A DNA stretch of 64,000 nucleotides from positions 62,001 to 126,000 of the forward strand of contig CAISPO010000037.1 in assembly GCA_903887415.1 (NCBI GenBank). Direction: 5' to 3'. The position numbers and the translations under genes were made by a program. Below, in pieces: positions 1 to 64,000 of this stretch. Source of the stretch: an uncultured Bacteroidota bacterium (GTDB lineage Bacteria; Bacteroidota; Bacteroidia; Chitinophagales; Chitinophagaceae). Numbering within the stretch: the first letter of the stretch is position 1; every line of letters begins with the position of its first letter. Under the pieces are notes generated by a model that did no database searches, was not told the DNA's origin, and saw only the letters and a program-made list of their open reading frames with translations.

Positions 1-311
1 CGGTATATAACACTCATTGCTCCAATTATTGCATCGGGGATTTGCAAATTATGTGACAGCTTGAAAGCATGTAACAGTTCAATTGCCTTTTCAGATACTT
101 CGCTGTTAAAGTGAATGATATTATACTGCTTCACTTTTTTTTCCATTAACTGCAAATCTTTTTTATTTTCCATTCCCCTGTACAATTCCATTACAGAAAC
201 TGAAGGCATGAGTACATTTCCATTACCTATTGTTTTCAATTCATCAACAGTGTGAGGCAGTTCTTTAAATAACGAGATAAATATGTTTGTATCGCAAATC
301 ACTAAGCTCAT
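1..311 (-). CDS. vapC: VapC-family PIN-domain toxin (partial, C-terminus off the window)
   Basis: Reading leftward from the ATG at 309-311, about 103 residues are visible before the window edge. PIN-domain ribonucleases use clustered acidic residues to hold a metal. Here these are D7 in CDTNIF, E42 in VMELYRG and D93 in IPDAII, in the usual order and spacing; the remaining acidic residue would lie beyond the edge. The start overlaps the stop of the upstream antitoxin gene as ATGA, the typical coupling of vapBC pairs. Family knowledge says such toxins cleave RNA, often tRNA, when the antitoxin is lost. Family assignment is strong, but the target is unknown and the gene is incomplete only because of the window boundary. 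Confidence 0.85.
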   Translation of the reverse strand, partial: MSLVICDTNIFISLFKELPHTVDELKTIGNGNVLMPSVSVMELYRGMENKKDLQLMEKKVKQYNIIHFNSEVSEKAIELLHAFKLSHNLQIPDAIIGAMSVIY

Positions 312-553
312 AGCCTATTTCCCCACGCATTTTTACGAAGATCTTCCAATGAAATATCTCTTCCTTTCCAAATGCCGGCTAACGCAGTTACATCGGGTTT
401 TTCAGCAAAAACTATTGGTAAAGAAGTGTCAATATTGCTTTTTGCTTTCTTTTTCGGCTTTGGAAGCTCAACAACAAAATCAAGGTATTTTGCAAAATCT
501 TTTAGTGCCTCAAGCACTTTTGCATTTTTATATTTTATGATTACTTCAGGCAT
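308..553 (-). CDS. vapB: VapB-like antitoxin of the PIN toxin
   Basis: An 81-residue protein directly upstream of the PIN toxin, with a 4-base stop/start overlap. The N-terminus (MPEVIIKYKN) looks like a strand that could form part of a DNA-binding fold. The middle is lysine/proline rich, and the C-terminal half ending in KGRDISLEDLRKNAWGNR resembles the toxin-neutralising tail of Bacteroidota antitoxins that sit next to PIN genes. No better-known motif is visible, so the role comes mainly from position and size. Autoregulation is likely. A TATATTTG -7 box lies at 576-583, and a direct repeat lies further upstream at 620-688. Confidence 0.75.
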   Translation of the reverse strand: MPEVIIKYKNAKVLEALKDFAKYLDFVVELPKPKKKAKSNIDTSLPIVFAEKPDVTALAGIWKGRDISLEDLRKNAWGNRL

Positions 554-575
554 AGTTCATTCTATTATCTTAAGA

Positions 576-583
576 CAAATATA
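576..583 (-). promoter_or_regulatory. Putative -7 box (TATATTTG) of the vapBC operon
   Basis: On the minus strand TATATTTG fits the Bacteroidota -7 consensus TAnnTTTG and lies about 22 bases before the vapB ATG. No clear TTG -33 element was found at the expected distance, so support is partial. Confidence 0.45.
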
Positions 584-619
584 CCTGAAAATCTTCACTG
601 ATTAGCGGGACGCGGTCCA

Positions 620-688
620 CTATTTGTGAAATGATAATGTGAAAGGTGGAAAAGTAGTTCCCCTATTTGTGAAATGCCCTAATGTGAA
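620..688. repeat. Direct repeat upstream of vapBC (possible operator)
   Basis: CTATTTGTGAAATG occurs at 620-633 and 663-676, each followed shortly by AATGTGAA (636-643 and 681-688). The two composite copies are 43 bases apart, about four helical turns. They occupy the short gap between the tyrS stop and the vapBC promoter, so they could bind the VapB/VapC repressor complex. This is inference only. Confidence 0.5.
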
Positions 689-711
689 TATTTAGACATT
701 GTCTCAATTCC

Positions 712-1989
712 CTACCCAAACATCGCCAGTGTATAATCCTTTTTTCCCTTTTGCACGAGTATGTACTTATCATTAAGCAGGTGCTGCGACGTTATCTTAA
801 AATCAAGCGCCGTCACCTTCTCTTTATTGATGCTTACGCCACCGTTTTGCAGCATTTTTTTTGCTTCACCTTTCGATGCGAATACCCCGCTTTCAGCTAG
901 GAACGTGATCAGGTCAAGGCCCTCGGTAAGGGCAGACAATGAGCCGGTTACTTGCGATACACCATCCATCACTTCCAGCAGTTGCTGTTCACTTAGAGAG
1001 CGCAGCACCTCTACTGATGATTGGCCGAAGAGTATCTCTGATGCCTGCTTTGCGAACGCAAGGTCTTCTTCGCTATGCACCATTATGGTCATTTCATCGG
1101 CGATGGACTTTTGCAGTTTACGCTGGTGCGGTGCAATTTCGTGCTCTGCTATCAGCGCCTTGATTTCAGCAACCGGTTTGAAGGAAAATACCAGCGCCAT
1201 TTTCGCAGCATCAGTATCGGGCAGGTTGAGCCAGAACTGGTAGAACTTGTAGGGAGATGTCCGGTTCCTGTCGAGCCAAACATTGCCAGTCTCTGATTTG
1301 CCAAATTTACTACCATCGCTTTTTGTAATGAGTGTGCAGGTAAATGCAAATGCATCCGGCCCGCCTTTGCGGCGGATAAGCTCTGTGCCGGTCACAATAT
1401 TGCCCCATTGGTCGGCGCCGCCCATTTGCAGTTTTACATTATGATTGTTGCATAAATGGAAGAAGTCATAGCCCTGTATGAGCTGGTAGGTAAACTCCGT
1501 AAACGACATCCCCGTCTCGAGGCGCTTTTGTACAGAGTCTTTGGCCAGCATGTAGTTGATGGAAATATGCTTGCCTGCATCGCGTATGAAATCAAGAAAT
1601 GAAAAATCTTTGAACCAATCATAGTTATTTACCAGCACAGCGCCATTAGCATCATTGTCGCTGAAATCAAGGAAGCGTTCCAACTGGCTACGTATGCCAT
1701 CGCAATTTTTTCTTATGGTATCTACGTCCAGCAGGTTACGTTCCTGCGATTTACCAGATGGGTCACCGATCATACCGGTGGCGCCGCCTACCAGTGCATA
1801 GGGCTTATGCCCTGCACGCTGCAGGCGCATAAGCAGTGTTATTGGCAACAGGCTACCGACATGCAGGCTGTCGGCGGTAGGGTCAAAGCCGATATAGCCC
1901 GAGGTCATTTCCTTCATCAGTTGTTCTTCGGTGCCAGGCATTATGTCCTGCACCAGGTTCCTTTCTTGTAATTCAGCTATTAAATTCAT
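712..1989 (-). CDS. tyrS: Tyrosyl-tRNA synthetase
   Basis: A class I aminoacyl-tRNA synthetase of 425 residues that charges tRNA-Tyr in the cytoplasm. The HIGH-type signature appears as HVGS (43-46), the tyrosine-binding region contains GGADQWGN (about 190-197), and the KMSKS loop appears as KFGKS (228-232), the variant expected of bacterial TyrRS. The C-terminal ~70 residues, with EAKKMLQNGGVSINKEKV, form an S4-like RNA-binding domain. Length and domain order are normal. It is divergent from the DUF6089 gene. A CAAAAATA stretch at 2012-2019, reading TATTTTTG on this strand, may be its -7 element. Confidence 0.97.
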   Translation of the reverse strand: MNLIAELQERNLVQDIMPGTEEQLMKEMTSGYIGFDPTADSLHVGSLLPITLLMRLQRAGHKPYALVGGATGMIGDPSGKSQERNLLDVDTIRKNCDGIRSQLERFLDFSDNDANGAVLVNNYDWFKDFSFLDFIRDAGKHISINYMLAKDSVQKRLETGMSFTEFTYQLIQGYDFFHLCNNHNVKLQMGGADQWGNIVTGTELIRRKGGPDAFAFTCTLITKSDGSKFGKSETGNVWLDRNRTSPYKFYQFWLNLPDTDAAKMALVFSFKPVAEIKALIAEHEIAPHQRKLQKSIADEMTIMVHSEEDLAFAKQASEILFGQSSVEVLRSLSEQQLLEVMDGVSQVTGSLSALTEGLDLITFLAESGVFASKGEAKKMLQNGGVSINKEKVTALDFKITSQHLLNDKYILVQKGKKDYTLAMFG

Positions 1990-2185
1990 TCAAAATATAG
2001 TTACGAAGCCGCAAAAATAGCATTTACACCTGCCTTTGAGGTATATTATTTTAAGTGTATATTTTTCGAAAATATTTACTTTGGGTTGCACTAAATTAAT
2101 TTGATTTGCGATTTGTTTTATTATTCCGAATTTTGTTTCTATCTTTCGCTATTACTTTCAGTACTACTTAACAAAAATTTAAGCG

Positions 2186-3073
2186 TTGAAACGAATATTA
2201 CTATCAATAGCGCTGTTTCTGCCATTCTGCCTGCAGGCACAATCCTATGATTTCAGCCATATAGGAGCAATGGAACACCATGAAATAGGCCTCACAGTAG
2301 GCGTTGCAAATTATTATGGTGATCTTCAACCGAAACTATTTCCGAACTATGGCTACCAGCCTATGGTGGGTATCGTGTATAAGTATTTCGTAAGCCCGCA
2401 CATAGGGTTCCGGGTTCAGGCATCCTACACCAATCTTACAGCAGCAGACAGCCTTAGCGATATACCAACAAACAAAGAACGTAACCTCAGTTTTGCAACC
2501 CACTTGTTCGAGTTTTCCGGCGCCATGGAAATCAATTTCCTCCCGATCGAAGTGATGCGCCATAAGGCAACCCCATACATCTTCGGAGGAGTAGGAGCTT
2601 TCTACTTCAATCCACGGGCACAGGATGCGGCTGGAGATATTGTGTATCTGCGGCCATTGAGTACCGAAGGCGAAGGGCTGCCCATGTATCCCGACCGCAA
2701 ACAGTACAGCCTTGTGAATATCGCATTTCCATTTGGCGGCGGCTTTAAATTCTTCATCGGCAAGACGCTGATGCTGACCACCGAGATCGGTTTCCGCTAT
2801 ACAAATACGGATTATATAGACGATGTAAGCAAGTCTTATGTAAACCTGGATACACTACAGGCTTACAAAGGAAAGATCGCGAAACAAATGTCTTACCGCG
2901 GCAATACAGTTGCCAACTGGAACGGCGATAATCCAAACTATGGTTTCCAGCGCGGCGATGATAAGTCGAACGACTGGTATTGGTATGGCAACGTTACTGT
3001 TACCATATTCTTCCGTGCCTTCGGCAATCCGAGGGAGTATATCAAAACCAGGTGCCCCGGATTCTTTAGGTAA
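2186..3073 (+). CDS. DUF6089-like outer-membrane beta-barrel protein
   Basis: A 295-residue exported protein starting at TTG (MKRILLSIALF...), with a signal peptide ending near LQAQ. The segment HEIGLTVGVANYYGDLQP, later amphipathic glycine/aromatic strands (PYIFGGVGAFYF, TTEIGFRYT) and the compact end CPGFF resemble the DUF6089 family of Bacteroidota barrel proteins. The family has no established biochemical role; an outer-membrane structural role is inference. No ATG fits better than this TTG, because later ATGs would remove the signal peptide. A TATCTTTC box at 2140-2147 could serve as -7 element. Confidence 0.75.
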   Translation: MKRILLSIALFLPFCLQAQSYDFSHIGAMEHHEIGLTVGVANYYGDLQPKLFPNYGYQPMVGIVYKYFVSPHIGFRVQASYTNLTAADSLSDIPTNKERNLSFATHLFEFSGAMEINFLPIEVMRHKATPYIFGGVGAFYFNPRAQDAAGDIVYLRPLSTEGEGLPMYPDRKQYSLVNIAFPFGGGFKFFIGKTLMLTTEIGFRYTNTDYIDDVSKSYVNLDTLQAYKGKIAKQMSYRGNTVANWNGDNPNYGFQRGDDKSNDWYWYGNVTVTIFFRAFGNPREYIKTRCPGFFR

Positions 3074-3326
3074 TCACGCCTCAAACCCCTCCCGCTAGGG
3101 AGCGGGACCTTGTTCCGGGCATTACTTATGGTTTAACTTTCATCTTCTATTGCATCGGTCGGCATTGTATAATCAATACATAGCCCGTTTGTAAATAAGC
3201 CTGGAATAACTTTTGCCAACGGAAAGCATACGGATTTAAAATGAAATATTAATATTACGAGATTAATCATCGTACCGGGGCATTCCTTTTTAACTTTTTC
3301 GCTTTTCAACCTTTTCACCTATTAGC

Positions 3327-3334
3327 TACCTTTG
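3327..3334 (+). promoter_or_regulatory. Putative -7 box (TACCTTTG) immediately before ispG
   Basis: TACCTTTG matches TAnnTTTG and ends only five bases before the ispG ATG at 3340. If used, transcription would begin at or next to the start codon, giving a nearly leaderless mRNA. The -33 region is T-rich but lacks a clean TTG. Confidence 0.45.
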
Positions 3335-3339
3335 CACCT

Positions 3340-5313
3340 ATGTTGCAGCAATATTGCGCGTCGCTCACCGAATATAAGCGTTTACAGACGCGGGAAGTAA
3401 AGATCGGCAACCTGCTGATTGGTAACGGGCATCCCATCCGGATACAAACCATGACTACCACCGATACGATGGATACAGCGGCCACTGTGGCGCAAACCAT
3501 CCGCTGCATAGAGGCTGGGGCAGAGCTGGTGCGCATCACTGCACCCAGTAAAAAGGAAGCAGAAAACCTGCTGAACATTAAGAACGAGTTGCGTGCAAAA
3601 GGATACGATACCCCACTCATTGCCGATATTCATTTCACCCCAAATGCCGCCGAGATCGCTGCGCGAATAGTTGAAAAGGTGCGTGTTAATCCGGGCAATT
3701 ACATTGATAAGAAGAAGTTTGACTTCATTGACTATACCGACGCCGAATATGCCAGCGAGACAGACCGCATACGCCAGCGATTCACGCCGCTGGTACGCAT
3801 ATGCAGGGAGTACGGCACTGCGATGCGCATAGGCACGAACCACGGCTCCCTCAGCGACCGCATCATGAGCCGTTATGGCGATACGCCAATAGGCATGGTG
3901 GAAAGTGCTATGGAGTTCCTGCGGATAGCACGGGACGAAAGCTACCACCAGATCGTACTCAGCATGAAGTCCAGCAACCCGCTGGTGATGGTGCAGGCAT
4001 ACCGGCTGCTGGTGCAGAAGATGGACGAGGAGTTCGGGGAATGCTACCCGCTGCACCTGGGCGTAACTGAAGCTGGTGATGGCGAAGATGGCCGCATCAA
4101 AAGCGCCATAGGCATCGGTACATTGCTGGAAGATGGCATTGGCGATACTATCCGCGTTTCCCTTACTGAAGACCCTGAGTTTGAGATACCCGTTTGCCGC
4201 GATATTGTAAAACGGTATGAGGGCAGACGGCAGACAGCAGACGGCAGTCGGCAGTTGACGGTTGACAGGCAGCTATTGTCTTATGATCCATTTTCATACC
4301 GGCGCAGGGAAACAATTACCGTGCAGCATATAGGCTCGCATCATGTACCTATAGTTGTTGCAGACTATAGCACTGACGATACTATTACTCCTGCAAGCCT
4401 GGAGCAAATAGGGTACACCTACAATGAAGCTACCGACAAATGGGCCATAAGCGATGTGGCAGCCGACTATATATATACCGGCGACAAAACAATAGCCTTT
4501 GCATTGCCGGGCACACTACAAGTAATATGCAATAGCGCTGTATGGCAATCCCAGGAAAAACATCATCCGCTTGTGCAGTGGGGTGTTGACCCGCTCACCG
4601 ATAAGCTGCATTTTATTACTGCTGATGTAAATGCAAATACAACCGAGCTTGCTGCCTATCTTAAAGATGCGCCGGGCGCAGTATTGGTCGTGAGCAGCAG
4701 TGCGGCCAACGCCATGCAATCTATGCGCAGCTTCATTGCTGAGCTTACCAAAGCCGGTGTTACCTGCCCGGTGGTCATAAGAACAGAGAGCCGTGACAAC
4801 ACCGTCGATGAACAACTTATACACTTTGCTACAGACTCCGGTGGCTTGCTGCTGGATGGTTTTGGAGATGGTGTTTGGCTGGTAAACGCCAGCACCGGCC
4901 TTCAGACCAATAAGGTAAGTGGGCGTACTTATCTCGAAGTAAAGAGCAACAAACAGTTCCTCAACAATACTGCTTTCTCTATTCTGCAGGCTACACGCAC
5001 ACGCATCAGCAAGACGGAATACATCAGTTGCCCCAGTTGCGGGCGAACGCTATTTGATCTGCAGGAGACCACTGCGAAGATCAGGGCGGCCACCAATCAC
5101 CTGAAGGGCGTGAAGATCGCTATAATGGGCTGCATAGTGAACGGACCGGGCGAAATGGCAGATGCCGACTTTGGCTATGTGGGCAGCGGGCCTGGCAAGA
5201 TCACGCTATACAAGGGCAAAGAGGTGATGAAACGCAATGTGCCGAGCGATATAGCTGTGGACGAACTGATACAACTGCTCAGGGATAGTGAAGCATGGGT
5301 GGAGGTTTCGTGA
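3340..5313 (+). CDS. ispG: 4-hydroxy-3-methylbut-2-en-1-yl diphosphate synthase, long form
   Basis: IspG (GcpE) makes HMBPP from MEcPP in the non-mevalonate isoprenoid pathway, using a 4Fe-4S cluster. The N-terminal TIM-barrel part contains the signature around RIQTMTTTDTMDTAATVAQ and HLGVTEAGDGEDGRIKSA. The C-terminal domain carries the cluster ligands C564 and C567 (SCPSCGRT) and C598 (GCIVNGPGE). At 657 residues it is the long type, with an extra central domain, known from Bacteroidota, Chlamydia and plants. An odd stretch of about 17 residues (RRQTADGSRQLTVDRQ, nucleotides 4221-4272) is encoded by a CAGACGG/CAGTCGG-type low-complexity string that looks intergenic, yet keeps the frame. Confidence 0.95.
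   Translation: MLQQYCASLTEYKRLQTREVKIGNLLIGNGHPIRIQTMTTTDTMDTAATVAQTIRCIEAGAELVRITAPSKKEAENLLNIKNELRAKGYDTPLIADIHFTPNAAEIAARIVEKVRVNPGNYIDKKKFDFIDYTDAEYASETDRIRQRFTPLVRICREYGTAMRIGTNHGSLSDRIMSRYGDTPIGMVESAMEFLRIARDESYHQIVLSMKSSNPLVMVQAYRLLVQKMDEEFGECYPLHLGVTEAGDGEDGRIKSAIGIGTLLEDGIGDTIRVSLTEDPEFEIPVCRDIVKRYEGRRQTADGSRQLTVDRQLLSYDPFSYRRRETITVQHIGSHHVPIVVADYSTDDTITPASLEQIGYTYNEATDKWAISDVAADYIYTGDKTIAFALPGTLQVICNSAVWQSQEKHHPLVQWGVDPLTDKLHFITADVNANTTELAAYLKDAPGAVLVVSSSAANAMQSMRSFIAELTKAGVTCPVVIRTESRDNTVDEQLIHFATDSGGLLLDGFGDGVWLVNASTGLQTNKVSGRTYLEVKSNKQFLNNTAFSILQATRTRISKTEYISCPSCGRTLFDLQETTAKIRAATNHLKGVKIAIMGCIVNGPGEMADADFGYVGSGPGKITLYKGKEVMKRNVPSDIAVDELIQLLRDSEAWVEVS
4221..4272 (+). repeat. In-frame low-complexity string inside ispG
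   Basis: A run of GGCAGACGGCAGAC-like and GGCAGTTGACGGTTGAC-like units, about 52 bases, unlike the surrounding coding sequence. It resembles simple intergenic strings of this kind of genome. It falls at the beginning of the extra central domain, where length changes should be tolerated. Confidence 0.6.
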
Positions 5314-5421
5314 GCAGTTCGCTGCAATGCCCTATATGAGACATTCTTTACACTCGCCAATAACCCATAAGTTGTGTGAACTTTGTTTGTTACACTCGCG
5401 AAGTGTGCCCAGCTAGAGTAC

Positions 5422-5448
5422 AGATGCTTCCTGCGTCAGCATGACAAA
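5422..5448. repeat. Solo copy of the 27-base repeat that flanks the GIY-YIG ORF
   Basis: AGATGCTTCCTGCGTCAGCA followed by TGACAAA matches the 27-base inverted repeat at 18051-18077 and 18528-18554 at 25 of 27 positions. Here it stands alone between ispG and the Ig-domain lipoprotein, 28 bases before the poly-C tract. Confidence 0.8.
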
Positions 5449-5476
5449 CATCATTGATAGCCTATTAACTGAGTGT

Positions 5477-5497
5477 CCCCCCCCCCCCCCCCCCCCC
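5477..5497. repeat. C21 homopolymer (G21 on the minus strand)
   Basis: Twenty-one consecutive C residues in the convergent gap between ispG and the Ig-domain lipoprotein gene, 49 bases beyond the stop of the latter. Tracts of this length slip easily in replication. Here it lies outside any credible ORF, so it would affect the 3' end of transcripts rather than a reading frame. Its exact length may also be a sequencing approximation. Confidence 0.9.
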
Positions 5498-5546
5498 TCC
5501 ATAGAAAGGTCTCTGCACAGCAAAGTGTTTATTCCACAATGACGAA

Positions 5547-6965
5547 CTACAGGGCTGTAAATGTAAGCGGTGAACCGTTGACCTGGGCGCCTGCAGAAGT
5601 GCGGGCAACAACCTGTACTTTTTGTGATGAAACAGACGGATCACCGATGAGCCAGTTCGTTTGTGCGTAACCGTTGGCATTTGTTAATACAGAGGCGAGC
5701 GATACAGAGCCGCCTCCAGAGGTAACTGTAAAGTAAACAGTAACACCTGCCTGCCCAACTCCTGTATTATCTGTTACCTGGACAACTAATGGTGCACCAA
5801 GGTATTCAAATGCGGCGCCATGCTGGCCATCGCCGGATGTTTTCGTAAGTGTTAAGTTTGTTGCGGTTGCCTGCATACCCACTGTGTCTGTGTTCCAGGT
5901 CTGGCTGTTGTCAGGGATGCTGTAGCCTAACACATTTGCAGATACGTTGAATATCTGCTGCTCGGTATAGCCATCGGTAGTATTCTCCAGGGTATTTAAT
6001 GAGAAGGTAGCCGTAGGGCAAACTACGCCATATATCTTCTGCACCATCTGCGGAGCTATGCTGCAGGACAGGTTAAAGCCTGCAAGCGGCGGGATGCTGT
6101 TGGTGAGCGATGCTGTATGCGAGAAGTTATAAACGCCCTGCCAGCCACCAGCGCTATAGACATCGCCAAGGGTATAGTTGTCGGAGGTTGTAAAAGAAGG
6201 AGTTCCGTTGGTAAGGGCGGTTACATTTCCGCTCACATTAGCAACATAAGAAAGGTAGGTAGTTACGACAATTGGCAACTGGCCGATCCATACAATGGTG
6301 CGGTTTGAAATAGGGTTGAGTACTACAGACGAGTTGATGTTCTCGGCAGAAGATGCGGCAACACTCATTTGTACATTTGCATTTAATGTACCGTTCTGGC
6401 ACAGGGCTGAGAAGCCGGTCATTGTTCCATTCTGAAACTGCATATTGAAGTTCCAGTTAGGGAAGATGTTTATAGAACCGCCGGTAGCCTTCACCGAAGC
6501 TACACCATCCTGGAACAGTACCGAATTACCCAGATCAAACGTATTGGAGATGCCGGCGGCAAAATTGATATTGGCCTGCTGGAAAACGTCTTCCAGTTTC
6601 GCTGGAGTGGTAGTAAGCGTTACCTGGCCTGCCTGGCTGGTAACAGAAGTTACTTTCCTCAAATAGCCTTCACCAGTCATACCGACAATAATATCGTTAG
6701 GAATAAAAGCCGGGAGGTTGTTGCCGAAATAAGTGTATGTGCCCTGGCTGATCTGCGATGCAGTTGATGCCAGTAACCACTGCGTAGAGTCTATGACGAT
6801 AACGCCGGGCTTGAGCACAACAGAATCAGGCGTGGTGGGCTGTGTGGTGGTAGTAGTCGTAGCGACTGTTTGCGTACTCAGCTTGTTGCAGGATGCAAAA
6901 GCGAAAACAACGGCAGCCAGCGCCACTACAAATATGGAAGAAATATTCTTTTTCATTGTGCTCAT
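5547..6965 (-). CDS. Lipoprotein with C-terminal bacterial Ig-like (Big_1-type) domain
   Basis: A 472-residue exported lipoprotein. The N-terminus MSTMKKNISSIFVV... ends in a lipobox-like FAFASC, after which a Thr-rich linker (TTTTTTQPTTPD) begins. An alternative ATG at 6956 (MKKNISS) would do equally well. The middle (about 50-370) is rich in Asn/Thr/Val strands with no motif I recognise. The last ~95 residues (GAPLVVQVTDNTG, VTVYFTVTSGGGSV, NANGYAQTNW) fit a Big_1 invasin-type Ig fold, which in other proteins serves as a stalk or adhesion module. It is encoded just upstream of, and on the same strand as, nothing obvious in function; the outer-membrane barrel gene precedes it by 33 bases, so the two may be cotranscribed. 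Function unknown. Confidence 0.8.
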   Translation of the reverse strand: MSTMKKNISSIFVVALAAVVFAFASCNKLSTQTVATTTTTTQPTTPDSVVLKPGVIVIDSTQWLLASTASQISQGTYTYFGNNLPAFIPNDIIVGMTGEGYLRKVTSVTSQAGQVTLTTTPAKLEDVFQQANINFAAGISNTFDLGNSVLFQDGVASVKATGGSINIFPNWNFNMQFQNGTMTGFSALCQNGTLNANVQMSVAASSAENINSSVVLNPISNRTIVWIGQLPIVVTTYLSYVANVSGNVTALTNGTPSFTTSDNYTLGDVYSAGGWQGVYNFSHTASLTNSIPPLAGFNLSCSIAPQMVQKIYGVVCPTATFSLNTLENTTDGYTEQQIFNVSANVLGYSIPDNSQTWNTDTVGMQATATNLTLTKTSGDGQHGAAFEYLGAPLVVQVTDNTGVGQAGVTVYFTVTSGGGSVSLASVLTNANGYAQTNWLIGDPSVSSQKVQVVARTSAGAQVNGSPLTFTAL

Positions 6966-6998
6966 CAGTTAGTTGTAAAGAAGGCCGTGCCTTGAAAA

Positions 6999-7778
6999 TT
7001 ATTTAAAGAGCAGTACGCTCAGTCTTGCGCCGTAGCTTAAAACGTTTTCGTTAATACCGTCGATGTTGGAAATATTGGTCATTACGTATCCCATATAAGG
7101 CCCCAGCAGGTATGTGTTGTGCTTTGTGCGCCAGGCTATACCAGCGCTTGCATAATGCTGCAGCATCACCGTGGTATAATTGGCGGAGACATCGTTCCAG
7201 GAGTTGTTGCCCTGTATGCTATATACATCCAGCATATTGACTTTGAAACCAAGAGAAAGGCCGACCTGTGCATAAAACCCTACATCGGAGAGGTTGCCAA
7301 CCTTATGCCTCACATCAACCACCTGGAACATAAGCGGCACGCCCGCATACCAGTAGTGATAGTTATTGTATGATGTGCTGCCGAAACCATCAGGTGAAGA
7401 TAATGTACCGTTGAAGTTGCGGAGCTCAAGGCCATAAGATAAGAACAGGCGTGTGCTTGCGCTGTTAGTGTTGAACTGGTGCGCATACTGCCCGGAAACA
7501 GCCCAGGACAAGCCATTGGCTGAGGTAGGAGCACCATCGCCGCTAACCGAATTGAATATCGTGGAGCCGCCGAAATCAGCGAAGACGATAAACCTGGCAT
7601 CGCACTTATGGCACTTTGCATTGGCGCAGCATGATGTTGTATCTGCTGGCATATCGTCATCGTCCGCAGCTGCGGGAGCAGGAGTAGTCTGGCCGCTGGC
7701 GAACACTGACCATGCTAAAGCACAGCTTATGAACACTACTTTTTTCAGGCCGAAACACTTGTTAAGGAGTTGCTTCAT
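6999..7778 (-). CDS. Outer-membrane beta-barrel protein (porin-like)
   Basis: A 259-residue protein with a signal peptide (hydrophobic core VVFISCALAWSVFASGQ, cleavage after ASG-Q). A short Asp-rich, Cys-containing segment follows (ADDDDMPADTTSCCANAKCHKC), an unusual cluster of four to five cysteines that could bind metal or form disulfides. The rest shows alternating aromatic/glycine strands (ARFIVFADFGGST, VSGQYAHQF, RLFLSYGLELRNF, GFYAQVGLSLGFKV) and ends in SYGARLSVLLFK, fitting an outer-membrane barrel with a terminal aromatic strand. It precedes the Ig-domain lipoprotein on the same strand. Ligand unknown. Confidence 0.75.
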   Translation of the reverse strand: MKQLLNKCFGLKKVVFISCALAWSVFASGQTTPAPAAADDDDMPADTTSCCANAKCHKCDARFIVFADFGGSTIFNSVSGDGAPTSANGLSWAVSGQYAHQFNTNSASTRLFLSYGLELRNFNGTLSSPDGFGSTSYNNYHYWYAGVPLMFQVVDVRHKVGNLSDVGFYAQVGLSLGFKVNMLDVYSIQGNNSWNDVSANYTTVMLQHYASAGIAWRTKHNTYLLGPYMGYVMTNISNIDGINENVLSYGARLSVLLFK

Positions 7779-7807
7779 GTATATAATTATATCATCTGCA
7801 ATAAAAC

Positions 7808-7824
7808 AGGGTTAAATATACTAC
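7808..7824 (-). promoter_or_regulatory. Promoter-like GTATATTTAACCCT motif upstream of the barrel gene
   Basis: Read on the minus strand, AGTATATTTAACCCT lies about 30-45 bases before the ATG at 7778. An almost identical string stands at 19275-19291, upstream of the lipoprotein gene starting at 19260. TATATTTA is close to the TAnnTTTG -7 consensus. Confidence 0.35.
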
Positions 7825-7880
7825 AATTTTGGAGAGTTGGTAGCTCTGTAGCAAACATTTTCCCGCCAAAGTTGTAAAGG

Positions 7881-7943
7881 TTTCTCGCAAAGTCGCCAAG
7901 CTCGCAGTTCTCTCATTCTGTTTTTAAGGCCGCCAAGCGCGAG
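7881..7943. repeat. 63-base dispersed element, copy A
   Basis: Begins TTTCTCGCAAAG and ends CCGCCAAGCGCGAG, with inverted CTCGC/GCGAG termini. The same layout and length recur at 26762-26824 and 39955-40017. All three are intergenic. The middle is T-rich (TTTTTAAG). Confidence 0.8.
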
Positions 7944-8067
7944 TTTTTTGTCTGAACTATGACCCTATGGATACCAGAATTGATTACTGTGATTTTCAGG
8001 AATGCTCAAAAAAGTATGTTTAAAATAGGGATTAACGATAGATAATCAATGACTTATCGAAAGCGGG

Positions 8068-8110
8068 ACTTCCGGTTTGCTTCCGGTTGTTGGCAGATAA
8101 CTTCCGGTTT
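8068..8110. repeat. Three direct copies of an ACTTCCGGTTT-like motif
   Basis: ACTTCCGGTTT occurs at 8068-8078 and 8100-8110, with a CTTCCGGTT copy at 8080-8088 between them. No gene starts close by, so no regulatory target is evident. Confidence 0.6.
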
Positions 8111-8130
8111 GAGTTGTTTTGTGTTGCCTT

Positions 8131-8152
8131 GAGACGGCAAGCATGCCGTCTC
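8131..8152. repeat. REP-like hairpin, arm GAGACGGCA
   Basis: Perfect 9-bp inverted repeat GAGACGGCA/TGCCGTCTC with a 4-base loop, followed by TACC. It belongs with the hairpins at 15924-15951, 40178-40206 and 43813-43836. Arm sequence differs among copies but pairing is kept. Confidence 0.75.
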
Positions 8153-8452
8153 TACCATACCTATTTGTTTGAAATATCACATTTTTCATAGAAAAAAAAG
8201 TTTTGTGGATAGCCTTGGTTATTTTGTTGATTGTCAATGATTTGATTTTTAGAAAATGTCACAAACGTATCGCATTAGTATCACAGCGCCTTTCATTGAT
8301 GTAAATTTTAAATATTCATAAATTGCAGTTCGTTTTGCCGCTGTTTGACCCACAAGACTACGATAAATGGCCGCAAGAAATGTGCCGGAACGATGTGACT
8401 GCCAGAAAAGAAATCCACATTTTTTCGGGGATTGAAAATCCCTATCGATGTT

Positions 8453-8475
8453 GTTCGGGATCATAAATCCCGAAC
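8453..8475. repeat. Hairpin GTTCGGGAT/ATCCCGAAC
   Basis: Perfect 9-bp stem with a 5-base loop (CATAA). A weaker GGGATT/AATCCC inverted repeat immediately precedes it (about 8439-8453). No T-run follows, so it is not an obvious terminator. Confidence 0.55.
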
Positions 8476-8553
8476 GGCGGTGGATCAGCTACATTGTTTT
8501 ATCAGCACGTCACTACGCGAATGAGATCTCTGCCGGACGCGAGCCAACCATCC

Positions 8554-8607
8554 CTGCCTACGGCAGGCAGGCCAGCCTGAAAACACTGCTTCGCTATGTT
8601 TTCAGGC
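8554..8607. repeat. GC palindrome plus 11-bp hairpin
   Basis: CTGCCTACGGCAGGCAG (8554-8570) is a near copy of the palindromes at 38681-38700 and 56353-56370. Right after it comes a perfect 11-bp stem GCCTGAAAACA/TGTTTTCAGGC (8575-8585, 8597-8607) with an 11-base loop. Confidence 0.6.
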
Positions 8608-8689
8608 ATCCAGACCTGCGGTCGTGCACTCGCTGGCCCTTGAAAAAAGGAGGGGAGTGTGTTGCGTGCCTAGCGCGAGGAGCCGCATA

Positions 8690-9451
8690 TTATTCATTTT
8701 TTTGGATGGGTTGAACTTTTGTCAATAACTTATAGCAATTTACCGGCTTTGGATAACTGTTTTTATCCAGTTGTAATTGCATAAGGTGTAAATGGGTTGG
8801 CGACCGTTTTTTGCGCGCATTAAGGCCAGTACGCCCTACAGTGGCAATGACATCCCCAGGCTTTACAATATCACCTAATTTCACAAATATTTTATTGTTG
8901 TGGGCATAATAGAAAAAATAATTGGAATCAGGTTCAAATATCCAGATATAGTTACCACCGCGCTGGCTGCCTGTCGAGTCCCAATTTGTTTCTAATGCAA
9001 CAACAACGCCACCTGTCATAGAAAAAACGCTGACGGGTTTGTTGGTAAAATCATCTATTGCGTCCTGGTTTTTGTCCCTGATAAAAATGTCGTGTGCCGG
9101 ATGCCCACCATGTTTATTCCCATCAAAATAATCGTATCCAGAAGCAATAAAACCATCACCATTTTTACCGCCGACAGCTTTGGCATTATAACCGCTTAGT
9201 GGGAATACCCATGTATCAGCTTTAAACCCTTTATTTGCGTGTGCGTAATAATATTTTTTAATTTCCGGAAGCAAGTGCTGCATCTGCCTTAATCCATCAG
9301 CCTTATTTATTTGCCTGTCCCTGATTTTTATGTTCAGAGCATTGAAATCAACGCAAAGGTGTATATTTTCCTGTGCAGTTGCCAAAGTAAAATTCATTAC
9401 CAGGCACACGGCAAGTATCCGACCAATGAGCTGTTTTTTATTCATCTTCAA
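8690..9451 (-). CDS. M23 (LytM-type) zinc metallopeptidase, exported
   Basis: A 253-residue protein with an N-terminal signal peptide (ILAVCLVMNFTLATAQ). The M23 zinc and catalytic residues are all visible: H117 and D121 in HPAHD, H184 in YYAH, and H220/H222 in THLHL. Family knowledge makes it a peptidoglycan or glycyl-bond endopeptidase acting in the periplasm. The region 30-90, before the domain, is family-unknown. The gene overlaps the end of the DUF4846 gene by 14 bases (9438-9451), so the two are translated from one message and probably act together on the cell wall. ATG at 9445 is an alternative start. Confidence 0.9.
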   Translation of the reverse strand: MKMNKKQLIGRILAVCLVMNFTLATAQENIHLCVDFNALNIKIRDRQINKADGLRQMQHLLPEIKKYYYAHANKGFKADTWVFPLSGYNAKAVGGKNGDGFIASGYDYFDGNKHGGHPAHDIFIRDKNQDAIDDFTNKPVSVFSMTGGVVVALETNWDSTGSQRGGNYIWIFEPDSNYFFYYAHNNKIFVKLGDIVKPGDVIATVGRTGLNARKKRSPTHLHLMQLQLDKNSYPKPVNCYKLLTKVQPIQKNE

Positions 9452-10271
9452 ATCTCATTAGCTGACCAATAGTAAAAACCCATTCGGGGGTAATAATGTT
9501 GGTATGCGTATCGTCCATTTCATACCATGGGCTTAGCGCAGCGCTCCCGGGATTAACCAATACCTGCATTTCCTGTGCGGGCATATAGCCTTGTGCCAGC
9601 AGGTAAATCTTTTTTCCTTCTTTGTTTTTTGCAACGTCAAGCACTATCTCCGCGTGTCCTGGTGAGCCGCCTTTTATCAATATATCGCCTGGCTGGATGG
9701 CGCTATACTCCACATCCTTCAGCTCTTTAGAAAGAGAAAGGGTGCCACAATAAGTATAAATAACGTCCATGTACTTACAGAAACTACTGTAAGTATGATC
9801 GGCCGGCCCCTTTTTTACCCACTGCGCTTTATTACCATTGAAGGCAATCCTATAGCCCTCGGCCCATTTGCTGTAGTCTGCCCTGAAACCGTTTGTAAGG
9901 GTAAAATGTATTTTATTTTCCTGATGGGTAGTAAACAGGTATTCTGCCCGTACATGCATGATCACATCTGCACATTGTTGCAGATCTTTATCTCCTATTG
10001 GCATATCGATTACTGCCACATAAACGCCATTATTGTCTTTGATCCGGCCGTTGTAATAATGAACCATTGAGCTGACAGGTTTTAATTTTAAACCTCTCAG
10101 ATATTCAGCAAATGAACCTTTAATAACATTTACTTTCGTATAACCTGTTGGTGCAGCTATCCGGTCATTTACGGTTTGCCCTACAGGGTTAATAAATGTA
10201 GATTGCTTTTGTTTGCCATATGCAATTATAGTGACGGTGAAAAAAAGTATAAAAACAAACGTTATGCGCAT
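9438..10271 (-). CDS. DUF4846 family exported protein
   Basis: A 277-residue protein with a signal peptide (MRITFVFILFFTVTIIAYG). The segments FAEYLRGLKLKP, VYVAVIDMPIGDKDLQQCADVIMHVRAEYLF and FTLTNGFRADYSKWAEGYRI match the DUF4846 family pattern. The C-terminal half, with PGDILIKGGSPGHAEIVLDV, looks like a compact C/H-type fold reminiscent of NlpC-like or SH3-like wall proteins, but I see no catalytic cysteine. Role unknown. Overlap with the M23 peptidase gene suggests a joint role in cell-wall turnover (inference). Confidence 0.8.
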   Translation of the reverse strand: MRITFVFILFFTVTIIAYGKQKQSTFINPVGQTVNDRIAAPTGYTKVNVIKGSFAEYLRGLKLKPVSSMVHYYNGRIKDNNGVYVAVIDMPIGDKDLQQCADVIMHVRAEYLFTTHQENKIHFTLTNGFRADYSKWAEGYRIAFNGNKAQWVKKGPADHTYSSFCKYMDVIYTYCGTLSLSKELKDVEYSAIQPGDILIKGGSPGHAEIVLDVAKNKEGKKIYLLAQGYMPAQEMQVLVNPGSAALSPWYEMDDTHTNIITPEWVFTIGQLMRFEDE

Positions 10272-10599
10272 AAGATGTTTTGCAATCCAAATATAGTTAT
10301 TTTAAATTCCCGATAATTAATAAAGGATGGGTTTTCGCATTACAATTTATTTACTAGCCACAGGAATCGAAAAATTCACCCAAATATTTTGTTATGGATA
10401 AAAATAATAACTAATTTCATGCGTTGGATAGTTGCTATTAGTGCTCTTTTGGGCTATAGTAGTTTATTCAGCGGTCATGTTTCGGCGGGGCTCACCATGA
10501 CAACCGATCTTTCAGCTTCTGTAAAGTGTGGTATCATTTCTCAGAGGGCAGTTAGTCCCCGAATAAAAATGCTGTTTGCTATTTGTACGAAGATATTTT
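10272..10599. other. Intergenic region between divergent DUF4846 and T9SS-protein genes
   Basis: About 330 bases without a credible gene. It must contain both divergent promoters, though I could not fix either. It also holds an imperfect palindrome (10475-10502) shared with 43259-43286. Confidence 0.5.
10475..10502. repeat. 28-base dispersed repeat, copy 1 (TCATG...CCATGACA)
   Basis: TCATGTTTCGGCGGGGCTC then ACCATGACA. The copy at 43259-43286 matches 25 of 28 positions. Ends are inverted (TCATG/CATGA). Both copies are intergenic. Confidence 0.7.
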
Positions 10600-13500
10600 A
10601 TGAAAAAAATACCGGCCTATCTGCGAAGCCTTTTTGTCTCCGTACTATTATTGATAGTTAGCGCGAGCGCGTATGCGTCGCATGTAGTGGGTGTGGACTT
10701 GTTCTATACCTGGCAGAGCGGCAATACTTATAAGATAACGCTGATCGTATATGGCGACTGCGGCCCGCTGAGCGCCACAGCTTTTGCATCCCTGCCTACC
10801 GCAACTCCGAACATCTGCATTTATGACGGCAATACCAATATAGATAATATTAACCTTGCCATACAGCCGCCATCGGCGGGTGTGGAGATAACACCAGTAT
10901 GCCCGGCAGATGTGGACCTGACGCAATGCACCAATACTTCTTATACCATACCAGGGATCAAAAAATTTGTCTATACCGGTACTTATACGCTGCCTTATAC
11001 CTCGGCAGTATGGCGGTTTGTGTTTATCGGGTTCATGGGAGATGGGGAGGCGGGCAGGGCCGCGGCGATCACCAATATAACGGGCGGCTCGATCATAGAG
11101 GTTGAGGATACCCTTAACAATACGGTGTATCATAATACCAGCCCTGACCTTACCGTAGTGCCTACACCGTTCTTTTGCCTGGACAACAGCGACAACTATA
11201 ACCCGGGCGCTATAGATCCGGATGGTGACAGCCTTACATTCTTCCTGGTTCCCGGCATAAATTCCCCTGCTGCTATCAGCGGAACAACAACAACGTTCTG
11301 CGGCATAGGGAGCGCAGTAAGTTATGTACCCCCTTATACGCCTACGGCGCCTCTTGCCACAACCAGTTTTGCTTTCGACCCGACCAACGGGCAAATTACT
11401 TTTTACCCCAACGCACTGCAACGATCGCTGGTGGTGTATAATATCGAGGAGCGCCGAGATGGAGTATTTGTAGGCACAAGCCAAAGGGAAATGACATTCC
11501 TGGTACTCACCTGCACTACGCCGGCTATCTCGGGTGTACTTAGCGGCGCCGTAAATGGCACGATAGTAGATAGCACGCATTTCCAGACCTGCGCTAATTC
11601 GGGCCCGTTCTCGGTAAACATAAATCCTGTGGAACCCGGCACTACCAATGATATTACAGTAACCTATGCAGGCTTGCCCACAGGGGCTACATTTACCACA
11701 ACCGGTAACGGCACCACCACACCGCACTGTACTTTTACCTGGAACTCCACCGGGGTAACACCAGGCACCTATACCTTTTTTGTTACTTATACTGACAATA
11801 ACTGCCCGCTGGCCGGTGTGCAGACAATAGCCTACACCATTACCATAATGACGTTGCCCACCATCAGCTATTCGCTTGTTTCGCCAGCTACGTGCACCAA
11901 GAAAGCGGCCATATCCATTATACCTGGCGGCGGCGGCACAACATGGGCCATAGACCTCTCCAGCGGGCCGGGGGACACGATACAGTCGTGGGTATATCAT
12001 GGCGCGCCATTCACTGACAGTATTGTTCCGGGTACTTATACGCTGACCATATACACAAACCCCGGCCATGTGTGCAAGGCGGACCTGGTCTTTACGGTAA
12101 ATCCGCCGGTAGCTATAGTGCCTACGGCAACATTTACCAACCCCAGCTACTGCGGCAACAATGACGGTACCATAACGCTGCACCACTTGCCGGCAGGTAC
12201 CACTGATACTGTAAAGTTCACCTACAACGGCGTAGTACAACCGCCGCAAGTGCATGTAGTGGCTGCAGACAGCACTGTGGTAATAACGGGCCTGCTTGCA
12301 GGAACTTATACCGGCATAACTGCAACGTACGGAAATTGCGTTTCAACAACCGTGGGCCCGGTGGTGCTGGTGAACCCGCCATTCACCATGCGCGCGCTCA
12401 CCTCTGTAAACCCGACCTGGTGCGGGTACTGCAATGGTTCTATTACCTTGTACGGGCTGCGGCCTGGTGAAACCGATACCATAACCTATATTTATGCAGG
12501 CAGCGTTGCAGCTCCTGTTTATCATTTAATCGGGGCAGACAGCACTGTGACGCTTAGCGGCCTGTGCCAGGGTACCTATCTTAACTTTGTAGCCAAGACC
12601 TTTGGCGTATGCGTATCGAACGCATTGGGGCCGGTAACGCTTTCTGTGCCGCCGTTTACTATGCGGGCGCTAACATTTACGAATCCTACCTGGTGCGGAT
12701 CTTGTGATGGTACTATAACTTTTTACGGCCTTCATCCCGGCCAGACGGACACGATCAGTTATTTCTATAATGGCGCGGCTGTGACATCGGGTGGTTTCCT
12801 TGTCGGGGCTGACAGTACCTTGACGCTGACGGGCCTGTGCGCCGGTGTTTATGCCGACTTCGTGGCAAAGACAGCAGGCATATGTGTGTCGAACACGCTG
12901 GGGCCGGTGACCCTTACCACACCGCCCTTTACGATGCGCGCTATTACGGCTACCAACCCGTCTTATTGCGGCCTGTGCGATGGAACGATAACGCTATACG
13001 GCCTGCACCCCGGCCAGACGGATACGGTAAACTATACGTATAACGGCGTAGCGCAGCCACCGGTGATACGACTAATACCTGCAGACAGCCAGGTGATCAT
13101 TACCGGCCTTTGCGCGGGCACCTATGCTAACTTTGTAGCGCATACCGATGGTACCTGTATATCCAATACGCTGGGGCCGGTGACACTTACCGTGCCGCCA
13201 TTTATCATGAGGGCTATCAGCTTCACTAACCCGGATTACTGCGGTGTGTGCAATGGTACGATAACCCTGTATGGCCTGCATCCCGGAGAAACGGATACCG
13301 TTACCTATACTTATAATGGAGCAGCGCAGCCTCCCGTGGTAGTGTTTATCCCGGCAGACAGCCAGGTGGTGATCACGGGATTGTGCGCTGGTGTTTATGC
13401 CAATTTCATTGCGCATACCGGAGGGGTTTGCGTGTCTAATACGCTAGGCCCGGTGACACTTACCGTGCCGCCGCTTGTAGTAAGGGCTATAGGTTTCACA

Positions 13501-15804
13501 AATCCGGACTACTGCGGTATCTGCAATGGCACAATAACCCTGTATGGTTTGCATCCCGGAGCGCTTGATACCATTGATTATACGAAGGGTGGGGTGGCGC
13601 AAACGCCCATTATCCTCACCATACCTGCGGACAGCATGATGGTGCTGACGGGGCTATGCGCGGGCGTGTATGATAATTTTGTGGCCCATGCGGGCGCTGG
13701 CTGTGTGTCTAATTCTTTAGGGCCGGTAACACTTACCGTGCCGCCATTTTCTGTTCGTTCGCTCACGTTCACCAATCCGGATTATTGCGGCATTTGTAAT
13801 GGCACAATAACCCTGCATGGTGTTTATCCCGGAGAGTTGGATACCGTGAACTATACCTATAATGGCGCGGCTCAGCCGCCGATCATCCTCACTATACCGG
13901 CAGACAGTATGGTGGTGCTGACCGGATTGTGCGCAGGCGCTTACGATAATTTTATTACGAATACAGGCGGTGTCTGCGTTTCAAATACGCTGGGGCCGGC
14001 CGATCTCACCGTGCCACCGTTTACCATGCGCGCGCTTAGCTTCACCAATCCCGACTTCTGCGGTATCTGCAACGGTACAATAACTTTGTATGGGCTGCAT
14101 CCCGGAGAACTGGATACGGTGAACTATACGTTTGACGGTGGAGCGATGCCGCCTATTATTCTTACCGTACCGGCAGATAGTATGGTATCGCTGACGGGAT
14201 TGTGTTTTGGCACTTACGCTAATTTTGTTGCCAATACCGGCGGTGTCTGCGTGTCGAACACCTTAGGCCCTGCTGATCTTACTGTGCCGCCGTTTACTAT
14301 GCGCGCAACTACCTACACTAATCCTACCAAGTGCGGTTTCTGCGACGGCAGCATAACGCTGTATGGATTGCACCCGGGGCAGACGGATACGGTGACTTAT
14401 TCATTCAACGGGGCGCCGCAACCCGGCGGAGCCTACCTGATAGGGGCAGACAGCACAGTGCTGCTATCGAGCCTGTGCGAGGGTATCTACAGCAACATCG
14501 TGGCCAAGACCGGCGGTGTATGCGTAACTAATGCGCTGGGGCCGGATACACTCGTAGCTCCACCGATCATAGACAGCTTTACCTATGTGGTGCACGAAGG
14601 ATGTAATGGCGATACCGTTGTTTGCACTAACTACTCCTGGCCTGCTTCTGACCTTACCTATACGTGGTCGTTTGGTGATGGCAGCACGAGCACCGCTACC
14701 AATCCGTCGCACATATATACGGCATCGGGCACATTTACCTTAAAGCTGATCATTACAAATACGCGCTGCGTAGATAGCATGAAGCAGGATGTGGAGCTGA
14801 AAAACCTGATCGTGGCGGGCTTTACGGCGGTGCCGGACAGCTTCCTGTGCCAGGGGAAACCAGTGGTATTTACCAATACATCTACAGGGGTGTCACTCAA
14901 CTATACCTGGCTGTTCGGGGATGGGGCTACGACTTCAACTACCGATGCAACTCATATTTTTTACAACTCGGGTACTTACGATATCCAGCTTATAGTGACG
15001 AACTATGTGCCGTGCAGTGATACCGTGACCTTGCCGATAACTGTGGACTCACAGAGCGCAATAAGCATCAATGCAACCGATACGGTATTGTGCGGCGGGC
15101 ATGATGTTACCTTCACCGGCATCTATACCTCATTTGGCAATACCGGCGTTATCTGGACGTTCAGCGACGGCGGCTTAATTCAGAATCAAAATCCGGTTGT
15201 GCATGGGTTTGCATCCGGGGGTGTATATACGGTGTCTGTGGAGGCATTCTACAGGGCTTGCCCGGATACCAGCACATGGAAGCAGGTGGTTATTTTCGGC
15301 TATCCTTCTATTGACCTTGGACCGGATACATCAATATGCGCCGGCAGCACGGGCATAACACTGATGGATAATGTCAATGCAGGCAATACAATGGCGAAAT
15401 GGTTGTGGAGCAATGGCGAGACCACACCATACACAGCAGTGGTAAGCCCCGGATATTACTATTGTACAGTGACCATAGGAGGCTGCTCTGCGACAGATAC
15501 CGTATGGGTGCAGAACGGCTGCTTCCTGGATATACCGAATGCCTTCACGCCGAATGGAGATGGATCGAACGATTATTTCCTGCCACGGCCATTACTGGGC
15601 AGGGGCCTCGCGAGCTTTACCATGAATATCTATGACCGGTGGGGAGAGCTGATATTTACCACTAATAATACCGAGGGCAGGGGATGGGATGGCCGCTTCA
15701 ATGGAGTGATGCAGCCGGAAGGGGTGTATATCTATGTGATCGATGCCAGTTTCATAGATGGTGAGAAAGAGCACCACCAGGGTAATGTGACACTGCTGAA
15801 GTAA
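10600..15804 (+). CDS. Giant T9SS (type B sorting) surface protein with nine tandem repeats and PKD domains
   Basis: Starting at the ATG at 10600 (MKKIPAYLRSLFV..., signal peptide ending AYAS), the product is 1734 residues; an earlier in-frame ATG at 10576 is less likely because it would precede the signal peptide. The N-terminal part (about 25-500) is a secreted scaffold beginning SHVVGVDLFYTW. Nine tandem repeats of about 91 residues follow (about 508-1320), each with NPxxCGxCxGTITLYGLHPG and a TNTLGPVTLTVPPF-like end. Next come PKD-type domains (WSFGDGS, WLFGDGA, WTFSDGG, about 1340-1560). The C-terminus (about 1645-1734) has IPNAFTPNGDGSNDYF and YDRWGELIF, the gliding-motility-associated/type IX secretion type B signal. 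The protein is therefore probably exported by T9SS and surface-attached; an adhesin role is inference. A strong terminator follows. Confidence 0.92.
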   Translation: MKKIPAYLRSLFVSVLLLIVSASAYASHVVGVDLFYTWQSGNTYKITLIVYGDCGPLSATAFASLPTATPNICIYDGNTNIDNINLAIQPPSAGVEITPVCPADVDLTQCTNTSYTIPGIKKFVYTGTYTLPYTSAVWRFVFIGFMGDGEAGRAAAITNITGGSIIEVEDTLNNTVYHNTSPDLTVVPTPFFCLDNSDNYNPGAIDPDGDSLTFFLVPGINSPAAISGTTTTFCGIGSAVSYVPPYTPTAPLATTSFAFDPTNGQITFYPNALQRSLVVYNIEERRDGVFVGTSQREMTFLVLTCTTPAISGVLSGAVNGTIVDSTHFQTCANSGPFSVNINPVEPGTTNDITVTYAGLPTGATFTTTGNGTTTPHCTFTWNSTGVTPGTYTFFVTYTDNNCPLAGVQTIAYTITIMTLPTISYSLVSPATCTKKAAISIIPGGGGTTWAIDLSSGPGDTIQSWVYHGAPFTDSIVPGTYTLTIYTNPGHVCKADLVFTVNPPVAIVPTATFTNPSYCGNNDGTITLHHLPAGTTDTVKFTYNGVVQPPQVHVVAADSTVVITGLLAGTYTGITATYGNCVSTTVGPVVLVNPPFTMRALTSVNPTWCGYCNGSITLYGLRPGETDTITYIYAGSVAAPVYHLIGADSTVTLSGLCQGTYLNFVAKTFGVCVSNALGPVTLSVPPFTMRALTFTNPTWCGSCDGTITFYGLHPGQTDTISYFYNGAAVTSGGFLVGADSTLTLTGLCAGVYADFVAKTAGICVSNTLGPVTLTTPPFTMRAITATNPSYCGLCDGTITLYGLHPGQTDTVNYTYNGVAQPPVIRLIPADSQVIITGLCAGTYANFVAHTDGTCISNTLGPVTLTVPPFIMRAISFTNPDYCGVCNGTITLYGLHPGETDTVTYTYNGAAQPPVVVFIPADSQVVITGLCAGVYANFIAHTGGVCVSNTLGPVTLTVPPLVVRAIGFTNPDYCGICNGTITLYGLHPGALDTIDYTKGGVAQTPIILTIPADSMMVLTGLCAGVYDNFVAHAGAGCVSNSLGPVTLTVPPFSVRSLTFTNPDYCGICNGTITLHGVYPGELDTVNYTYNGAAQPPIILTIPADSMVVLTGLCAGAYDNFITNTGGVCVSNTLGPADLTVPPFTMRALSFTNPDFCGICNGTITLYGLHPGELDTVNYTFDGGAMPPIILTVPADSMVSLTGLCFGTYANFVANTGGVCVSNTLGPADLTVPPFTMRATTYTNPTKCGFCDGSITLYGLHPGQTDTVTYSFNGAPQPGGAYLIGADSTVLLSSLCEGIYSNIVAKTGGVCVTNALGPDTLVAPPIIDSFTYVVHEGCNGDTVVCTNYSWPASDLTYTWSFGDGSTSTATNPSHIYTASGTFTLKLIITNTRCVDSMKQDVELKNLIVAGFTAVPDSFLCQGKPVVFTNTSTGVSLNYTWLFGDGATTSTTDATHIFYNSGTYDIQLIVTNYVPCSDTVTLPITVDSQSAISINATDTVLCGGHDVTFTGIYTSFGNTGVIWTFSDGGLIQNQNPVVHGFASGGVYTVSVEAFYRACPDTSTWKQVVIFGYPSIDLGPDTSICAGSTGITLMDNVNAGNTMAKWLWSNGETTPYTAVVSPGYYYCTVTIGGCSATDTVWVQNGCFLDIPNAFTPNGDGSNDYFLPRPLLGRGLASFTMNIYDRWGELIFTTNNTEGRGWDGRFNGVMQPEGVYIYVIDASFIDGEKEHHQGNVTLLK
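12125..14560 (+). repeat. Nine tandem ~273-base coding repeats
   Basis: The codons for NPxxCG recur at about 12137, 12407, 12680, 12953, 13226, 13499, 13772, 14045 and 14318, so the period is 270 then 273 bases. Copies 5-8 are the most alike at DNA level and the outer copies more diverged. This is the pattern expected from unequal recombination in the middle of an array. Confidence 0.9.
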
Positions 15805-15830
15805 CATTTAGAAGGTATCTGATTTTTTTT

Positions 15831-15856
15831 AGGCGTTCCGATGGCGCCTTTTTTTA
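15831..15856 (+). terminator. Rho-independent terminator after the T9SS protein gene
   Basis: AGGCG (15831-15835) pairs with CGCCT (15845-15849), followed by TTTTTTT. It starts 26 bases after the stop codon. Confidence 0.8.
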
Positions 15857-15923
15857 TCAAAACTTTCCCTTTAAAATTCGGAAATTTGCTTTGTGGTGTA
15901 GCCTATGCTATACGCAGTGTTGT

Positions 15924-15951
15924 GTAGAGACGCAAAATCTTGCGTCTCTAC
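15924..15951. repeat. REP-like hairpin, arm GTAGAGACGCAA
   Basis: Perfect 12-bp stem GTAGAGACGCAA/TTGCGTCTCTAC with a 4-base loop, in the leader of uvrB (36 bases before its ATG). Same family as 43813-43836, and related to 8131-8152 and 40178-40206. Confidence 0.85.
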
Positions 15952-15987
15952 CGGAGCAATTATTACAAATAACGAGAGGCCGGAAAA

Positions 15988-18018
<2,031 letters not shown>

Positions 18019-18050
18019 AGGGTTATTTACCTTCGTTAGGTGGTCTCGTA

Positions 18051-18077
18051 TTTGTCATGCTGAGGCACGAAGCATCT
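18051..18077. repeat. Left 27-base inverted repeat flanking the GIY-YIG ORF
   Basis: TTTGTCATGCTGAGGCACG then AAGCATCT. It is the exact reverse complement, over 27 bases, of 18528-18554. A solo copy with two mismatches sits at 5422-5448. Confidence 0.9.
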
Positions 18078-18133
18078 ACACACCAAAAGGGAATTGCTTA
18101 ATTTGTGTCTAAAAGCAGCTTTTCTAGTCAGAT

Positions 18134-18442
18134 ATGAAACCATTAGGTGTTCACAATTATTACGTTTACATTCTTACCAATGTCAACAAAAATGTCTTTT
18201 ATATTGGTGTTACAAATTCTGTAGAAAACAGAGTTGAACAGCACAGGGCCGATGCTAACGGAGAGAAGAAAACCTTTGCAGGCAGATATAATTGCATTTA
18301 CGTGCTTTACTTTGAACGGTTTCAATTTATCAATGATGCCATATCCCGTGAAAAAGAATTGAAAGGTTGGACGAGAGCGAAAAAGGAATCGCTAATAACC
18401 AGCTTTAATCCGAAATGGGAATTTTTAAATCCGCAATGGTGA
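18134..18442 (+). CDS. GIY-YIG nuclease-family protein (URI-like)
   Basis: A 102-residue single-domain protein. The GIY-YIG core appears as YYVYILTN (9-16) and YIGVT (23-27). A conserved arginine (R33 in NRVEQH) and the metal-binding glutamate (E73 in SREKELKGW) are present, so the active site looks intact. Stand-alone proteins of this size are common in Bacteroidota but their role is not established; related modules drive homing endonucleases and UvrC. The ORF lies in a 504-base unit bounded by perfect 27-base inverted repeats, which suggests the gene travels with or acts on that repeat (inference). It lies downstream of uvrB, but proximity to a repair gene may be chance. Confidence 0.9.
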   Translation: MKPLGVHNYYVYILTNVNKNVFYIGVTNSVENRVEQHRADANGEKKTFAGRYNCIYVLYFERFQFINDAISREKELKGWTRAKKESLITSFNPKWEFLNPQW

Positions 18443-18527
18443 CTTACAGAATAGTTGCGGTTTGCAGGTTTCGTGGCTTTTGCACCCATATCCTGGCAAG
18501 AAACGCGAGTACCTTCATCGTGAGTAA

Positions 18528-18554
18528 AGATGCTTCGTGCCTCAGCATGACAAA
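18528..18554. repeat. Right 27-base inverted repeat flanking the GIY-YIG ORF
   Basis: AGATGCTTCGTGCCTCAGCA then TGACAAA. Exact reverse complement of 18051-18077. It begins 86 bases after the GIY-YIG stop codon. Confidence 0.9.
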
Positions 18555-18594
18555 AGCAAGTAAGACCCAAGACAGTGAGCAAGGTGGATGCTAT

Positions 18595-19260
18595 TTATCG
18601 AGTCTTATATCCCGTTTTACAATCAATGATACCGCTCACCTTTTTAATGCCAGATGTGTTTGATACCCACATCTGGTAATTGCCTTTAATTGCATTGCCC
18701 CTACCTGGCTTACTGGATGATTCGGTAATATTAACTACTGCACTATCTACAGAATATTTTTGTCCACCGTTAAAAGATTCTTTGAAAGCGCTTGTTAACT
18801 CACTTATGTCAACGGTATCTCGGGAAGCGCTGCCAGCCATTTGTGAAGTTGGGCCACTCTTTTCTCGATAAGTGCCGATGCCGTTTGCGGGCCCGATAGC
18901 GCCTGCAATTGTCAGGAATATTGGGAAAGCTGGTGAACTGTTAATTGTCAACGTGAATATTGAAGTATTGCCTGTTTTGATGATGTCACAGTAATAGTCC
19001 AGAGTGTCTGAGGGGGTGGGATGGATTTTAACTATTTTCTTCGCAAACCTTCCGGTGCCCGTTCCTTCAGTAGTGATGTCAGGCTTGCCTTGCGCGTCCT
19101 CTGATGGCGCAATCGTTCCGCCTTCAAAGCCCATAATTTGAGAGAAAGTATCGGTATAAGTCGCACCATTATCGGTAACGGTAATAATATTTACTGAAGG
19201 TTTGTTGTTGCAGGATATTATCAACAGGACTCCTAAAAAAGGTAGTAACAGCTTTTTCAT
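18595..19260 (-). CDS. Lipoprotein of unknown function
   Basis: A 221-residue protein with a clear lipoprotein signal (MKKLLLPFLGVLLIISC, cysteine 17). The mature part has beta-type sequence (FTLTINSSPAFPIFLTIAGAIG, YSVDSAVVNITESSSKPGRGNAIKGNYQMWV) and no motif I can name. It is transcribed divergently from the large barrel gene; the promoter-like AGTATATTTAACCCT string at 19275-19291 lies just upstream. Its last codons approach the right inverted repeat of the GIY-YIG unit. Probably a periplasm-facing lipoprotein. Confidence 0.75.
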   Translation of the reverse strand: MKKLLLPFLGVLLIISCNNKPSVNIITVTDNGATYTDTFSQIMGFEGGTIAPSEDAQGKPDITTEGTGTGRFAKKIVKIHPTPSDTLDYYCDIIKTGNTSIFTLTINSSPAFPIFLTIAGAIGPANGIGTYREKSGPTSQMAGSASRDTVDISELTSAFKESFNGGQKYSVDSAVVNITESSSKPGRGNAIKGNYQMWVSNTSGIKKVSGIIDCKTGYKTR

Positions 19261-19274
19261 CTTACGGATTTTTG

Positions 19275-19291
19275 AGGGTTAAATATACTGC
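19275..19291 (-). promoter_or_regulatory. Promoter-like GTATATTTAACCCT motif upstream of the lipoprotein gene
   Basis: On the minus strand, GCAGTATATTTAACCCT lies 15-31 bases before the ATG at 19260. It is nearly identical to the motif at 7808-7824, also ahead of an envelope-protein gene. Confidence 0.35.
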
Positions 19292-19416
19292 TAATGAATG
19301 GCCTGGGCCTGAAAATTAACCTTATTTAACGATTGCCACGGATTTGGATAAAGCGCTATACCCCTATCTTCGCAAGACTTATTTTTTTTCACAGAGAGGA
19401 GTTATTTATATTAAAG

Positions 19417-21849
19417 ATGAAAGGATTTTTTCTGCTCCTTTGCGTGATGTGCTGCACCTGTGCATATGGCCAGGGGGGCGTAAAGATCATAGGGAAAATA
19501 AAAGATGCGACAACACATGCTGCTATTGAGTATGCTACCATAACCGTAGCAGACCGGTCTTCTAAAAAAGTTATCAACGGTGCTTCATCCGACAGTACCG
19601 GCGCCTTTATCGTCACCGGCATTCAGCCCGGGTTGTACACGATCACCGTTGACTTTATTGGTTATAAGAAACAAATTATCGATAGCGTTGCAGTAGGTAA
19701 TAGCAAGGTGTCCTTAAAAACCATTTCACTAACTGGTGCCGGCAAAGTGCTGGACGCTGTTACGGTCACTGCAAGCGGGCCGGTGATTGAGAACAAGCTA
19801 GACAAGATCGTGTACAATGCGGCAAACGATATTACTTCGCAGGGAGGCCTGGCGCTGGATGTGCTGAAGAAAGTGCCGCAAGTGAATGTAGATATAGACG
19901 GCAATGTGGAGCTGCAGGGAAATTCCGATATCCGTTTCCTGATCAATGGAAAGCCGTCAAGTGTATTCGGAAGCAGCATAACCGATGCGCTATCGGCCAT
20001 ACCGGCCAGCCAGATAAAGAGCATAGAGGTAATTACCAGTCCCGGCGCTAAGTATGACGCACAAGGCACAGGCGGCATCATCAACATTATTTTGAAGGAC
20101 AACAAAATGCAGGGCATCAATGGCAGCATTAACCTATCCGGAGGAACGAGGCTGGAGAATGGCTCTGCAAACCTGAACTACCGGCATAACAATTCTGGCG
20201 TAAATGTTTTCTTTAGCGGTAATGCGCAACTTGTATCGCGTACCCCTACTACCCAGGACCGGTCCTCATTCGACTCAGCGGCGAATGCGACTAATCATCT
20301 GATACAAGATGGCTATACCGATCTGACGAGGGATGGATACCAGGCAGGGGCCGGACTTGACTGGAATATTTCCAAACACGACAATATTACGGCTGGGGTG
20401 AGCCTCAACCATTTTGAAAATACCAGCCAAGGAGTTACCAATGTGCAACAGGACACAGCTGGCAGCTCAGCGCCGAGTATCAACAGCAGCCGGTATTCTT
20501 ACAATCATTTTCAAACCAATTCGTTCGATTGGAGCCTTAATTATAAAAAGACGTTTAAGAAGGAAGGCGAAGAGCTTAATATCTTGTATAGCGCCTCGAG
20601 TGGGGCGCCGGTAACTTACTTCCAGCAGGCGAGCACTTATGTTGGAGCAGGTGCACCGTTTACTGGCTCAGCCAGCAATAATCCCGGCACTGATATCAGC
20701 AGTAATATCTCCGTTGATTATACGCTCCCGATAAAAGAACATTTCATCCTGGAAACAGGCGTAAAAACGACGCTGCAAAACATAACGAGTACAGCAGACG
20801 TGACCGCTTTGCAGCCGGCTACGCAAACATATGTATCTAATCCAAACCAGTCGTACAATCTGGACTATGATATGCGGGTGTATGCCGGATATCTTTCTGC
20901 TTCCTTTCCGCTGACCAATTTTTTGAAAGTGAAGGCAGGAGCGCGGTATGAGTATACGGATACGAAAATTGATTTTCCGAACACCAGCATTCCAGCGTAT
21001 GGTACCGTAGTGCCATCGGCAATACTTTCTCACGATTTTAAAAATAACCAGTTCATAAAGTTGTCTTATACACGACGTATAGAGCGGCCGACCTACCGGG
21101 ATGTAAACCCTTTTCTGAATTTCGCTGATCCATATAATATCACTACCGGCAATCCGCTTCTGAAACCTGAGATCGGGAATAACTTCGAGTTCGGGTACAA
21201 TAAATCATTTGGTAAGGGCAGCAATATTTATGCGGCATTGATAGAGCGCATCAATAGCCAGGACCATAAGCAGGTGACTACTCTTCACCAGACTTTTGAT
21301 TCTGTCTATAGCAACGTTTCGGTGACCGATGTTGAGAACATAGGTACAGAATATAATGCAGGCGTGAATGTTTCCGGTTCATGGTCTATCAAGGACAAAC
21401 TTACGCTACGGAGCAATGTATTTTTTATGCACCGGCACAGCGTGGGGCTTTTACCCGGCGATAATGCCGATGGGAACAGGTTCAGGACAAATCTGAATGC
21501 CACCTATCAATTGCCGCATAACCTGGTGACGGAAGCCTTTGGTAATTACAATGCTGCGACAATCAACATTCAGGGCCGTACACCGCAGTCTATTACCTAT
21601 ACGCTGGCATTCAGGAAACAATTCTGGAAGAAGAACGCAAGTGTGGGGGTAACAGCGACAAACTTGTTTAATGAGTACACAAGGCAGGTAGCCACGATAA
21701 CTGCGGCTGACTATAGCTCATATACTATACGTATGCTGCCTTACCGGTCGGTGGGGATCAGTGTTATGTATAAGTTTGGAAAACTGGAATTCAAAAAAGA
21801 CAAAGAAGATGATTCTTATTTGAATAATCCGCCGAGCATGGGGAGTTAG
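19417..21849 (+). CDS. TonB-receptor-like outer-membrane protein (CarboxypepD_reg-like + OMP_b-brl_3)
   Basis: I take the ATG at 19417 (MKGFFLLLCVMCCTCAYGQ, a good signal peptide), giving 810 residues; an upstream in-frame ATG at 19333 would place 28 residues before the signal. Residues about 22-110 form a carboxypeptidase-regulatory-like beta sandwich (IIGKIKDATTHAAIEYATITV, GLYTITVDFIGYKK). A plug-like region follows (VLKKVPQVNVDIDGNVELQG..., IKSIEVITSPGAKYDAQGTGGIINIIL) and then a large C-terminal barrel ending in MYKFGKLEFKKD. This architecture is the OMP_b-brl_3 group of Bacteroidota. It is related to TonB-dependent transporters, but no TonB box is evident. Substrate unknown. Confidence 0.88.
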   Translation: MKGFFLLLCVMCCTCAYGQGGVKIIGKIKDATTHAAIEYATITVADRSSKKVINGASSDSTGAFIVTGIQPGLYTITVDFIGYKKQIIDSVAVGNSKVSLKTISLTGAGKVLDAVTVTASGPVIENKLDKIVYNAANDITSQGGLALDVLKKVPQVNVDIDGNVELQGNSDIRFLINGKPSSVFGSSITDALSAIPASQIKSIEVITSPGAKYDAQGTGGIINIILKDNKMQGINGSINLSGGTRLENGSANLNYRHNNSGVNVFFSGNAQLVSRTPTTQDRSSFDSAANATNHLIQDGYTDLTRDGYQAGAGLDWNISKHDNITAGVSLNHFENTSQGVTNVQQDTAGSSAPSINSSRYSYNHFQTNSFDWSLNYKKTFKKEGEELNILYSASSGAPVTYFQQASTYVGAGAPFTGSASNNPGTDISSNISVDYTLPIKEHFILETGVKTTLQNITSTADVTALQPATQTYVSNPNQSYNLDYDMRVYAGYLSASFPLTNFLKVKAGARYEYTDTKIDFPNTSIPAYGTVVPSAILSHDFKNNQFIKLSYTRRIERPTYRDVNPFLNFADPYNITTGNPLLKPEIGNNFEFGYNKSFGKGSNIYAALIERINSQDHKQVTTLHQTFDSVYSNVSVTDVENIGTEYNAGVNVSGSWSIKDKLTLRSNVFFMHRHSVGLLPGDNADGNRFRTNLNATYQLPHNLVTEAFGNYNAATINIQGRTPQSITYTLAFRKQFWKKNASVGVTATNLFNEYTRQVATITAADYSSYTIRMLPYRSVGISVMYKFGKLEFKKDKEDDSYLNNPPSMGS

Positions 21850-21903
21850 AAGGGAGCCTATCAATGTTTGTCAATAATTTGTTGTTACAAGAAATTACCA
21901 TAC

Positions 21904-21934
21904 TTGTTTTAATAAAAAAACTTAACTAATTTTG
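21904..21934 (+). promoter_or_regulatory. Promoter of the higBA module (TTG-N20-TAATTTTG)
   Basis: TTG at 21904-21906, a 20-base spacer, then TAATTTTG at 21927-21934: a good match to the Bacteroidota consensus, 19 bases before the toxin ATG. An inverted repeat AACTA-N12-TAGTT (21924-21945) overlaps the -7 box and is a plausible operator. Confidence 0.65.
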
Positions 21935-21953
21935 ATAAACTAGTTGCTGTTAA

Positions 21954-22265
21954 ATGGTTATTAAATTCAATAGTGAATACCTGGAGTTGCTTGCAATAGG
22001 CGGAAAAGTGAAAGGTAAACCAAGGTATGATGCTGAAGTAATACTTAAATACCGGAAGACGTTAAAGAAACTGGAAGTGATGCCCAATACAGCCGGATTA
22101 AGGCAATTACGGAGTTTGAATTTTGAGGCATTAAAAGGCGACTTGGTTGGTTTGTATTCAGTAAGAGTAGATTATAGGTATCGCTTACTGTTTACGATAG
22201 AAAAAGACCTGGTAACTATAACTGAAATAATAGTGATAGAAGACTTGAATAACCATTATCAATAA
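21954..22265 (+). CDS. higB: RelE/HigB-family toxin
   Basis: A 103-residue protein with the RelE/ParE-type layout: an N-terminal strand, two helices (AEVILKYRKTLKKLEVM) and a C-terminal sheet containing LVGLYSVRVDYRYRLLFTIE and VTITEIIVIED. The phrase RVDYRYRLLF, with several arginines, fits the RNA-binding face of HigB-like ribosome-dependent mRNases. It precedes an XRE antitoxin by seven bases, and toxin-first order is characteristic of higBA modules. Cytoplasmic. Its own promoter has an inverted repeat over the -7 box, consistent with autorepression. Confidence 0.88.
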   Translation: MVIKFNSEYLELLAIGGKVKGKPRYDAEVILKYRKTLKKLEVMPNTAGLRQLRSLNFEALKGDLVGLYSVRVDYRYRLLFTIEKDLVTITEIIVIEDLNNHYQ

Positions 22266-22272
22266 ATATGTG

Positions 22273-22581
22273 ATGAGAAAAGGGAAAGTATTAAGCGCAA
22301 CCGGAGCAGAAATTAAGGTCAACGTATCTCTTCATCCTGGGGAGGTATTGGCTGAAGAACTGGCGGAGCGAGGTGAGGTGAAGTCTGCTTTTGCAATGAG
22401 AATAGGCATGTATCCATCGCATTTCAGCAATTTACTGAAAGGGAAAAGAGATGTTTCTGCGAGTATCGCTGTCAAATTGGAAGAGGAACTGAAGGTGCCA
22501 GCGGAGTTTTGGCTGGGGCTGCAAATGGATTATGACCTGCTCCATGAAAGGGAGCGGATAAATGGGTTGATGGCGCATTAG
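22273..22581 (+). CDS. higA: HigA-family XRE antitoxin
   Basis: A 102-residue helix-turn-helix antitoxin. HPGEVLAEELAERG opens the HigA-type XRE domain, KSAFAMRIGMYPSHFSNLLKGKRDVS is the helix-turn-helix, and VPAEFWLGLQMDYDL is the characteristic HigA end. The ATG at 22273 is chosen; the GTG directly before it (22270) is possible. It would neutralise the preceding toxin and, with it, repress the operon through the AACTA/TAGTT operator (inference). Confidence 0.9.
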   Translation: MRKGKVLSATGAEIKVNVSLHPGEVLAEELAERGEVKSAFAMRIGMYPSHFSNLLKGKRDVSASIAVKLEEELKVPAEFWLGLQMDYDLLHERERINGLMAH

Positions 22582-22825
22582 TAATATTTAAGCCAACTTT
22601 TCAGGTAATAAAAGCTGTCTTAAGTATAATAAGTGTTTACACTGAACATCTGCAGTCCCTGGGACCCGGATTTTGGAAAAGCTAAGTAAGGTATGTTGGG
22701 TTGTTTTGTATTTATTTTTGACAATATTGTATTTTAACCATTTAAACGAGTCAGTAAAGGAATTGACTACCAATCAGAGGAAACAGACAACCACGTATAT
22801 TACGCAAATTTTAAATTTTGAAAGT

Positions 22826-22933
22826 ATGACTATAAAAGCAAGCGAGTTCATTTACGTCAAAGAAACAATCATAACAACAAAATCCGAAAGGCCAACAAAA
22901 TCCGAAAGCCATTATATATACTGCCGCTCCTAA
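22826..22933 (+). CDS. Possible 35-residue small protein ending at a terminator
   Basis: ATG at 22826 opens MTIKASEFIYVKETIITT..., a Lys/Thr/Glu-rich peptide whose stop lies inside the stem of a rho-independent terminator. Upstream sequence is AT-rich, but no clean promoter could be fixed. It could equally be a non-coding RNA or noise; I do not recognise the peptide. Confidence 0.3.
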   Translation: MTIKASEFIYVKETIITTKSERPTKSESHYIYCRS

Positions 22934-22955
22934 AAAGGGGCGGTTGTTATTTTAT
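22924..22955 (+). terminator. Rho-independent terminator
   Basis: CCGCTCC pairs with GGGGCGG across a TAAAAA loop (one G-T pair), followed by TTGTTATTTTAT. It shows that something is transcribed in 22.6-22.9 kb, either higBA read-through or the small ORF. Confidence 0.6.
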
Positions 22956-23018
22956 CAATTTATATAGCTAAGCTAAAATTGGATTATTGCAACAGGGCTC
23001 AATAACCAATACCTCCCC

Positions 23019-23049
23019 TTTGAATAACCCCTTTATACCCGTAACTTCG
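23019..23049 (+). promoter_or_regulatory. Promoter of prfA (TTTG-N19-TAACTTCG)
   Basis: TTTG at 23019-23022, a 19-base spacer and TAACTTCG at 23042-23049, one base off TAnnTTTG; the ATG follows 27 bases later. Confidence 0.6.
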
Positions 23050-23076
23050 CAGCCTTTAAATTACATTTAATTACAA

Positions 23077-24162
23077 ATGAGTTCCATAGTAGATAAACTG
23101 GAGGCAATTAAGGCGAGGTTTGATGACCTGGGGGTGGCACTCACGAATCCTGAGGTGGTGAATGACAATAAGCGCTTCTCGGCAATAAGCAAGGAATACC
23201 GTAAGCTGGAGAAAATAGTGGATGTTTATAAAACGTACCGGACCTGTGTGGATAGCCTGGATTTTGCAAGGGAAGTGCTGGAAACAGAAAGTGACGAAGA
23301 CCTGCGGTCGCTGGCGAAAGAAGACCTGGAAAAGCTGGAGCTGCAAAAGGAACAACTGGAAACAGATATACGTAACCTGCTGATACCTAAAGACCCGCAG
23401 GACGAGAAAAATGCTATTATAGAAATACGTGCGGGTACCGGTGGCGATGAGGCGAGCATATTTGCGGGAGACCTGCTGAGAATGTACACCAGGTATTGCG
23501 AGCGCAGAGGCTGGAAAGTAGCGTTGGTGTCGGAGACAGAAGGTACGGTGGGGGGCTATAAGGAAATACAATTGGAAGTAGTAGGTGAAGATGTATATGG
23601 TGTGCTGAAGTTTGAGAGCGGGGTACACCGGGTGCAGCGTGTGCCAGCTACCGAGGCTAGCGGCCGGGTGCATACATCGGCAGCTACGGTAGCGGTGATG
23701 CCAGAGGCGGAGGAGATAGACTTCGAGCTGAAAGACAGCGACCTGAAAATGGAAACAGCGCGCAGCGGCGGGGCAGGCGGCCAGAACGTGAACAAAGTAG
23801 AAACAAAAGTGATACTGACACACATACCTACCGGTACTGTGATCACTTGCCAGACGGAGCGCTCGCAGCTAGGCAACCGCGATAAGGCTACTTCTATGAT
23901 GCGGACGAGGCTATATGAGGAGCAGGTGCGCAAACAGGAAGACGAGATAAGCCGCAGGCGAAAAAGCCTTGTGAGCACCGGCGACCGGAGTGCCAAGATC
24001 AGGACGTATAACTATCCGCAGGGGCGAATCACGGACCACCGGATAAATATGACGATCTATGCGCTTGATGACTTTATGAACGGGAATATACAGGATATGC
24101 TGGATGCGCTGCAGTTTGCCGAGAATGCAGAGAAGATGCAGGCGGGGGAAACGGTAATTTAA
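23077..24162 (+). CDS. prfA: Peptide chain release factor 1
   Basis: A 361-residue class I release factor that reads UAA/UAG and triggers peptide release. The peptidyl-transferase motif GGQ appears in [15 protein letters not shown], and the stop-codon-reading tripeptide PAT in [14 protein letters not shown], which marks RF1 rather than RF2 (SPF). The C-terminal [23 protein letters not shown] is also RF1-type. Length and start are normal. Its own promoter lies upstream, and a low-complexity AATTCGACAATT string follows the stop. Confidence 0.97.
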
Positions 24163-24206
24163 TTCGACAATTCGACAATTTGAAAATGAGGTAATTTGAA
24201 TAATGC
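24163..24206. repeat. Low-complexity string after prfA
   Basis: AATTCGACAATTCGACAATTTG followed by degenerate GGTAATTTGAATAATG units starts at the prfA stop. It belongs to the same loose class of simple AT-rich strings as those at 44701-44733 and 35097-35140. Confidence 0.45.
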
Positions 24207-24251
24207 AATTAAGAGCGTGTTACAACGTTATAAACTTACTAATACTTAAAA

Positions 24252-25223
24252 ATGACAAACACATCCTTTGACCTGGTGGATATTATCAGGACGATACAGA
24301 AAAGAAGACGCTTTATTATGCTGATGACTGTTGTGGCAATAGCGCTCGGCGGCGCTTTCTTGCTGGTAAGGCATACCAAGTACAAAGCGGAGGCCAACTT
24401 CTTTGTTAATAACCCGCTTTATGGCGACCGCAGCACACTGTTCCGGTCGCAGGATACGCGTTATGTGGACTACTTTGGCGGAGATGATGATGTGGACAAG
24501 ATAATGGCCTTTGCCAACTCGGATACAGTGAGAGACCGGATCATACGGAATTGTGACTTCGATGTGATCTACAAACCACTAAATATTAATGACCCGAAAG
24601 ACCATGCCAAACTGATGAACATCTTCAGTAAAAATTTCAACCTGAAGCGGACAGAATACAAGGATATATCGCTGACCTATATAGACCGGGACCCGGTAGT
24701 GGCCGCAAATGTTGCGAACATGTCGGTAAAAGTGCTGGAAGAGACCTACCGGCATTATTACAACGCAGTAAAAACAAGCATTTATACCTCCATCAATGAC
24801 AAGGTAACCCAACTAGACAGCGCTATCAATGTACTTACCGATTCATTGGCAACAATGCGTGACCAGTACGGAATATACTCCCTGATAAGCCCGGCGCGCC
24901 GGGATGTTATGGCAGGCGAGATGAAGGGAGGCGGTAAAGGTTATGGCCGGGCGATAGAGCAGATACAGAATGTAGAATCAGTGAAAGACCAGTTAGTGAC
25001 TGACCGCGCACATTATATCTCTGCTTTAAATGAGTTTTCCGCTACGGAGAACAACGCGATGCAGTTTCTGAAGGTGATAACAAGGGCGCTGCCGCCTACA
25101 TCGCCTACGGGTGCCGGACCTGTTATTGTATTGGCTGCAGCAGCTTTTCTTGGTTTGTTTTTCAGCAGCGTATATGTTTTGATGATGGCCTATTTCCGCA
25201 AGCTCAATGCGGTAGTGAGGTAG
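24252..25223 (+). CDS. Wzz-like polysaccharide chain-length/co-polymerase protein
   Basis: A 323-residue inner-membrane protein with two transmembrane segments (about 22-41, FIMLMTVVAIALGGAFLLV; about 290-312, GPVIVLAAAAFLGLFFSSVYVLMMAY) enclosing a periplasmic domain. The start SFDLVDIIRTIQKRR followed by KYKAEANFFVNN is the Wzz (PF02706) N-terminus, and a coiled-coil-like region lies near 185-270. No C-terminal tyrosine kinase domain is fused. It is followed by an O-antigen ligase/polymerase homologue, so the pair probably works on export and length control of a surface polysaccharide (inference). Confidence 0.82.
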   Translation: MTNTSFDLVDIIRTIQKRRRFIMLMTVVAIALGGAFLLVRHTKYKAEANFFVNNPLYGDRSTLFRSQDTRYVDYFGGDDDVDKIMAFANSDTVRDRIIRNCDFDVIYKPLNINDPKDHAKLMNIFSKNFNLKRTEYKDISLTYIDRDPVVAANVANMSVKVLEETYRHYYNAVKTSIYTSINDKVTQLDSAINVLTDSLATMRDQYGIYSLISPARRDVMAGEMKGGGKGYGRAIEQIQNVESVKDQLVTDRAHYISALNEFSATENNAMQFLKVITRALPPTSPTGAGPVIVLAAAAFLGLFFSSVYVLMMAYFRKLNAVVR

Positions 25224-25250
25224 TACCCCATGATGCATTCTATCAGAAAT

Positions 25251-25284
25251 TTGGTTGTGAACTGATTTTTCAATTTTACTTTTG
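25251..25284 (+). promoter_or_regulatory. Strong promoter-like element overlapping the O-antigen ligase start
   Basis: TTG at 25255-25257, a 19-base spacer and TACTTTTG at 25277-25284. The last three bases of the -7 box are the very TTG that opens the downstream ORF. Confidence 0.55.
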
Positions 25285-26748
25285 CCTATAACGAGCAACA
25301 TACGGAATAAATGGTTTGACGTTGCGGCTTTTTCCGTGCTGTTTGCGACCGTAATTGTATTTGCACTTACCGGCAGCTACTTTGTGCTGGCCGCACCATT
25401 TGTTTTTTTATGGGCTGTACTTTTGGGCGTAAACTGGAAAACCGCGTACTGGATATTCCTGTTCACGATCCCCGCATCTATACAGATCAATTTTGCGGGG
25501 GATACCATGTCTATTACACTGCCAGACCAGCCCCTGATGTGGTCTTTTCTGCTGATGTTCCTGCTGATATGGGCAAGTAACCCTTACATTATACCGAAAT
25601 GGTGGTGGCGTGACCCGCTGGTGCTGGTAGTAACGCTGCAATTCCTTTGGACCATTGTTGCGGTTGTATGTTCTAAGATGATCTTTTTCTCCTTAAAATT
25701 CCTGCTTGCCAAGACGTGGCTGCTGGTTTGTTTTTTCATTTTGCCTATCTGGATATTCCGGGAGAAAAAAGATTTTATCAAAGGGTTCGTGCTGCTGCTG
25801 ATACCCATGCTTATAACGGTATTAGTGATACTGGTACACCATGCCATGCTCGGCTTCCGGTTTGATATGGTCCAAAAGTCCATGAGCGGATTGTATTATA
25901 ACCATGTGGATTATTCTACGGTTATATCCATGTTTTTTCCTTTGCTTCTGATCGCAGTGCCGCTTACCAAGGGCAGGCATATTTTTATACGGGGCGGGCT
26001 TATTGTTATCATTCTCCTGTTTATTGCGGGCATTGCGTTTGCGTACGCACGTGCAGCTGTAATAGGCGTGGTCTTTGCTGTTGTGATCGGTATTGCCATG
26101 CGAATGCGGCTGGTGAATTTTGTGATGCCCGCGTTTTACGGCCTGATCATCCTGCTCGTAAGCTACATGGTGCAGAACAATAAGTATATCGACTTCAGGC
26201 CCGATTACAACAACACCTACATGCACAAAAATTTTACCGACCATGTGATCTCCACATTCCGCGGTAAAGACATGTCTTCGATGGAGCGGCTGTACCGGTG
26301 GATAGCCGCTATAAGAATGAGCAAGGACCGCCCGCTGACGGGGTACGGGCCACGTGCGTTCTATTATAATTATAAGCCGTATGCGGTTACTTCGTTCCGC
26401 ACCTATGTGAGCCGGAACCCCGAGCAGTCAACCACGCACAATTACTTTCTGTACATGCTGGTGGAGCAGGGATGGCCGGCGATGATACTTTATGCCATAC
26501 TTATGGTGCTGATCTTTGCCAAGGCGCAAAAAATATACCACCGGTTCAAAGACCGGTTCTACCGGCATGTTACCATAGGCCTTGCTATGACTATAGCGGT
26601 AGGGTTTATCAATAACTTTTTCTCGGAGCTGATAGAGACGCATAAGGTAGCGGCGCTGTTTTTCATTCCGCTGGTGCTGCTGGTGATCCTTGACCGCAAA
26701 AGCCGGGAGGAAGCGGGTGAGGAGGGTGTGTCGCAGAATCTCTCGTAA
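25282..26748 (+). CDS. O-antigen ligase / Wzy-type polymerase family membrane protein
   Basis: Up to 488 residues with about ten to twelve transmembrane segments and a large periplasmic loop (about 280-380) that contains the Wzy_C/WaaL-like pattern: RLYRWIAAIRMSKDRPLTGYGPRAFYYNYKPYA and ESTTHNYFLYMLVEQGWPAMILYAIL, with the conserved T-H-N-x-F/Y. Family members join or polymerise lipid-linked glycans in the inner membrane. No ATG is available near the N-terminus; the TTG at 25282 is used here but coincides with a promoter -7 box, so GTG at 25336 is an alternative. It follows the Wzz-like gene by 58 bases. Confidence 0.85.
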   Translation: MPITSNIRNKWFDVAAFSVLFATVIVFALTGSYFVLAAPFVFLWAVLLGVNWKTAYWIFLFTIPASIQINFAGDTMSITLPDQPLMWSFLLMFLLIWASNPYIIPKWWWRDPLVLVVTLQFLWTIVAVVCSKMIFFSLKFLLAKTWLLVCFFILPIWIFREKKDFIKGFVLLLIPMLITVLVILVHHAMLGFRFDMVQKSMSGLYYNHVDYSTVISMFFPLLLIAVPLTKGRHIFIRGGLIVIILLFIAGIAFAYARAAVIGVVFAVVIGIAMRMRLVNFVMPAFYGLIILLVSYMVQNNKYIDFRPDYNNTYMHKNFTDHVISTFRGKDMSSMERLYRWIAAIRMSKDRPLTGYGPRAFYYNYKPYAVTSFRTYVSRNPEQSTTHNYFLYMLVEQGWPAMILYAILMVLIFAKAQKIYHRFKDRFYRHVTIGLAMTIAVGFINNFFSELIETHKVAALFFIPLVLLVILDRKSREEAGEEGVSQNLS

Positions 26749-26761
26749 AGGCAAAAAAGGG

Positions 26762-26824
26762 TCTCTCGCAAAGGCGCCAAGCTCGCAATTCACTCATTTC
26801 GTTTTTAAGGTCGCCAAGCGCGAG
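26762..26824. repeat. 63-base dispersed element, copy B
   Basis: Starts TCTCTCGCAAAGGCGCC and ends TCGCCAAGCGCGAG, same length and layout as 7881-7943 and 39955-40017. It starts 14 bases after the ligase stop, in a convergent gap. Confidence 0.8.
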
Positions 26825-26883
26825 TAAAGGATTTTTGCAAACATAAGAGCCGCAAACCCGCCTCTCGGGTTGGGGAGCTAAAA

Positions 26884-27804
26884 TTACCAGCTACCTTTGT
26901 TTTCCCGGAATTCTTTAGGTTTTACAATGGTGAATACCCTGGAGATATTGAAGCCCAGGTGTATATCGCCTTTCGCCCAGCTATCTGTTGTCTGGCCTAT
27001 AAATGTGCGTTCGGTAATTCCCTGCGAGTTGGTCAGCATCAGTTGGAACACGTGACCACCGGTTTCTATATCTATGCCAACGGACAGTGAGTTATAAGTT
27101 GGTTGTCCATTGTAAAGCATATCTGCATTTGTTACCCTGAAATAATATTCTCCGGTAATCGCTATGCGCTTACTGACTTTTACCCTGCCGCCGATACCGA
27201 TAGCAATAGTGTTATTGGAAAACTTGCTGCTATCCACCAGGTTGTAATGAACGATCGTGGGCATGAGTTGCAGCGATAACGCATCGCTGAATTTCCTGGC
27301 TATTAAAATTTGGTTGGTGTAATATAGCCTGTTGGTAAAAAGCCATGTATCACCTGCCGGCAGGGAAGGTGCGGGAGTGGTCTGAACAGACATAGCGCCA
27401 ACGTAACTGACTGTGACGGGCATCCCGGTTTTTTTCTGTTTCAGCAGTTTGATCTTCACAAAACCATCGTCTTCTTTATTAAATACGCCGTGGCCAAGCC
27501 CTACCATCAGCCATTTCGTGACACCATAATCAAGCGCCAGTTTCGTGGTTGCATTGTCTATGCCGAAGAAATTCTTCACATCGTTTATGTCCCCGAAACG
27601 GTGATCAATGCGGAAATCGAGTACGCCGGAGGCTAAATTCTCCACACTGCTGCCATCAATGATACGCGTAGCTTTAAAAGTAGCTGTGGTAGCCTCGTTC
27701 TTAGCAGGTACATCATTAAGCATGTTCATAAGGCTGTCGGCCTGGGCAAAGGAAGCAGATGCAAAGCAGCAAGAAAGGATAAAAAGTAAAAAGATCTTAC
27801 GCAT
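26884..27804 (-). CDS. DUF5777 family beta-barrel protein
   Basis: A 306-residue exported protein from the ATG at 27804 (MRKIFLLFILSCCFASASFAQ); an ATG at 27831 would overlap the preceding YceI gene and lies before the signal peptide. Features typical of the family are FKATRIIDGSSVENLASGVLDFRIDHRFGDIND near the mature N-terminus, KLALDYGVTKWLMVGLGHG, and a C-terminal barrel strand HLGFNISRVFTI. Probably an outer-membrane barrel; family role unknown. Last gene of a four-gene minus-strand operon with YceI, a cytochrome-like lipoprotein and an OB-fold protein, separated from YceI by five bases. Confidence 0.82.
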   Translation of the reverse strand: MRKIFLLFILSCCFASASFAQADSLMNMLNDVPAKNEATTATFKATRIIDGSSVENLASGVLDFRIDHRFGDINDVKNFFGIDNATTKLALDYGVTKWLMVGLGHGVFNKEDDGFVKIKLLKQKKTGMPVTVSYVGAMSVQTTPAPSLPAGDTWLFTNRLYYTNQILIARKFSDALSLQLMPTIVHYNLVDSSKFSNNTIAIGIGGRVKVSKRIAITGEYYFRVTNADMLYNGQPTYNSLSVGIDIETGGHVFQLMLTNSQGITERTFIGQTTDSWAKGDIHLGFNISRVFTIVKPKEFRENKGSW

Positions 27805-27809
27805 AGAAA

Positions 27810-28364
27810 CTATTTTTGAGTGAGGTCGCAATCCAGGGTGATCGTAGCTTGTTTATTCAGTTTATCCGCTACCAGTGAAGGGATATCTATTTTATAATCT
27901 TTCAAAACCACGGGGAAAACTGCTTTTGCACTTACTGTATTTCCTTTTACAGAAAGGGTTCCAGGCACGCTTACATCATTGGTAATGCCGTGAATAGTCA
28001 GCTTGCCGCTAACCTTTACTTTGTAGGCGCCATCCCTGGAAAAATTAATGGCGCTTATGTTTGCTACGGTGCCCTTAAATTCTGATTTTGGATACTTATC
28101 GCTCTCCATGTAATTCTCGTTGAAGTGCTCCTTCATCAGCTCACGTTCAAATTTGAAGCTCTTAATGAGTACCTGGAAAACGATATCGCCGGACTTTGCG
28201 TCCATTATGCTAGCCACTTCATTATTTACCGCGGCCACTTTTTCGGGAGAGCTTGGCGCTGTGACATCAAAGTTGATCCTGCCTGTGCGTGTCATATATT
28301 TTTGAGCAAAGAGTGAGCTGGTAGCTGCGGCTATCAGGAGTCCCGTAATAATTACTTTTTTCAT
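27810..28364 (-). CDS. YceI family periplasmic protein
   Basis: From the ATG at 28364 the product is 184 residues with a signal peptide (MKKVIITGLLIAAATSSLFAQ). YceI proteins form a lipocalin-like barrel that binds isoprenoid or amphipathic molecules in the periplasm. Diagnostic stretches are GRINFDVTAPSSPEKVAAVN, MESDKYPKSEFKGTVANI and KVSGKLTIHGITNDVSVPGTLSV. An ATG at 28406 lies upstream of the signal and is rejected. Position in the operon between the cytochrome-like gene and DUF5777 suggests a shared periplasmic, perhaps redox-related, function (inference). Confidence 0.9.
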   Translation of the reverse strand: MKKVIITGLLIAAATSSLFAQKYMTRTGRINFDVTAPSSPEKVAAVNNEVASIMDAKSGDIVFQVLIKSFKFERELMKEHFNENYMESDKYPKSEFKGTVANISAINFSRDGAYKVKVSGKLTIHGITNDVSVPGTLSVKGNTVSAKAVFPVVLKDYKIDIPSLVADKLNKQATITLDCDLTQK

Positions 28365-28383
28365 TCTGCTATTTTTAAGGTAA

Positions 28384-28779
28384 TTAATTGTTTGGTGCAC
28401 CCTCATTTACCCAGCGGGTGACTTTGTTAATATCGCAGGCGGATAATTGTGTGCCATTTTTCGGCATATTGTTGTGGCCACGGGTTGGGGCGAAATTAAT
28501 ATCGCTCACGACCCAGCCGGCAAGCGCGTTGGACTGCAGGACACTGAAATTGGTGTAGTCATATCCGCTGGTACTTGAACCGGCAGCATCATGGCAACCA
28601 TTGCCGGGGCTAAAACAATTGGCCGATATTATCGGCTGTATGTCGTGCGAATAGGTGATAGTAGTAGTGTCGCAGGTAGTAGTGTTCGCAGTAGTGGCGG
28701 GATAAAGTTTGTCGTATTTATCGTTGTAGCATCCTGTAAATATCAGCAGTAAGGCGGCAGCCATTATTATTTTTCTCAT
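28384..28779 (-). CDS. Cytochrome-c-like lipoprotein with altered heme motif
   Basis: A 131-residue lipoprotein (lipobox LLLIFTGC). The sequence SHDIQPIISANCFSPGNGCHDAAG, followed by GHNNMPKNGTQLSACDINKVTRWVNEGAPNN, matches small Bacteroidota c-type cytochrome domains, including the MP loop that supplies the distal methionine and the final RWVNEGAPNN. The heme-attachment site is C-x6-C-H instead of C-x2-C-H, with six residues between the cysteines. Members with longer spacers such as C-x4-C-H exist in this family group, so heme binding remains possible but unproven. Second gene of the operon. Confidence 0.72.
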   Translation of the reverse strand: MRKIIMAAALLLIFTGCYNDKYDKLYPATTANTTTCDTTTITYSHDIQPIISANCFSPGNGCHDAAGSSTSGYDYTNFSVLQSNALAGWVVSDINFAPTRGHNNMPKNGTQLSACDINKVTRWVNEGAPNN

Positions 28780-28812
28780 CGCAACAATTGAAATTATCAG
28801 TGGTTCAATAAA

Positions 28813-29220
28813 TTATTTCGTTGTTATAATACAATCTGTGAGTGATACACCGGTTATGCCATTGCCGGAGCAGAACCCTTTCACCACGATGTTTTGTCCC
28901 TTTACCGGGGCCGCACCTTTATCACGAAGTGCGCACTGTACACCAGCCATCGGGTCGTCCGTTTGCAAAATGATCATCAAGCCCCCGTCCTGGTTCTTGT
29001 CTATCTCACTGATTACGCCGGTTACTTTGATCGCTTTATTTAAATATTTGGCGTCTGCAGTTTTTTCGTTTGTGGAATATTCCTTAGCCAGAGTCTCTGC
29101 ACTGACATCAATGCCTATTGAGTTTTCCACCTTTTTTGCCGGCATGTGCCACAAATAAATACCTGTACCTACACCAATCAGTATCGCAACGGCTGCCAAA
29201 ATCAAGAATTTTTTTACCAC
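28813..29220 (-). CDS. OB-fold (tRNA_anti-like) membrane-anchored protein
   Basis: A 135-residue protein with an N-terminal anchor (FLILAAVAILIGVGTGIYLWH) and a C-terminal OB-fold of the tRNA_anti-like type: YLNKAIKVTGVISEIDKNQDGGLMIILQTDD, GVQCALRD and GQNIVVKGFCSGNGITGVSLTDCII. These domains are found in Bacteroidota envelope proteins; nucleic-acid binding is not implied for the exported form. It appears to be the first gene of the operon that continues with the cytochrome-like lipoprotein 33 bases later. Confidence 0.8.
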   Translation of the reverse strand: MVKKFLILAAVAILIGVGTGIYLWHMPAKKVENSIGIDVSAETLAKEYSTNEKTADAKYLNKAIKVTGVISEIDKNQDGGLMIILQTDDPMAGVQCALRDKGAAPVKGQNIVVKGFCSGNGITGVSLTDCIITTK

Positions 29221-29330
29221 AACCTGAAATTTATCTTAGCCCACTCTGGACTTTTAACGCGTTAAAGGTATGGGAAATCCAATATTCAGCCGCTGACGCA
29301 GGTCATAATTTATTGGAAATTAACGCCGGT

Positions 29331-29744
29331 TTACTCATATATCTTTTTGCCGGTTCTGTAGGCGGTGCCTTTAAAAACGGAAACTATTTCGCCACTTTCG
29401 TTGGTAGTTGTTACATTATAAAAACTTGTTTTATTGCCGGTATGTATTTCTATGGCTTCCACGGCCATAACGGCTCCTGCTTTAGCTGCCCGGATAAAAG
29501 TAATGTGGGCATCAAGCGCCACGCTGAGGATACCCTGAGAATTGCAGGCAAAAGCAAAAGCGCTGTCGGCTCCTGAAAATAGGATACCGCCATGCACTGT
29601 GCCGAAACCATTGAGCATATCTTCAGTAATCGTATAATGTAAACGGCAATAACCTTCTTTGAATTCATCAACCACGATGCCCATCCATCGGCTGAAATTG
29701 TCTTTGGCGAGCATTGCTTGCAGTACCAGGTATGTATCGGCCAT
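29331..29744 (-). CDS. PaaI-type hotdog-fold thioesterase
   Basis: A 137-residue single hotdog domain. The signature GTVHGGILFSGADSAFAFACNS contains the conserved HGG and the acidic residue of the helix (D in GADSAFAF), and FIRAAKAGAVMAVEAIEIHTGNKTSFYNV forms the later strands. Proteins of this group hydrolyse acyl-CoA thioesters, e.g. phenylacetyl-CoA-type intermediates, in the cytoplasm. No phenylacetate genes are nearby, so the substrate is open. Confidence 0.87.
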   Translation of the reverse strand: MADTYLVLQAMLAKDNFSRWMGIVVDEFKEGYCRLHYTITEDMLNGFGTVHGGILFSGADSAFAFACNSQGILSVALDAHITFIRAAKAGAVMAVEAIEIHTGNKTSFYNVTTTNESGEIVSVFKGTAYRTGKKIYE

Positions 29745-29915
29745 TTCAGGAAAAATAATATTTCAAAGATACAGCGTCCCGGCATAAGTGTTCGTGAGTT
29801 ATTTGGCTGCATCCTTAAGAGCTCCTTCCGTACTATTGAGTGGCTGATTAGTTAAGAACAGCTTTTATACTTATTTTTACGGTTGCACCATTTAAGGGGC
29901 TGCAAAGATCGTAGG

Positions 29916-31232
29916 ATGAAAATTAAGTTTATTTCACATGCCTCAGTACGCATAGAGGCTGCCGACTGTGTAATACTTACGGACCCATGGTATAAGGGTA
30001 CTGCATTTAATGATTCATGGAAGCTGTTTCCCGCGCCTGCCTGGGATGATTCTTTATTTGACGGCGTTGATTATTTGTGGATTTCGCATGAGCACCCCGA
30101 CCATTTCAGTATTGCCACCTTAAAGGCCATTCCACAGAGTTTCAAAGAAAGAGTAACCGTACTTTTTCAGAAAAACAATACAGACAAGATGCCGGTAGCC
30201 TTCCAGAAATTCGGCTTTAAAAATATTAAACTGTTGAAAAACAGGCAGACCTACCCGATCACCCCAAAAACCAAAGTTTATGTCAGCCAGATCGGGCAGA
30301 TGGATTCTTCCTTAGCCGTTATCAATGATGATTGCACGCTGCTAAATGTGAACGATTGCGAAGCCAATACAATTGACTGCAAAAACTTTTTGAAAGATCT
30401 GGGTAAAGTGGATATACTGCTGAACCAGTTTTCCATGGCCGGCTACAATGGCCATTTCGATCGTGAAAAATATCTCCCCGGCGTTGCAAAGACCATTCTC
30501 AAAAACATGGCGGACAACCACAGAGACCTGAATGCGGGGCTTTCGATCCCATTTGCAAGCAATATATACTTCTGTACCGAGGACAATAAGTATATGAACG
30601 ACTACAGCAATAACCCGGATAAAGTGCATGAATATTTTTTAAATGAAAAGCTGAAGCTAGTTACCTTGTTCCCCGGTGATATCTATGACAGTGCCGGTAC
30701 ATGGACTCCCAGTGATAACGAAGCGGCCCTCACCAAGTACCGGGAGCTGTATGCCCACGGTGAAAAGATAATAGATGTTCCGCCGGTAGTGGAAATTGAT
30801 AAAATAGAAGGGGCGTTAAAAAAACGAAGTTCGCAGCTAAAGGAAAAATTCCCAACATGGGTATTAAAAAAACTTTTGCCGGTAAAAATTCAAATACCGG
30901 ACCTTAACGCCATCGTTGAGCTTTCATTATATACAGGCAGCTTTACTGTTTTGCCTGCCGGTACTGATTATGACCTCGTAATATACTCGCAGCCTTTGTT
31001 CAATTGTTTTGATACGCCGTGGGGCGTGCAGACAATGGGAGTAGGTGCACGGTTCCGTATAAAAAGTAAAATGGGAATATGGAAGTGGTATCGCATAATA
31101 ACCTCCCTGAACAATGCCGAAATGTTCTTAAAATTCAAATACCTCCTTACTAAAGGCAACCTTAATTTCATCCGCGACCGGATGAAGGGAGGGGTCAATC
31201 AATTGTTCTATCAGCTTCGCAGAATGGAGTGA
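29916..31232 (+). CDS. Metallo-beta-lactamase-fold hydrolase (CMAH/UlaG-like)
   Basis: From the ATG at 29916 the product is 438 residues; an earlier in-frame ATG at 29883 adds an unlikely tail. The metal motif HxHxDH is HEHPDH (H58, H60, D62, H63). The opening MKIKFISHASVRIE and ILTDPWYKGTAFNDSWKLFP resemble the metallo-hydrolase part of CMP-N-acetylneuraminate hydroxylase-like and UlaG-like proteins, and the long C-terminus (about 280-438) includes a sterol-carrier-like stretch (LSLYTGSFTVLPAGTDYDLVIYS). There is no Rieske domain. Cytoplasmic; substrate unknown. Possibly part of surface-glycan metabolism, but no neighbours support this directly. Confidence 0.8.
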   Translation: MKIKFISHASVRIEAADCVILTDPWYKGTAFNDSWKLFPAPAWDDSLFDGVDYLWISHEHPDHFSIATLKAIPQSFKERVTVLFQKNNTDKMPVAFQKFGFKNIKLLKNRQTYPITPKTKVYVSQIGQMDSSLAVINDDCTLLNVNDCEANTIDCKNFLKDLGKVDILLNQFSMAGYNGHFDREKYLPGVAKTILKNMADNHRDLNAGLSIPFASNIYFCTEDNKYMNDYSNNPDKVHEYFLNEKLKLVTLFPGDIYDSAGTWTPSDNEAALTKYRELYAHGEKIIDVPPVVEIDKIEGALKKRSSQLKEKFPTWVLKKLLPVKIQIPDLNAIVELSLYTGSFTVLPAGTDYDLVIYSQPLFNCFDTPWGVQTMGVGARFRIKSKMGIWKWYRIITSLNNAEMFLKFKYLLTKGNLNFIRDRMKGGVNQLFYQLRRME

Positions 31233-31275
31233 TTTTTTTCAGCGCCCCCGGCGCCTGTCATTTACCACGTTATTC

Positions 31276-31306
31276 TTGCTCAAATGCTATGATTGGCGTA
31301 GCTTTG
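31276..31306 (+). promoter_or_regulatory. Promoter of secA (TTG-N20-TAGCTTTG)
   Basis: TTG at 31276-31278, 20-base spacer, TAGCTTTG at 31299-31306: an exact fit to the Bacteroidota consensus. The ATG lies 120 bases further on, leaving a leader of about 110 bases in which SecA translation control could operate. Confidence 0.65.
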
Positions 31307-31425
31307 CCCCCCTTTATGCCATCGTGGCAGTTAAAGAAATATTTGCATGGATTTTGATGCATATTCTTGTACGTAACAAGAGGGCTTACTTTAAACAATA
31401 TTTAGAATTTTTATAAAATATTCAA

Positions 31426-34400
31426 ATGATCGGCATTCTTTCAAAATTATTTGGCGGCAGCAAATCGGATAAAGATGTAAAAAAAATACAACCGGTAGTA
31501 GCTGAGATAAACCATTTCTTCAATAGCTATCAAGCGCTTTCAAATGATGATCTGCGCAACAAGACAGAAGAGTTTCGTGAGCGCATTGCCGCCCACCTTG
31601 CAGATATAGACCAGCAGATAGCCGACAAGAAAGCGGAAGCTGATGCGGATAACGAAGATGATATTCAATCGCGGGAGAGCATATACAATGAGGTTGATAA
31701 ACTAGGCAAGGAGCGTGATAAACTCATAGAAGAAGTGCTGCGCAGTATTTTACCGGAAGCCTTTGCTGTGGTAAAGGAAACTGCCCGCCGCTTTAAGGAG
31801 AACGAAGAATTGGTAGCGACTGCTACTGACCTGGACCGGGAACTGGCTTTAGAGAAAGGCCACATCCGCATTGAGGGCGATAAGTCGATATATAAAAACA
31901 CCTGGGATGCAGCCGGTATCAAAGTGACCTGGAACATGGTGCACTATGATGTGCAGCTCATAGGCGGCATGGTATTGCATGATGGCAAGATAGCGGAAAT
32001 GGCGACAGGTGAGGGTAAGACGCTTGTGTCAACGCTTCCGGCATACCTCAACGCGCTGGCTGGTGAAGGGGTGCATATAGTAACAGTGAATGATTACCTG
32101 GCCCGCCGTGACCAGGAATGGAACGGGCCGCTGTTTGAGTGGCTGGGCCTTACAACAGATTGCATAGACAAGCACGAGCCTAATTCGCACGAGCGCCGCC
32201 AGGCCTATCTTGCAGATATTACCTATGGCACCAACAATGAGTTTGGCTTCGACTACCTGCGCGATAATATGGTGCACCACCCGGAAGAAATGGTGCAGCG
32301 CAAGCATCACTTTGCAATGGTGGATGAGGTGGACAGCGTATTAATAGACGATGCGCGGACCCCGCTTATTATTTCGGGGCCGATACCTAAAGGCGATGAA
32401 CAGCAATTCCATGCGTTGAAACCCCGTATTGAAAAACTGCTGGAAGCACAAAGGAAAATTACCAACCAAAGCCTTACTGAAGCTAAGAAGCTCATTGCCG
32501 AAGGCAAGACAGATAAAGATACCGGCGGGTTGTTTTTGTACCGCGCCTATCGCGGCCTGCCTAAGAACAGCGCCCTGATAAAATACCTGAGCGAGGAAGG
32601 CAACAAGCAACTGCTGCAAAAATCAGAGAACTACTATATAGGCGAGCAGAACCGCAATATGCCAAAGGTGGACGCGGAGCTGTACTTTGCTATTGATGAA
32701 AAGAGCAACAGCGTTGATCTGACCAATAAGGGTATCGCGCTGATAACCGGAGCAGGCGAAGACCCTAGCTTCTTTATCCTGCCGGATATAGGTAGTGAGC
32801 TTGCGGAAATAGAAAAGATGCAGGCAACCCCTGAGGAAAAAACGCAGCGCAAAGACGCTATGCTGCAGGACTATGCAATAAAGGCAGACCGCATCCACTC
32901 TGTGCAGCAATTGCTGAAGGCATACACGCTTTTTGATAAAGACGTGGAGTACGTGGTGATGGAAGGCAAAGTGAAAATTGTGGATGAACAGACCGGCCGT
33001 ATCCTTGATGGCCGCCGCTACAGCGATGGGCTGCACCAGGCGATAGAAGCAAAGGAAAATGTGCAGGTGGAGGCAGCCACACAGACATTTGCAACAGTGA
33101 CGCTACAGAACTATTTCCGTATGTTTCATAAGCTGTGCGGCATGACCGGTACGGCGGAAACAGAAGCAGGTGAGTTCTGGCAGATATACAAGCTGGATGT
33201 GGTGACCATTCCTACCAACCTGCCGGTGACACGTAAAGACCAGCAAGACCTTGTGTATAAGACGAAGAGAGAGAAATATAAAGCGGTAATTGATGAGATA
33301 GAGGCGCTGCGCGGCGTGGGCCGCCCCGTGCTGGTGGGTACTACGTCGGTAGAGGTATCTGAGTTGCTCGCACGTATGCTGCAACAGAAAAAAATACCGC
33401 ACAATGTACTTAACGCCAAGCAACATGCGCGTGAGGCGCAGATAGTGGCCGAAGCAGGCTTGCCAGGCAATGTGACCATAGCCACCAATATGGCGGGCCG
33501 TGGTACGGATATTAAGCTGGGGCCGGGAGTAAAGGAATCAGGCGGGCTTGCGATTATCGGTACGGAAAGGCATGAGAGCCGCCGTGTGGACCGGCAGCTT
33601 CGCGGCCGTGCAGGCCGCCAGGGTGATCCGGGTTCTTCGCAGTTTTTTGTATCGCTGGAAGATGATCTGATGCGCCTGTTTGGGTCTGAGCGCATTGCAT
33701 CGCTTATGGATAAGATGGGCCATAAAGACGGTGAGGTATTGCAGCATGGCATGATCTCAAAATCGATAGAACGCGCGCAACGGAAGGTGGAAGAGAATAA
33801 CTTCGGGATGCGTAAGAACCTGCTGGAGTATGATGATGTGATGAACGCCCAGCGCGATGTGATCTACAAGCGCCGCAGCCATGCATTGTTTGGCGACAGG
33901 CTTTCCATAGACCTTGATAATGCTATATATGCAGTATGTGCAGGACTTGCAGAGCAGTATGCTGAGAACAGGGACTTCGAAGCATTCAGGCTGGAAGTGA
34001 TGAAGCACCTTGTGGTGGAAATGGAAATGACTGCCGATGACCTCGCAAAGGCGGATGCAAATGCCATAGGCGACCAGCTTTACCACCAGGTAAAAGATTT
34101 TTACCACCGCAAGGTTACGGCGCTGCGTGAGCAGATGGTGCCAACACTGAAGCAGATACAGCAGGATAACGGTGACCGCATAGAGAACATAGTGATACCG
34201 TTTACCGATGGTATCCGCGGCATGCAGGTATATGTGGACCTGAAAGAAGCGGTGGCCCAAGAAGCACAGCCGGTGATGCAGAGTCTGGAGAAGAACATTA
34301 CCCTGGGCATGATAGACGATGCATGGAAAAACCACCTGCGCGCTATGGACGACCTTCGCACATCTGTGCGCATGGCGTCTTATGAGCAGAAAGACCCGTT

Positions 34401-34761
34401 GCTGATTTATAAGTTTGAGGCCTTCAACCTGTTCAAACAAATGATGCTGGAGACCAACAGGGACATTATCTCTTTCTTGCTAAGGGCTGGTATCCCGATA
34501 CAGGAAAACCCGCCACATGCCGCCCGCAGGCCAGAGCCACCGACCGACATGAGCAAGATGCGCGTGAACAAGGCGGAAATAGACGCCCGCGGCCAGGCAT
34601 ATGCAGCGGATGAAGAAGATTACTACACCGAAACACCAGAGCAAGCACCACCTGTAAAACGTACACCCGTGCAAGCCGGCCCAAAGATAGGCCGCAACGA
34701 CCCCTGCCCTTGCGGAAGCGGTAAGAAGTACAAGGCCTGTCACGGGAAGGATCTGGCGTAA
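31426..34761 (+). CDS. secA: Preprotein translocase ATPase SecA
   Basis: A 1111-residue SecA, the motor that drives proteins through SecYEG. The start MIGILSKLFGGSKSDKD fits the family. Walker A is GEGKTL in EMATGEGKTLVS; Walker B is MVDEVDSVLIDDART, followed by TPLIISG; the second nucleotide-binding domain shows TNMAGRGTDIKLGPGV and RQLRGRAGRQGDPG. The C-terminus ends in a zinc-binding SEC-C motif (IGRNDPCPCGSGKKYKACHG). The length, greater than the ~900 of E. coli, is normal in Bacteroidota, which carry insertions (e.g. about 320-400 here). It has its own promoter and a terminator. Confidence 0.98.
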   Translation: MIGILSKLFGGSKSDKDVKKIQPVVAEINHFFNSYQALSNDDLRNKTEEFRERIAAHLADIDQQIADKKAEADADNEDDIQSRESIYNEVDKLGKERDKLIEEVLRSILPEAFAVVKETARRFKENEELVATATDLDRELALEKGHIRIEGDKSIYKNTWDAAGIKVTWNMVHYDVQLIGGMVLHDGKIAEMATGEGKTLVSTLPAYLNALAGEGVHIVTVNDYLARRDQEWNGPLFEWLGLTTDCIDKHEPNSHERRQAYLADITYGTNNEFGFDYLRDNMVHHPEEMVQRKHHFAMVDEVDSVLIDDARTPLIISGPIPKGDEQQFHALKPRIEKLLEAQRKITNQSLTEAKKLIAEGKTDKDTGGLFLYRAYRGLPKNSALIKYLSEEGNKQLLQKSENYYIGEQNRNMPKVDAELYFAIDEKSNSVDLTNKGIALITGAGEDPSFFILPDIGSELAEIEKMQATPEEKTQRKDAMLQDYAIKADRIHSVQQLLKAYTLFDKDVEYVVMEGKVKIVDEQTGRILDGRRYSDGLHQAIEAKENVQVEAATQTFATVTLQNYFRMFHKLCGMTGTAETEAGEFWQIYKLDVVTIPTNLPVTRKDQQDLVYKTKREKYKAVIDEIEALRGVGRPVLVGTTSVEVSELLARMLQQKKIPHNVLNAKQHAREAQIVAEAGLPGNVTIATNMAGRGTDIKLGPGVKESGGLAIIGTERHESRRVDRQLRGRAGRQGDPGSSQFFVSLEDDLMRLFGSERIASLMDKMGHKDGEVLQHGMISKSIERAQRKVEENNFGMRKNLLEYDDVMNAQRDVIYKRRSHALFGDRLSIDLDNAIYAVCAGLAEQYAENRDFEAFRLEVMKHLVVEMEMTADDLAKADANAIGDQLYHQVKDFYHRKVTALREQMVPTLKQIQQDNGDRIENIVIPFTDGIRGMQVYVDLKEAVAQEAQPVMQSLEKNITLGMIDDAWKNHLRAMDDLRTSVRMASYEQKDPLLIYKFEAFNLFKQMMLETNRDIISFLLRAGIPIQENPPHAARRPEPPTDMSKMRVNKAEIDARGQAYAADEEDYYTETPEQAPPVKRTPVQAGPKIGRNDPCPCGSGKKYKACHGKDLA

Positions 34762-34774
34762 TAAATGGGATTAG

Positions 34775-34800
34775 TCCTTCGGCTAGCTCAGGATGACAAA
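34775..34800. repeat. Repeat TCCTTCGGCTAGCTCAGGATGACA
   Basis: A 26-base intergenic string between secA and its terminator whose end (CTCAGGATGACAAA) resembles the end of the 27-base GIY-YIG repeat (CTCAGCATGACAAA). Probably a related dispersed repeat; only one copy in the window. Confidence 0.45.
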
Positions 34801-34831
34801 TTGTTGATTGGAATTTGGATTGTTACTTTAA

Positions 34832-34857
34832 GACGCCTCTGGAAGGGGGCGTTTTTT
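34832..34857 (+). terminator. Rho-independent terminator after secA
   Basis: ACGCC (34833-34837) pairs with GGCGT (34848-34852), ending in a run of six T. It lies about 70 bases after the secA stop. Confidence 0.75.
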
Positions 34858-34921
34858 GTGCGTACAAGTTGGCACGTTCCTTGTATTATACATTGAGGGT
34901 AATAGAAAAGTGAGGTATATT

Positions 34922-35056
34922 ATGGTAACAATGCTGCTGATTTTCGCATTTATAATGTCTTTGATCATCAATTTCGGGAGACGAATGATTCATGATGAAG
35001 ACCAGGAACAAGCCCTGAAAACCAATAAGATACCGGGGCGGCACAAACCCGAATAA
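34922..35056 (+). CDS. Possible 44-residue single-span membrane protein
   Basis: ATG at 34922 opens MVTMLLIFAFIMSLIINFGRRM, a single hydrophobic segment followed by a charged tail (IHDEDQEQALKTNKIPGRHKPE). The layout, an inner-membrane helix with positive residues at its end, is protein-like and the region is otherwise empty. A longer reading from an ATG at 34856 would begin inside the secA terminator and is rejected. No family recognised. Confidence 0.4.
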   Translation: MVTMLLIFAFIMSLIINFGRRMIHDEDQEQALKTNKIPGRHKPE

Positions 35057-35096
35057 TTTATATTTCACGCAAAGTCCGCGGAGCAGTTAGTCTGAA

Positions 35097-35140
35097 CAAT
35101 CCCAAATACTGATCCCCAATTCTAATCCCTAATCCATTCT
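35097..35140. repeat. Low-complexity string before lepA stop
   Basis: On the minus strand it reads as GGATTAGGGATTAGAATTGGGG-type units. It is of the same loose class as the GGAATTTGG string that runs in frame through hisS. Confidence 0.45.
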
Positions 35141-35152
35141 GAGCTATCGAGG

Positions 35153-36946
35153 CTACTCCAGCTTAAGCACCGCTAAGAATGCCTCTTGGGGCACATCTAC
35201 GCTGCCTATCTGGCGCATACGCTTCTTACCTTCTTTTTGTTTCTCCAGCAGCTTGCGTTTACGGCTTATGTCACCGCCATAGCACTTGGCAGTCACATCT
35301 TTGCGCATGGCAGAGATGGTCTCGCGGGCTATGATCTTGGCGCCTATGGCGGCTTGTATGGCTATTACGAATTGCTGCTTGGGCAGCAGGTCCTTGAGCT
35401 TGGAGCAGAGCTTGCGGCCAAAGTCGGTGGCGCGGCTGCGGTGTATGAGGGCGCTGAGTGCGTCCACGTTGTCGCCGTTGAGGAGTATGTCCATCTTGGC
35501 AATATCGCTTTCGCGGTAGTCGAGCGGGTTGTAGTCGAAAGAAGCGTAGCCACGGGTACAGGACTTCAGTTTGTCGTAAAAGTCGAACACGATCTCGGTA
35601 AGCGGCATTTCAAATATTAGTTCCACACGCGTTGGGGTGAGGTAGTGCTGGTTGATAAGCAGGCCGCGCTTGCCGAGGCACAGGCTCATAATGTTGCCGA
35701 TATAGTCGGGCAGGGTGATGATCTGCGCGCGGATGAACGGCTCCTCAATGCGGTCTATGCTGCTTGGCTCCGGCATTTCGCTCGGGTTATTCACCACGAT
35801 CATTTTATTCTTGTCGCGCGTCTTGTAAGCCCGGAAGCTAACGTTGGGGACGGTAGTGATAACTGTCTGGTTGAACTCACGTTCCAGCCGCTCCTGTATG
35901 ATCTCCATGTGCAGCATACCAAGGAAGCCGCAACGGAAACCAAAGCCCAGCGCCTGCGATGTTTCCGGCTCAAAGGTGAGCGAGGCATCGTTGAGCTGCA
36001 GTTTCTCCATGCAGTCGCGGAGGTCTTCGAAGTCATCGGTATTTACCGGGAAGATACCTGCAAACACCATAGGCTTTACATCCTGGAAGCCACGAACTAC
36101 ATCGGTAGTAGGATTGGCGATGGTGGTGATGGTATCACCCACTTTTACATCCTTCGCGTTTTTGATACCGGTAATGATGTAGCCCACATTGCCTACGCTT
36201 ACTTCCTGCTTAGGCGTGAGGGTGAGCTTCATGATACCCACCTCATCTGCGGTATATTCTGCATCGGTATGTATGAATTTGATCTTGTCATTCTTTCTTA
36301 AAGTGCCGTTAAACACCCGGAAGTAGGCAATAATGCCCCGGAAGGAGTTGAACACGCTATCGAATATCACTGCCTGCAATGGGGCAGTTGGGTCGCCCTT
36401 GGGGGCAGGTATGCGGTCTATGATAGCAGCCAGTATCTCTTCTATGCCTATGCCGCTTTTGCCGCTGGCGAGAATAATATCTTCGGGTTTGCAGCCTATA
36501 AGGTCCACGATCTGGTCAGTAACCTCGGGTATCATGGCACCCTCCATGTCTATCTTGTTGATGACCGGTATGATCTCGAGGTCGTTCTCAAGTGCCAGGT
36601 AGAGGTTGCTGATGGTCTGTGCCTGTATGCCCTGTGAAGCATCAACCAGCAGCAGTGCGCCTTCGCAGGCAGCCAGCGCGCGGCTTACTTCGTAGCTGAA
36701 GTCAACGTGGCCGGGGGTATCTATAAGATTAAGTACATATTTCTGCCCTTTCCATTCATAGTCTATCTGTATGGCATGGCTCTTTATGGTAATACCTTTC
36801 TCGCGTTCAAGGTCCATGTCGTCCAGCACCTGTGCCTGCATATCGCGGGAGGAGATGGTTTTTGTGAACTCAAGGAGACGGTCGGCCAGGGTGCTTTTCC
36901 CATGGTCGATATGGGCTATGATACAGAAATTACGAATGTTTTGCAT
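35153..36946 (-). CDS. lepA: Elongation factor 4 (LepA), ribosomal back-translocase GTPase
   Basis: Starting at the ATG at 36946 ([20 protein letters not shown]), the product is 597 residues, the usual LepA length; the upstream ATG at 36979 would add 11 residues not found in the family. The GTP-binding motifs are AHIDHGKST (G1), DTPGHVDF (G3) and NKID (G4). Elongation-factor domains II, III and V follow, and the LepA-specific C-terminal domain contains [23 protein letters not shown] and [21 protein letters not shown]. It acts on stalled or mis-translocated ribosomes. Apparently monocistronic. Confidence 0.97.
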
Positions 36947-37098
36947 ATATATACTTATGCCCTCAGTAAAGGCGTGCAAAGGTACTTAATTAATGGGTGA
37001 ATAAGACAAGGAGGAAATGCGCAATTTACTGATTGTGTTTATCGTTGTGGCCACCGGAGCGAGCAGGGCGGACGTGGATCCGCTCCTACGGTTTTATC

Positions 37099-37662
37099 CT
37101 ACACCTGGTAATCAAACTGGCTGGGCCTGCGCCAGACAAAGAATCTAACCTGTATATGGTCGTTTTCCCGAAGCATGTGCTGAGAGTGAATAGCCCGGTA
37201 CATCCAGGTTATATCTCCTTCTTCAAACTTATTATATGTGTCTTCATTTACCTCGAAATGTGCGTCCGGGTCATTGGTGAAACGGAAAAAATATTGATCC
37301 GTGATGGGGAAATACTCTTTCGTAAGTATAGTAAACGGAATGGGCTGCTTCATCCCGGCTTCTGCATCCATCTTGTATGGCAGTATTCCGCCAAAGTAAA
37401 GTGCGGCGGATCTATAAAGCACAGCGAGAATGCCGATCCCAATTATCACCAATTGGGACATAAACCATGCCTCGTTCTGCCTGTCAACTCTATCGGGGCC
37501 GAAATGCACGAAAAGAAGGAGAATTACATTAAACAAAACGCTTTGCAGCAAACATCGAATAAACCCTTTGAAGAAAAAGTCTTTGTACCGGAGCTCGTAA
37601 ATGGTCATCATCCATTTTTTTTCTTCCTCCGTCATGGGCACAGGGGCGGGTAAGGGTTGCAT
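37099..37662 (-). CDS. Conserved-looking membrane protein of unknown function
   Basis: A 187-residue protein with two predicted transmembrane segments: about 36-53 (RCLLQSVLFNVILLLFVHFG) and about 70-91 (LVIIGIGILAVLYRSAALYFGG). The C-terminal soluble half is acidic and aromatic (FFRFTNDPDAHFEVNEDTYNKFEEGDITWMYRAI) and may be a small beta domain. No known motif. It lies alone between lepA and a secreted repeat protein. Coding is supported by length, sensible composition and membrane topology. Confidence 0.65.
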   Translation of the reverse strand: MQPLPAPVPMTEEEKKWMMTIYELRYKDFFFKGFIRCLLQSVLFNVILLLFVHFGPDRVDRQNEAWFMSQLVIIGIGILAVLYRSAALYFGGILPYKMDAEAGMKQPIPFTILTKEYFPITDQYFFRFTNDPDAHFEVNEDTYNKFEEGDITWMYRAIHSQHMLRENDHIQVRFFVWRRPSQFDYQV

Positions 37663-38022
37663 GGGGTTAGGAATTTGGTCCCGATAGCTATCGGGATGGG
37701 ATTTGGAGTGAAAGATACAATCGTAAGTTTATTTTGCAAATATATACGTGGTTTTTACCAAAGTGTGCATTATTAGCCGCAGGGGTGAAATATCTGCACA
37801 TTGTCTTTATTTGAGAAGAATTGCATAATATTGTGGTTCAAAGTATGCATTTTTTTATTCCTTAACAGGCATACAAGAATCGCTAAAACCCGCTAACAGA
37901 GCGTGTTTATAAACTTTTGGCAGCTAAAGAGAAGCTAAGCATAAAAAAAAATTGACCTAATAATTTGCAAGGCACCGAAATTTTTATGTATTTTGGATGC
38001 AATTTTGAAAAAGAGCTCAAAC
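37663..38022. other. Intergenic region, divergent promoters expected
   Basis: 360 AT-rich bases between two divergent genes. It holds a perfect 18-base palindrome (37679-37696) and no credible gene. No clear TAnnTTTG box was fixed. Confidence 0.45.
37679..37696. repeat. Palindrome TCCCGATAGCTATCGGGA
   Basis: A perfect 18-base palindrome 17 bases upstream of the ATG at 37662. GGAATTTGG- and GGGATTTGG-type simple strings lie on either side. Could be a repeat-family member or an operator. Confidence 0.6.
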
Positions 38023-38559
38023 ATGAAAAGAACACTCATCCTGGTTACAACTGTATTGGCAGCAATTTTATTCACTACCAAAACCTTCGCGCAAGACGAC
38101 CTGGTAAGGGTTTTCCGCTGGTATGTCCCACAAGATGGTCAGTACGTGACTGTTGCAGATGGTGAGTACCAGGACGGCCAGTTGATCAACTGGGGCTGGA
38201 CCGATAAGACCCTTTTATTCTGGGCATACCGCACACCAGGCCCTGGCCGCATAGCCGTAAATGGCTGGATGAACCCTGTAACAAGGGCGCACATAAGCAT
38301 TTGCGAAGATGAATATACAGACGACCAGTTGCTGAAAGCTGGCTATACACAGAAACACCTGCAGTTTTATGCACTTACCCGCCGCGGCGCTAATACAGTT
38401 TGCGTTTATCGCTGGCTTATCAGCAAGCGTGCATCCTGGATCACGATACCAGATGATATTGATACAGACGTTTACCTGAAGAAAGGTTACCGCAGGAAAA
38501 CCTACCAGTATTATGGTGTATGGCGCAATGTGGATGCACCGATCTACGACCAACTTTAA
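38023..38559 (+). CDS. Secreted three-repeat protein (DUF5648-like modules)
   Basis: From the ATG at 38023 (MKRTLILVTTVLAAILFTTKTFAQ, a clear signal peptide) the product is 178 residues. The mature protein consists of three ~49-residue repeats: LVRVFRWYVPQDGQYVTVADGEY...LINWGWTDKTLLFWAY, RIAVNGWMNPVTRAHISICEDEY...LLKAGYTQKHLQFYAL and TVCVYRWLISKRASWITIPDDID...LKKGYRRKTYQYYGV. The V-x-R-W...D/E...L-x-x-G-Y...Y pattern recalls DUF5648-type modules of secreted proteins (inference). It would be periplasmic or extracellular. A strong terminator follows, so it is a single-gene unit. Confidence 0.75.
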   Translation: MKRTLILVTTVLAAILFTTKTFAQDDLVRVFRWYVPQDGQYVTVADGEYQDGQLINWGWTDKTLLFWAYRTPGPGRIAVNGWMNPVTRAHISICEDEYTDDQLLKAGYTQKHLQFYALTRRGANTVCVYRWLISKRASWITIPDDIDTDVYLKKGYRRKTYQYYGVWRNVDAPIYDQL

Positions 38560-38585
38560 TTAGTAAAGCACAAAAGCATAAAAGA

Positions 38586-38614
38586 AGAGCCGGTTCAGAT
38601 GAACCGGCTCTTTT
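38586..38614 (+). terminator. Rho-independent terminator after the three-repeat protein
   Basis: Perfect 10-bp stem GAGCCGGTTC/GAACCGGCTC with an AGAT loop, followed by TTTT. Confidence 0.85.
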
Positions 38615-38620
38615 CGTCTG

Positions 38621-38700
38621 AATCAGGATTTTCAGGATTAAAGAATTTTCAGGATTACGGTGTGTGTACTGACTCACGACCCTGCCTACCGGCAGGCAGG
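38621..38700. repeat. TTCAGGATTA triplet and GC palindrome
   Basis: Three near-identical units (AATCAGGATT, TTCAGGATTA, TTCAGGATTA) lie at 38621-38657, followed by the palindrome CCTGCCTACCGGCAGGCAGG at 38681-38700. Such strings are common between genes of this group. Confidence 0.55.
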
Positions 38701-38713
38701 TTACGACTTACGA

Positions 38714-39883
38714 CTAGAGTACCTGCACGATCAGGAATTTGAGGTATTGGGTGGAGGGTATATTCCACATAATAGGGTGATCTGAAGCCTGTGTGCGCCA
38801 TTCCACCTGGCGGAGTGTGCGTTTGGCATCTTTGGCTGCGGCGGCGATTGTTTGCAGAAACAGGTCGGGTGGAACAAGGTTAGTGCAGGAGGCGGTGACC
38901 AGGAAGCCGCCGGGCTTGGTGAGCTTCATGCCGCGCAGGTTCACTTCCTTATAGCCGGTAACTGCTTTGTCTATGTGCTCCCTGCTTTTGGTAAATGCAG
39001 GCGGGTCGAGAATGACGGTATCGTAGCGGCGGCCATCTTTTACCCATTGTTTTAATACATCGAATGCGTTAACTGCTTCAAATTTGCAAATGTCGTCATA
39101 GCCATTCAGTGTGGCATTGCGGCGGGCAGTAGCTACTGCATTTTCTGAAATGTCAAGGCCAAGTACGCTTTTGGCGCCATACTGTGCGGCGTGAAGCGAG
39201 AAAGTGCCGGTATAGCAAAACACTTCCAGCACATCTGCACCCTTCACTATGTGCTGAATGGCGCGGCGGTTGTCCTGCTGGTCGAGGAAGTAGCCTGTTT
39301 TCTGGCCGTTCTCTATGTCCACATGAAATTTGAGGCCGTTCTCGTTGAGGATGATATTGGTATCAAATGGGTCGGAAAGGAAGCCTTTTATCTGCGGCAT
39401 GCCCTCCAGTGTGCGCACGGGTACATCATTACGCTCGTAGATACCCTTTGGCGAAAAAATCTTTTGAATAGCGGCAACGATTGCGCCCTTCCACTTTTCG
39501 ATGCCCAGCGCCAGGGTTTGTATGACAAAGTAGTCATTGAACTTATCAATGATAAGCGCGGGAAGCTGGTCTGCCTCGCCGAAGATGAGGCGGCAGTTCT
39601 CGATATAGCCTATCTGCTTACGGTATTCCCATGCTTCATTGATGCGGTTAAAGAAGAACTGATCATCTATTGCCTCGCTTTTATCTCTTGTAAGCAGGCG
39701 AATACGGATCTGTGACGATGGATTGTAATAGCCTTTACCAACGAATGAGCCATTGGAAGAGTAAACCTCAACAATATCTCCCGGCTCTGCTGTGCCTTCA
39801 CTGTTACCCAGTTCGTTGCCAAATATCCAGGGATGGCCCAGTGCTACACGGTCAGCAATATTTTTTCTTAAAAAACATTTCAT
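38714..39883 (-). CDS. rlmI: Class I SAM-dependent rRNA methyltransferase, RlmI-like
   Basis: A 389-residue enzyme of the RlmI/YccW type, which methylates a cytosine C5 of 23S rRNA in E. coli. The N-terminal PUA domain is visible as HPWIFGNELGNSEGTAEPGDIVEVY and GKGYYNPSSQIRIRLLT. The SAM-binding motif I is VLEVFCYTGTFSLHAAQYG, and the catalytic motif IV is VILDPPAFTKS. Length and order match the family. The orthologous target site is assumed, not shown, so the symbol is provisional. Downstream of the stop comes only repeat sequence. Confidence 0.88.
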   Translation of the reverse strand: MKCFLRKNIADRVALGHPWIFGNELGNSEGTAEPGDIVEVYSSNGSFVGKGYYNPSSQIRIRLLTRDKSEAIDDQFFFNRINEAWEYRKQIGYIENCRLIFGEADQLPALIIDKFNDYFVIQTLALGIEKWKGAIVAAIQKIFSPKGIYERNDVPVRTLEGMPQIKGFLSDPFDTNIILNENGLKFHVDIENGQKTGYFLDQQDNRRAIQHIVKGADVLEVFCYTGTFSLHAAQYGAKSVLGLDISENAVATARRNATLNGYDDICKFEAVNAFDVLKQWVKDGRRYDTVILDPPAFTKSREHIDKAVTGYKEVNLRGMKLTKPGGFLVTASCTNLVPPDLFLQTIAAAAKDAKRTLRQVEWRTQASDHPIMWNIPSTQYLKFLIVQVL

Positions 39884-39954
39884 GGGGTAAAGGTAATGTA
39901 CCTACAGTTTGTAATTTACGGTAAAGTGGAAGTGCGCATTAGTAATCATGAAGA

Positions 39955-40017
39955 TTTCTCGCAAAGGCGCAGAGGCGCAGCTCCTCTTATTTTGTTTTTA
40001 AGACCGCAAAGCGTGAG
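39955..40017. repeat. 63-base dispersed element, copy C
   Basis: Starts TTTCTCGCAAAGGCGC and ends CCGCAAAGCGTGAG, the most diverged of the three copies but of identical length. It lies upstream of the methyltransferase gene. Confidence 0.75.
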
Positions 40018-40177
40018 TGAATGTTTTTAGCCTGTTTGCAAGTTGCAAGCAGGCTCTTTTAATTCAGGTGTAAAATATGGTGGTATTTTTGAATGATGCA
40101 AACTGGATGGCGGTGAAAAGGAAAGTGCTATACGACTTATAATGCACCCAGTGAGGATTTGTGTAGAGAGTATGCGA

Positions 40178-40206
40178 GTAGATACGTTGCAATGCAACGT
40201 ATCTAC
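40178..40206. repeat. REP-like hairpin, arm GTAGATACGTTGCA
   Basis: Perfect 14-bp inverted repeat GTAGATACGTTGCA/TGCAACGTATCTAC with a single-base loop. It lies 19 bases beyond the stop codon of the Sel1 gene. Arms differ from the GTAGAGACGCAA copies at several positions but complement each other. Confidence 0.8.
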
Positions 40207-40225
40207 ATAATACACCTAACCATAA

Positions 40226-41602
40226 TTATTCGCGCGGTTTGTCACTGGCGGTCTTGCCTTCTGGTTTTTCACCCACTTTGGCTTTGGCTTTCCATTCGAG
40301 TGCTTTGGAGTGGTTTCGAGGTACGCCCTGGCCATTTTCGTAGAAGTCGCCGATGGTGCGCATGGCTACTTTGTCGCCTTTCTCGGCGGCCTTCATGATC
40401 CACTCAAAACCTTTCTTATCGTCCTGCATCACGCCCAGGCCGTTGGCATAGAGGTAGCCTACATTGTAGAAGCCTGTAGGGTTTCCTTTCTCGGATGAGC
40501 GCATGGCCCAGGCCATGGCTTTGGTATAATCGCGCTTGGTGGCGTTTTCTTTGTTGGTGTATATGAATCCTATGCCGGCCATTATTCTGTCATCATTTGT
40601 CTTGTCGGCTGTCTGTTCCAGCCATTTCAGCAATGTCTCCATATCTGCGGCGGTGAGGTTGCCGGAGTCATACATATCAAACAGCTCGTCGATCGCGTCA
40701 TTCTCTTTTGCATGGCTTTTTATGAGCAGGTCAGCATCAGTCATGAGCAGATTCATAGCCTTCGAATAATCGTGATCGACACCTACTCCTTCGGCATAAA
40801 ACCCGGCCATAAAAAAGCAGGCGTCACCATCGCCCTGGTCGGCATATTTTTTCATCCATTGCGCTACAACTTTATATTCGGCATCCTTACATTTGCCTTC
40901 CATAGCTATTTCGCCTACGGATGGGAGCGAGCCGGTATCGCCCATATCCCTTGCCTTCATGTACCAGTCCATTGCTTTTTTGCAATCATTGCCAAGCTCG
41001 GGTGAGCGGTAGAAAAAGGCGAGGTCGCTGGCTGCAGTTACATCGCCATTCTCAGCGGCTTTCTGCAGCCATTTGCTGGCGGCTACGGGGTCTTTCGCAA
41101 CGCCATTGCCTTTTGCATAGCATAGCGCCAGCGAGCTCATGGCTTCGGTAATTCCCTTGTCGGCGGCGGCCTGGAAGTTCTTTACGGCCTCCGCCATATC
41201 TTTCAGCACGCCATCGCCTTCTTCATACATCACGCCTATTTCGTTCATGGCTACGCCATCGCCTTTTTTGGCGGCTTTGCGAAACATTGCCAATGCTTTC
41301 ACAGGGTCTTTTTTCCCGATCTTACCTGCCATGTACATAATGCCCAACTGGACCATGGACGGTGCGTGACCTTTGTCGGCAGCTTTTTGCAGCCATGTCT
41401 TTGCCTTAACAAAATCCTGCGGCATTCCCTGCCCATAGCAATAATAAAGCCCCATATGAAACATGGCAGCTGTGTCCCCTTTTGCCGCTTTCGCCTTATC
41501 GTGGGCCACCTGGGTGGCATCAGGCGGCGGGGCTGGGTTTGCTTGCTGTGCGGCGCAAAAGAAGGAGCAAAACAATAAGGCAAAAAGGGTAATGTACTTC
41601 AT
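40226..41602 (-). CDS. Secreted Sel1-like repeat protein
   Basis: A 458-residue protein with a signal peptide (YITLFALLFCSFFCAAQQ) and roughly ten Sel1-type TPR-like helical repeats, e.g. AAMFHMGLYYCYGQGMPQDFVKAKTWLQKAADKG, AMNEIGVMYEEGDGVLKDMAEAVKNFQAAADKG and GFYNVGYLYANGLGVMQDDKKGFEWIMKAAEKG. Sel1 repeats form superhelical scaffolds for protein binding. Part of the middle (about 200-330) is more diverged. The C-terminus is Lys/Glu-rich (KVGEKPEGKTASDKPRE). Periplasmic. Partner unknown. It follows the FMN reductase gene by seven bases, so the two are likely cotranscribed. Confidence 0.85.
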   Translation of the reverse strand: MKYITLFALLFCSFFCAAQQANPAPPPDATQVAHDKAKAAKGDTAAMFHMGLYYCYGQGMPQDFVKAKTWLQKAADKGHAPSMVQLGIMYMAGKIGKKDPVKALAMFRKAAKKGDGVAMNEIGVMYEEGDGVLKDMAEAVKNFQAAADKGITEAMSSLALCYAKGNGVAKDPVAASKWLQKAAENGDVTAASDLAFFYRSPELGNDCKKAMDWYMKARDMGDTGSLPSVGEIAMEGKCKDAEYKVVAQWMKKYADQGDGDACFFMAGFYAEGVGVDHDYSKAMNLLMTDADLLIKSHAKENDAIDELFDMYDSGNLTAADMETLLKWLEQTADKTNDDRIMAGIGFIYTNKENATKRDYTKAMAWAMRSSEKGNPTGFYNVGYLYANGLGVMQDDKKGFEWIMKAAEKGDKVAMRTIGDFYENGQGVPRNHSKALEWKAKAKVGEKPEGKTASDKPRE

Positions 41603-41609
41603 AATAGTT

Positions 41610-42191
41610 TTAGTTCTTTTGAATATTAATGTCGCGGATAAAGGTATCCATAATATTTTTTATCGCCTGTATGGTCTCCGTGTCGGTGATCTCACAGTTT
41701 GTGTTCATTTTTGAGCGGATGAAAGAAAGGAGCAGCGTTGACTCTTCCAATACCCGGGCGGAGAGTGCGGTGAGCGTAAGTTTCAATGAGGCATGTGCTT
41801 TGTCGCCGCCTGTAGCTGCTGTGATGAGTGCTACCGGTTTATTTACCAGCTCACCAGTAGAGACTGTCCAGTCGAGCGCGTTCTTTAATGAGCCCGGTAC
41901 ACCAAATGCATATTCCGGAGAGCTGATAAGGATGCCATCAGCCTCGCTCAGCAGCTTACGAAACTCAACAACCTCCGGGGCGGGGTCATCGCTGCCGTCA
42001 AAGTGGGGCAATGAGCCAAGGCCTTCATAAATAATAAAGGCAACCTCGCCGGCTACCAAGGTGGCGGCAGTGGTGATCACTGCGCTGTTTGACGAATTGG
42101 GGCGCAGGCTGCCGGAGATGGCCAGTATGCTGATCTTGCTTCGTAGTTGCTGATTGTCTTTCACGGTGGGGAACTTGCAGGCAAGATACAC
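41610..42191 (-). CDS. NAD(P)H-dependent FMN reductase family protein
   Basis: A 193-residue flavodoxin-fold protein. The FMN phosphate-binding loop is SGSLRPNSSN (after ISILAI), and LISSPEYAFGVPGSLKNALDWTVS is the conserved flavin/NADPH site of this family (PF03358). Members reduce FMN, quinones, azo dyes or chromate with NAD(P)H. About 22 residues precede the usual family start, so a GTG at 42164 is a possible true start. First gene of a two-gene unit with the Sel1 protein. Confidence 0.88.
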   Translation of the reverse strand: MYLACKFPTVKDNQQLRSKISILAISGSLRPNSSNSAVITTAATLVAGEVAFIIYEGLGSLPHFDGSDDPAPEVVEFRKLLSEADGILISSPEYAFGVPGSLKNALDWTVSTGELVNKPVALITAATGGDKAHASLKLTLTALSARVLEESTLLLSFIRSKMNTNCEITDTETIQAIKNIMDTFIRDINIQKN

Positions 42192-42280
42192 TCACCAGGA
42201 GCATATAACAAAATTGCGGGAATATTTTTAATGCGCTTTTTTTTATTCACATCCAATGACTATTTATTCACACTTTATAA

Positions 42281-42308
42281 TTGTACGATTAAAAAAATGT
42301 TAGGTTTG
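42281..42308 (+). promoter_or_regulatory. Putative promoter TTG-N17-TAGGTTTG
   Basis: TTG at 42281-42283 and TAGGTTTG at 42301-42308, with a slightly short 17-base spacer, 24 bases before the ATG at 42333. Confidence 0.5.
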
Positions 42309-42332
42309 TGCGGATTCTAAAAAAAATTGTCT

Positions 42333-43178
42333 ATGCAGTATTTGTCTGAGGCATTTAAACAGTCAGGTTTCTTTAACAGCGAATTTGATAAAATATTTGC
42401 CGAGCAGCCTTTTGATAAGCCAAACATCCTGGCATATATCAACGTATGCACAACAGCAGTGCTGGAAGCAGCGCAGCGCAAATACCCGCAGCACGGACTT
42501 AAATTTATCAACCCTATATTTATAGTTAACCGGGAGATATATCCCGTGCCGGGATTGCCGGGAGATGAGCGTGTAATGAAGCTTGCCTATGAGTCTTTCG
42601 GCCTGGTGAATTCGCGTACCATCGTGCCACTATCGCTGAAGGTGCTTGACAACAGGATGTTTGGCCTCGTGCTTTATTTCAATGACAGCTACAAAGGGCA
42701 GGAATACATGACCTTCCGGACCTTTGACCTGGGCAATACCACCAACAACAATGACGATAAAATAAAGGAAGGGATACTCGTTGACGAGGTGTCGCACCTG
42801 GAAATGGATATCAATACGGTTACCGGTGATTTTCATAAGATAGCCGCGGAACTGGAACTGGTGACCACAAAAGAAAAAATGAAGCTGTACAAGACCTTCA
42901 TGCTGTATAAGAACATGGCGAGGCTTTCAGAGCGGGGTATGTTCTTCTCATTTGTGAACAATTACAACCAGGCGTTTTCGTTCTTTAATTGTTTGTTTAC
43001 CCTTGTTTCTGAAAAGCCATTTACGGAAGAGGAACTGCTGGATTTTGCGCTTATCATCGATAATATGTCTGCCCCGATAGCGGGTTTCTACAGCGACCCT
43101 AAGGGCGTGAGTGTGGAGACGATGGCAAAGCGCAATGCGATCAAATCTGTGCTGGAAAGCAGTTTTAAGCAGGTGTAG
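42333..43178 (+). CDS. Cytoplasmic protein of unknown function
   Basis: A 281-residue protein from the ATG at 42333; a TTG six bases upstream is possible. There is no signal peptide or membrane segment. The protein has mixed alpha/beta composition, with recognisable but unassigned stretches such as FINPIFIVNREIYPVPGLPGDERVMKLAYE, RTIVPLSLKVLDNRMFGLVLYFND and GILVDEVSHLEMDINTVTGDF. The C-terminal third is helical (EKMKLYKTFMLYKNMARLSERGMFFSF). I do not recognise the family. It has its own promoter and appears monocistronic. Confidence 0.7.
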   Translation: MQYLSEAFKQSGFFNSEFDKIFAEQPFDKPNILAYINVCTTAVLEAAQRKYPQHGLKFINPIFIVNREIYPVPGLPGDERVMKLAYESFGLVNSRTIVPLSLKVLDNRMFGLVLYFNDSYKGQEYMTFRTFDLGNTTNNNDDKIKEGILVDEVSHLEMDINTVTGDFHKIAAELELVTTKEKMKLYKTFMLYKNMARLSERGMFFSFVNNYNQAFSFFNCLFTLVSEKPFTEEELLDFALIIDNMSAPIAGFYSDPKGVSVETMAKRNAIKSVLESSFKQV

Positions 43179-43258
43179 GTCGGTCGTTTGTATTTCTTAA
43201 GCCGGTTTGGGATTTAACATCTGGCATCCCCATTAACTTTCATCCTAAACCTCAGCAA

Positions 43259-43286
43259 TCATGGTTCGGCAGGGCTTACCATGACA
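43259..43286. repeat. 28-base dispersed repeat, copy 2 (TCATGG...CCATGACA)
   Basis: TCATGGTTCGGCAGGGCTT then ACCATGACA; matches 10475-10502 at 25 of 28 positions. TCATGG and CCATGA form inverted ends. Confidence 0.7.
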
Positions 43287-43330
43287 CTACTCCATTCATC
43301 TTTTTCAGAAAAGTTAGCTTAATTATTTCT

Positions 43331-43338
43331 TAGTTTTG
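43331..43338 (+). promoter_or_regulatory. Putative -7 box TAGTTTTG before the phosphatase gene
   Basis: TAGTTTTG ends four bases before the ATG at 43343, so a transcript starting about seven bases after it would be leaderless. The situation resembles ispG. No clean -33 element. Confidence 0.4.
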
Positions 43339-43342
43339 CCGT

Positions 43343-43798
43343 ATGCGCATACTGATGGTTTGCCTTGGTAATATTTGCCGCTCGCCGATAGCGGAGGGGG
43401 TGATGAGGCATAAGGTAAAAGAAAACGGGCTGGACTGGATCGTGGATTCGGCCGGTACAGAATCTTATCATGTAGGTGAAGCACCGCACCGTTTCTCGCA
43501 AAAGATATGTTTGAAGCATGGCATAGACATCTCGCATCAGCGGGCTGTGAAACTTACCGCAGATAGCTTTGCAGGATATGATAAGATATACGCTATGGCA
43601 ACCGATGTGTATGAAGAGATAAAATACTTAGGGGGCAAGCAGGCGGATATGACCAAAGTGGAGCTTTTTCTGAATGATCTGCATCCTGGTAAAAATGAGT
43701 CGGTGCCCGATCCGTACTATGGCGAAGAAGGTGGGTTTCTACAGGTGTATGAGCTTATTGACAAAGGGTGTGAAGCAATAATAAAGAATAACAAATAG
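43343..43798 (+). CDS. Low-molecular-weight protein tyrosine phosphatase
   Basis: A 151-residue enzyme. The P-loop C-x5-R-S is C7-LGNIC-R13-S in MVCLGNICRSPIAEG, and the general-acid aspartate is D123 in VPDPYYG; DSAGTESYHVGEAPH is also typical. It removes phosphate from tyrosine residues (or arsenate-related substrates in relatives) in the cytoplasm. In many bacteria such enzymes control capsule tyrosine kinases, but the Wzz-like protein here is 18 kb away and lacks a kinase domain. A hairpin repeat separates it from hisS, 56 bases downstream. Confidence 0.95.
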   Translation: MRILMVCLGNICRSPIAEGVMRHKVKENGLDWIVDSAGTESYHVGEAPHRFSQKICLKHGIDISHQRAVKLTADSFAGYDKIYAMATDVYEEIKYLGGKQADMTKVELFLNDLHPGKNESVPDPYYGEEGGFLQVYELIDKGCEAIIKNNK

Positions 43799-43812
43799 CA
43801 GATGAATAGTGC

Positions 43813-43836
43813 AGAGACGCAAAACCTTGCGTCTCT
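43813..43836. repeat. REP-like hairpin, arm AGAGACGCAA
   Basis: 10-bp stem AGAGACGCAA/TTGCGTCTCT, loop AACC, between the phosphatase and hisS. Same arms as 15924-15951 but with a different loop. Confidence 0.8.
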
Positions 43837-43854
43837 ACGAAATGAAAAACAGAT

Positions 43855-45267
43855 ATGTCCAAACCATCCATACCACAAGGAACACGTGATTTTTCACCGG
43901 CAGAAGTGCGCCGGCGGCAGTATATATTTAATACGCTTCGAACGATATTTGAATTGTATGGCGCACAGCCGTTGGAGACACCTTCGATGGAGAACCTGAC
44001 CACGCTCATGGGCAAGTATGGCGAAGAAGGGGACAGGCTGATCTTTAAGATACTGAATAATGGCCTGCATGAAAAGAAAGATGCGGATAAGGAGAAACTG
44101 AACAGTGAATGGAACAACATAGTAAGCAGGCCATACTCTACGCCGGTGGTTACTGAGCGAGCGCTACGCTATGATCTTACGATACCTTTTGCACGCTATG
44201 TAGTGATGCACCAGAATGATATAGCATTTCCATTCCGCCGGTACCAGATGCAGCCGGTGTGGCGCGCCGACAGGCCGCAGAAGGGCCGCTATCGCGAGTT
44301 CTGGCAATGCGATGTGGATATGGTGGGCAGTACATCGCTCATCAATGAAGCAGAACTGTTGTGTATTTATCAAACTGCGTTTCAGAAATTGAAGGTGCCT
44401 GTGACGATAAAAGTGAACAGCCGCAAGCTGCTTGCCGCATTGGCTGACCTGTGCGGTATGCCGGAGAAGATGATGGACATAACCATAGCCCTTGATAAAC
44501 TGGATAAGATAGGCTGGGTAGGCGTAGCAAATGAACTGAAAGAGCGCGGCATAACTGATGATGGCATCTGGCAGATAGAAAGAGTAATAAATGTGAAGGG
44601 AACGAATGATGAGAAACTGGTCGCCTATGCAGACATTATGCAACACAGCGCAATGGGCATGGAGGGGATCAATGAGCTGGGCAAAACGCTTGCTTACTAT
44701 GGGAATTTGGAATTTGGAATTAGTAATTTGGATAGCGAGAGAGAAAAAAATATAGTAGTTGATATTAGCCTTGCGCGTGGGTTGAATTATTATACCGGTG
44801 TGATCGTAGAAGTAGTATGCAGCAGTGAGGCCGTGAAGATGGGCAGTATAGGCGGCGGCGGCAGGTATGATGACCTGACCGGATTATTTGGGCTGAAAGG
44901 TGTGTCGGGGGTTGGGGTGTCGTTTGGGATAGACCGTATCTATGATGTAATGGAAGAGCTGGATGTTTTCCCCAAACAACTGGCGGAGGGCACGAAGGCT
45001 ATGCTCGTGAACTTTGGCGGGGAGAATGAAACCTATGCACTACAGATATTGCAGCAATTAAGAGCCGCGAACATAGCTGCGGAGATATATCCCGATGCTG
45101 CAAAGTTTGATAAGCAAATGAAGTATGCCAACAGGCGCGGCATAGCCTATGTACTGCTGCCGGGTGATGAAGAGCGGCAAAAGAATATGGTGAGTGTGAA
45201 GAATTTTGAGACCGGGGAGCAGAAGATGATGAGTGTGGGGGAATGTATTACTTTGTTGAAAAGTTAG
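43855..45267 (+). CDS. hisS: Histidyl-tRNA synthetase
   Basis: A 470-residue class II synthetase. Motif 1 region: IPQGTRDFSPAEVRRRQYIF; motif 2: RRYQMQPVWRADRPQKGRYREFWQCDVD; histidine-specific motif: SLARGLNYYTGVIVEV; motif 3: GSIGGGGRYDDLTGLFG and GVGVSFGIDRIYDV. The C-terminal anticodon-binding domain (about 375-470) is present. Just before the histidine motif, the codons for NLEFGISNLDSE (44701-44740) come from a GGAATTTGG-type simple string resembling intergenic DNA, an apparent in-frame insertion. Its 3' end overlaps the convergent COG2509 gene by 20 bases. Confidence 0.97.
   Translation: MSKPSIPQGTRDFSPAEVRRRQYIFNTLRTIFELYGAQPLETPSMENLTTLMGKYGEEGDRLIFKILNNGLHEKKDADKEKLNSEWNNIVSRPYSTPVVTERALRYDLTIPFARYVVMHQNDIAFPFRRYQMQPVWRADRPQKGRYREFWQCDVDMVGSTSLINEAELLCIYQTAFQKLKVPVTIKVNSRKLLAALADLCGMPEKMMDITIALDKLDKIGWVGVANELKERGITDDGIWQIERVINVKGTNDEKLVAYADIMQHSAMGMEGINELGKTLAYYGNLEFGISNLDSEREKNIVVDISLARGLNYYTGVIVEVVCSSEAVKMGSIGGGGRYDDLTGLFGLKGVSGVGVSFGIDRIYDVMEELDVFPKQLAEGTKAMLVNFGGENETYALQILQQLRAANIAAEIYPDAAKFDKQMKYANRRGIAYVLLPGDEERQKNMVSVKNFETGEQKMMSVGECITLLKS
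44701..44733 (+). repeat. In-frame GGAATTTGG-type string inside hisS
   Basis: GGGAATTTGGAATTTGGAAT followed by TAGTAATTTGGA. The same kind of simple string occurs between genes at 34809-34819, 35097-35140 and 37669-37710. In hisS it is read as GNLEFGISNLD with the frame kept. Confidence 0.6.
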
Positions 45268-46810
45268 CCACTGCCGCTTCCGCACACCGTTCCCCATCAA
45301 TAGCAGCAGAAACAATACCTCCTGCATAACCCGCTCCTTCGGCACAAGGGTACAGGCCCTTGATCTGTATATGCTGCAGGGTGTCTTTATCACGTGGGAT
45401 GCGCACTGGTGAGCTGGTGCGGGATTCAGTGGCGACAAGGACTGCTTCATTTGTAAAATAGCCTTTCATTTTTTTACCAAAGTCAACTACTGCTTTTTTC
45501 AGGGCTGCGTTCACTTCTGTGGGCAATACTTCGTTGATAGCAGCGCTGTGTATGCCGGGCAGGTAAGAGCAGGAGGGCAGGGTAGTGGATACTTTGTTGC
45601 TGGTAAAGTCGGCCATGCGCTGGGCAGGGGCCACGAGGTTGCCACCACCTATGGCAAATGCCTTTTGCTCTACCATTTGCTGGTAGTGCATAGCTGCGAG
45701 CGGCCCGGTAAAGTTACAGGCGGCAAAGTCCCGCTCATCAACGGCTACTACAGTGCCGGAGTTGGCAAAAGGGTTGTTGCGTTTTGAGGGCGACCAGCCG
45801 TTTACTACGATCTCTCCGGGTGCCGTCGCTGCTGGCGCGATGATACCGCCGGGGCACATACAGAAGGAGAACACACCTCTTCCGTTCTCCTGGACTACCA
45901 GGGAATAACTGGCAGGCGGCAGATATGGGTCGCGGACACTGCAGTGATACTGCGACTGGTCTATGATCAGTTGGGGGTGCTCAATGCGAACACCGAGGGC
46001 AAATGGCTTGCACTCTATGAGGATGTTTTTATGGTGCAGCAAAGTGAATATATCGCGGGCTGAATGGCCGGTGGCGAGAATTATGGAGGAGCAATCTATC
46101 GTATCGCTAGATGCGGTTTTGATGCCGGTTATCTTATCTCCGTTGAGGAGTATGTCGGTTAATTTGGTTTCAAATAATACCTCGCCGCCACAGTCCATTA
46201 TCTGCTGTCGCATGGCGGTGATTATCTGCGGCAGTTTGTTTGTGCCTATGTGTGGGTGTGCATCGAAAAGGATATTTGCCTCTGCGCCGAAGTGGTGGAA
46301 CAGCTGCAGGATGCGCTGCACATTGCCGCGCTTGGTGGAGCGGGTGTAGAGCTTGCCATCGCTGTAAGTACCTGCGCCACCTTCGCCGAAACAATAGTTT
46401 GATTCCGGGTTTACAATGCCTTCTTTGTTCATGGCTGCAAGGTCGCGGCGGCGGCTGCGCACGTCTTTGCCGCGTTCCAGTATTATGGGTTTGTATCCAA
46501 GCGTTATGAGGCGTAGCGCAGCGAATAAACCTGCCGGGCCTGCGCCCACAATAACTATGTGAGGGGCATTGGACACATTCTGTAACTGCGGATCGAAGGC
46601 AGGGGCTTCAACGGGGATTTCATCGATAAAGACCTGCGCCTGGATGATGATACGTGCCTGCCGGGAACGGGCATCGATTGAGCGTTTCTGGATGGTGTAT
46701 CCGGAGATGCGTTGCGTGGTGACACCACATTCTGAAGCGATATGCTTTTTTAGTTGCGTTTCGTCTGCGGCATCCGCGGGAGCGAGGGAAACTGAAATGT
46801 TCTTTATCAT
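45248..46810 (-). CDS. COG2509-type FAD-dependent dehydrogenase
   Basis: A 520-residue flavoprotein. The dinucleotide-binding motif is IVGAGPAGLFAALRLITLGYKPIILERG (about 81-107). SNYCFGEGGAGTYSDGKLYTR is the hallmark of the uncharacterised COG2509 group, and CAEGAGYAGGIVSAAIDGERCAEA closes the FAD site. The N-terminal ~75 residues form the ferredoxin-like domain usual in this group (VTTQRISGYTIQKRSIDARSRQ). Cytoplasmic oxidoreductase; substrate unknown. It is convergent and overlapping with hisS, and its upstream side abuts the left inverted repeat of the GxxExxY unit. Confidence 0.9.
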   Translation of the reverse strand: MIKNISVSLAPADAADETQLKKHIASECGVTTQRISGYTIQKRSIDARSRQARIIIQAQVFIDEIPVEAPAFDPQLQNVSNAPHIVIVGAGPAGLFAALRLITLGYKPIILERGKDVRSRRRDLAAMNKEGIVNPESNYCFGEGGAGTYSDGKLYTRSTKRGNVQRILQLFHHFGAEANILFDAHPHIGTNKLPQIITAMRQQIMDCGGEVLFETKLTDILLNGDKITGIKTASSDTIDCSSIILATGHSARDIFTLLHHKNILIECKPFALGVRIEHPQLIIDQSQYHCSVRDPYLPPASYSLVVQENGRGVFSFCMCPGGIIAPAATAPGEIVVNGWSPSKRNNPFANSGTVVAVDERDFAACNFTGPLAAMHYQQMVEQKAFAIGGGNLVAPAQRMADFTSNKVSTTLPSCSYLPGIHSAAINEVLPTEVNAALKKAVVDFGKKMKGYFTNEAVLVATESRTSSPVRIPRDKDTLQHIQIKGLYPCAEGAGYAGGIVSAAIDGERCAEAAVANFSTK

Positions 46811-46814
46811 CCGT

Positions 46815-46849
46815 CTGAACCTCAGATTAGCCGAGATTAACTGATTTAC
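46815..46849. repeat. Left 35-base inverted repeat of the GxxExxY unit
   Basis: CTGAACCTCAGATTAGC then CGAGATTAACTGATTTAC. It matches the reverse complement of 47310-47344 at 33 of 35 positions. It contains the stop codon of the GxxExxY gene (46846-46848) and begins five bases upstream of the COG2509 start. Confidence 0.9.
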
Positions 46850-47262
46850 CGTTGATTTGATGATTGGATATTGATTACTTCGGGCTTGTATTTTGTATTA
46901 TAAAGCCTCTTTACTTCAAGACTTTTTGAGCCGAAATTGATTAATAACCCTACTTCAAGATTAAATGCTTCAAGGTAGTTTAACGCTTGCGCAAGATGTA
47001 CGTCTTCTAATTTTGATACTGCTTTTAATTCGACACAGATAACGCCGCAGACCAGAAAATCCACTCTTCTTAATCCTATTTGCACGCCTTTATAATATAC
47101 AGGCATTTCTACTTCTCTTGCAAAATGTATTTTGCGAATATCGAATTCTAACTCTAAAGCCCTTTGATATAATACCTCCTGAAACCCCGCTCCCATTTCC
47201 TTATGAACTTCAAGAGCAGCGGCTATAGTAGTACCAGTTATTTCCGAGTGTTTATATTCCAT
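46846..47262 (-). CDS. GxxExxY family protein (predicted PD-(D/E)xK-like)
   Basis: A 138-residue protein. The name-giving motif is G26-FQ-E29-VL-Y32 in MGAGFQEVLYQRAL. A candidate nuclease core follows: D68 in RRVDFLV and E78-L-K80 in ICVELKAV, matching the D...(D/E)xK arrangement. The family is widespread in Bacteroidota and has no proven function; relationship to restriction-like nucleases is a prediction from the motif. The gene and its promoter region are enclosed by 35-base inverted repeats, and its stop codon lies inside one of them, which implies that gene and repeats form one unit of about 530 bases. Confidence 0.9.
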   Translation of the reverse strand: MEYKHSEITGTTIAAALEVHKEMGAGFQEVLYQRALELEFDIRKIHFAREVEMPVYYKGVQIGLRRVDFLVCGVICVELKAVSKLEDVHLAQALNYLEAFNLEVGLLINFGSKSLEVKRLYNTKYKPEVINIQSSNQR

Positions 47263-47309
47263 CCCAGTTGATGTTTTTATTACTAAATAAAGACAGAAAC
47301 AGAAAAACA

Positions 47310-47344
47310 GTAAATCAGTTAATCTCGATTAATCTGAGGTTCAG
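47310..47344. repeat. Right 35-base inverted repeat of the GxxExxY unit
   Basis: GTAAATCAGTTAATCTCG then ATTAATCTGAGGTTCAG. Reverse complement of 46815-46849 except for two adjacent bases. It includes the stop codon of dsbD (47341-47343), so the unit fits exactly between the ends of its neighbours. Confidence 0.9.
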
Positions 47345-49467
47345 GGGTGCGTCTTTTTGTAATTTTCTTTCACTTTTTCCAGGTGCGCAACAAACTTTTG
47401 CACATCAGGATCGTATCCATACCCTCCTTCTATGAGCTTGTTTCCGTTTTCATCCACGAAGAAATAGAATGGCTGTGAATTCGCTTTAAATTGATTTACC
47501 TGTATATCCAGCGCTTTGTCGCCCAGCGTTGTAATTGCCTGGTTTGTGGATTTTGACGTGTATTTATCTTCTTTAAGCAAATCAACCTGGGTGGCGTCAC
47601 AGAACAAAGAAGCTACTATAAAGTCTTCCCGCAGGCGTTTTATCACTTCCGGCTGCGCCCACACCTGGGTTTCCATTTTGCGGCAGTTTACGCATGTGAT
47701 ACCAGTGAAATCGAGCATCACGGGTTTTTTAAGTTTCTTTCCTGCGGCCAATGCTTCATCATAGTCGAAATAAGTAGTGAGTCCGAGCTTTCGGACGGCA
47801 TTTGGTTCGTATATCTTCATTTCACTGACATACTTTTTAGGCCCCGCATCATTGCTTTCACCGGAGGGCGCACCTTTTTCTTTAGCGCCTTCCCCAACCA
47901 CAAAGTCCTGAGTACCCATTGGCGGAATGAATTGGCCCAATCCATTGAGCGGAGCCCCCCACATGCCGGGCAAAAGATATACCGCAAATATGAATGAGAT
48001 CATGGCCAGGAATAGTTTTAAAATGGAAACATACTCTTGCCCATAGACGTTTTTTGCAGGTGCATCGTCATGAGACAGCTTCAGTTTGCCAAGCAGGTAC
48101 AAGCCGAGCATCACTGCTATCACTATCCAAATAGCAATAAATATTTCCCGGTCCAGCAGACGCCAGTGCTTCACGAGGTCAGCGTTAGAAAGGAACTTCA
48201 TCGCGAAGCCCAGCTCTATAAAACCAAGTGTTACCTTCACCTGGTTCAGCCAGCCACCGGAAGTAGCTATTTTATTGAGCATACCGGGGAATACCGCGAA
48301 CAACGCAAAGGGAAGAGAGAGCCCTAAAGAAAAACCAAACATGCCAACCGCAGGCCCTGCTATACCGCCATTGCCGGCCACAACCACCAATGGCCCTATA
48401 ATAGGCCCGGTGCAGGAAAAAGAGACGATAACCAGCGTCAGCGCCATGAAAAATATTCCGCTGAAACTGCCTATACCAGCTTTTGAATCTGTTTTACTTG
48501 TCCATGATGATGGCAGGGTAATCTCGAAAGCCCCAAGAAAAGAAATACCGAACACAACAAACATTGCAAAGAAGAAAAGATTAGCTATCCAGTTTGTTGA
48601 CAGCTTATACAAAGCGGTAGGGCCAAATGCCAGTGATAGCAGCACGCCCAGCAATGTGAAAATGATGATGATGGACAGCGCGTAGTAGATAGCGTTCTTT
48701 ATTCCCTCTTGTTTTGTCTTGCTCCTTTTGGTAAAGAAGCTCACCGTGATCGGGATCATCGAGTAAACGCACGGGGTGAGCAGCGCCGCAAAACCCGCAC
48801 CTAATGAAATAAAGAATAGCAGTAGCAAAGACATTTCTTTTTTTTCTTTTTCCCCGGTTGGCTCACTCTGTGCAGCTATCTTGCTTTTCGCGGTATCATT
48901 ATTTACGGTGCCATCGTTTTTGGTGGTGCTTACTGCAGCCTGGGAGTCGGCAGTGGCTGTAAGTTGTTTTGCCGACGATGTATCTGTGTCGCCGCCCGCA
49001 TCAGTGATGTTTATTGAAAACGGTTTGGTAACAGGCGCAAGGCACAGTTCATCATTGCACGTCTGGTACTGGTAAGTACCCGAGACTTTTGTGTTGCTGG
49101 TAATGGTAGCGGGTATAATAAAATCAACGGATTCCTTGTACATGTTGACAACACCCATGATATCTTCAAGGCCCTTTAGCGTACCACTGATCACTTTGCC
49201 TTTTTCAGTTGGTGCTCCCGTCTTGACCTTGTTATTTTTTGAAAATTTGAATGAGGGTGGAATTAGTGATCCATCGCCCCCCGGCTTCAACGACCAGATG
49301 TGAAAATGTTCCGGTATTTTAACATGTACGATGATGTCGTACTTGTTGCCGCTTTTCTTTTTTGCTTCAAATGTCCACTTGCTGTTATCCTGTATAATTT
49401 GAGCATGCAGCCCATTCGCGATAAACAGGCCGAAACAAACAATAAGTAAGGTTTTCAATATTCTCAT
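47341..49467 (-). CDS. dsbD: Thiol:disulfide interchange protein DsbD-like
   Basis: A 708-residue membrane protein that moves electrons from the cytoplasm to periplasmic thiols. After a signal peptide (LLIVCFGLFIANGLHAQ) comes a DsbD-alpha-type domain (about 25-155: FHIWSLKPGGDGSLIPPSF, YQTCNDELCLAPVTKPF). A long Thr/Asp linker leads to a DsbD/CcdA membrane region (about 215-500, with LLTPCVYSMIPITVSFF and SCTGPIIGPL). The C-terminal thioredoxin-like domain has active site C592-VN-C595 in FTGITCVNCRKME. All three redox pairs appear present. The gene next to it encodes a separate copy of the alpha-like domain, 11 bases upstream. Confidence 0.93.
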   Translation of the reverse strand: MRILKTLLIVCFGLFIANGLHAQIIQDNSKWTFEAKKKSGNKYDIIVHVKIPEHFHIWSLKPGGDGSLIPPSFKFSKNNKVKTGAPTEKGKVISGTLKGLEDIMGVVNMYKESVDFIIPATITSNTKVSGTYQYQTCNDELCLAPVTKPFSINITDAGGDTDTSSAKQLTATADSQAAVSTTKNDGTVNNDTAKSKIAAQSEPTGEKEKKEMSLLLLFFISLGAGFAALLTPCVYSMIPITVSFFTKRSKTKQEGIKNAIYYALSIIIIFTLLGVLLSLAFGPTALYKLSTNWIANLFFFAMFVVFGISFLGAFEITLPSSWTSKTDSKAGIGSFSGIFFMALTLVIVSFSCTGPIIGPLVVVAGNGGIAGPAVGMFGFSLGLSLPFALFAVFPGMLNKIATSGGWLNQVKVTLGFIELGFAMKFLSNADLVKHWRLLDREIFIAIWIVIAVMLGLYLLGKLKLSHDDAPAKNVYGQEYVSILKLFLAMISFIFAVYLLPGMWGAPLNGLGQFIPPMGTQDFVVGEGAKEKGAPSGESNDAGPKKYVSEMKIYEPNAVRKLGLTTYFDYDEALAAGKKLKKPVMLDFTGITCVNCRKMETQVWAQPEVIKRLREDFIVASLFCDATQVDLLKEDKYTSKSTNQAITTLGDKALDIQVNQFKANSQPFYFFVDENGNKLIEGGYGYDPDVQKFVAHLEKVKENYKKTHP

Positions 49468-49478
49468 TTACGGGAGCT

Positions 49479-49940
49479 TCATTTTATGTCAAAACTAAAA
49501 TCTTTGTCCTTTGGCGGCAGGCACATTTTGTCATTGCAAACCTGGTATTGGTGCTTGCCGGTTATTTTGGTCGGGCCTTTTACGGTCACATTCTGAAAAT
49601 AGTCTATTTTGCCGTTGAGGTAAGTGATCTTGCCATCTATGCCATCCATGGTGGTGGTTGTAGCCTTGCCTTTTTCTGTGGCCTCGCCGTTGAGCTTTAC
49701 TTTATCGTTTTTATCAAAAGTAAACGACGGGGATATCTCGTAGCCGTCACCTCCGGGATGCAAAGACCATATGTGAAAGCCGGTTTTTAAAGTGAGATGA
49801 AAAATAAGCTGGTATTCGGTGGCGCTTTTCTTTTTTACTTCATACTTCCAGCTAGTGGGGTCCTCAATTAATTGTGCAGATGAGGGTTTCGCCACCAGGA
49901 GTACCGGTACAAACAGCAAAAGGAATTTTAATGATCTCAT
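49479..49940 (-). CDS. Stand-alone DsbD-alpha-like periplasmic protein
   Basis: A 153-residue exported protein (signal LLLFVPVLLVAKPSSAQ) that consists of the same domain as the N-terminus of the following dsbD: SWKYEVKKKSATEYQLIFHLTLKTGFHIWSLHPGGDGYEISPSFTF and YQVCNDKMCLPPKDKDFSF, including the paired cysteines of QVCNDKMC. It is clearly a tandem paralogue. It probably hands electrons from DsbD to a periplasmic client, or is a duplicated partner domain (inference). It lies 11 bases ahead of dsbD, so the two are cotranscribed. Confidence 0.85.
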   Translation of the reverse strand: MRSLKFLLLFVPVLLVAKPSSAQLIEDPTSWKYEVKKKSATEYQLIFHLTLKTGFHIWSLHPGGDGYEISPSFTFDKNDKVKLNGEATEKGKATTTTMDGIDGKITYLNGKIDYFQNVTVKGPTKITGKHQYQVCNDKMCLPPKDKDFSFDIK

Positions 49941-50039
49941 AATGCTTCCATCGGTTTTAATGAACTATGAAGGTAACGTACAAACGAATCCACAACGGTA
50001 CAAATTCGTTTCTTTTAACGTTTGATTTAACAATCACGG

Positions 50040-50732
50040 TCAGTTGGCGTGGCTGAGCGCCATGAGTATGCTGCGGCCATCTATATTATGCAGGACATCG
50101 GAGCACGCACGCTCAGGGTGCGGCATCATGCCAAACACGTTGCGGCCATCGTTGCAGATACCGGCAATATTATTAATGGCACCATTCGGATTTGAGTTGA
50201 TGTGCACTTCGCCATGCTCATCACAATAGCGGAAAACCACCTGTTTGTTATCGTGCAGGTGTTTGAGCGTAGCAGCATCGGCATGGTAGCGGCCTTCGCC
50301 ATGTGCTACCGGTATTTTCAATGCTTTTTCGCCTACGTGCTGGCCTATGAGGTTACGGTTGCTATCGCTTTTTATAAAGACATTTTTGCAAACGAACTTC
50401 TGGTGGTCGTTTTGCAGCAATACACCCGGCAGCAGGCCGGCCTCGCACAATATCTGGAAGCCATTGCACACGCCCAGCACCTTACCGCCTTTGCGGGCAA
50501 ATTCTATCACTTGCTCCATCATGGGGCTGAAACGCGCCAGGGCGCCGCAGCGCAGATAATCGCCGTAAGAGAAGCCGCCGGGCAGCACGATACAGTCATC
50601 TTTTGAGAACATACTGAGGTCGCGGTCTTTGTGCCAGAGCATAACGGTTTCCTGCTGCAGGTCATCACGCAGTGCGTGCATCATATCTCTGTCGCAATTG
50701 GAACCGGGGAAAACAATAATGCCAAATTTCAT
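50040..50732 (-). CDS. purQ: Phosphoribosylformylglycinamidine synthase, glutaminase subunit
   Basis: A 230-residue class I glutamine amidotransferase that supplies ammonia for step four of purine synthesis. The nucleophile is C89 in VLGVCNGFQILCEAGLLPG, and the His/Glu pair sits in MMPHPERA near the C-terminus. FPGSNCDRD and LPGGFSYGDYLRCG are PurQ-specific. It is a separate subunit, so PurL must be encoded elsewhere, possibly with PurS. It follows the DUF6427-like membrane gene by eight bases, likely in one transcript. Confidence 0.97.
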   Translation of the reverse strand: MKFGIIVFPGSNCDRDMMHALRDDLQQETVMLWHKDRDLSMFSKDDCIVLPGGFSYGDYLRCGALARFSPMMEQVIEFARKGGKVLGVCNGFQILCEAGLLPGVLLQNDHQKFVCKNVFIKSDSNRNLIGQHVGEKALKIPVAHGEGRYHADAATLKHLHDNKQVVFRYCDEHGEVHINSNPNGAINNIAGICNDGRNVFGMMPHPERACSDVLHNIDGRSILMALSHAN

Positions 50733-50740
50733 TCAATCAG

Positions 50741-51724
50741 TTATTTATTTGCCGTGAGGCAGAAAACAAGGTAAACAAGCGAGAAATAAAAGATAAAGTT
50801 ACTAAACCGTTTATTTTTTTCAAGCAAAAGAGCATGAGATATAATAATACTCAATGCGGGCATAGTTATCAGCCATGCACTTTTTATAGAATGGTCGGTA
50901 AGAAATGCGACTACTATGGATATAATAAGGTAAAAGGATATGGCTATCCAGTCGCGTCGGACATAAATATTGCTCATGGATACATTTTTTTGCATTGCAT
51001 ATATGCCGCTTGCCAGCAGGATCAGTATGCCAACAAGCGTAAGGATAAGATAAAAGACGGAAACTGTATGAGATGATAATGAAAAGCCGATATGTGGCCA
51101 ATGAGAAAAGAGATAAAACTTGTCTGTTAGAAACAGGACGCTGGCCAAAAAATAAAAAGGAGTGATATAGCCCATTATAGCTACCGACCATTCGCCCACA
51201 TTGAACGAACGGAACATAACCATACCTACCAGCAGCAGCAGGAAAAAAGCCAGCAACGTGAACTGGAACAAAGCTGCCATACTCAACAGGAAACTGGCGT
51301 TGAATATCAGCTTCCTGGGCTGCGTGGTTTGCGTGAAGCCAAACATGATGTCCACTGCACCGAGCAACAGCCAGTTGAGGATAACCGTTTCATTGAAAAC
51401 GCTGAACTGAGGATATATAGACGTAAGCAACAGGTAAACATATGCAGGTATATAGGTATAGCGGGGAAACAGCTTGTGCCGTGTAGCTATGCTTTTCAGG
51501 TACAGCGACTGAATGAACAGCACGAATATTGCAATGATCGTGTATGCAAACGCCCCATGCCTGAAAACGACGCTAAATGCACGGAGGATATAATTATAAA
51601 CAAAGTGGCCGGCTACCGGCTCCGGCGCCACAGCATGAAGCAATACCGGTATCTTCACAAGTATTGCAAATATGAACAGGATGATTACAGTAAAGGGGCT
51701 GTTATTTCTGAATAACCGGAGCAC
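50741..51724 (-). CDS. Polytopic membrane protein (DUF6427-like)
   Basis: A 327-residue integral membrane protein starting at GTG (51722-51724), with about nine to ten hydrophobic segments, e.g. PFTVIILFIFAILVKIPVLL, AYTIIAIFVLFIQSLYL and FNASFLLSMAALFQFTLLAFFLLLLVGMVMF. The FRNNSPFTVIIL opening and overall layout resemble DUF6427 of Bacteroidota, often found beside purine or phosphoribosyl genes, but I hold this loosely. Function unknown. Same strand as purQ, eight bases away. Confidence 0.72.
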   Translation of the reverse strand: MLRLFRNNSPFTVIILFIFAILVKIPVLLHAVAPEPVAGHFVYNYILRAFSVVFRHGAFAYTIIAIFVLFIQSLYLKSIATRHKLFPRYTYIPAYVYLLLTSIYPQFSVFNETVILNWLLLGAVDIMFGFTQTTQPRKLIFNASFLLSMAALFQFTLLAFFLLLLVGMVMFRSFNVGEWSVAIMGYITPFYFLASVLFLTDKFYLFSHWPHIGFSLSSHTVSVFYLILTLVGILILLASGIYAMQKNVSMSNIYVRRDWIAISFYLIISIVVAFLTDHSIKSAWLITMPALSIIISHALLLEKNKRFSNFIFYFSLVYLVFCLTANK

Positions 51725-51738
51725 ACACAGATTTTAGG

Positions 51739-53202
51739 CTAAAATACAACTTTAGCGAAGCAGATTTGTTTTTTGTGAAGGCAAGGCACAATTATTATTC
51801 TGCCGGCCACTTGTTTGCCGTTGCGGGGCAGCCAGTCGGGGTAGTCATTGCCTTCGGCGGTGAAGGAATGAACATCTGTTTTGCCTTCCGGGGTTACGGT
51901 GGCTAGCTGGATACGGGAGCGCGACGCATTGAAATCATTGAACAGGAAACCAAGAGTACCGCCTGTATTCAGCAATGCATAAGAAGAGAACACACCACCA
52001 TCTTCCTGTGAATATTGCTCCTTGGGTATGATGGAGTTCCATTCACGTACACCGTCTTTATTGTATGACAAAGCCATGATGTCGTTGTAATGATATTCGT
52101 GCACCATGCTACTGCTGGAGTTGTACGAATAGAATCCAAACGCCGGGGGAACAATGGCGCTACCAGGATAGTAGCTGCTGCGTGTGGTCACATAATGAAT
52201 TTCCGCAACCATCACAAACCCGCCATCATTTTTTACAATAAGCTGCTTTACTTCGTAATTGTCGAATGCATGGTTCCTGCGCCGGATGCCTGCTGCGTTG
52301 ATGAGGTCCTGATCGAAGGGTATGAGTTTGCGGGTAAGGAAGGAGCCGCCTGCAATATCATAGGCGGCGTAAATAAGGCCATTAAAGCTGCCGTTTTTCT
52401 TATCCGCATAAAACCCGCCGAAGTAAACTTTGCTGTTTACGTTGTCCACCTTCATGTACCCGCTGGCAGCGAACTTTCCATCAAGGGGCATTTCTTTTGG
52501 CTCAAATTTCGTGGCGCCCGGAGCTAGCTTGAGCAGCCAGAACTGGTCGGCATAATTATTCGTGCCAACCGGGGTGAAACCAGCCATATATACATTGCCT
52601 TCGTTGTCTATATTCACATCGGTATGCTGTATCGTATTATCAGCTTTAAATACTGCATGGCTTCGCTTTACTATAGTGAGCTTGTCGTCCAGCCATTTGC
52701 CGTCAAACTCTATTTCGCTGCCTTTATCATTAGCGCTGTATATCACGACCATCTTTTTGTTTTCTGATACAGCAGACTGATAATAGGTTTTCAGGGCGCC
52801 GAAGATACCCGTTTTCACGCTTCCCAACTCTATGGGCTTATTCTGCAGCCGGCCTTTATCATCGAGTAGGGCTGCATACTGTACTACTTTGTTGCTTTCA
52901 AGCGCCTGGTATAGCACAATGATCTTGTCTGGGTATGCAATGAAGCGTGTCTCGTATATTTTTTCCGGAAAAAAATCGAGCAGTACGGTAGCAATCTTGT
53001 TCATAGAGTCATCGTAGGCGTCGAGCATTGCATCGTCCGATGACTTATGATACGTATATAAGCGGCCGCCAGACATGCCAACTACTGCATATTCACCATT
53101 GCGAAAATCAAACTTGTCATACTGTGAATAGATCACTTCCTGTGCGTCTGCAATGGCCGGAATGCACAGAAGCAATAATGCTGCAAGCTTCAAAAACTTC
53201 AT
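51739..53202 (-). CDS. Exported protein of unknown function, propeller-like
   Basis: A 487-residue protein with a signal peptide (LKLAALLLLCIPAIADAQ). The mature region has repeated short strand patterns of beta-propeller style (VVGMSGGRLYTYHKSSDDAML, DVNIDNEGNVYMAGFTPVGTNNYADQFWLLKL, SKVYFGGFYADKKNGSFNGLIYAAYDI, EWNSIIPKEQYSQEDGGVFSSYALL). I do not recognise a named family. It lies 14 bases upstream of the DUF6427-like gene, so these genes and purQ may form one operon. Periplasmic location is inferred from the signal. Confidence 0.75.
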   Translation of the reverse strand: MKFLKLAALLLLCIPAIADAQEVIYSQYDKFDFRNGEYAVVGMSGGRLYTYHKSSDDAMLDAYDDSMNKIATVLLDFFPEKIYETRFIAYPDKIIVLYQALESNKVVQYAALLDDKGRLQNKPIELGSVKTGIFGALKTYYQSAVSENKKMVVIYSANDKGSEIEFDGKWLDDKLTIVKRSHAVFKADNTIQHTDVNIDNEGNVYMAGFTPVGTNNYADQFWLLKLAPGATKFEPKEMPLDGKFAASGYMKVDNVNSKVYFGGFYADKKNGSFNGLIYAAYDIAGGSFLTRKLIPFDQDLINAAGIRRRNHAFDNYEVKQLIVKNDGGFVMVAEIHYVTTRSSYYPGSAIVPPAFGFYSYNSSSSMVHEYHYNDIMALSYNKDGVREWNSIIPKEQYSQEDGGVFSSYALLNTGGTLGFLFNDFNASRSRIQLATVTPEGKTDVHSFTAEGNDYPDWLPRNGKQVAGRIIIVPCLHKKQICFAKVVF

Positions 53203-53246
53203 ACGCCAAATTTAGCGCCAGTAGTGCAAATTATTATTAAATTTTT

Positions 53247-53660
53247 TCAGGGCAGGAATCGGGACATGACATCCGGCGTTGGAGCCATGCACGAATCGCG
53301 CTTACCAAACCATTTGTAGCGGTTGCGCGATATCATATTGTATATGCTGTCCCGCAGGAAGCGGGGGAATATCATGCCAGCGAAAAGCAACGGCCACAGC
53401 CCGCCCAATAGCCGGAACACGTATAAGGCCGCCGAAGAATGGGAATAATAAATACCGTTATAATACAGTATAAAGCTATCTGCATTTCTACTTCCGGTGC
53501 TTAGCGCTTTAGCAGCGGCTTCTTTGCCTGCTGCGGATTGTAAGGGGGAGAAAAAGAAAATCTTTTTTCTGTCGCGTTTCAATATGAATTGAACGAGGCC
53601 GTTGCAGAGGTTACATTCACCGTCGAAGAATAAAATGGGAGATGCAGCACCGGGTATCAT
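53247..53660 (-). CDS. DCC-family (DUF393) thiol-disulfide oxidoreductase-like protein
   Basis: A 137-residue protein. The DCC signature is visible as ILFFDGECNLCNGLVQFILKRD, with DGECNLC carrying the C-x2-C pair, followed by FFSPLQSAAGKE. A hydrophobic C-terminal stretch (LYVFRLLGGLWPLLFAGMIFP) and RYKWFGKRDSC complete the family pattern. The reaction is unproven. It starts immediately after the stop codon of the small lipoprotein (no base between), so the two are translationally coupled. Confidence 0.87.
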   Translation of the reverse strand: MIPGAASPILFFDGECNLCNGLVQFILKRDRKKIFFFSPLQSAAGKEAAAKALSTGSRNADSFILYYNGIYYSHSSAALYVFRLLGGLWPLLFAGMIFPRFLRDSIYNMISRNRYKWFGKRDSCMAPTPDVMSRFLP

Positions 53661-53930
53661 TTACTTTCTGGCGGGTTTCCTGTTGTGTGCATAATCAGCA
53701 GTAACCGGGTGCAGGCTGGCATTTACCATTGAGTCCACCTTTACCTTCACCTCTATTTTTATCCTGTGTTCCAGGTCCAGCCGCGCCTGTGCGTCCGATT
53801 CTTTTATGCGCTCAGCGGTTATAGAGTCTATCTTCTGCTGTATTTGCGCCCTGGTAAGCGGCTCGGGTTCTTTATTACAAGCTGTCAATCCACCTACTAT
53901 CACCAATAATGCCAGTAATGTTTTTTTCAT
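53661..53930 (-). CDS. Small lipoprotein with charged helix
   Basis: From the ATG at 53930 the product is 89 residues; a GTG two codons earlier is possible. The signal MKKTLLALLVIVGGLTAC has a lipobox (LTAC). The mature part is mostly one charged helix (LTRAQIQQKIDSITAERIKESDAQARLDLEHRIKIEVKVKVDSMV), possibly a coiled coil, and ends in basic residues. No family recognised. Directly abuts the DCC-family gene downstream. Confidence 0.72.
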   Translation of the reverse strand: MKKTLLALLVIVGGLTACNKEPEPLTRAQIQQKIDSITAERIKESDAQARLDLEHRIKIEVKVKVDSMVNASLHPVTADYAHNRKPARK

Positions 53931-54074
53931 GATCACGGTGCAAAGTTACCGCATGACAACGCTCAAACAGCATGTTATATTGCTAAAACTGTCAAAATTA
54001 ACATTTCACATATGTTGTATCTTAATGCCATTTAGCATTTTATACCAATAAATTGTCGGAAATTTACGTTAGCT

Positions 54075-54743
54075 ATGCGTATGAGGTTATCTGCCATATT
54101 GCTTTTTGGTGCAATGATGCTGCTTCTTGCAGCCGGTAATAGCCATGCCCAGGGGGTGAATGATACCATAAGGCTGGGCGCTGTGGTGGAAAAAGGTAAA
54201 TCGTACCCGATGATACTACTGCCGGAATATGCGGAGGTAGGCTTACTTATGGCGGGTGAAGAAAAGAACCGCAGAAATAAGCTACGCACCGATATTTACG
54301 AAGTCTATCCTTATGCGCTGGCTGCAGCAGCTATTCTTAAAGATGTAAATGCAACACTCGATAAAATGGATAGCCGCAGAGACCGCAAAAAGTATCTCAA
54401 AAGCACAGACAAGCAGCTTGACGAACTTTTCAAGAAGCAGCTAAAAAATCTGAGTGTAGACCAGGGCCATATTCTCATAAAGCTGATAGACCGGCAAACC
54501 GGCCGGAATTGTTATAGCATCATCAAAGAGTTAAAAGGCGGCTTCTCAGCCGTGGTGTGGCAAGGGGTAGGGGTCATGTTTAATAACAACCTTAACAGGG
54601 ACTATGACCCCGAAGGCAATGATAAAGAGGTGGAAGGGATAGTGCGCGATCTTGAAGCATCTAATACCTACCGGTACCAGGTCTATCAGCAGGAGGCATT
54701 ATTACGAAAAGTGAAACAGCCTAATGCGCCAGTTGCGAAATAA
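54075..54743 (+). CDS. DUF4294 family exported protein
   Basis: A 222-residue protein with a signal peptide (LSAILLFGAMMLLLAAGNSHAQ). The core RTDIYEVYPYALAAAAILKDVNATLDKM, DKQLDELFKKQLKNLSVDQGHILIKLIDRQTGRNCYSIIKELKGGFSAVVWQGVGVMFNNNLNRDYDP matches the DUF4294 pattern known from Bacteroidota. The family function is unknown; periplasmic location follows from the signal. It is a single gene followed by a terminator and convergent with rpoD. Confidence 0.85.
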   Translation: MRMRLSAILLFGAMMLLLAAGNSHAQGVNDTIRLGAVVEKGKSYPMILLPEYAEVGLLMAGEEKNRRNKLRTDIYEVYPYALAAAAILKDVNATLDKMDSRRDRKKYLKSTDKQLDELFKKQLKNLSVDQGHILIKLIDRQTGRNCYSIIKELKGGFSAVVWQGVGVMFNNNLNRDYDPEGNDKEVEGIVRDLEASNTYRYQVYQQEALLRKVKQPNAPVAK

Positions 54744-54747
54744 AATA

Positions 54748-54776
54748 AAATGGCCGATGTTTCCACCGGCCATTTT
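54748..54776 (+). terminator. Rho-independent terminator after the DUF4294 gene
   Basis: AAATGGCCG (54748-54756) pairs with CGGCCATTT (54767-54775), with T-rich sequence on one side and A-rich on the other. It may also serve the convergent rpoD transcript. Confidence 0.8.
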
Positions 54777-54839
54777 TAATGAAGTTCTAAATCTATGCTA
54801 AATCCAATAATTCGTTCATCCTTTAATCAGGGTTCAGAC

Positions 54840-55709
54840 TTAATTACCCAGGTAAGTCTTCAGTAACTGGCAACGGCTGGCGGTACGGAGCTTGGTGATT
54901 GCCTTATCTTTTATCTGGCGCACGCGCTCACGGGTAAGGGAGAATTTTTCTCCTATATCTTCCAGGCTCATGGGGTTAGCTACGCCTATACCGAAGTAGA
55001 GTTTTATTACATCGCGCTGGCGGTCGGTAAGCGTACTTAATGAGCGCTCTATTTCGCAGCGGAGTGATTCGCCATGGTATAGCTCTGCATCAGCAGCGTC
55101 AGAGTTGGGGTTCTCAAGGATGTCTAGCAAAGTATTGTCTTCGCTATCCACAAAAGGGGCATCAACCGATACGTGCCTTGCCGCTACGCCCAGTGTTGTT
55201 TCCACTTCCTCTGTTCCTATTTCCAGTAATTCGGCAAGTTCTTCTGTTGATGGTTCGCGCTCGTACTCTTGTTCCAGTTGGGAATATGCCTTACTTATTT
55301 TATTAGAAAGGCCTACTTTATTCAGTGGCAGGCGCACAATACGCGACTGTTCGGCAAGCGCCTGCAATATAGACTGGCGTATCCACCACACTGCGTAGGA
55401 TATAAATTTAAAGCCGCGGGTTTCGTCAAAGCGCTGAGCTGCCTTGATAAGGCCGAGGTTGCCTTCGTTGATAAGATCACTTAATGAAAGGCCCTGGTTC
55501 TGGTATTGTTTTGCAACCGATACTACGAAGCGGAGGTTAGCTTTTGTGAGCTTCTCTAGTGCACGCTGGTCGCCCTGCTTGATGCGTATGGCGAGTTGCA
55601 CTTCTTCTTCAGGGGTAATGAGATCTACCTTGCCTATTTCCTGCAGGTATTTTTCAAGGGATTGGCTTTCACGGTTGGTAATGGATTTCGTGATCTTTAG
55701 CTGACGCAT
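54840..55709 (-). CDS. rpoD: Primary sigma factor (RpoD/SigA, Bacteroidota short form)
   Basis: From the ATG at 55709 ([32 protein letters not shown]) the product is 289 residues; the TTG/ATG two codons upstream is an alternative. Region 1.2 is [12 protein letters not shown]; regions 2.1-2.4 include [42 protein letters not shown] and [23 protein letters not shown]; region 4.2 is [29 protein letters not shown]. It lacks region 1.1, as in the primary sigma of Bacteroidota. This sigma is the one expected to read TAnnTTTG promoters, and such a promoter lies in front of its own gene. Confidence 0.96.
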
Positions 55710-55788
55710 GGACATAAACTAATAATTGTGTGTGTGTGAAAATATAAGCTTACGACTATAAGGATCGATGATAAGGGTATAATTACAG

Positions 55789-55820
55789 CAAAACTAAGGC
55801 TCTTAGCAATCAAACCCAAA
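55789..55820 (-). promoter_or_regulatory. Promoter of rpoD (TTTG-N20-TAGTTTTG)
   Basis: On the minus strand, TTTG (55817-55820), 20 bases, then TAGTTTTG (55789-55796), an exact match to the Bacteroidota consensus. About 75 bases separate the expected start point from the ATG. A (GT)6-type run lies in this leader (about 55725-55737). Confidence 0.6.
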
Positions 55821-55964
55821 AAAATTTATCATTGCGTTAACAATTATTTCTTATATGTGTGAATGTGTTTAATAAATATTCGACAGAATCAGGAATAAAA
55901 TTTTGATTGTAACGGCATTTTTTTATTATTGCATCCAAACTGATAACAAGTGAACAGCGCTACA

Positions 55965-56348
55965 ATGAATAAAAAGAAATTAATGTACTCATTAGAATTT
56001 CCGATAAGATGCTCTCCAACTATATTGTACGAGTTTTTATCTACCCCCGTAGGCTTGCAGGAATGGTTTGCCGATAAAGTGGACCAGCGCGAACATACCT
56101 TTTACTTCACCTGGAACGGCAGCACGGATACTGCTGATATACTGGAACACATAGACAACGAATTTATCAGGTATCGCTGGGACCACCAGAGTAAAGATGA
56201 ATTTTTTGAATTCAGCATAGAGCAAAGCCCGGTAACCAGTGAAACCATACTTCGGATCACTGATTTTGCTGACAAAGCAGACCAGAAAGACCAGGAGCGC
56301 TTGTGGAATTCCCAGGTCAGTGACCTGAAACACCGTATTGGCAGCTAA
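55965..56348 (+). CDS. START-like (SRPBCC) domain protein
   Basis: From the ATG at 55965 (MNKKKLMYSLEFPIRCSPTILYEFLSTPVGLQEWFADKV) the product is 127 residues; a GTG five codons upstream is possible. The pattern FLSTPVGLQEWFAD, FTWNGSTDTADILEH, IRYRWDHQSKDEFFEFSIEQSPVTSETILRITDFAD is that of the START-like/AHSA1-type helix-grip fold common in Bacteroidota. It probably binds a small hydrophobic ligand; none is known. Followed by a GC palindrome with a T-run that should act as terminator. Confidence 0.85.
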   Translation: MNKKKLMYSLEFPIRCSPTILYEFLSTPVGLQEWFADKVDQREHTFYFTWNGSTDTADILEHIDNEFIRYRWDHQSKDEFFEFSIEQSPVTSETILRITDFADKADQKDQERLWNSQVSDLKHRIGS

Positions 56349-56352
56349 GATG

Positions 56353-56376
56353 CTGCCTGCCGGCAGGCAGTTTTTT
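56353..56376 (+). terminator. GC palindrome acting as terminator
   Basis: CTGCCTGCCGGCAGGCAG (56353-56370) followed by TTTTTT, four bases after the START-like gene stop. The palindrome belongs with the repeats at 8554-8570 and 38681-38700. Confidence 0.75.
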
Positions 56377-56402
56377 ACATTCTAATAAAAGGTTAATCTG
56401 GC

Positions 56403-56442
56403 AGCGGCGGTTTACGAATCGCCGCTGTTTTATGTAGGTTTG
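56403..56442 (+). promoter_or_regulatory. Hairpin followed by -7 box TAGGTTTG before the LptF/G-like gene
   Basis: AGCGGCG/CGCCGCT forms a 7-bp stem (56403-56426) followed by GTTTTA. TAGGTTTG at 56435-56442 fits the -7 consensus and lies 19 bases before the TTG start at 56462. The -33 region (TTTA at 56411) is weak. Confidence 0.45.
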
Positions 56443-56461
56443 CAACAGAAACGTATAAGTA

Positions 56462-57961
56462 TTGATAAAAAAGCTCGACATATTGCTCATCCGGAGTTTC
56501 ATCGGGCCCTTTATTGTTACGTTTTTTGTGTCCCTGTTTGTGCTCATGATGCAGTTTTTCTGGCTGTATATGGACGAGATGATCGGTAAGGGTCTGAATA
56601 TATGGATCATTGTTCAGTTGCTGGTTTATATGTCCACCACCCTGGTACCATTGGCATTGCCGCTGAGTGTGCTCCTGTCTTCAATTATGACCTTTGGCAA
56701 TATGGGCGAAAATTTCGAGCTCGTAGCTATCAAGTCTTCAGGTATTTCCCTCTTGCGCTTTATGCGGCCGCTTCTTTTATTTATCCTTTTTATTTCCGGG
56801 CTGGCGTTCCTTTTCAGCAATGATGTGATACCGGTAGCTAATCTTAAAGCCCTCTCGCTACTGTATGATGTGCGCAATTCAAAGCCCGCGCTCAACATCC
56901 GGCCTGATCAATTCAATAGTGATATACAGGGCTATTCCATAAGGGTTGGCAGCAAGGACAAAGAAGGTAATATTATCCATGACGTCATTATTTATGATCA
57001 TACGGATATGCTGGGCAATGACAAAATAGTATTAGCCAAAGAAGGGCAGATGATTCCTTCGGCGGACAAACAGTCGCTGATATTCCGGCTGAAGGATGGC
57101 TGGCAGTACCAGGAAGGTTACGACCGCGGTGCACATAATTTTACACAGACAAGGGCCCATTTTGCCAAGTACGATAAGGTGTTCGATCTCTCCGGGTTTA
57201 AATTTACCCGCGCCAATGAAGACTTGTTTAAGAACGCTTACCAGATGATGAATGTGGCCCAACTGAAAGAAAGCATAGATAGCCTGGGGAAAGACAAGCG
57301 AAGAAGCTACAACAACATGGGTGGCTATATGGCGCCTTATATCACGTTCAACAACAAGGCAAAGGAGGGAGACTCATTGGCCAAAAACCTGGGCAAGAGG
57401 TCATATGCGGCACTTAAATACGATTCCTTTTTTTTGCAACTGGTTCCCGACTCCTTGAGGCCTACAGTAATGCAGACTGTGGTTAATAATCTCAGGAGCT
57501 TCAAGTCGCTTGCAGATGCTAATTCACTGGATAAAAAACTACAGACGGAAAACTACCTGAAACTCGCTACCGAGCTGCACCGGAAGTTTACATTGCCCTT
57601 TGCATGTATCCTGTTGTTTCTCATAGGCGCTCCTCTGGGGGCTATTATACGCAAGGGCGGGCTGGGTATGCCATTGGTAATAGCTGTGGTGTTCTTTATC
57701 ACCTTTCATATCCTTAATATTACCGGGGAGAAGCTCGTAAAAGCGGGCTCTGCTGTGCCATGGCTCGGTATGTGGATGTCAACAATGATACTACTGCCTG
57801 TAGCCTTCTGGCTGATCAACGCTGCCCGTAAGGACTCGAATATATTTAACCGTGAGTTATATAGCAGGTTCTTCAAAATTGTGGCCAGGGCATTTGGCGG
57901 CAGTGTATTACTAAAGATAGCCGATGAAGAGGCGGGCGATCCTAAAAATAATGTTGTATAA
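56462..57961 (+). CDS. LptF/LptG family lipopolysaccharide-export permease
   Basis: A 499-residue inner-membrane protein starting at TTG. The YjgP/YjgQ layout is clear: three N-terminal transmembrane segments (FIGPFIVTFFVSLFVLMMQFFWLY, IWIIVQLLVYMSTTLVPLALPLSVLLSSIM and LLRFMRPLLLFILFISGLAFLFSND), a large periplasmic beta-jellyroll with extra ~120 residues, and three C-terminal segments (LPFACILLFLIGAPLGAIIRKGGLGMPLVIAVVFFITFHIL, WLGMWMSTMILLPVAFWLI). It would pair with LptB ATPase and a second permease, neither in this window. It heads a same-strand run with PAP2 and GT39 genes, 11 bases upstream of the former. Confidence 0.9.
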   Translation: MIKKLDILLIRSFIGPFIVTFFVSLFVLMMQFFWLYMDEMIGKGLNIWIIVQLLVYMSTTLVPLALPLSVLLSSIMTFGNMGENFELVAIKSSGISLLRFMRPLLLFILFISGLAFLFSNDVIPVANLKALSLLYDVRNSKPALNIRPDQFNSDIQGYSIRVGSKDKEGNIIHDVIIYDHTDMLGNDKIVLAKEGQMIPSADKQSLIFRLKDGWQYQEGYDRGAHNFTQTRAHFAKYDKVFDLSGFKFTRANEDLFKNAYQMMNVAQLKESIDSLGKDKRRSYNNMGGYMAPYITFNNKAKEGDSLAKNLGKRSYAALKYDSFFLQLVPDSLRPTVMQTVVNNLRSFKSLADANSLDKKLQTENYLKLATELHRKFTLPFACILLFLIGAPLGAIIRKGGLGMPLVIAVVFFITFHILNITGEKLVKAGSAVPWLGMWMSTMILLPVAFWLINAARKDSNIFNRELYSRFFKIVARAFGGSVLLKIADEEAGDPKNNVV

Positions 57962-57972
57962 AAAAGGAAACT

Positions 57973-58623
57973 TTGGTTAAAAAGCTGAATAGATCATACA
58001 ATCCCTGGTTCTTTTTTCCGTTCCTTTTATGGATCGTTGCAGGGGGATTATTGCAGCTATACTTTACAAATGAGCAGCTATTCTTTGCGGTTAATAATCA
58101 TTATACGCCTTTTGCCGATGTGGTTATGTATTATACTACCTGGCTGGGCGAGGGGTGGTTTATCGTGATACTTATCCTGCTTCTTTTTGCGATCTCCCGT
58201 TTTCGCAATCTTTGGTTTTTTATTACAGCAACTATGTGCAGCCTTATTCCGTTCGGGATGCAGCAGGGGCTGAAAGAATATTTTAAGGCGCCCCGCCCCA
58301 GGGCCTATTTTCATGACAGCGCCGTCATGCATTTTTTGCCCACATGGCCCAGCCTGGTAAACAACAGCTTTCCCTCAGGGCATAGCGAGGGGGCATTCAG
58401 CTTTTTCTGTTTTGCTTCGTTGTTATTACCTGAGAAATACAGAAGGTATGGCCTTTTATTTTTCCTGCTTGCACTGAGTGTTTGTTATTCGCGTATTTAT
58501 CTTACCGCGCATTTTTTTGCAGATGTGTACGCGGGGAGTATTATAGGTGGGGTGGTAACGACGTTAGTTTATTCTGTGATGTACCAGTTCAAGGACCGGT
58601 TTGAAAAAAACAAAATTGACTGA
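57973..58623 (+). CDS. PAP2-family membrane phosphatase
   Basis: A 216-residue membrane protein starting at TTG. The three-part phosphatase signature is complete: K-x6-R-P in KEYFKAPRPR, P-S-G-H in FPSGHSEGAFSF, and S-R-x5-H in SRIYLTAHFFADVYAG. About six transmembrane segments. Such enzymes dephosphorylate undecaprenyl pyrophosphate, phosphatidic acid or lipid A phosphate at the outer face of the inner membrane. Between an LptF/G permease and a lipid-linked-sugar glycosyltransferase, a role in lipid A or lipid-carrier processing is the best guess. Confidence 0.92.
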   Translation: MVKKLNRSYNPWFFFPFLLWIVAGGLLQLYFTNEQLFFAVNNHYTPFADVVMYYTTWLGEGWFIVILILLLFAISRFRNLWFFITATMCSLIPFGMQQGLKEYFKAPRPRAYFHDSAVMHFLPTWPSLVNNSFPSGHSEGAFSFFCFASLLLPEKYRRYGLLFFLLALSVCYSRIYLTAHFFADVYAGSIIGGVVTTLVYSVMYQFKDRFEKNKID

Positions 58624-58630
58624 TCAGCCG

Positions 58631-60298
58631 ATGCCAAATTATGTTCGATATACGATAATTATCCTGGCAAGTGCTTTACTGTTCTTCCCTTTCCTCGGCC
58701 ACGTCCATTTGTTCGATTGGGACGAAATAAACTTTGCTGAGTGCGCGCGGGAGATGATGGTATCCAAAGATTATCTGCGGGCACAAATTGATTTCATGCC
58801 GTTTTGGGAGAAGCCGCCTTTGTTCATCTGGATGCAGGTGCTGGCAATGAAGCTGTTCGGGGTGGGGGAGTTTGCAGCACGTTTTCCTAATGCTTTGGTT
58901 GGTGTGACAACATTGGTTACACTATATTATGTGGGTAAAAGAGTGGTGAACGAAAAAATGGCTGCATGGTGGGTGTTGCTGTATGCGGCTACCTGGCTGC
59001 CGCACTTTTATTTTAAGTCGGGTATCATAGACCCGTCTTTTAACTTGTTCATTTTTCTTGCTTTTTTCCAGGTTTACCGGCTGCGCTTTTCAGAACGAAA
59101 ACTATTGCATGCTATACTGGCTGGTGTATTCCTGGGGCTTGCAGTGCTTACCAAAGGCCCTGTTGCTATCTTAATAGCATTGCTGGCATTTGGAGTTTAT
59201 ATTATTCTGCAGAAGGGACTGAACGGATATAAGCTGAAGCATGTTGCCGTCATCGGTATATGTGCGCTCCTGCCCATTGCCTTGTGGCTGGGGGCTACTG
59301 TTGCCGCCAATGGCGCGGCTTACGGCAAGTGGTTTGTTACGGAGTTTATCACCTACCAGGTGCGCCTTTTCAGTACCGAAGACGCAGATCATGGCGGGCC
59401 GTTCTACTATCATTTTATTGTGCTGCTGCTTGGCTGCTTTCCTGCATCTGTTTTTCTTTTTCAGTACAGCCCAAGAAAGCATGACGATGCAAACGAAAAA
59501 GATTTTACCAGTTGGATGTGGATATTGTTTTGGGTAGTGCTTATTCTGTTCTCTGTTGTTAAGACCAAGATCGTGCATTATTCCTCGTTGTGTTACTTTC
59601 CGCTTACTTATCTCGCGGCTTTACAGTTATACCGGTTAAGTGACGGGCACGTGCGGCTGAAAAAGAGCATGAAACCTGTTATCCTCGTTATTGGTTCATT
59701 GGTAGCATTGCTTATTATAGCCTTGCCCGTAGTTGGTATTAATAAAGAGAAACTGGTGCCGTATATCAATGACCCGTTTGCGGTGGGCAATCTTGGCGCA
59801 AATGTGCCATGGAGTTATACCGAATGCCTGTGGGGCGTGGTATATCTCGCCGGCATTTGGGCCGCTTGTTTTCTGATGAGAAGAAATTTCAGGAAAGGAA
59901 TGTTGTTGCTGTGTATTGTTCAGATCATTATCATTCAGGTTACAGTGATACACTTTACACCAAAGATAGAAGCCTATACTCAGCGGGCGGCAATAGATTA
60001 TTATAAAAGTTTCGCCGGTAAGGATGTATATGTGCATTCATTGGGGTACAAAAGTTATGCGACACTGTTTTATACCGAAAAGCTGCCATCGGTAAACCCA
60101 AACTACCGGAGCCTGCGCATAGACAAAAACGGCAAAGATGTGCAGCCAATAGCCAATGAGCCGTGGCTGCTTTCCGGAGTTACAGATAAGCCGGTTTACT
60201 TCATTTGTAAAATACAGGACAGCGCAAAGTATGCAGCTATGCCGCAACTTAAGGGAACTGGCGGCAGCAACGGTTTTGTTTTTTTTAAAAGGAAATGA
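58631..60298 (+). CDS. GT39 / ArnT-like membrane glycosyltransferase
   Basis: From the ATG at 58631 the product is 555 residues; a TTG at 58601 would overlap the PAP2 gene by 23 bases. The GT39/ArnT pattern is evident: the first loop acidic motif DWDEINFAECAREM, then FMPFWEKPPLFIWMQVLAMKLFGVGEFAARFPNAL, about eleven transmembrane helices, and a C-terminal periplasmic domain (VYVHSLGYKSYATLFYTEKLPS). Such enzymes transfer a sugar from a polyprenyl-phosphate donor, in ArnT to lipid A. The acceptor here is unknown. Seven bases separate it from the PAP2 gene. The gene after it is convergent. Confidence 0.88.
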   Translation: MPNYVRYTIIILASALLFFPFLGHVHLFDWDEINFAECAREMMVSKDYLRAQIDFMPFWEKPPLFIWMQVLAMKLFGVGEFAARFPNALVGVTTLVTLYYVGKRVVNEKMAAWWVLLYAATWLPHFYFKSGIIDPSFNLFIFLAFFQVYRLRFSERKLLHAILAGVFLGLAVLTKGPVAILIALLAFGVYIILQKGLNGYKLKHVAVIGICALLPIALWLGATVAANGAAYGKWFVTEFITYQVRLFSTEDADHGGPFYYHFIVLLLGCFPASVFLFQYSPRKHDDANEKDFTSWMWILFWVVLILFSVVKTKIVHYSSLCYFPLTYLAALQLYRLSDGHVRLKKSMKPVILVIGSLVALLIIALPVVGINKEKLVPYINDPFAVGNLGANVPWSYTECLWGVVYLAGIWAACFLMRRNFRKGMLLLCIVQIIIIQVTVIHFTPKIEAYTQRAAIDYYKSFAGKDVYVHSLGYKSYATLFYTEKLPSVNPNYRSLRIDKNGKDVQPIANEPWLLSGVTDKPVYFICKIQDSAKYAAMPQLKGTGGSNGFVFFKRK

Positions 60299-60305
60299 CA
60301 AAAAA

Positions 60306-62126
60306 CTATCCAACAAAGTACATCTTCATCATGCCTTTGTTCTTTGCATCTATTTCGCCCCGGTACGTGCATTCAAACACATCTTTTACCAGTTCGTAGG
60401 TTGTCTGCGAAATATTGACTCTGCCGGGTTCGCTTTTTTCTTCCATGCGCGATGCTGTGTTTACGGTGTCGCCCCATATGTCGTACGCGAATTTGATGAC
60501 GCCTACTATGCCTGCCACAACGTTGCCACTGTGTATGCCAACACGCACTTCAAAAGTTCTGTCACCCAGTTTCTTTTTTCGTTCGTGCATAAAGCGGGCA
60601 ATCTCAAGAGCAGCAGTTACCATTGCGGTTGCATGTTTTGGATTGGGGAGCGGAAGGCCGGATGCGGCAAGGTAGGCGTCCCCTACAGTCTTTATTTTTT
60701 CGATATTGTTTTTTCGGATGATCTCATCAAAAGCCTTGAAGCAGCTATGCAGCTCATCCACTAATTGCTGCGGCGTCATCTTTTCCCCAGCCTTTGTGAA
60801 GCCTACAAAATCAGTGAACATTACGGTTACATTATCAAAATATTTTGCTTCCGCTGTTCCTTTTTCTTTTAGCTCATCGGCAACCTCGGCAGGTAATATA
60901 TTCAGCAACAGGTCATCGCTTCTCTTCTTTTCTACCGAAAGCAACTTATTCGATCGTTTCTGCAGGTTATAATTCCTGAACATAAACAATATAACGAGCA
61001 ACAGCAGTAACATACCGGCAATGAAAAAGATGCGCTCATTATGCTTTTTAGCGATGGCAAGGCTCTCCAGGTCTTGCTGGCGCTTTCGTTCCAGTTCCAG
61101 TATTTTTATTTTATTCACACTGCCAAATACGGAGTCGTGCATGGTAACATACTGCTCATAGCTTTCCAGAGCGCCCTTGTAATCACCTGTCAATTTTTGC
61201 GCCTCAGAAAGGTACTGCGAATAGGTCTGCAAATAATCGAGGTCGCCGATCTCGTTGGCAATGGCAATGGCCCTGGTTAAATAACCTATTGCCTGGCCCA
61301 GGTTTTCCTTTTTTTCAGTAGCTGTTTGTGCAACAGCAGAATCACGTGCCATGTCAAGGTAACACTCGCCTACATTTCCTACGTTTGCAATCAGGTCATT
61401 TTTATCACCAAGCTCTTCAAATATTTTTATCGCCCTTAATCCGAATTCCAGGGACTTTTGGTAATTGCGAAGGTTGGCAAAAGCCCCGCTAATGTTTCCG
61501 AGGTCTGAAGCAATAGCATGTTTGTCTTTCAATTCCTCGCTCATCTTTAATGCCCGCTCACTGTATTCAAGCGCCTTTGAATAATTATTCATGTTGGAAT
61601 AAGTATTGCCCATATTCCCTAGTGTGATGGCAATGCTTTCTTTCTTTTCCTGCTCCTCAAATATTTTCAGTGCATTGGAATAGTATTCCAGGGCGGTAGC
61701 ATAATTCCCCTGGTTGTTGTAAATATTTGCAATATTGCCATAATTCCCAGCAATGGCGCTTTTTTCTCCCAGCCCCTCGTTTATTTTCAAGGATTTTAAT
61801 GCGTATTCCAAGGCTTTGGGGTAATCTGACCTAGATAAATTATTTACACCCAGCATTCCGTTTGCAGAGGCAACTCCCTTCTTCCAGCCCAGCTTTTCGG
61901 CAAGGGCCAGGCCGTCTTTTCCATATTGTATCCCTTTTGCCGGGTCTATGTTTACATAAGCGTAAGACAGCGCGGTAAGGAGCTTTACATTGTTTGTATC
62001 TTCCTTTCCTCTTGGCAGTTCTTTCAGCAGGGAGTCAACAAGAAACTGGCCCTGTAACCTGGCGGCGCAGGGTAAAGTACAGAGCAAACATAATGACAAA
62101 ACAAGCCACTGTAGTTTTAGTTTCAC
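60306..62126 (-). CDS. TPR-adenylate cyclase membrane sensor
   Basis: A 606-residue protein: signal peptide (LVLSLCLLCTLPCAARLQG), about seven TPR repeats (about 55-330, e.g. ALEYALKSLKINEGLGEKSAIAGNYGNIANIYNNQGNY), a transmembrane helix (FFIAGMLLLLLVILFMFRNYNLQ) and a class III cyclase domain (about 405-606). Metal-binding aspartates are in VMFTDFVGF and TVGDAYLA. The K of EKIKTVGD and the D of YDIWGDTVNTASRME are the residues that select ATP in adenylate cyclases, so cAMP is the predicted product (inference). The TPR part faces the periplasm. A closely related gene lies directly upstream on the same strand. Confidence 0.92.
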   Translation of the reverse strand: MKLKLQWLVLSLCLLCTLPCAARLQGQFLVDSLLKELPRGKEDTNNVKLLTALSYAYVNIDPAKGIQYGKDGLALAEKLGWKKGVASANGMLGVNNLSRSDYPKALEYALKSLKINEGLGEKSAIAGNYGNIANIYNNQGNYATALEYYSNALKIFEEQEKKESIAITLGNMGNTYSNMNNYSKALEYSERALKMSEELKDKHAIASDLGNISGAFANLRNYQKSLEFGLRAIKIFEELGDKNDLIANVGNVGECYLDMARDSAVAQTATEKKENLGQAIGYLTRAIAIANEIGDLDYLQTYSQYLSEAQKLTGDYKGALESYEQYVTMHDSVFGSVNKIKILELERKRQQDLESLAIAKKHNERIFFIAGMLLLLLVILFMFRNYNLQKRSNKLLSVEKKRSDDLLLNILPAEVADELKEKGTAEAKYFDNVTVMFTDFVGFTKAGEKMTPQQLVDELHSCFKAFDEIIRKNNIEKIKTVGDAYLAASGLPLPNPKHATAMVTAALEIARFMHERKKKLGDRTFEVRVGIHSGNVVAGIVGVIKFAYDIWGDTVNTASRMEEKSEPGRVNISQTTYELVKDVFECTYRGEIDAKNKGMMKMYFVG

Positions 62127-62155
62127 GGGAGAATTATACTACAATTTACAACATA

Positions 62156-63989
62156 TTATTTTTCGGCAACAAAATACATTTGCAGTTTTCCCTTGTTTTT
62201 AGCTGTTATTTCTCCCCTATAGGTACAGTTAAAACTGTCCTTTACAAGTTCATAGGTGGTCTGTGAGATATTTACCTTCCCAGCCTCGCCGTGCTCCTCC
62301 ATGCGCGCAGCGGTATTCACCGTATCTCCCCAGATGTCGTAAGCAAACTTTATTAAGCCCACTATGCCCGCGACAACATTGCCACTGTGTATGCCTATAC
62401 GGACTTCAAAAGTGTTTCCGCCTAATAGTTTTTTACGGTTTTTCATAAAAGCGGAGATATCAAGCGCCGCATTTATCATATTTGATGCGTGTTCTGGGTC
62501 AGCTATTGGCAACCCTGACACAGCGAGATAGGCGTCACCCACGGTTTTTATTTTTTCGATGTTGTGCCTGCGGATGATCTCATCGAAGGCTACGAAACAG
62601 GCGTGCAACTCGTCAACCAATTGCTGTGGGGCCATTTTTTCTCCCGCTTTGGTAAAATCAACGAAGTCGGTGAACATGACCGTTACATTGTCAAAATATT
62701 TAGCGGCTGCAGCACCGGTCTCTTTCAATTCATCCGCTACTTCTTCGGGAAGAATGTTAAGCAGCAAGTCATCAGACCGTTTTTTCTCTTTAGTCAGCAG
62801 TTGGTTGGTCTTTTTCTGAATATTGGAATTACGAAGCACGATGATAATGACCAGCAACAGCAATGCTATACCTGCGACCAGAAATATTTTTTCATTCTGG
62901 TTCTTAGCTACTGCAAGCCTCGCCAGTTTCAGGTCCCGGTCTTTAAGCTCGAGGTCGTGCTGGTGCTCGGTTTGTTTTATCCTGAAATCATTCGTGGAGG
63001 AATACACCGAATCATTCATGGTGCTGTATTGCTTGTAGCTTATGAGCGAATTTTTATAATCTCCTGCAAGCAGATAGGCGTCTGAGAGGTATTGGCTGAA
63101 CTCAATAATATTGTCCAGTTGCTTTATTTTTCTGCTGGCTTCTATTGCGTTATTCAGATAACTTATCGCCAGTCTCAGCGTCTCTGCTTTACTGCTGCGC
63201 GATTTACTTGCTGTATCTTTTACAATTGCCAGGTAAGCCTCGCCTGTATTGCCCAAAAGCTATGGCTGTGCTGTATTTATCGCCTTGTTCTTCAAAGGCC
63301 TTTAATGCTTTTGAATCGTATTCCAGTGCTTTTTGATAGTCTTTCTTGTGCATGTAGGCATCTCCTATATTGCACATCTGGATCGCAATACCATTGCGGC
63401 TACCAATTTCCTCTGATATTTTCAGCGATCTGAGATCGTATTCGATTGCCTTGTCATAGTCTCCCTGCGAAAAATAGAAAATACCGAGGTTGGAAAGGTT
63501 GGATGAAATTCCTTCCTTATCCCCGATCTCTTCGAATATCGTCAAAGCTTTCAGGTTATATTCCTGCGCTTTCGGGTAGTTTTTTTCATATTGATATACC
63601 GTTCCGATGCTCCTGATGCAGTTGGCCATGCCCCTCTTATCACCGATCTCTTCAAATTTTTTCAATGCCTTTAGGTCATAATCAAAAGCATTGGGGTAGT
63701 CTGATTTATATTGGTAATTATTGCCTATTGCGCTGTATGCAAGTGCGATTCCTTTTCCCCATTTTGCCTGTATAGCCAGCGTCAGCGCCTGCTGCCCGTA
63801 CTTTATGCCTTCATCGGGGTTAATAAGCCGGTAACCAGACGCTATGCGTTGAAGCATTCGTACCCGCGTGGTATCAGTTCTTTCAGAAGGAATGGCTTTA
63901 ATAATGGAATCTATCTCATCCTGTCCCTGCTTTTGAGCGCAAAGACGGACAGAAATCAGCAGCAAAAGAAAACAGATCAGTCTTTTCAA
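62156..63989 (-). CDS. Second TPR-adenylate cyclase paralogue, with a one-base frameshift
   Basis: The same architecture as the preceding gene: signal peptide (MKRLICFLLLLISVRLCAQ), TPR repeats, a membrane helix (IFLVAGIALLLLVIIIVLRNSN) and a class III cyclase domain with VMFTDFVDF, KIKTVGDAYLA and YDIWGDTVNTAARME. The frame breaks within a TPR. One frame runs 63989 to 63204 (ending in an unrelated tail) and the other from about 63256 to 62156. Dropping one A from the AAAA run at 63255-63258 restores ...STAIALGNTGEAYL, continuous over about 610 residues, the length of its paralogue. It is either a young pseudogene, a slippage-controlled gene or a sequencing error. Confidence 0.85.
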
Positions 63990-64000
63990 ACGTATTTTTT

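What the first reader, a model, noticed from the sequence alone, without database searches (positions are those of the whole stretch)
18051..47344. Two unrelated nuclease families share one architecture: single ORF between inverted short repeats
A GIY-YIG and a PD-(D/E)xK-like ORF, of different folds, are each packaged alone in a 0.5-kb unit flanked by inverted copies of a different short repeat, within 29 kb of the same chromosome. Convergent architecture suggests a general strategy in which a small nuclease maintains or spreads its flanking repeat. This may be the window's undescribed system. One pair alone could be chance; two are harder to dismiss.
Basis: inference. Interest (0 to 1): 0.8.

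Follow-up and report, generated by a model that had tools for sequence, protein, structure and literature searches.

The report
Small nucleases flanked by own repeats
Several unrelated small nuclease-like genes of bacteria each sit alone between two mirrored copies of a short repeat that is also scattered over the genome, with a different kind of repeat for each gene family, which suggests a widespread and little-noticed class of tiny mobile elements.

Summary
In the window plus 400 kb of the same genome (taken away from known hits), the only two strong inverted pairs enclosing 250-1000 bases are the reported units. All four GxxExxY genes and two of five GIY-YIG hits of the genome are flanked this way, against 1 of 105 other small ORFs. 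Two more families behave alike: S23/four-helix bundle and DUF559. Repeat type follows the protein family. GTC-tagged palindromes (mostly CGTC/TGTC) lie near the GIY ORF in 65 of 80 loci from many phyla, on both sides of 36 of 80 GIY ORFs but of 0 of 345 others. S23 has 7-nt-period arrays, GxxExxY mostly 8-10-nt ones, DUF559 C-rich palindromes. At one site in related species, four GxxExxY units, a DUF559 unit, ORF-less repeats and two bare junctions alternate. DUF559 with arms sits in frame inside LeuS, IleS-like and MetH genes. Best reading: REPtron-like cassettes whose nuclease recognises, and probably spreads, its cognate repeat; GIY-YIG is a candidate for the enzyme reported missing for CGTC REPs (PMC3733652). 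Recognition and mobility are inferred.

The parts
18051..18077 (+). Left arm of the GIY-YIG unit: TGTC-tagged palindrome TTTGTCATGCTGAGGCACGAAGCATCT
   Evidence: 5-bp stem, 9-nt loop
18134..18442 (+). GIY-YIG nuclease ORF, 102 aa
   Evidence: Y12, Y23, G25, R33, E73 invariant in 22 aligned sequences; that these are catalytic is recalled
18528..18554 (-). Right arm of the GIY-YIG unit, exact inverted copy
46815..46853 (.). Left arm of the GxxExxY unit
   Evidence: 39 nt, 92%
46846..47262 (-). GxxExxY (PD-(D/E)xK) ORF, 138 aa; its 3' end overlaps the arm
   Evidence: E28, D67, E77, K79, Q91 invariant in 23 aligned sequences
47306..47344 (.). Right arm of the GxxExxY unit; an 8-nt-period stretch overlaps it
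5422..5446 (-). Solo copy of the GIY-unit repeat (2 mismatches), no nuclease ORF beside it
44703..44732 (.). Solo 7-nt-period array, the type found around S23/four-helix genes
4226..4255 (.). 7-nt-period array lying inside the open frame 3340-5313 (ispG-like, by eye)

Best explanation
Each unit is a REPtron-like cassette: one small nuclease gene between two inverted copies of a short repeat that also exists as solo copies elsewhere in the genome. Shown: the architecture, its enrichment, the family-linked repeat type, dispersed solo copies, and the presence, exchange or absence of whole units at one syntenic site. Inferred: the encoded protein binds its cognate repeat, namely the hairpin with a C/TGTC tag for GIY-YIG, the 8-10-nt-period array for GxxExxY, the C-rich palindrome for DUF559 and the 7-nt-period array for the S23 pentamer. 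It cuts at or beside the repeat and thereby lets repair or replication copy repeats, and now and then the whole two-armed unit, to new places. Solo repeats and ORF-less inverted pairs would then be the non-autonomous progeny.
For: Enrichment: own genome 4 of 4 GxxExxY, 4 of 5 S23, 2 of 5 GIY hits against 1 of 105 other small ORFs. Order-wide, inverted score >=16 in 19 of 29 GxxExxY, 19 of 29 S23, 12 of 29 GIY, 21 of 31 free-standing DUF559, against 1 of 28 ParE. Specificity: tagged palindromes near 17 of 29 GIY order loci, 0 of 34 GxxExxY, 0 of 35 S23, 0 of 30 ParE; 65 of 80 GIY loci in many phyla, 3.52/kb within 250 nt against 0.08/kb at 2-5 kb; both sides of 36 of 80 GIY ORFs against 0 of 345 other ORFs. 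Lag 7 in 43 of 50 arrays near S23; lag 8-10 in 18 of 22 near GxxExxY. Arm and protein similarity covary, Mantel r 0.28, 0 of 2000 permutations reach it. Insertion: one site carries GxxExxY units in four species (three arm types), DUF559 in a fifth, ORF-less repeats in three, and bare junctions of 83 and 106 nt in two. DUF559 with arms sits in frame in LeuS (two loci), an IleS-like gene and MetH. Active-site residues invariant. Independently, repeated flanks of 11 GIY-YIG genes in Legionella are reported as recombination hotspots (PMC12308824, passages).
Against: No cleavage, binding or transposition was shown. GIY loci carry direct copies more often (20 of 29 with direct score >=16) than inverted ones (12 of 29), and free-standing DUF559 loci nearly as often (15 of 31). 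10 of 29 GxxExxY and 10 of 29 S23 order loci miss the threshold; periodic arrays were called at only 13 of 34 GxxExxY loci, against 5 of 30 ParE loci; among 8 plasmid GxxExxY genes 3 pass, and 3 also pass as direct repeats. 21 of 103 genomes without a strong GIY match still have five or more matches to the REP pattern. S23 is not a known nuclease. No target-site duplication was identified. Which of occupied and bare is ancestral was not rooted. The Mantel test and the genome-level test are not corrected for phylogeny.
Confidence: 0.62

Rival explanations
1. Hitch-hiker or homing model: the repeats spread by another machinery, and small nuclease genes are parasites that settle between two inverted repeats and use them as safe, recurrent landing sites.
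For: Repeat-rich genomes without a strong GIY match exist, 21 of 103. At the syntenic site different nuclease families replace one another. A 2025 Legionella paper calls such GIY-YIG genes homing endonuclease/mobile element (PMC12308824, passages).
Against: Repeat type follows the protein family and arm sequence covaries with protein sequence. At the shared site the three species whose arms were compared differ in arms, and the two bare sites show no repeat by eye, so repeats and gene seem to arrive together.
Confidence: 0.2
2. RNA-level model, like 23S rRNA intervening sequences: the inverted arms are kept because they form a long stem that RNase III removes, so that the ORF can sit inside transcripts without harm; mobility is incidental.
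For: Size and terminal inverted repeats match the 428-nt Coxiella IVS with a 28-bp stem and an S23 ORF (PMC4990558, passages). A unit sits between fabD and fabG in Sphingomonas.
Against: It does not explain solo copies, the constant period of arrays whose letters vary, or in-frame DUF559 cassettes in protein genes.
Confidence: 0.1
3. Insulation model: the arms are bidirectional terminators or boundary elements of solitary small genes.
For: CGTC-type arms are hairpins close to both ORF ends.
Against: Array arms of GxxExxY and S23 are periodic repeats, not evident hairpins; 345 other ORFs in the GIY loci never have tagged palindromes on both sides within 250 nt; DUF559 arms are read through in frame.
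Confidence: 0.05

Closest known systems
REPtrons: RAYT / TnpA-REP with GTAG REPs (PMC2817692 passages; PMC3733652 abstract and passages)
   Same: One gene flanked by two inverted short repeats that are also dispersed through the genome; solo, paired and clustered repeats.
   Different: The RAYT is an HUH tyrosine transposase; here the genes are GIY-YIG, two PD-(D/E)xK-type families, and a four-helix bundle. Repeats are not GTAG-tagged.
CGTC-tagged REPs (PMC3733652)
   Same: Tag CGTC or TGTC, AT at the stem base; 104 of 161 repeats near GIY ORFs have stems of 8-9 bp, 89 of them with 4-5-nt loops.
   Different: That paper states that they apparently lack a dedicated transposase. The window's own arms have a 5-bp stem and a 9-nt loop.
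Repeated GIY-YIG genes of Legionella pneumophila (PMC12308824, passages)
   Same: 11 GIY-YIG genes whose flanking intergenic regions are repeated and act as recombination hotspots; named homing endonuclease/mobile element there.
   Different: The main text has no occurrence of 'inverted repeat' or 'palindrom'; no cognate repeat type is described in the passages seen. I did not examine these loci.
23S rRNA intervening sequences with S23p (PMC4990558, passages)
   Same: About 0.4-0.5-kb element, one small ORF, terminal inverted repeats.
   Different: The units here lie outside rRNA and most carry nucleases; arms are members of dispersed repeat families.
GxxExxY / PDDEXK_3 (TIGR04256, PF13366) and small GIY-YIG (PF01541)
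   Same: Clear family membership, active-site residues kept.
   Different: The two papers that hold the word GxxExxY (passages) name the protein in passing and say nothing of repeats there.

Membership tests
REPtron (RAYT with REP) | gene flanked by two inverted repeats | tested here: met
REPtron (RAYT with REP) | the repeat is dispersed in the genome | tested here: met
   five and seven further copies
REPtron (RAYT with REP) | HUH tyrosine transposase (Y1_Tnp) | tested here: not met
   only PF01541 and PF13366 match
REPtron (RAYT with REP) | GTAG tag on the repeat | tested here: not met
   arms read TGTC (GIY) or show no such tag (GxxExxY)
CGTC REP (window GIY arms) | CGTC or TGTC tag followed by a stem beginning with AT | tested here: met
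   near GIY ORFs of other genomes, C or T precedes GTC in 146 of 161
CGTC REP (window GIY arms) | stem of 8-9 bp, loop of 4-5 nt | tested here: not met
   5-bp stem, 9-nt loop in the window; 104 of 161 copies near other GIY ORFs have stems of 8-9 bp
CGTC REP (window GIY arms) | unpaired tail near CCA | not tested
   -
TIR transposon / IS | transposase gene and target-site duplication | tested here: inconclusive
   no transposase in the units; flanks at the compared site too diverged to see a duplication
23S rRNA IVS | located in the 23S rRNA gene, S23p ORF | tested here: not met
   window units lie between protein ORFs and encode nucleases
Homing endonuclease | cuts the allele that lacks the element | not testable with these tools
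   -
GIY-YIG nuclease (PF01541) | domain match and conserved motif residues | tested here: met
GxxExxY (TIGR04256) | match above cut-off, D..ExK..Q kept | tested here: met

The most novel reading that the evidence does not exclude
Many of the short dispersed repeats of bacterial chromosomes (CGTC REPs, CACAGAG/GCAAAG-type arrays, heptad arrays, CCCCTCTCC palindromes) are each the cognate site of a dedicated small protein carried in a two-armed cassette. Together they form a general class of nuclease-driven, transposase-free minimal mobile elements that has arisen at least four times, and GIY-YIG is the long-missing enzyme of CGTC REPs. The S23 homopentamer would read four to five heptads per arm.
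Probability: 0.5. Interest if true: 0.95.

Novelty: new variant of a known kind. Interest (0 to 1): 0.85.

Why it matters
Di Nocera and colleagues left open in 2013 what enzyme, if any, mobilises CGTC REPs (PMC3733652); here is a concrete candidate found beside such repeats from Bacteroidota to Alphaproteobacteria and candidate-phyla bacteria. The same logic gives proposed partners for three other repeat types and proposed roles for GxxExxY, S23/four-helix and DUF559 genes, which occur in 138 of 198, 123 of 149 and 60 of 149 sampled genomes of this order. Cassettes in frame in aminoacyl-tRNA synthetases show how such elements can enter essential genes.

Tried and rejected
Chance pairing: rejected. 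Cross-locus pairs reach 16 in 45 of 600 GxxExxY and 95 of 600 S23 draws, because arms of one family resemble each other between genomes and some loci are orthologous; the same control gives 20 of 600 for GIY and 56 of 600 for ParE. A strict tag search (stem >=6) found copies at 5 of 29 GIY order loci only; it was relaxed to a 3-bp variable stem with permuted-tag controls. Viral contigs gave no GxxExxY relative. The solved-structure search gave nothing for GxxExxY and UPF0213 proteins for GIY. Element ends: all-against-all BLAST gave one case read by eye, S23 units L063 and L064, whose homology ends near the outer arm ends; the output was cut, so no count is given. Rows dropped for short flanks: L032, L084, L137, L147. 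L091 repeats the window's own GIY and was left out of the order counts. The 31 free-standing DUF559 loci are 11 of the fetched list plus 20 that I picked from the listed places.
Full report
OBSERVATION. Both inverted pairs exist at the stated coordinates and each encloses one ORF: a 102-aa GIY-YIG protein (PF01541) and a 138-aa GxxExxY protein (TIGR04256, PF13366). The GxxExxY unit is squeezed between its neighbours: an ORF begins at 46810 on one side and another ends at 47341 on the other.

CHANCE. In these 400 kb plus the window there are exactly two ungapped inverted pairs with score >=18 and spacer from 250 to about 1000, the two of the finding. With those strict settings 7 of the genome's 14 hits of three families show a pair, the window's two included. 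With a local score of upstream against reverse-complemented downstream flank, 1 of 105 other ORFs of 80-200 aa reaches 16. Of the genome's own genes, 4 of 4 GxxExxY reach it (one exactly 16.0, with a stronger direct repeat beside it), 4 of 5 S23/IVP, and 2 of 5 GIY-YIG hits. The other three GIY-YIG hits are ORFs of 472 and 661 aa and a 62-aa fragment.

RELATIVES IN THE ORDER. The genome search gave up to 30 best-scoring loci per family, one per genome (genomes unnamed); 20 more DUF559 loci were picked from its listing. Score >=16: GxxExxY 19 of 29, S23 19 of 29, GIY 12 of 29, free-standing DUF559 21 of 31, DUF559 inside longer ORFs 14 of 19, ParE toxin as control 1 of 28. Direct-repeat control on the same flanks, in the same order: 6 of 29, 1 of 29, 20 of 29, 15 of 31, 3 of 19, 3 of 28. 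So GIY and DUF559 loci often hold several copies in both orientations. The window's own genome has no DUF559 match.

FAMILY-LINKED REPEATS: GIY-YIG. Palindromes GTCAT-xyz...zyx-ATC lie within 500 nt of 17 of 29 order loci and of 0 of 34 GxxExxY, 0 of 35 S23 and 0 of 30 ParE loci; control tags give 0-4 per set. In these, 65 of 80 have such palindromes within 500 nt. Density falls from 3.52/kb (0-250 nt) to 0.08/kb (2-5 kb), while ten control tags average 0.011-0.025/kb. Within 250 nt, 62 of 80 GIY ORFs have one on at least one side and 36 on both; of 345 other ORFs in the same loci (more than 600 nt away), 24 and 0. The nearest upstream copy points its tag outward in 38 of 49 cases, the nearest downstream one in 34 of 54. 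In 146 of 161 near copies the base before GTC, not required by the search, is C or T; 104 of 161 have stems of 8-9 bp. Arm and protein similarity covary (60 loci, Mantel r 0.28, 0 of 2000 permutations; not phylogeny-corrected). In 149 genomes, the 46 with a strong GIY match (E below 1e-10, my cut) have a median of 6 matches to one REP pattern, the other 103 a median of 1; 21 of those 103 still have five or more.

FAMILY-LINKED REPEATS: THE OTHERS. S23: arrays within 200 nt at 30 of 35 loci, period 7 in 43 of 50 arrays although the unit letters differ widely between genomes; 3.63/kb near against 0.41/kb at 400-1500 nt. GxxExxY: arrays called at 13 of 34 loci, period 8-10 in 18 of 22 arrays, 1.63 against 0.37/kb. 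ParE control: arrays at 5 of 30 loci, none of period 7, 0.43 against 0.16/kb. Typical GxxExxY arms read CACAGAG or GCAAAG several times. DUF559: C-rich palindromes such as CCCCTCTCC...GGAGAGGGG.

SOLO COPIES. The window GIY repeat has five further copies in the genome, the GxxExxY repeat seven. The 400-kb sample, which holds none of the genome's S23 hits, has 11 period-7 arrays, 0 after shuffling of 3-nt blocks; several have the letters of the arms of S23 unit L028.

ONE SITE IN MANY SPECIES. A 3-kb query around a GxxExxY unit of genome G084 was sought in 17 genomes of two genera; 16 matched and 10 could be read across. GxxExxY units stand there in G084, G091, G157 and G153. In G084, G091 and G157 the two arms of one unit match each other at 28 of 29, 44 of 46 and 64 of 72 positions (local scores 26.5-52.0) but those of another species much less (8.0-13.5), while the flanks of these three are 78-90% identical. 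The arms of G153 resemble those of G091 (score 20.0), so there are three arm types in four species. G075 has a 127-aa DUF559 ORF between inverted CCCCCTAGCCCCCTTT repeats. By eye, G097 and G132 have ORF-less inverted pairs of arrays, G064 a solo array, and G137 and G027 bare junctions of 106 and 83 nt. The other seven genomes are unresolved: one without a match, six with one flank only, flanks on different contigs, or a masked gap. The direction of change was not rooted.

CASSETTES INSIDE GENES. In 19 loci the DUF559 domain lies within a longer open frame. Pfam on eight of these shows host domains beside it: leucyl-tRNA synthetase in three, an I/L/M/V-class synthetase that I read as IleS, UvrA, cobalamin-dependent methionine synthase, a DEAD helicase (RecQ-like by eye), and an Eco57I-type methylase. 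Six of these eight have arms with score >=16; the UvrA locus (11.0) and one LeuS locus (8.0) do not.

DISTANT GxxExxY. Eight plasmid records carry one. 3 of 8 pass the inverted threshold (Gemmatirosa, within a larger inverted duplication; Bacteroides; Bernardetia) and 3 of 8 the direct one (Gemmatirosa, Fusobacteria bacterium, Prevotella). Sphingomonas (between fabD and fabG) and Treponema show shorter array-like arms below the threshold. The viral collection gave none.

MECHANISM. Shown: architecture, enrichment, repeat type by family, solo copies, occupied and bare sites, invariant active-site residues. Inferred: the protein recognises its repeat and its cutting drives the copying of repeats and units. 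That arms stay matched while their sequence differs between species at one site suggests either replacement of whole units or conversion of one arm by the other. For S23, two solved relatives have five chains each and the Xanthomonas protein is described as a homopentamer (PMC4990558, passages); a pentamer reading four to five heptads is my conjecture.

KNOWN SYSTEMS. Nunvar et al. 2010 (PMC2817692, passages) describe RAYT genes as always flanked by two inverted REPs: the same anatomy with another enzyme. Di Nocera et al. 2013 (PMC3733652, abstract and passages) describe CGTC REPs, Bacteroidetes included, and state that they apparently lack a dedicated transposase. A 2025 Legionella paper (PMC12308824, passages) reports 11 GIY-YIG genes with repeated flanks, and DUF559 segments, as recombination hotspots and calls the former homing endonuclease/mobile element; its main text has no 'inverted repeat' or 'palindrom'. 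The 2006 survey of GIY-YIG nucleases (PMC1564403, passages) likewise has neither word stem 'inverted' nor 'palindrom'. The 2025 RepRanger paper (PMC12306157, passages) has no occurrence of 'nuclease' or 'transposase'. Apart from the Legionella paper, I saw no paper linking GIY-YIG, GxxExxY or DUF559 to such repeats in searches (open-licence PMC only; mostly listings, not full reading). The IVS precedent covers S23 only.

Noticed in passing
L295, L306, L310, L300, L323, L318; also L301, L297: DUF559 with its palindromic arms sits in frame inside leucyl-tRNA synthetase (L295, L306), an IleS-like synthetase, methionine synthase, a RecQ-like helicase and a restriction-modification enzyme; in a third LeuS (L301) and in UvrA (L297) the domain is there but the arms miss the threshold.
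   Followed up: partly
window 4226-4255: A 7-nt-period array lies inside the open frame 3340-5313 (ispG-like by eye), apparently read through in frame.
   Followed up: no
window 5477-5497: A run of 21 C next to a solo copy of the GIY repeat, between the 3' ends of the ORFs 3340-5313 (+) and 5547-6965 (-); a variable tract or an assembly error are both possible.
   Followed up: no
L120 and L257: A GIY-YIG gene flanked by identical 43-nt inverted arms GGTTTCCGGTTTCCGTTTCC..., a repeat type without the C/TGTC tag (one locus fetched twice).
   Followed up: no
L002 1433-1450 and 1901-1918: The second small GIY-YIG gene of the window's genome lies between copies of the perfect palindrome TCCCGATAGCTATCGGGA, again without the tag.
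   Followed up: no
L201: In a Ruminococcaceae genome, tagged palindromes of two types alternate with a spacing of about 118 nt on both sides of the GIY ORF.
   Followed up: no
L260; G133:C1:70057-70763; G080:C63:75536-76190: Pairs of GIY-YIG matches start about 0.35-0.45 kb apart, suggesting tandem amplification of units.
   Followed up: no
L008 1402-1941: A GxxExxY unit stands between MoeA-like and MoaA-like ORFs in the window's genome (names by eye).
   Followed up: no
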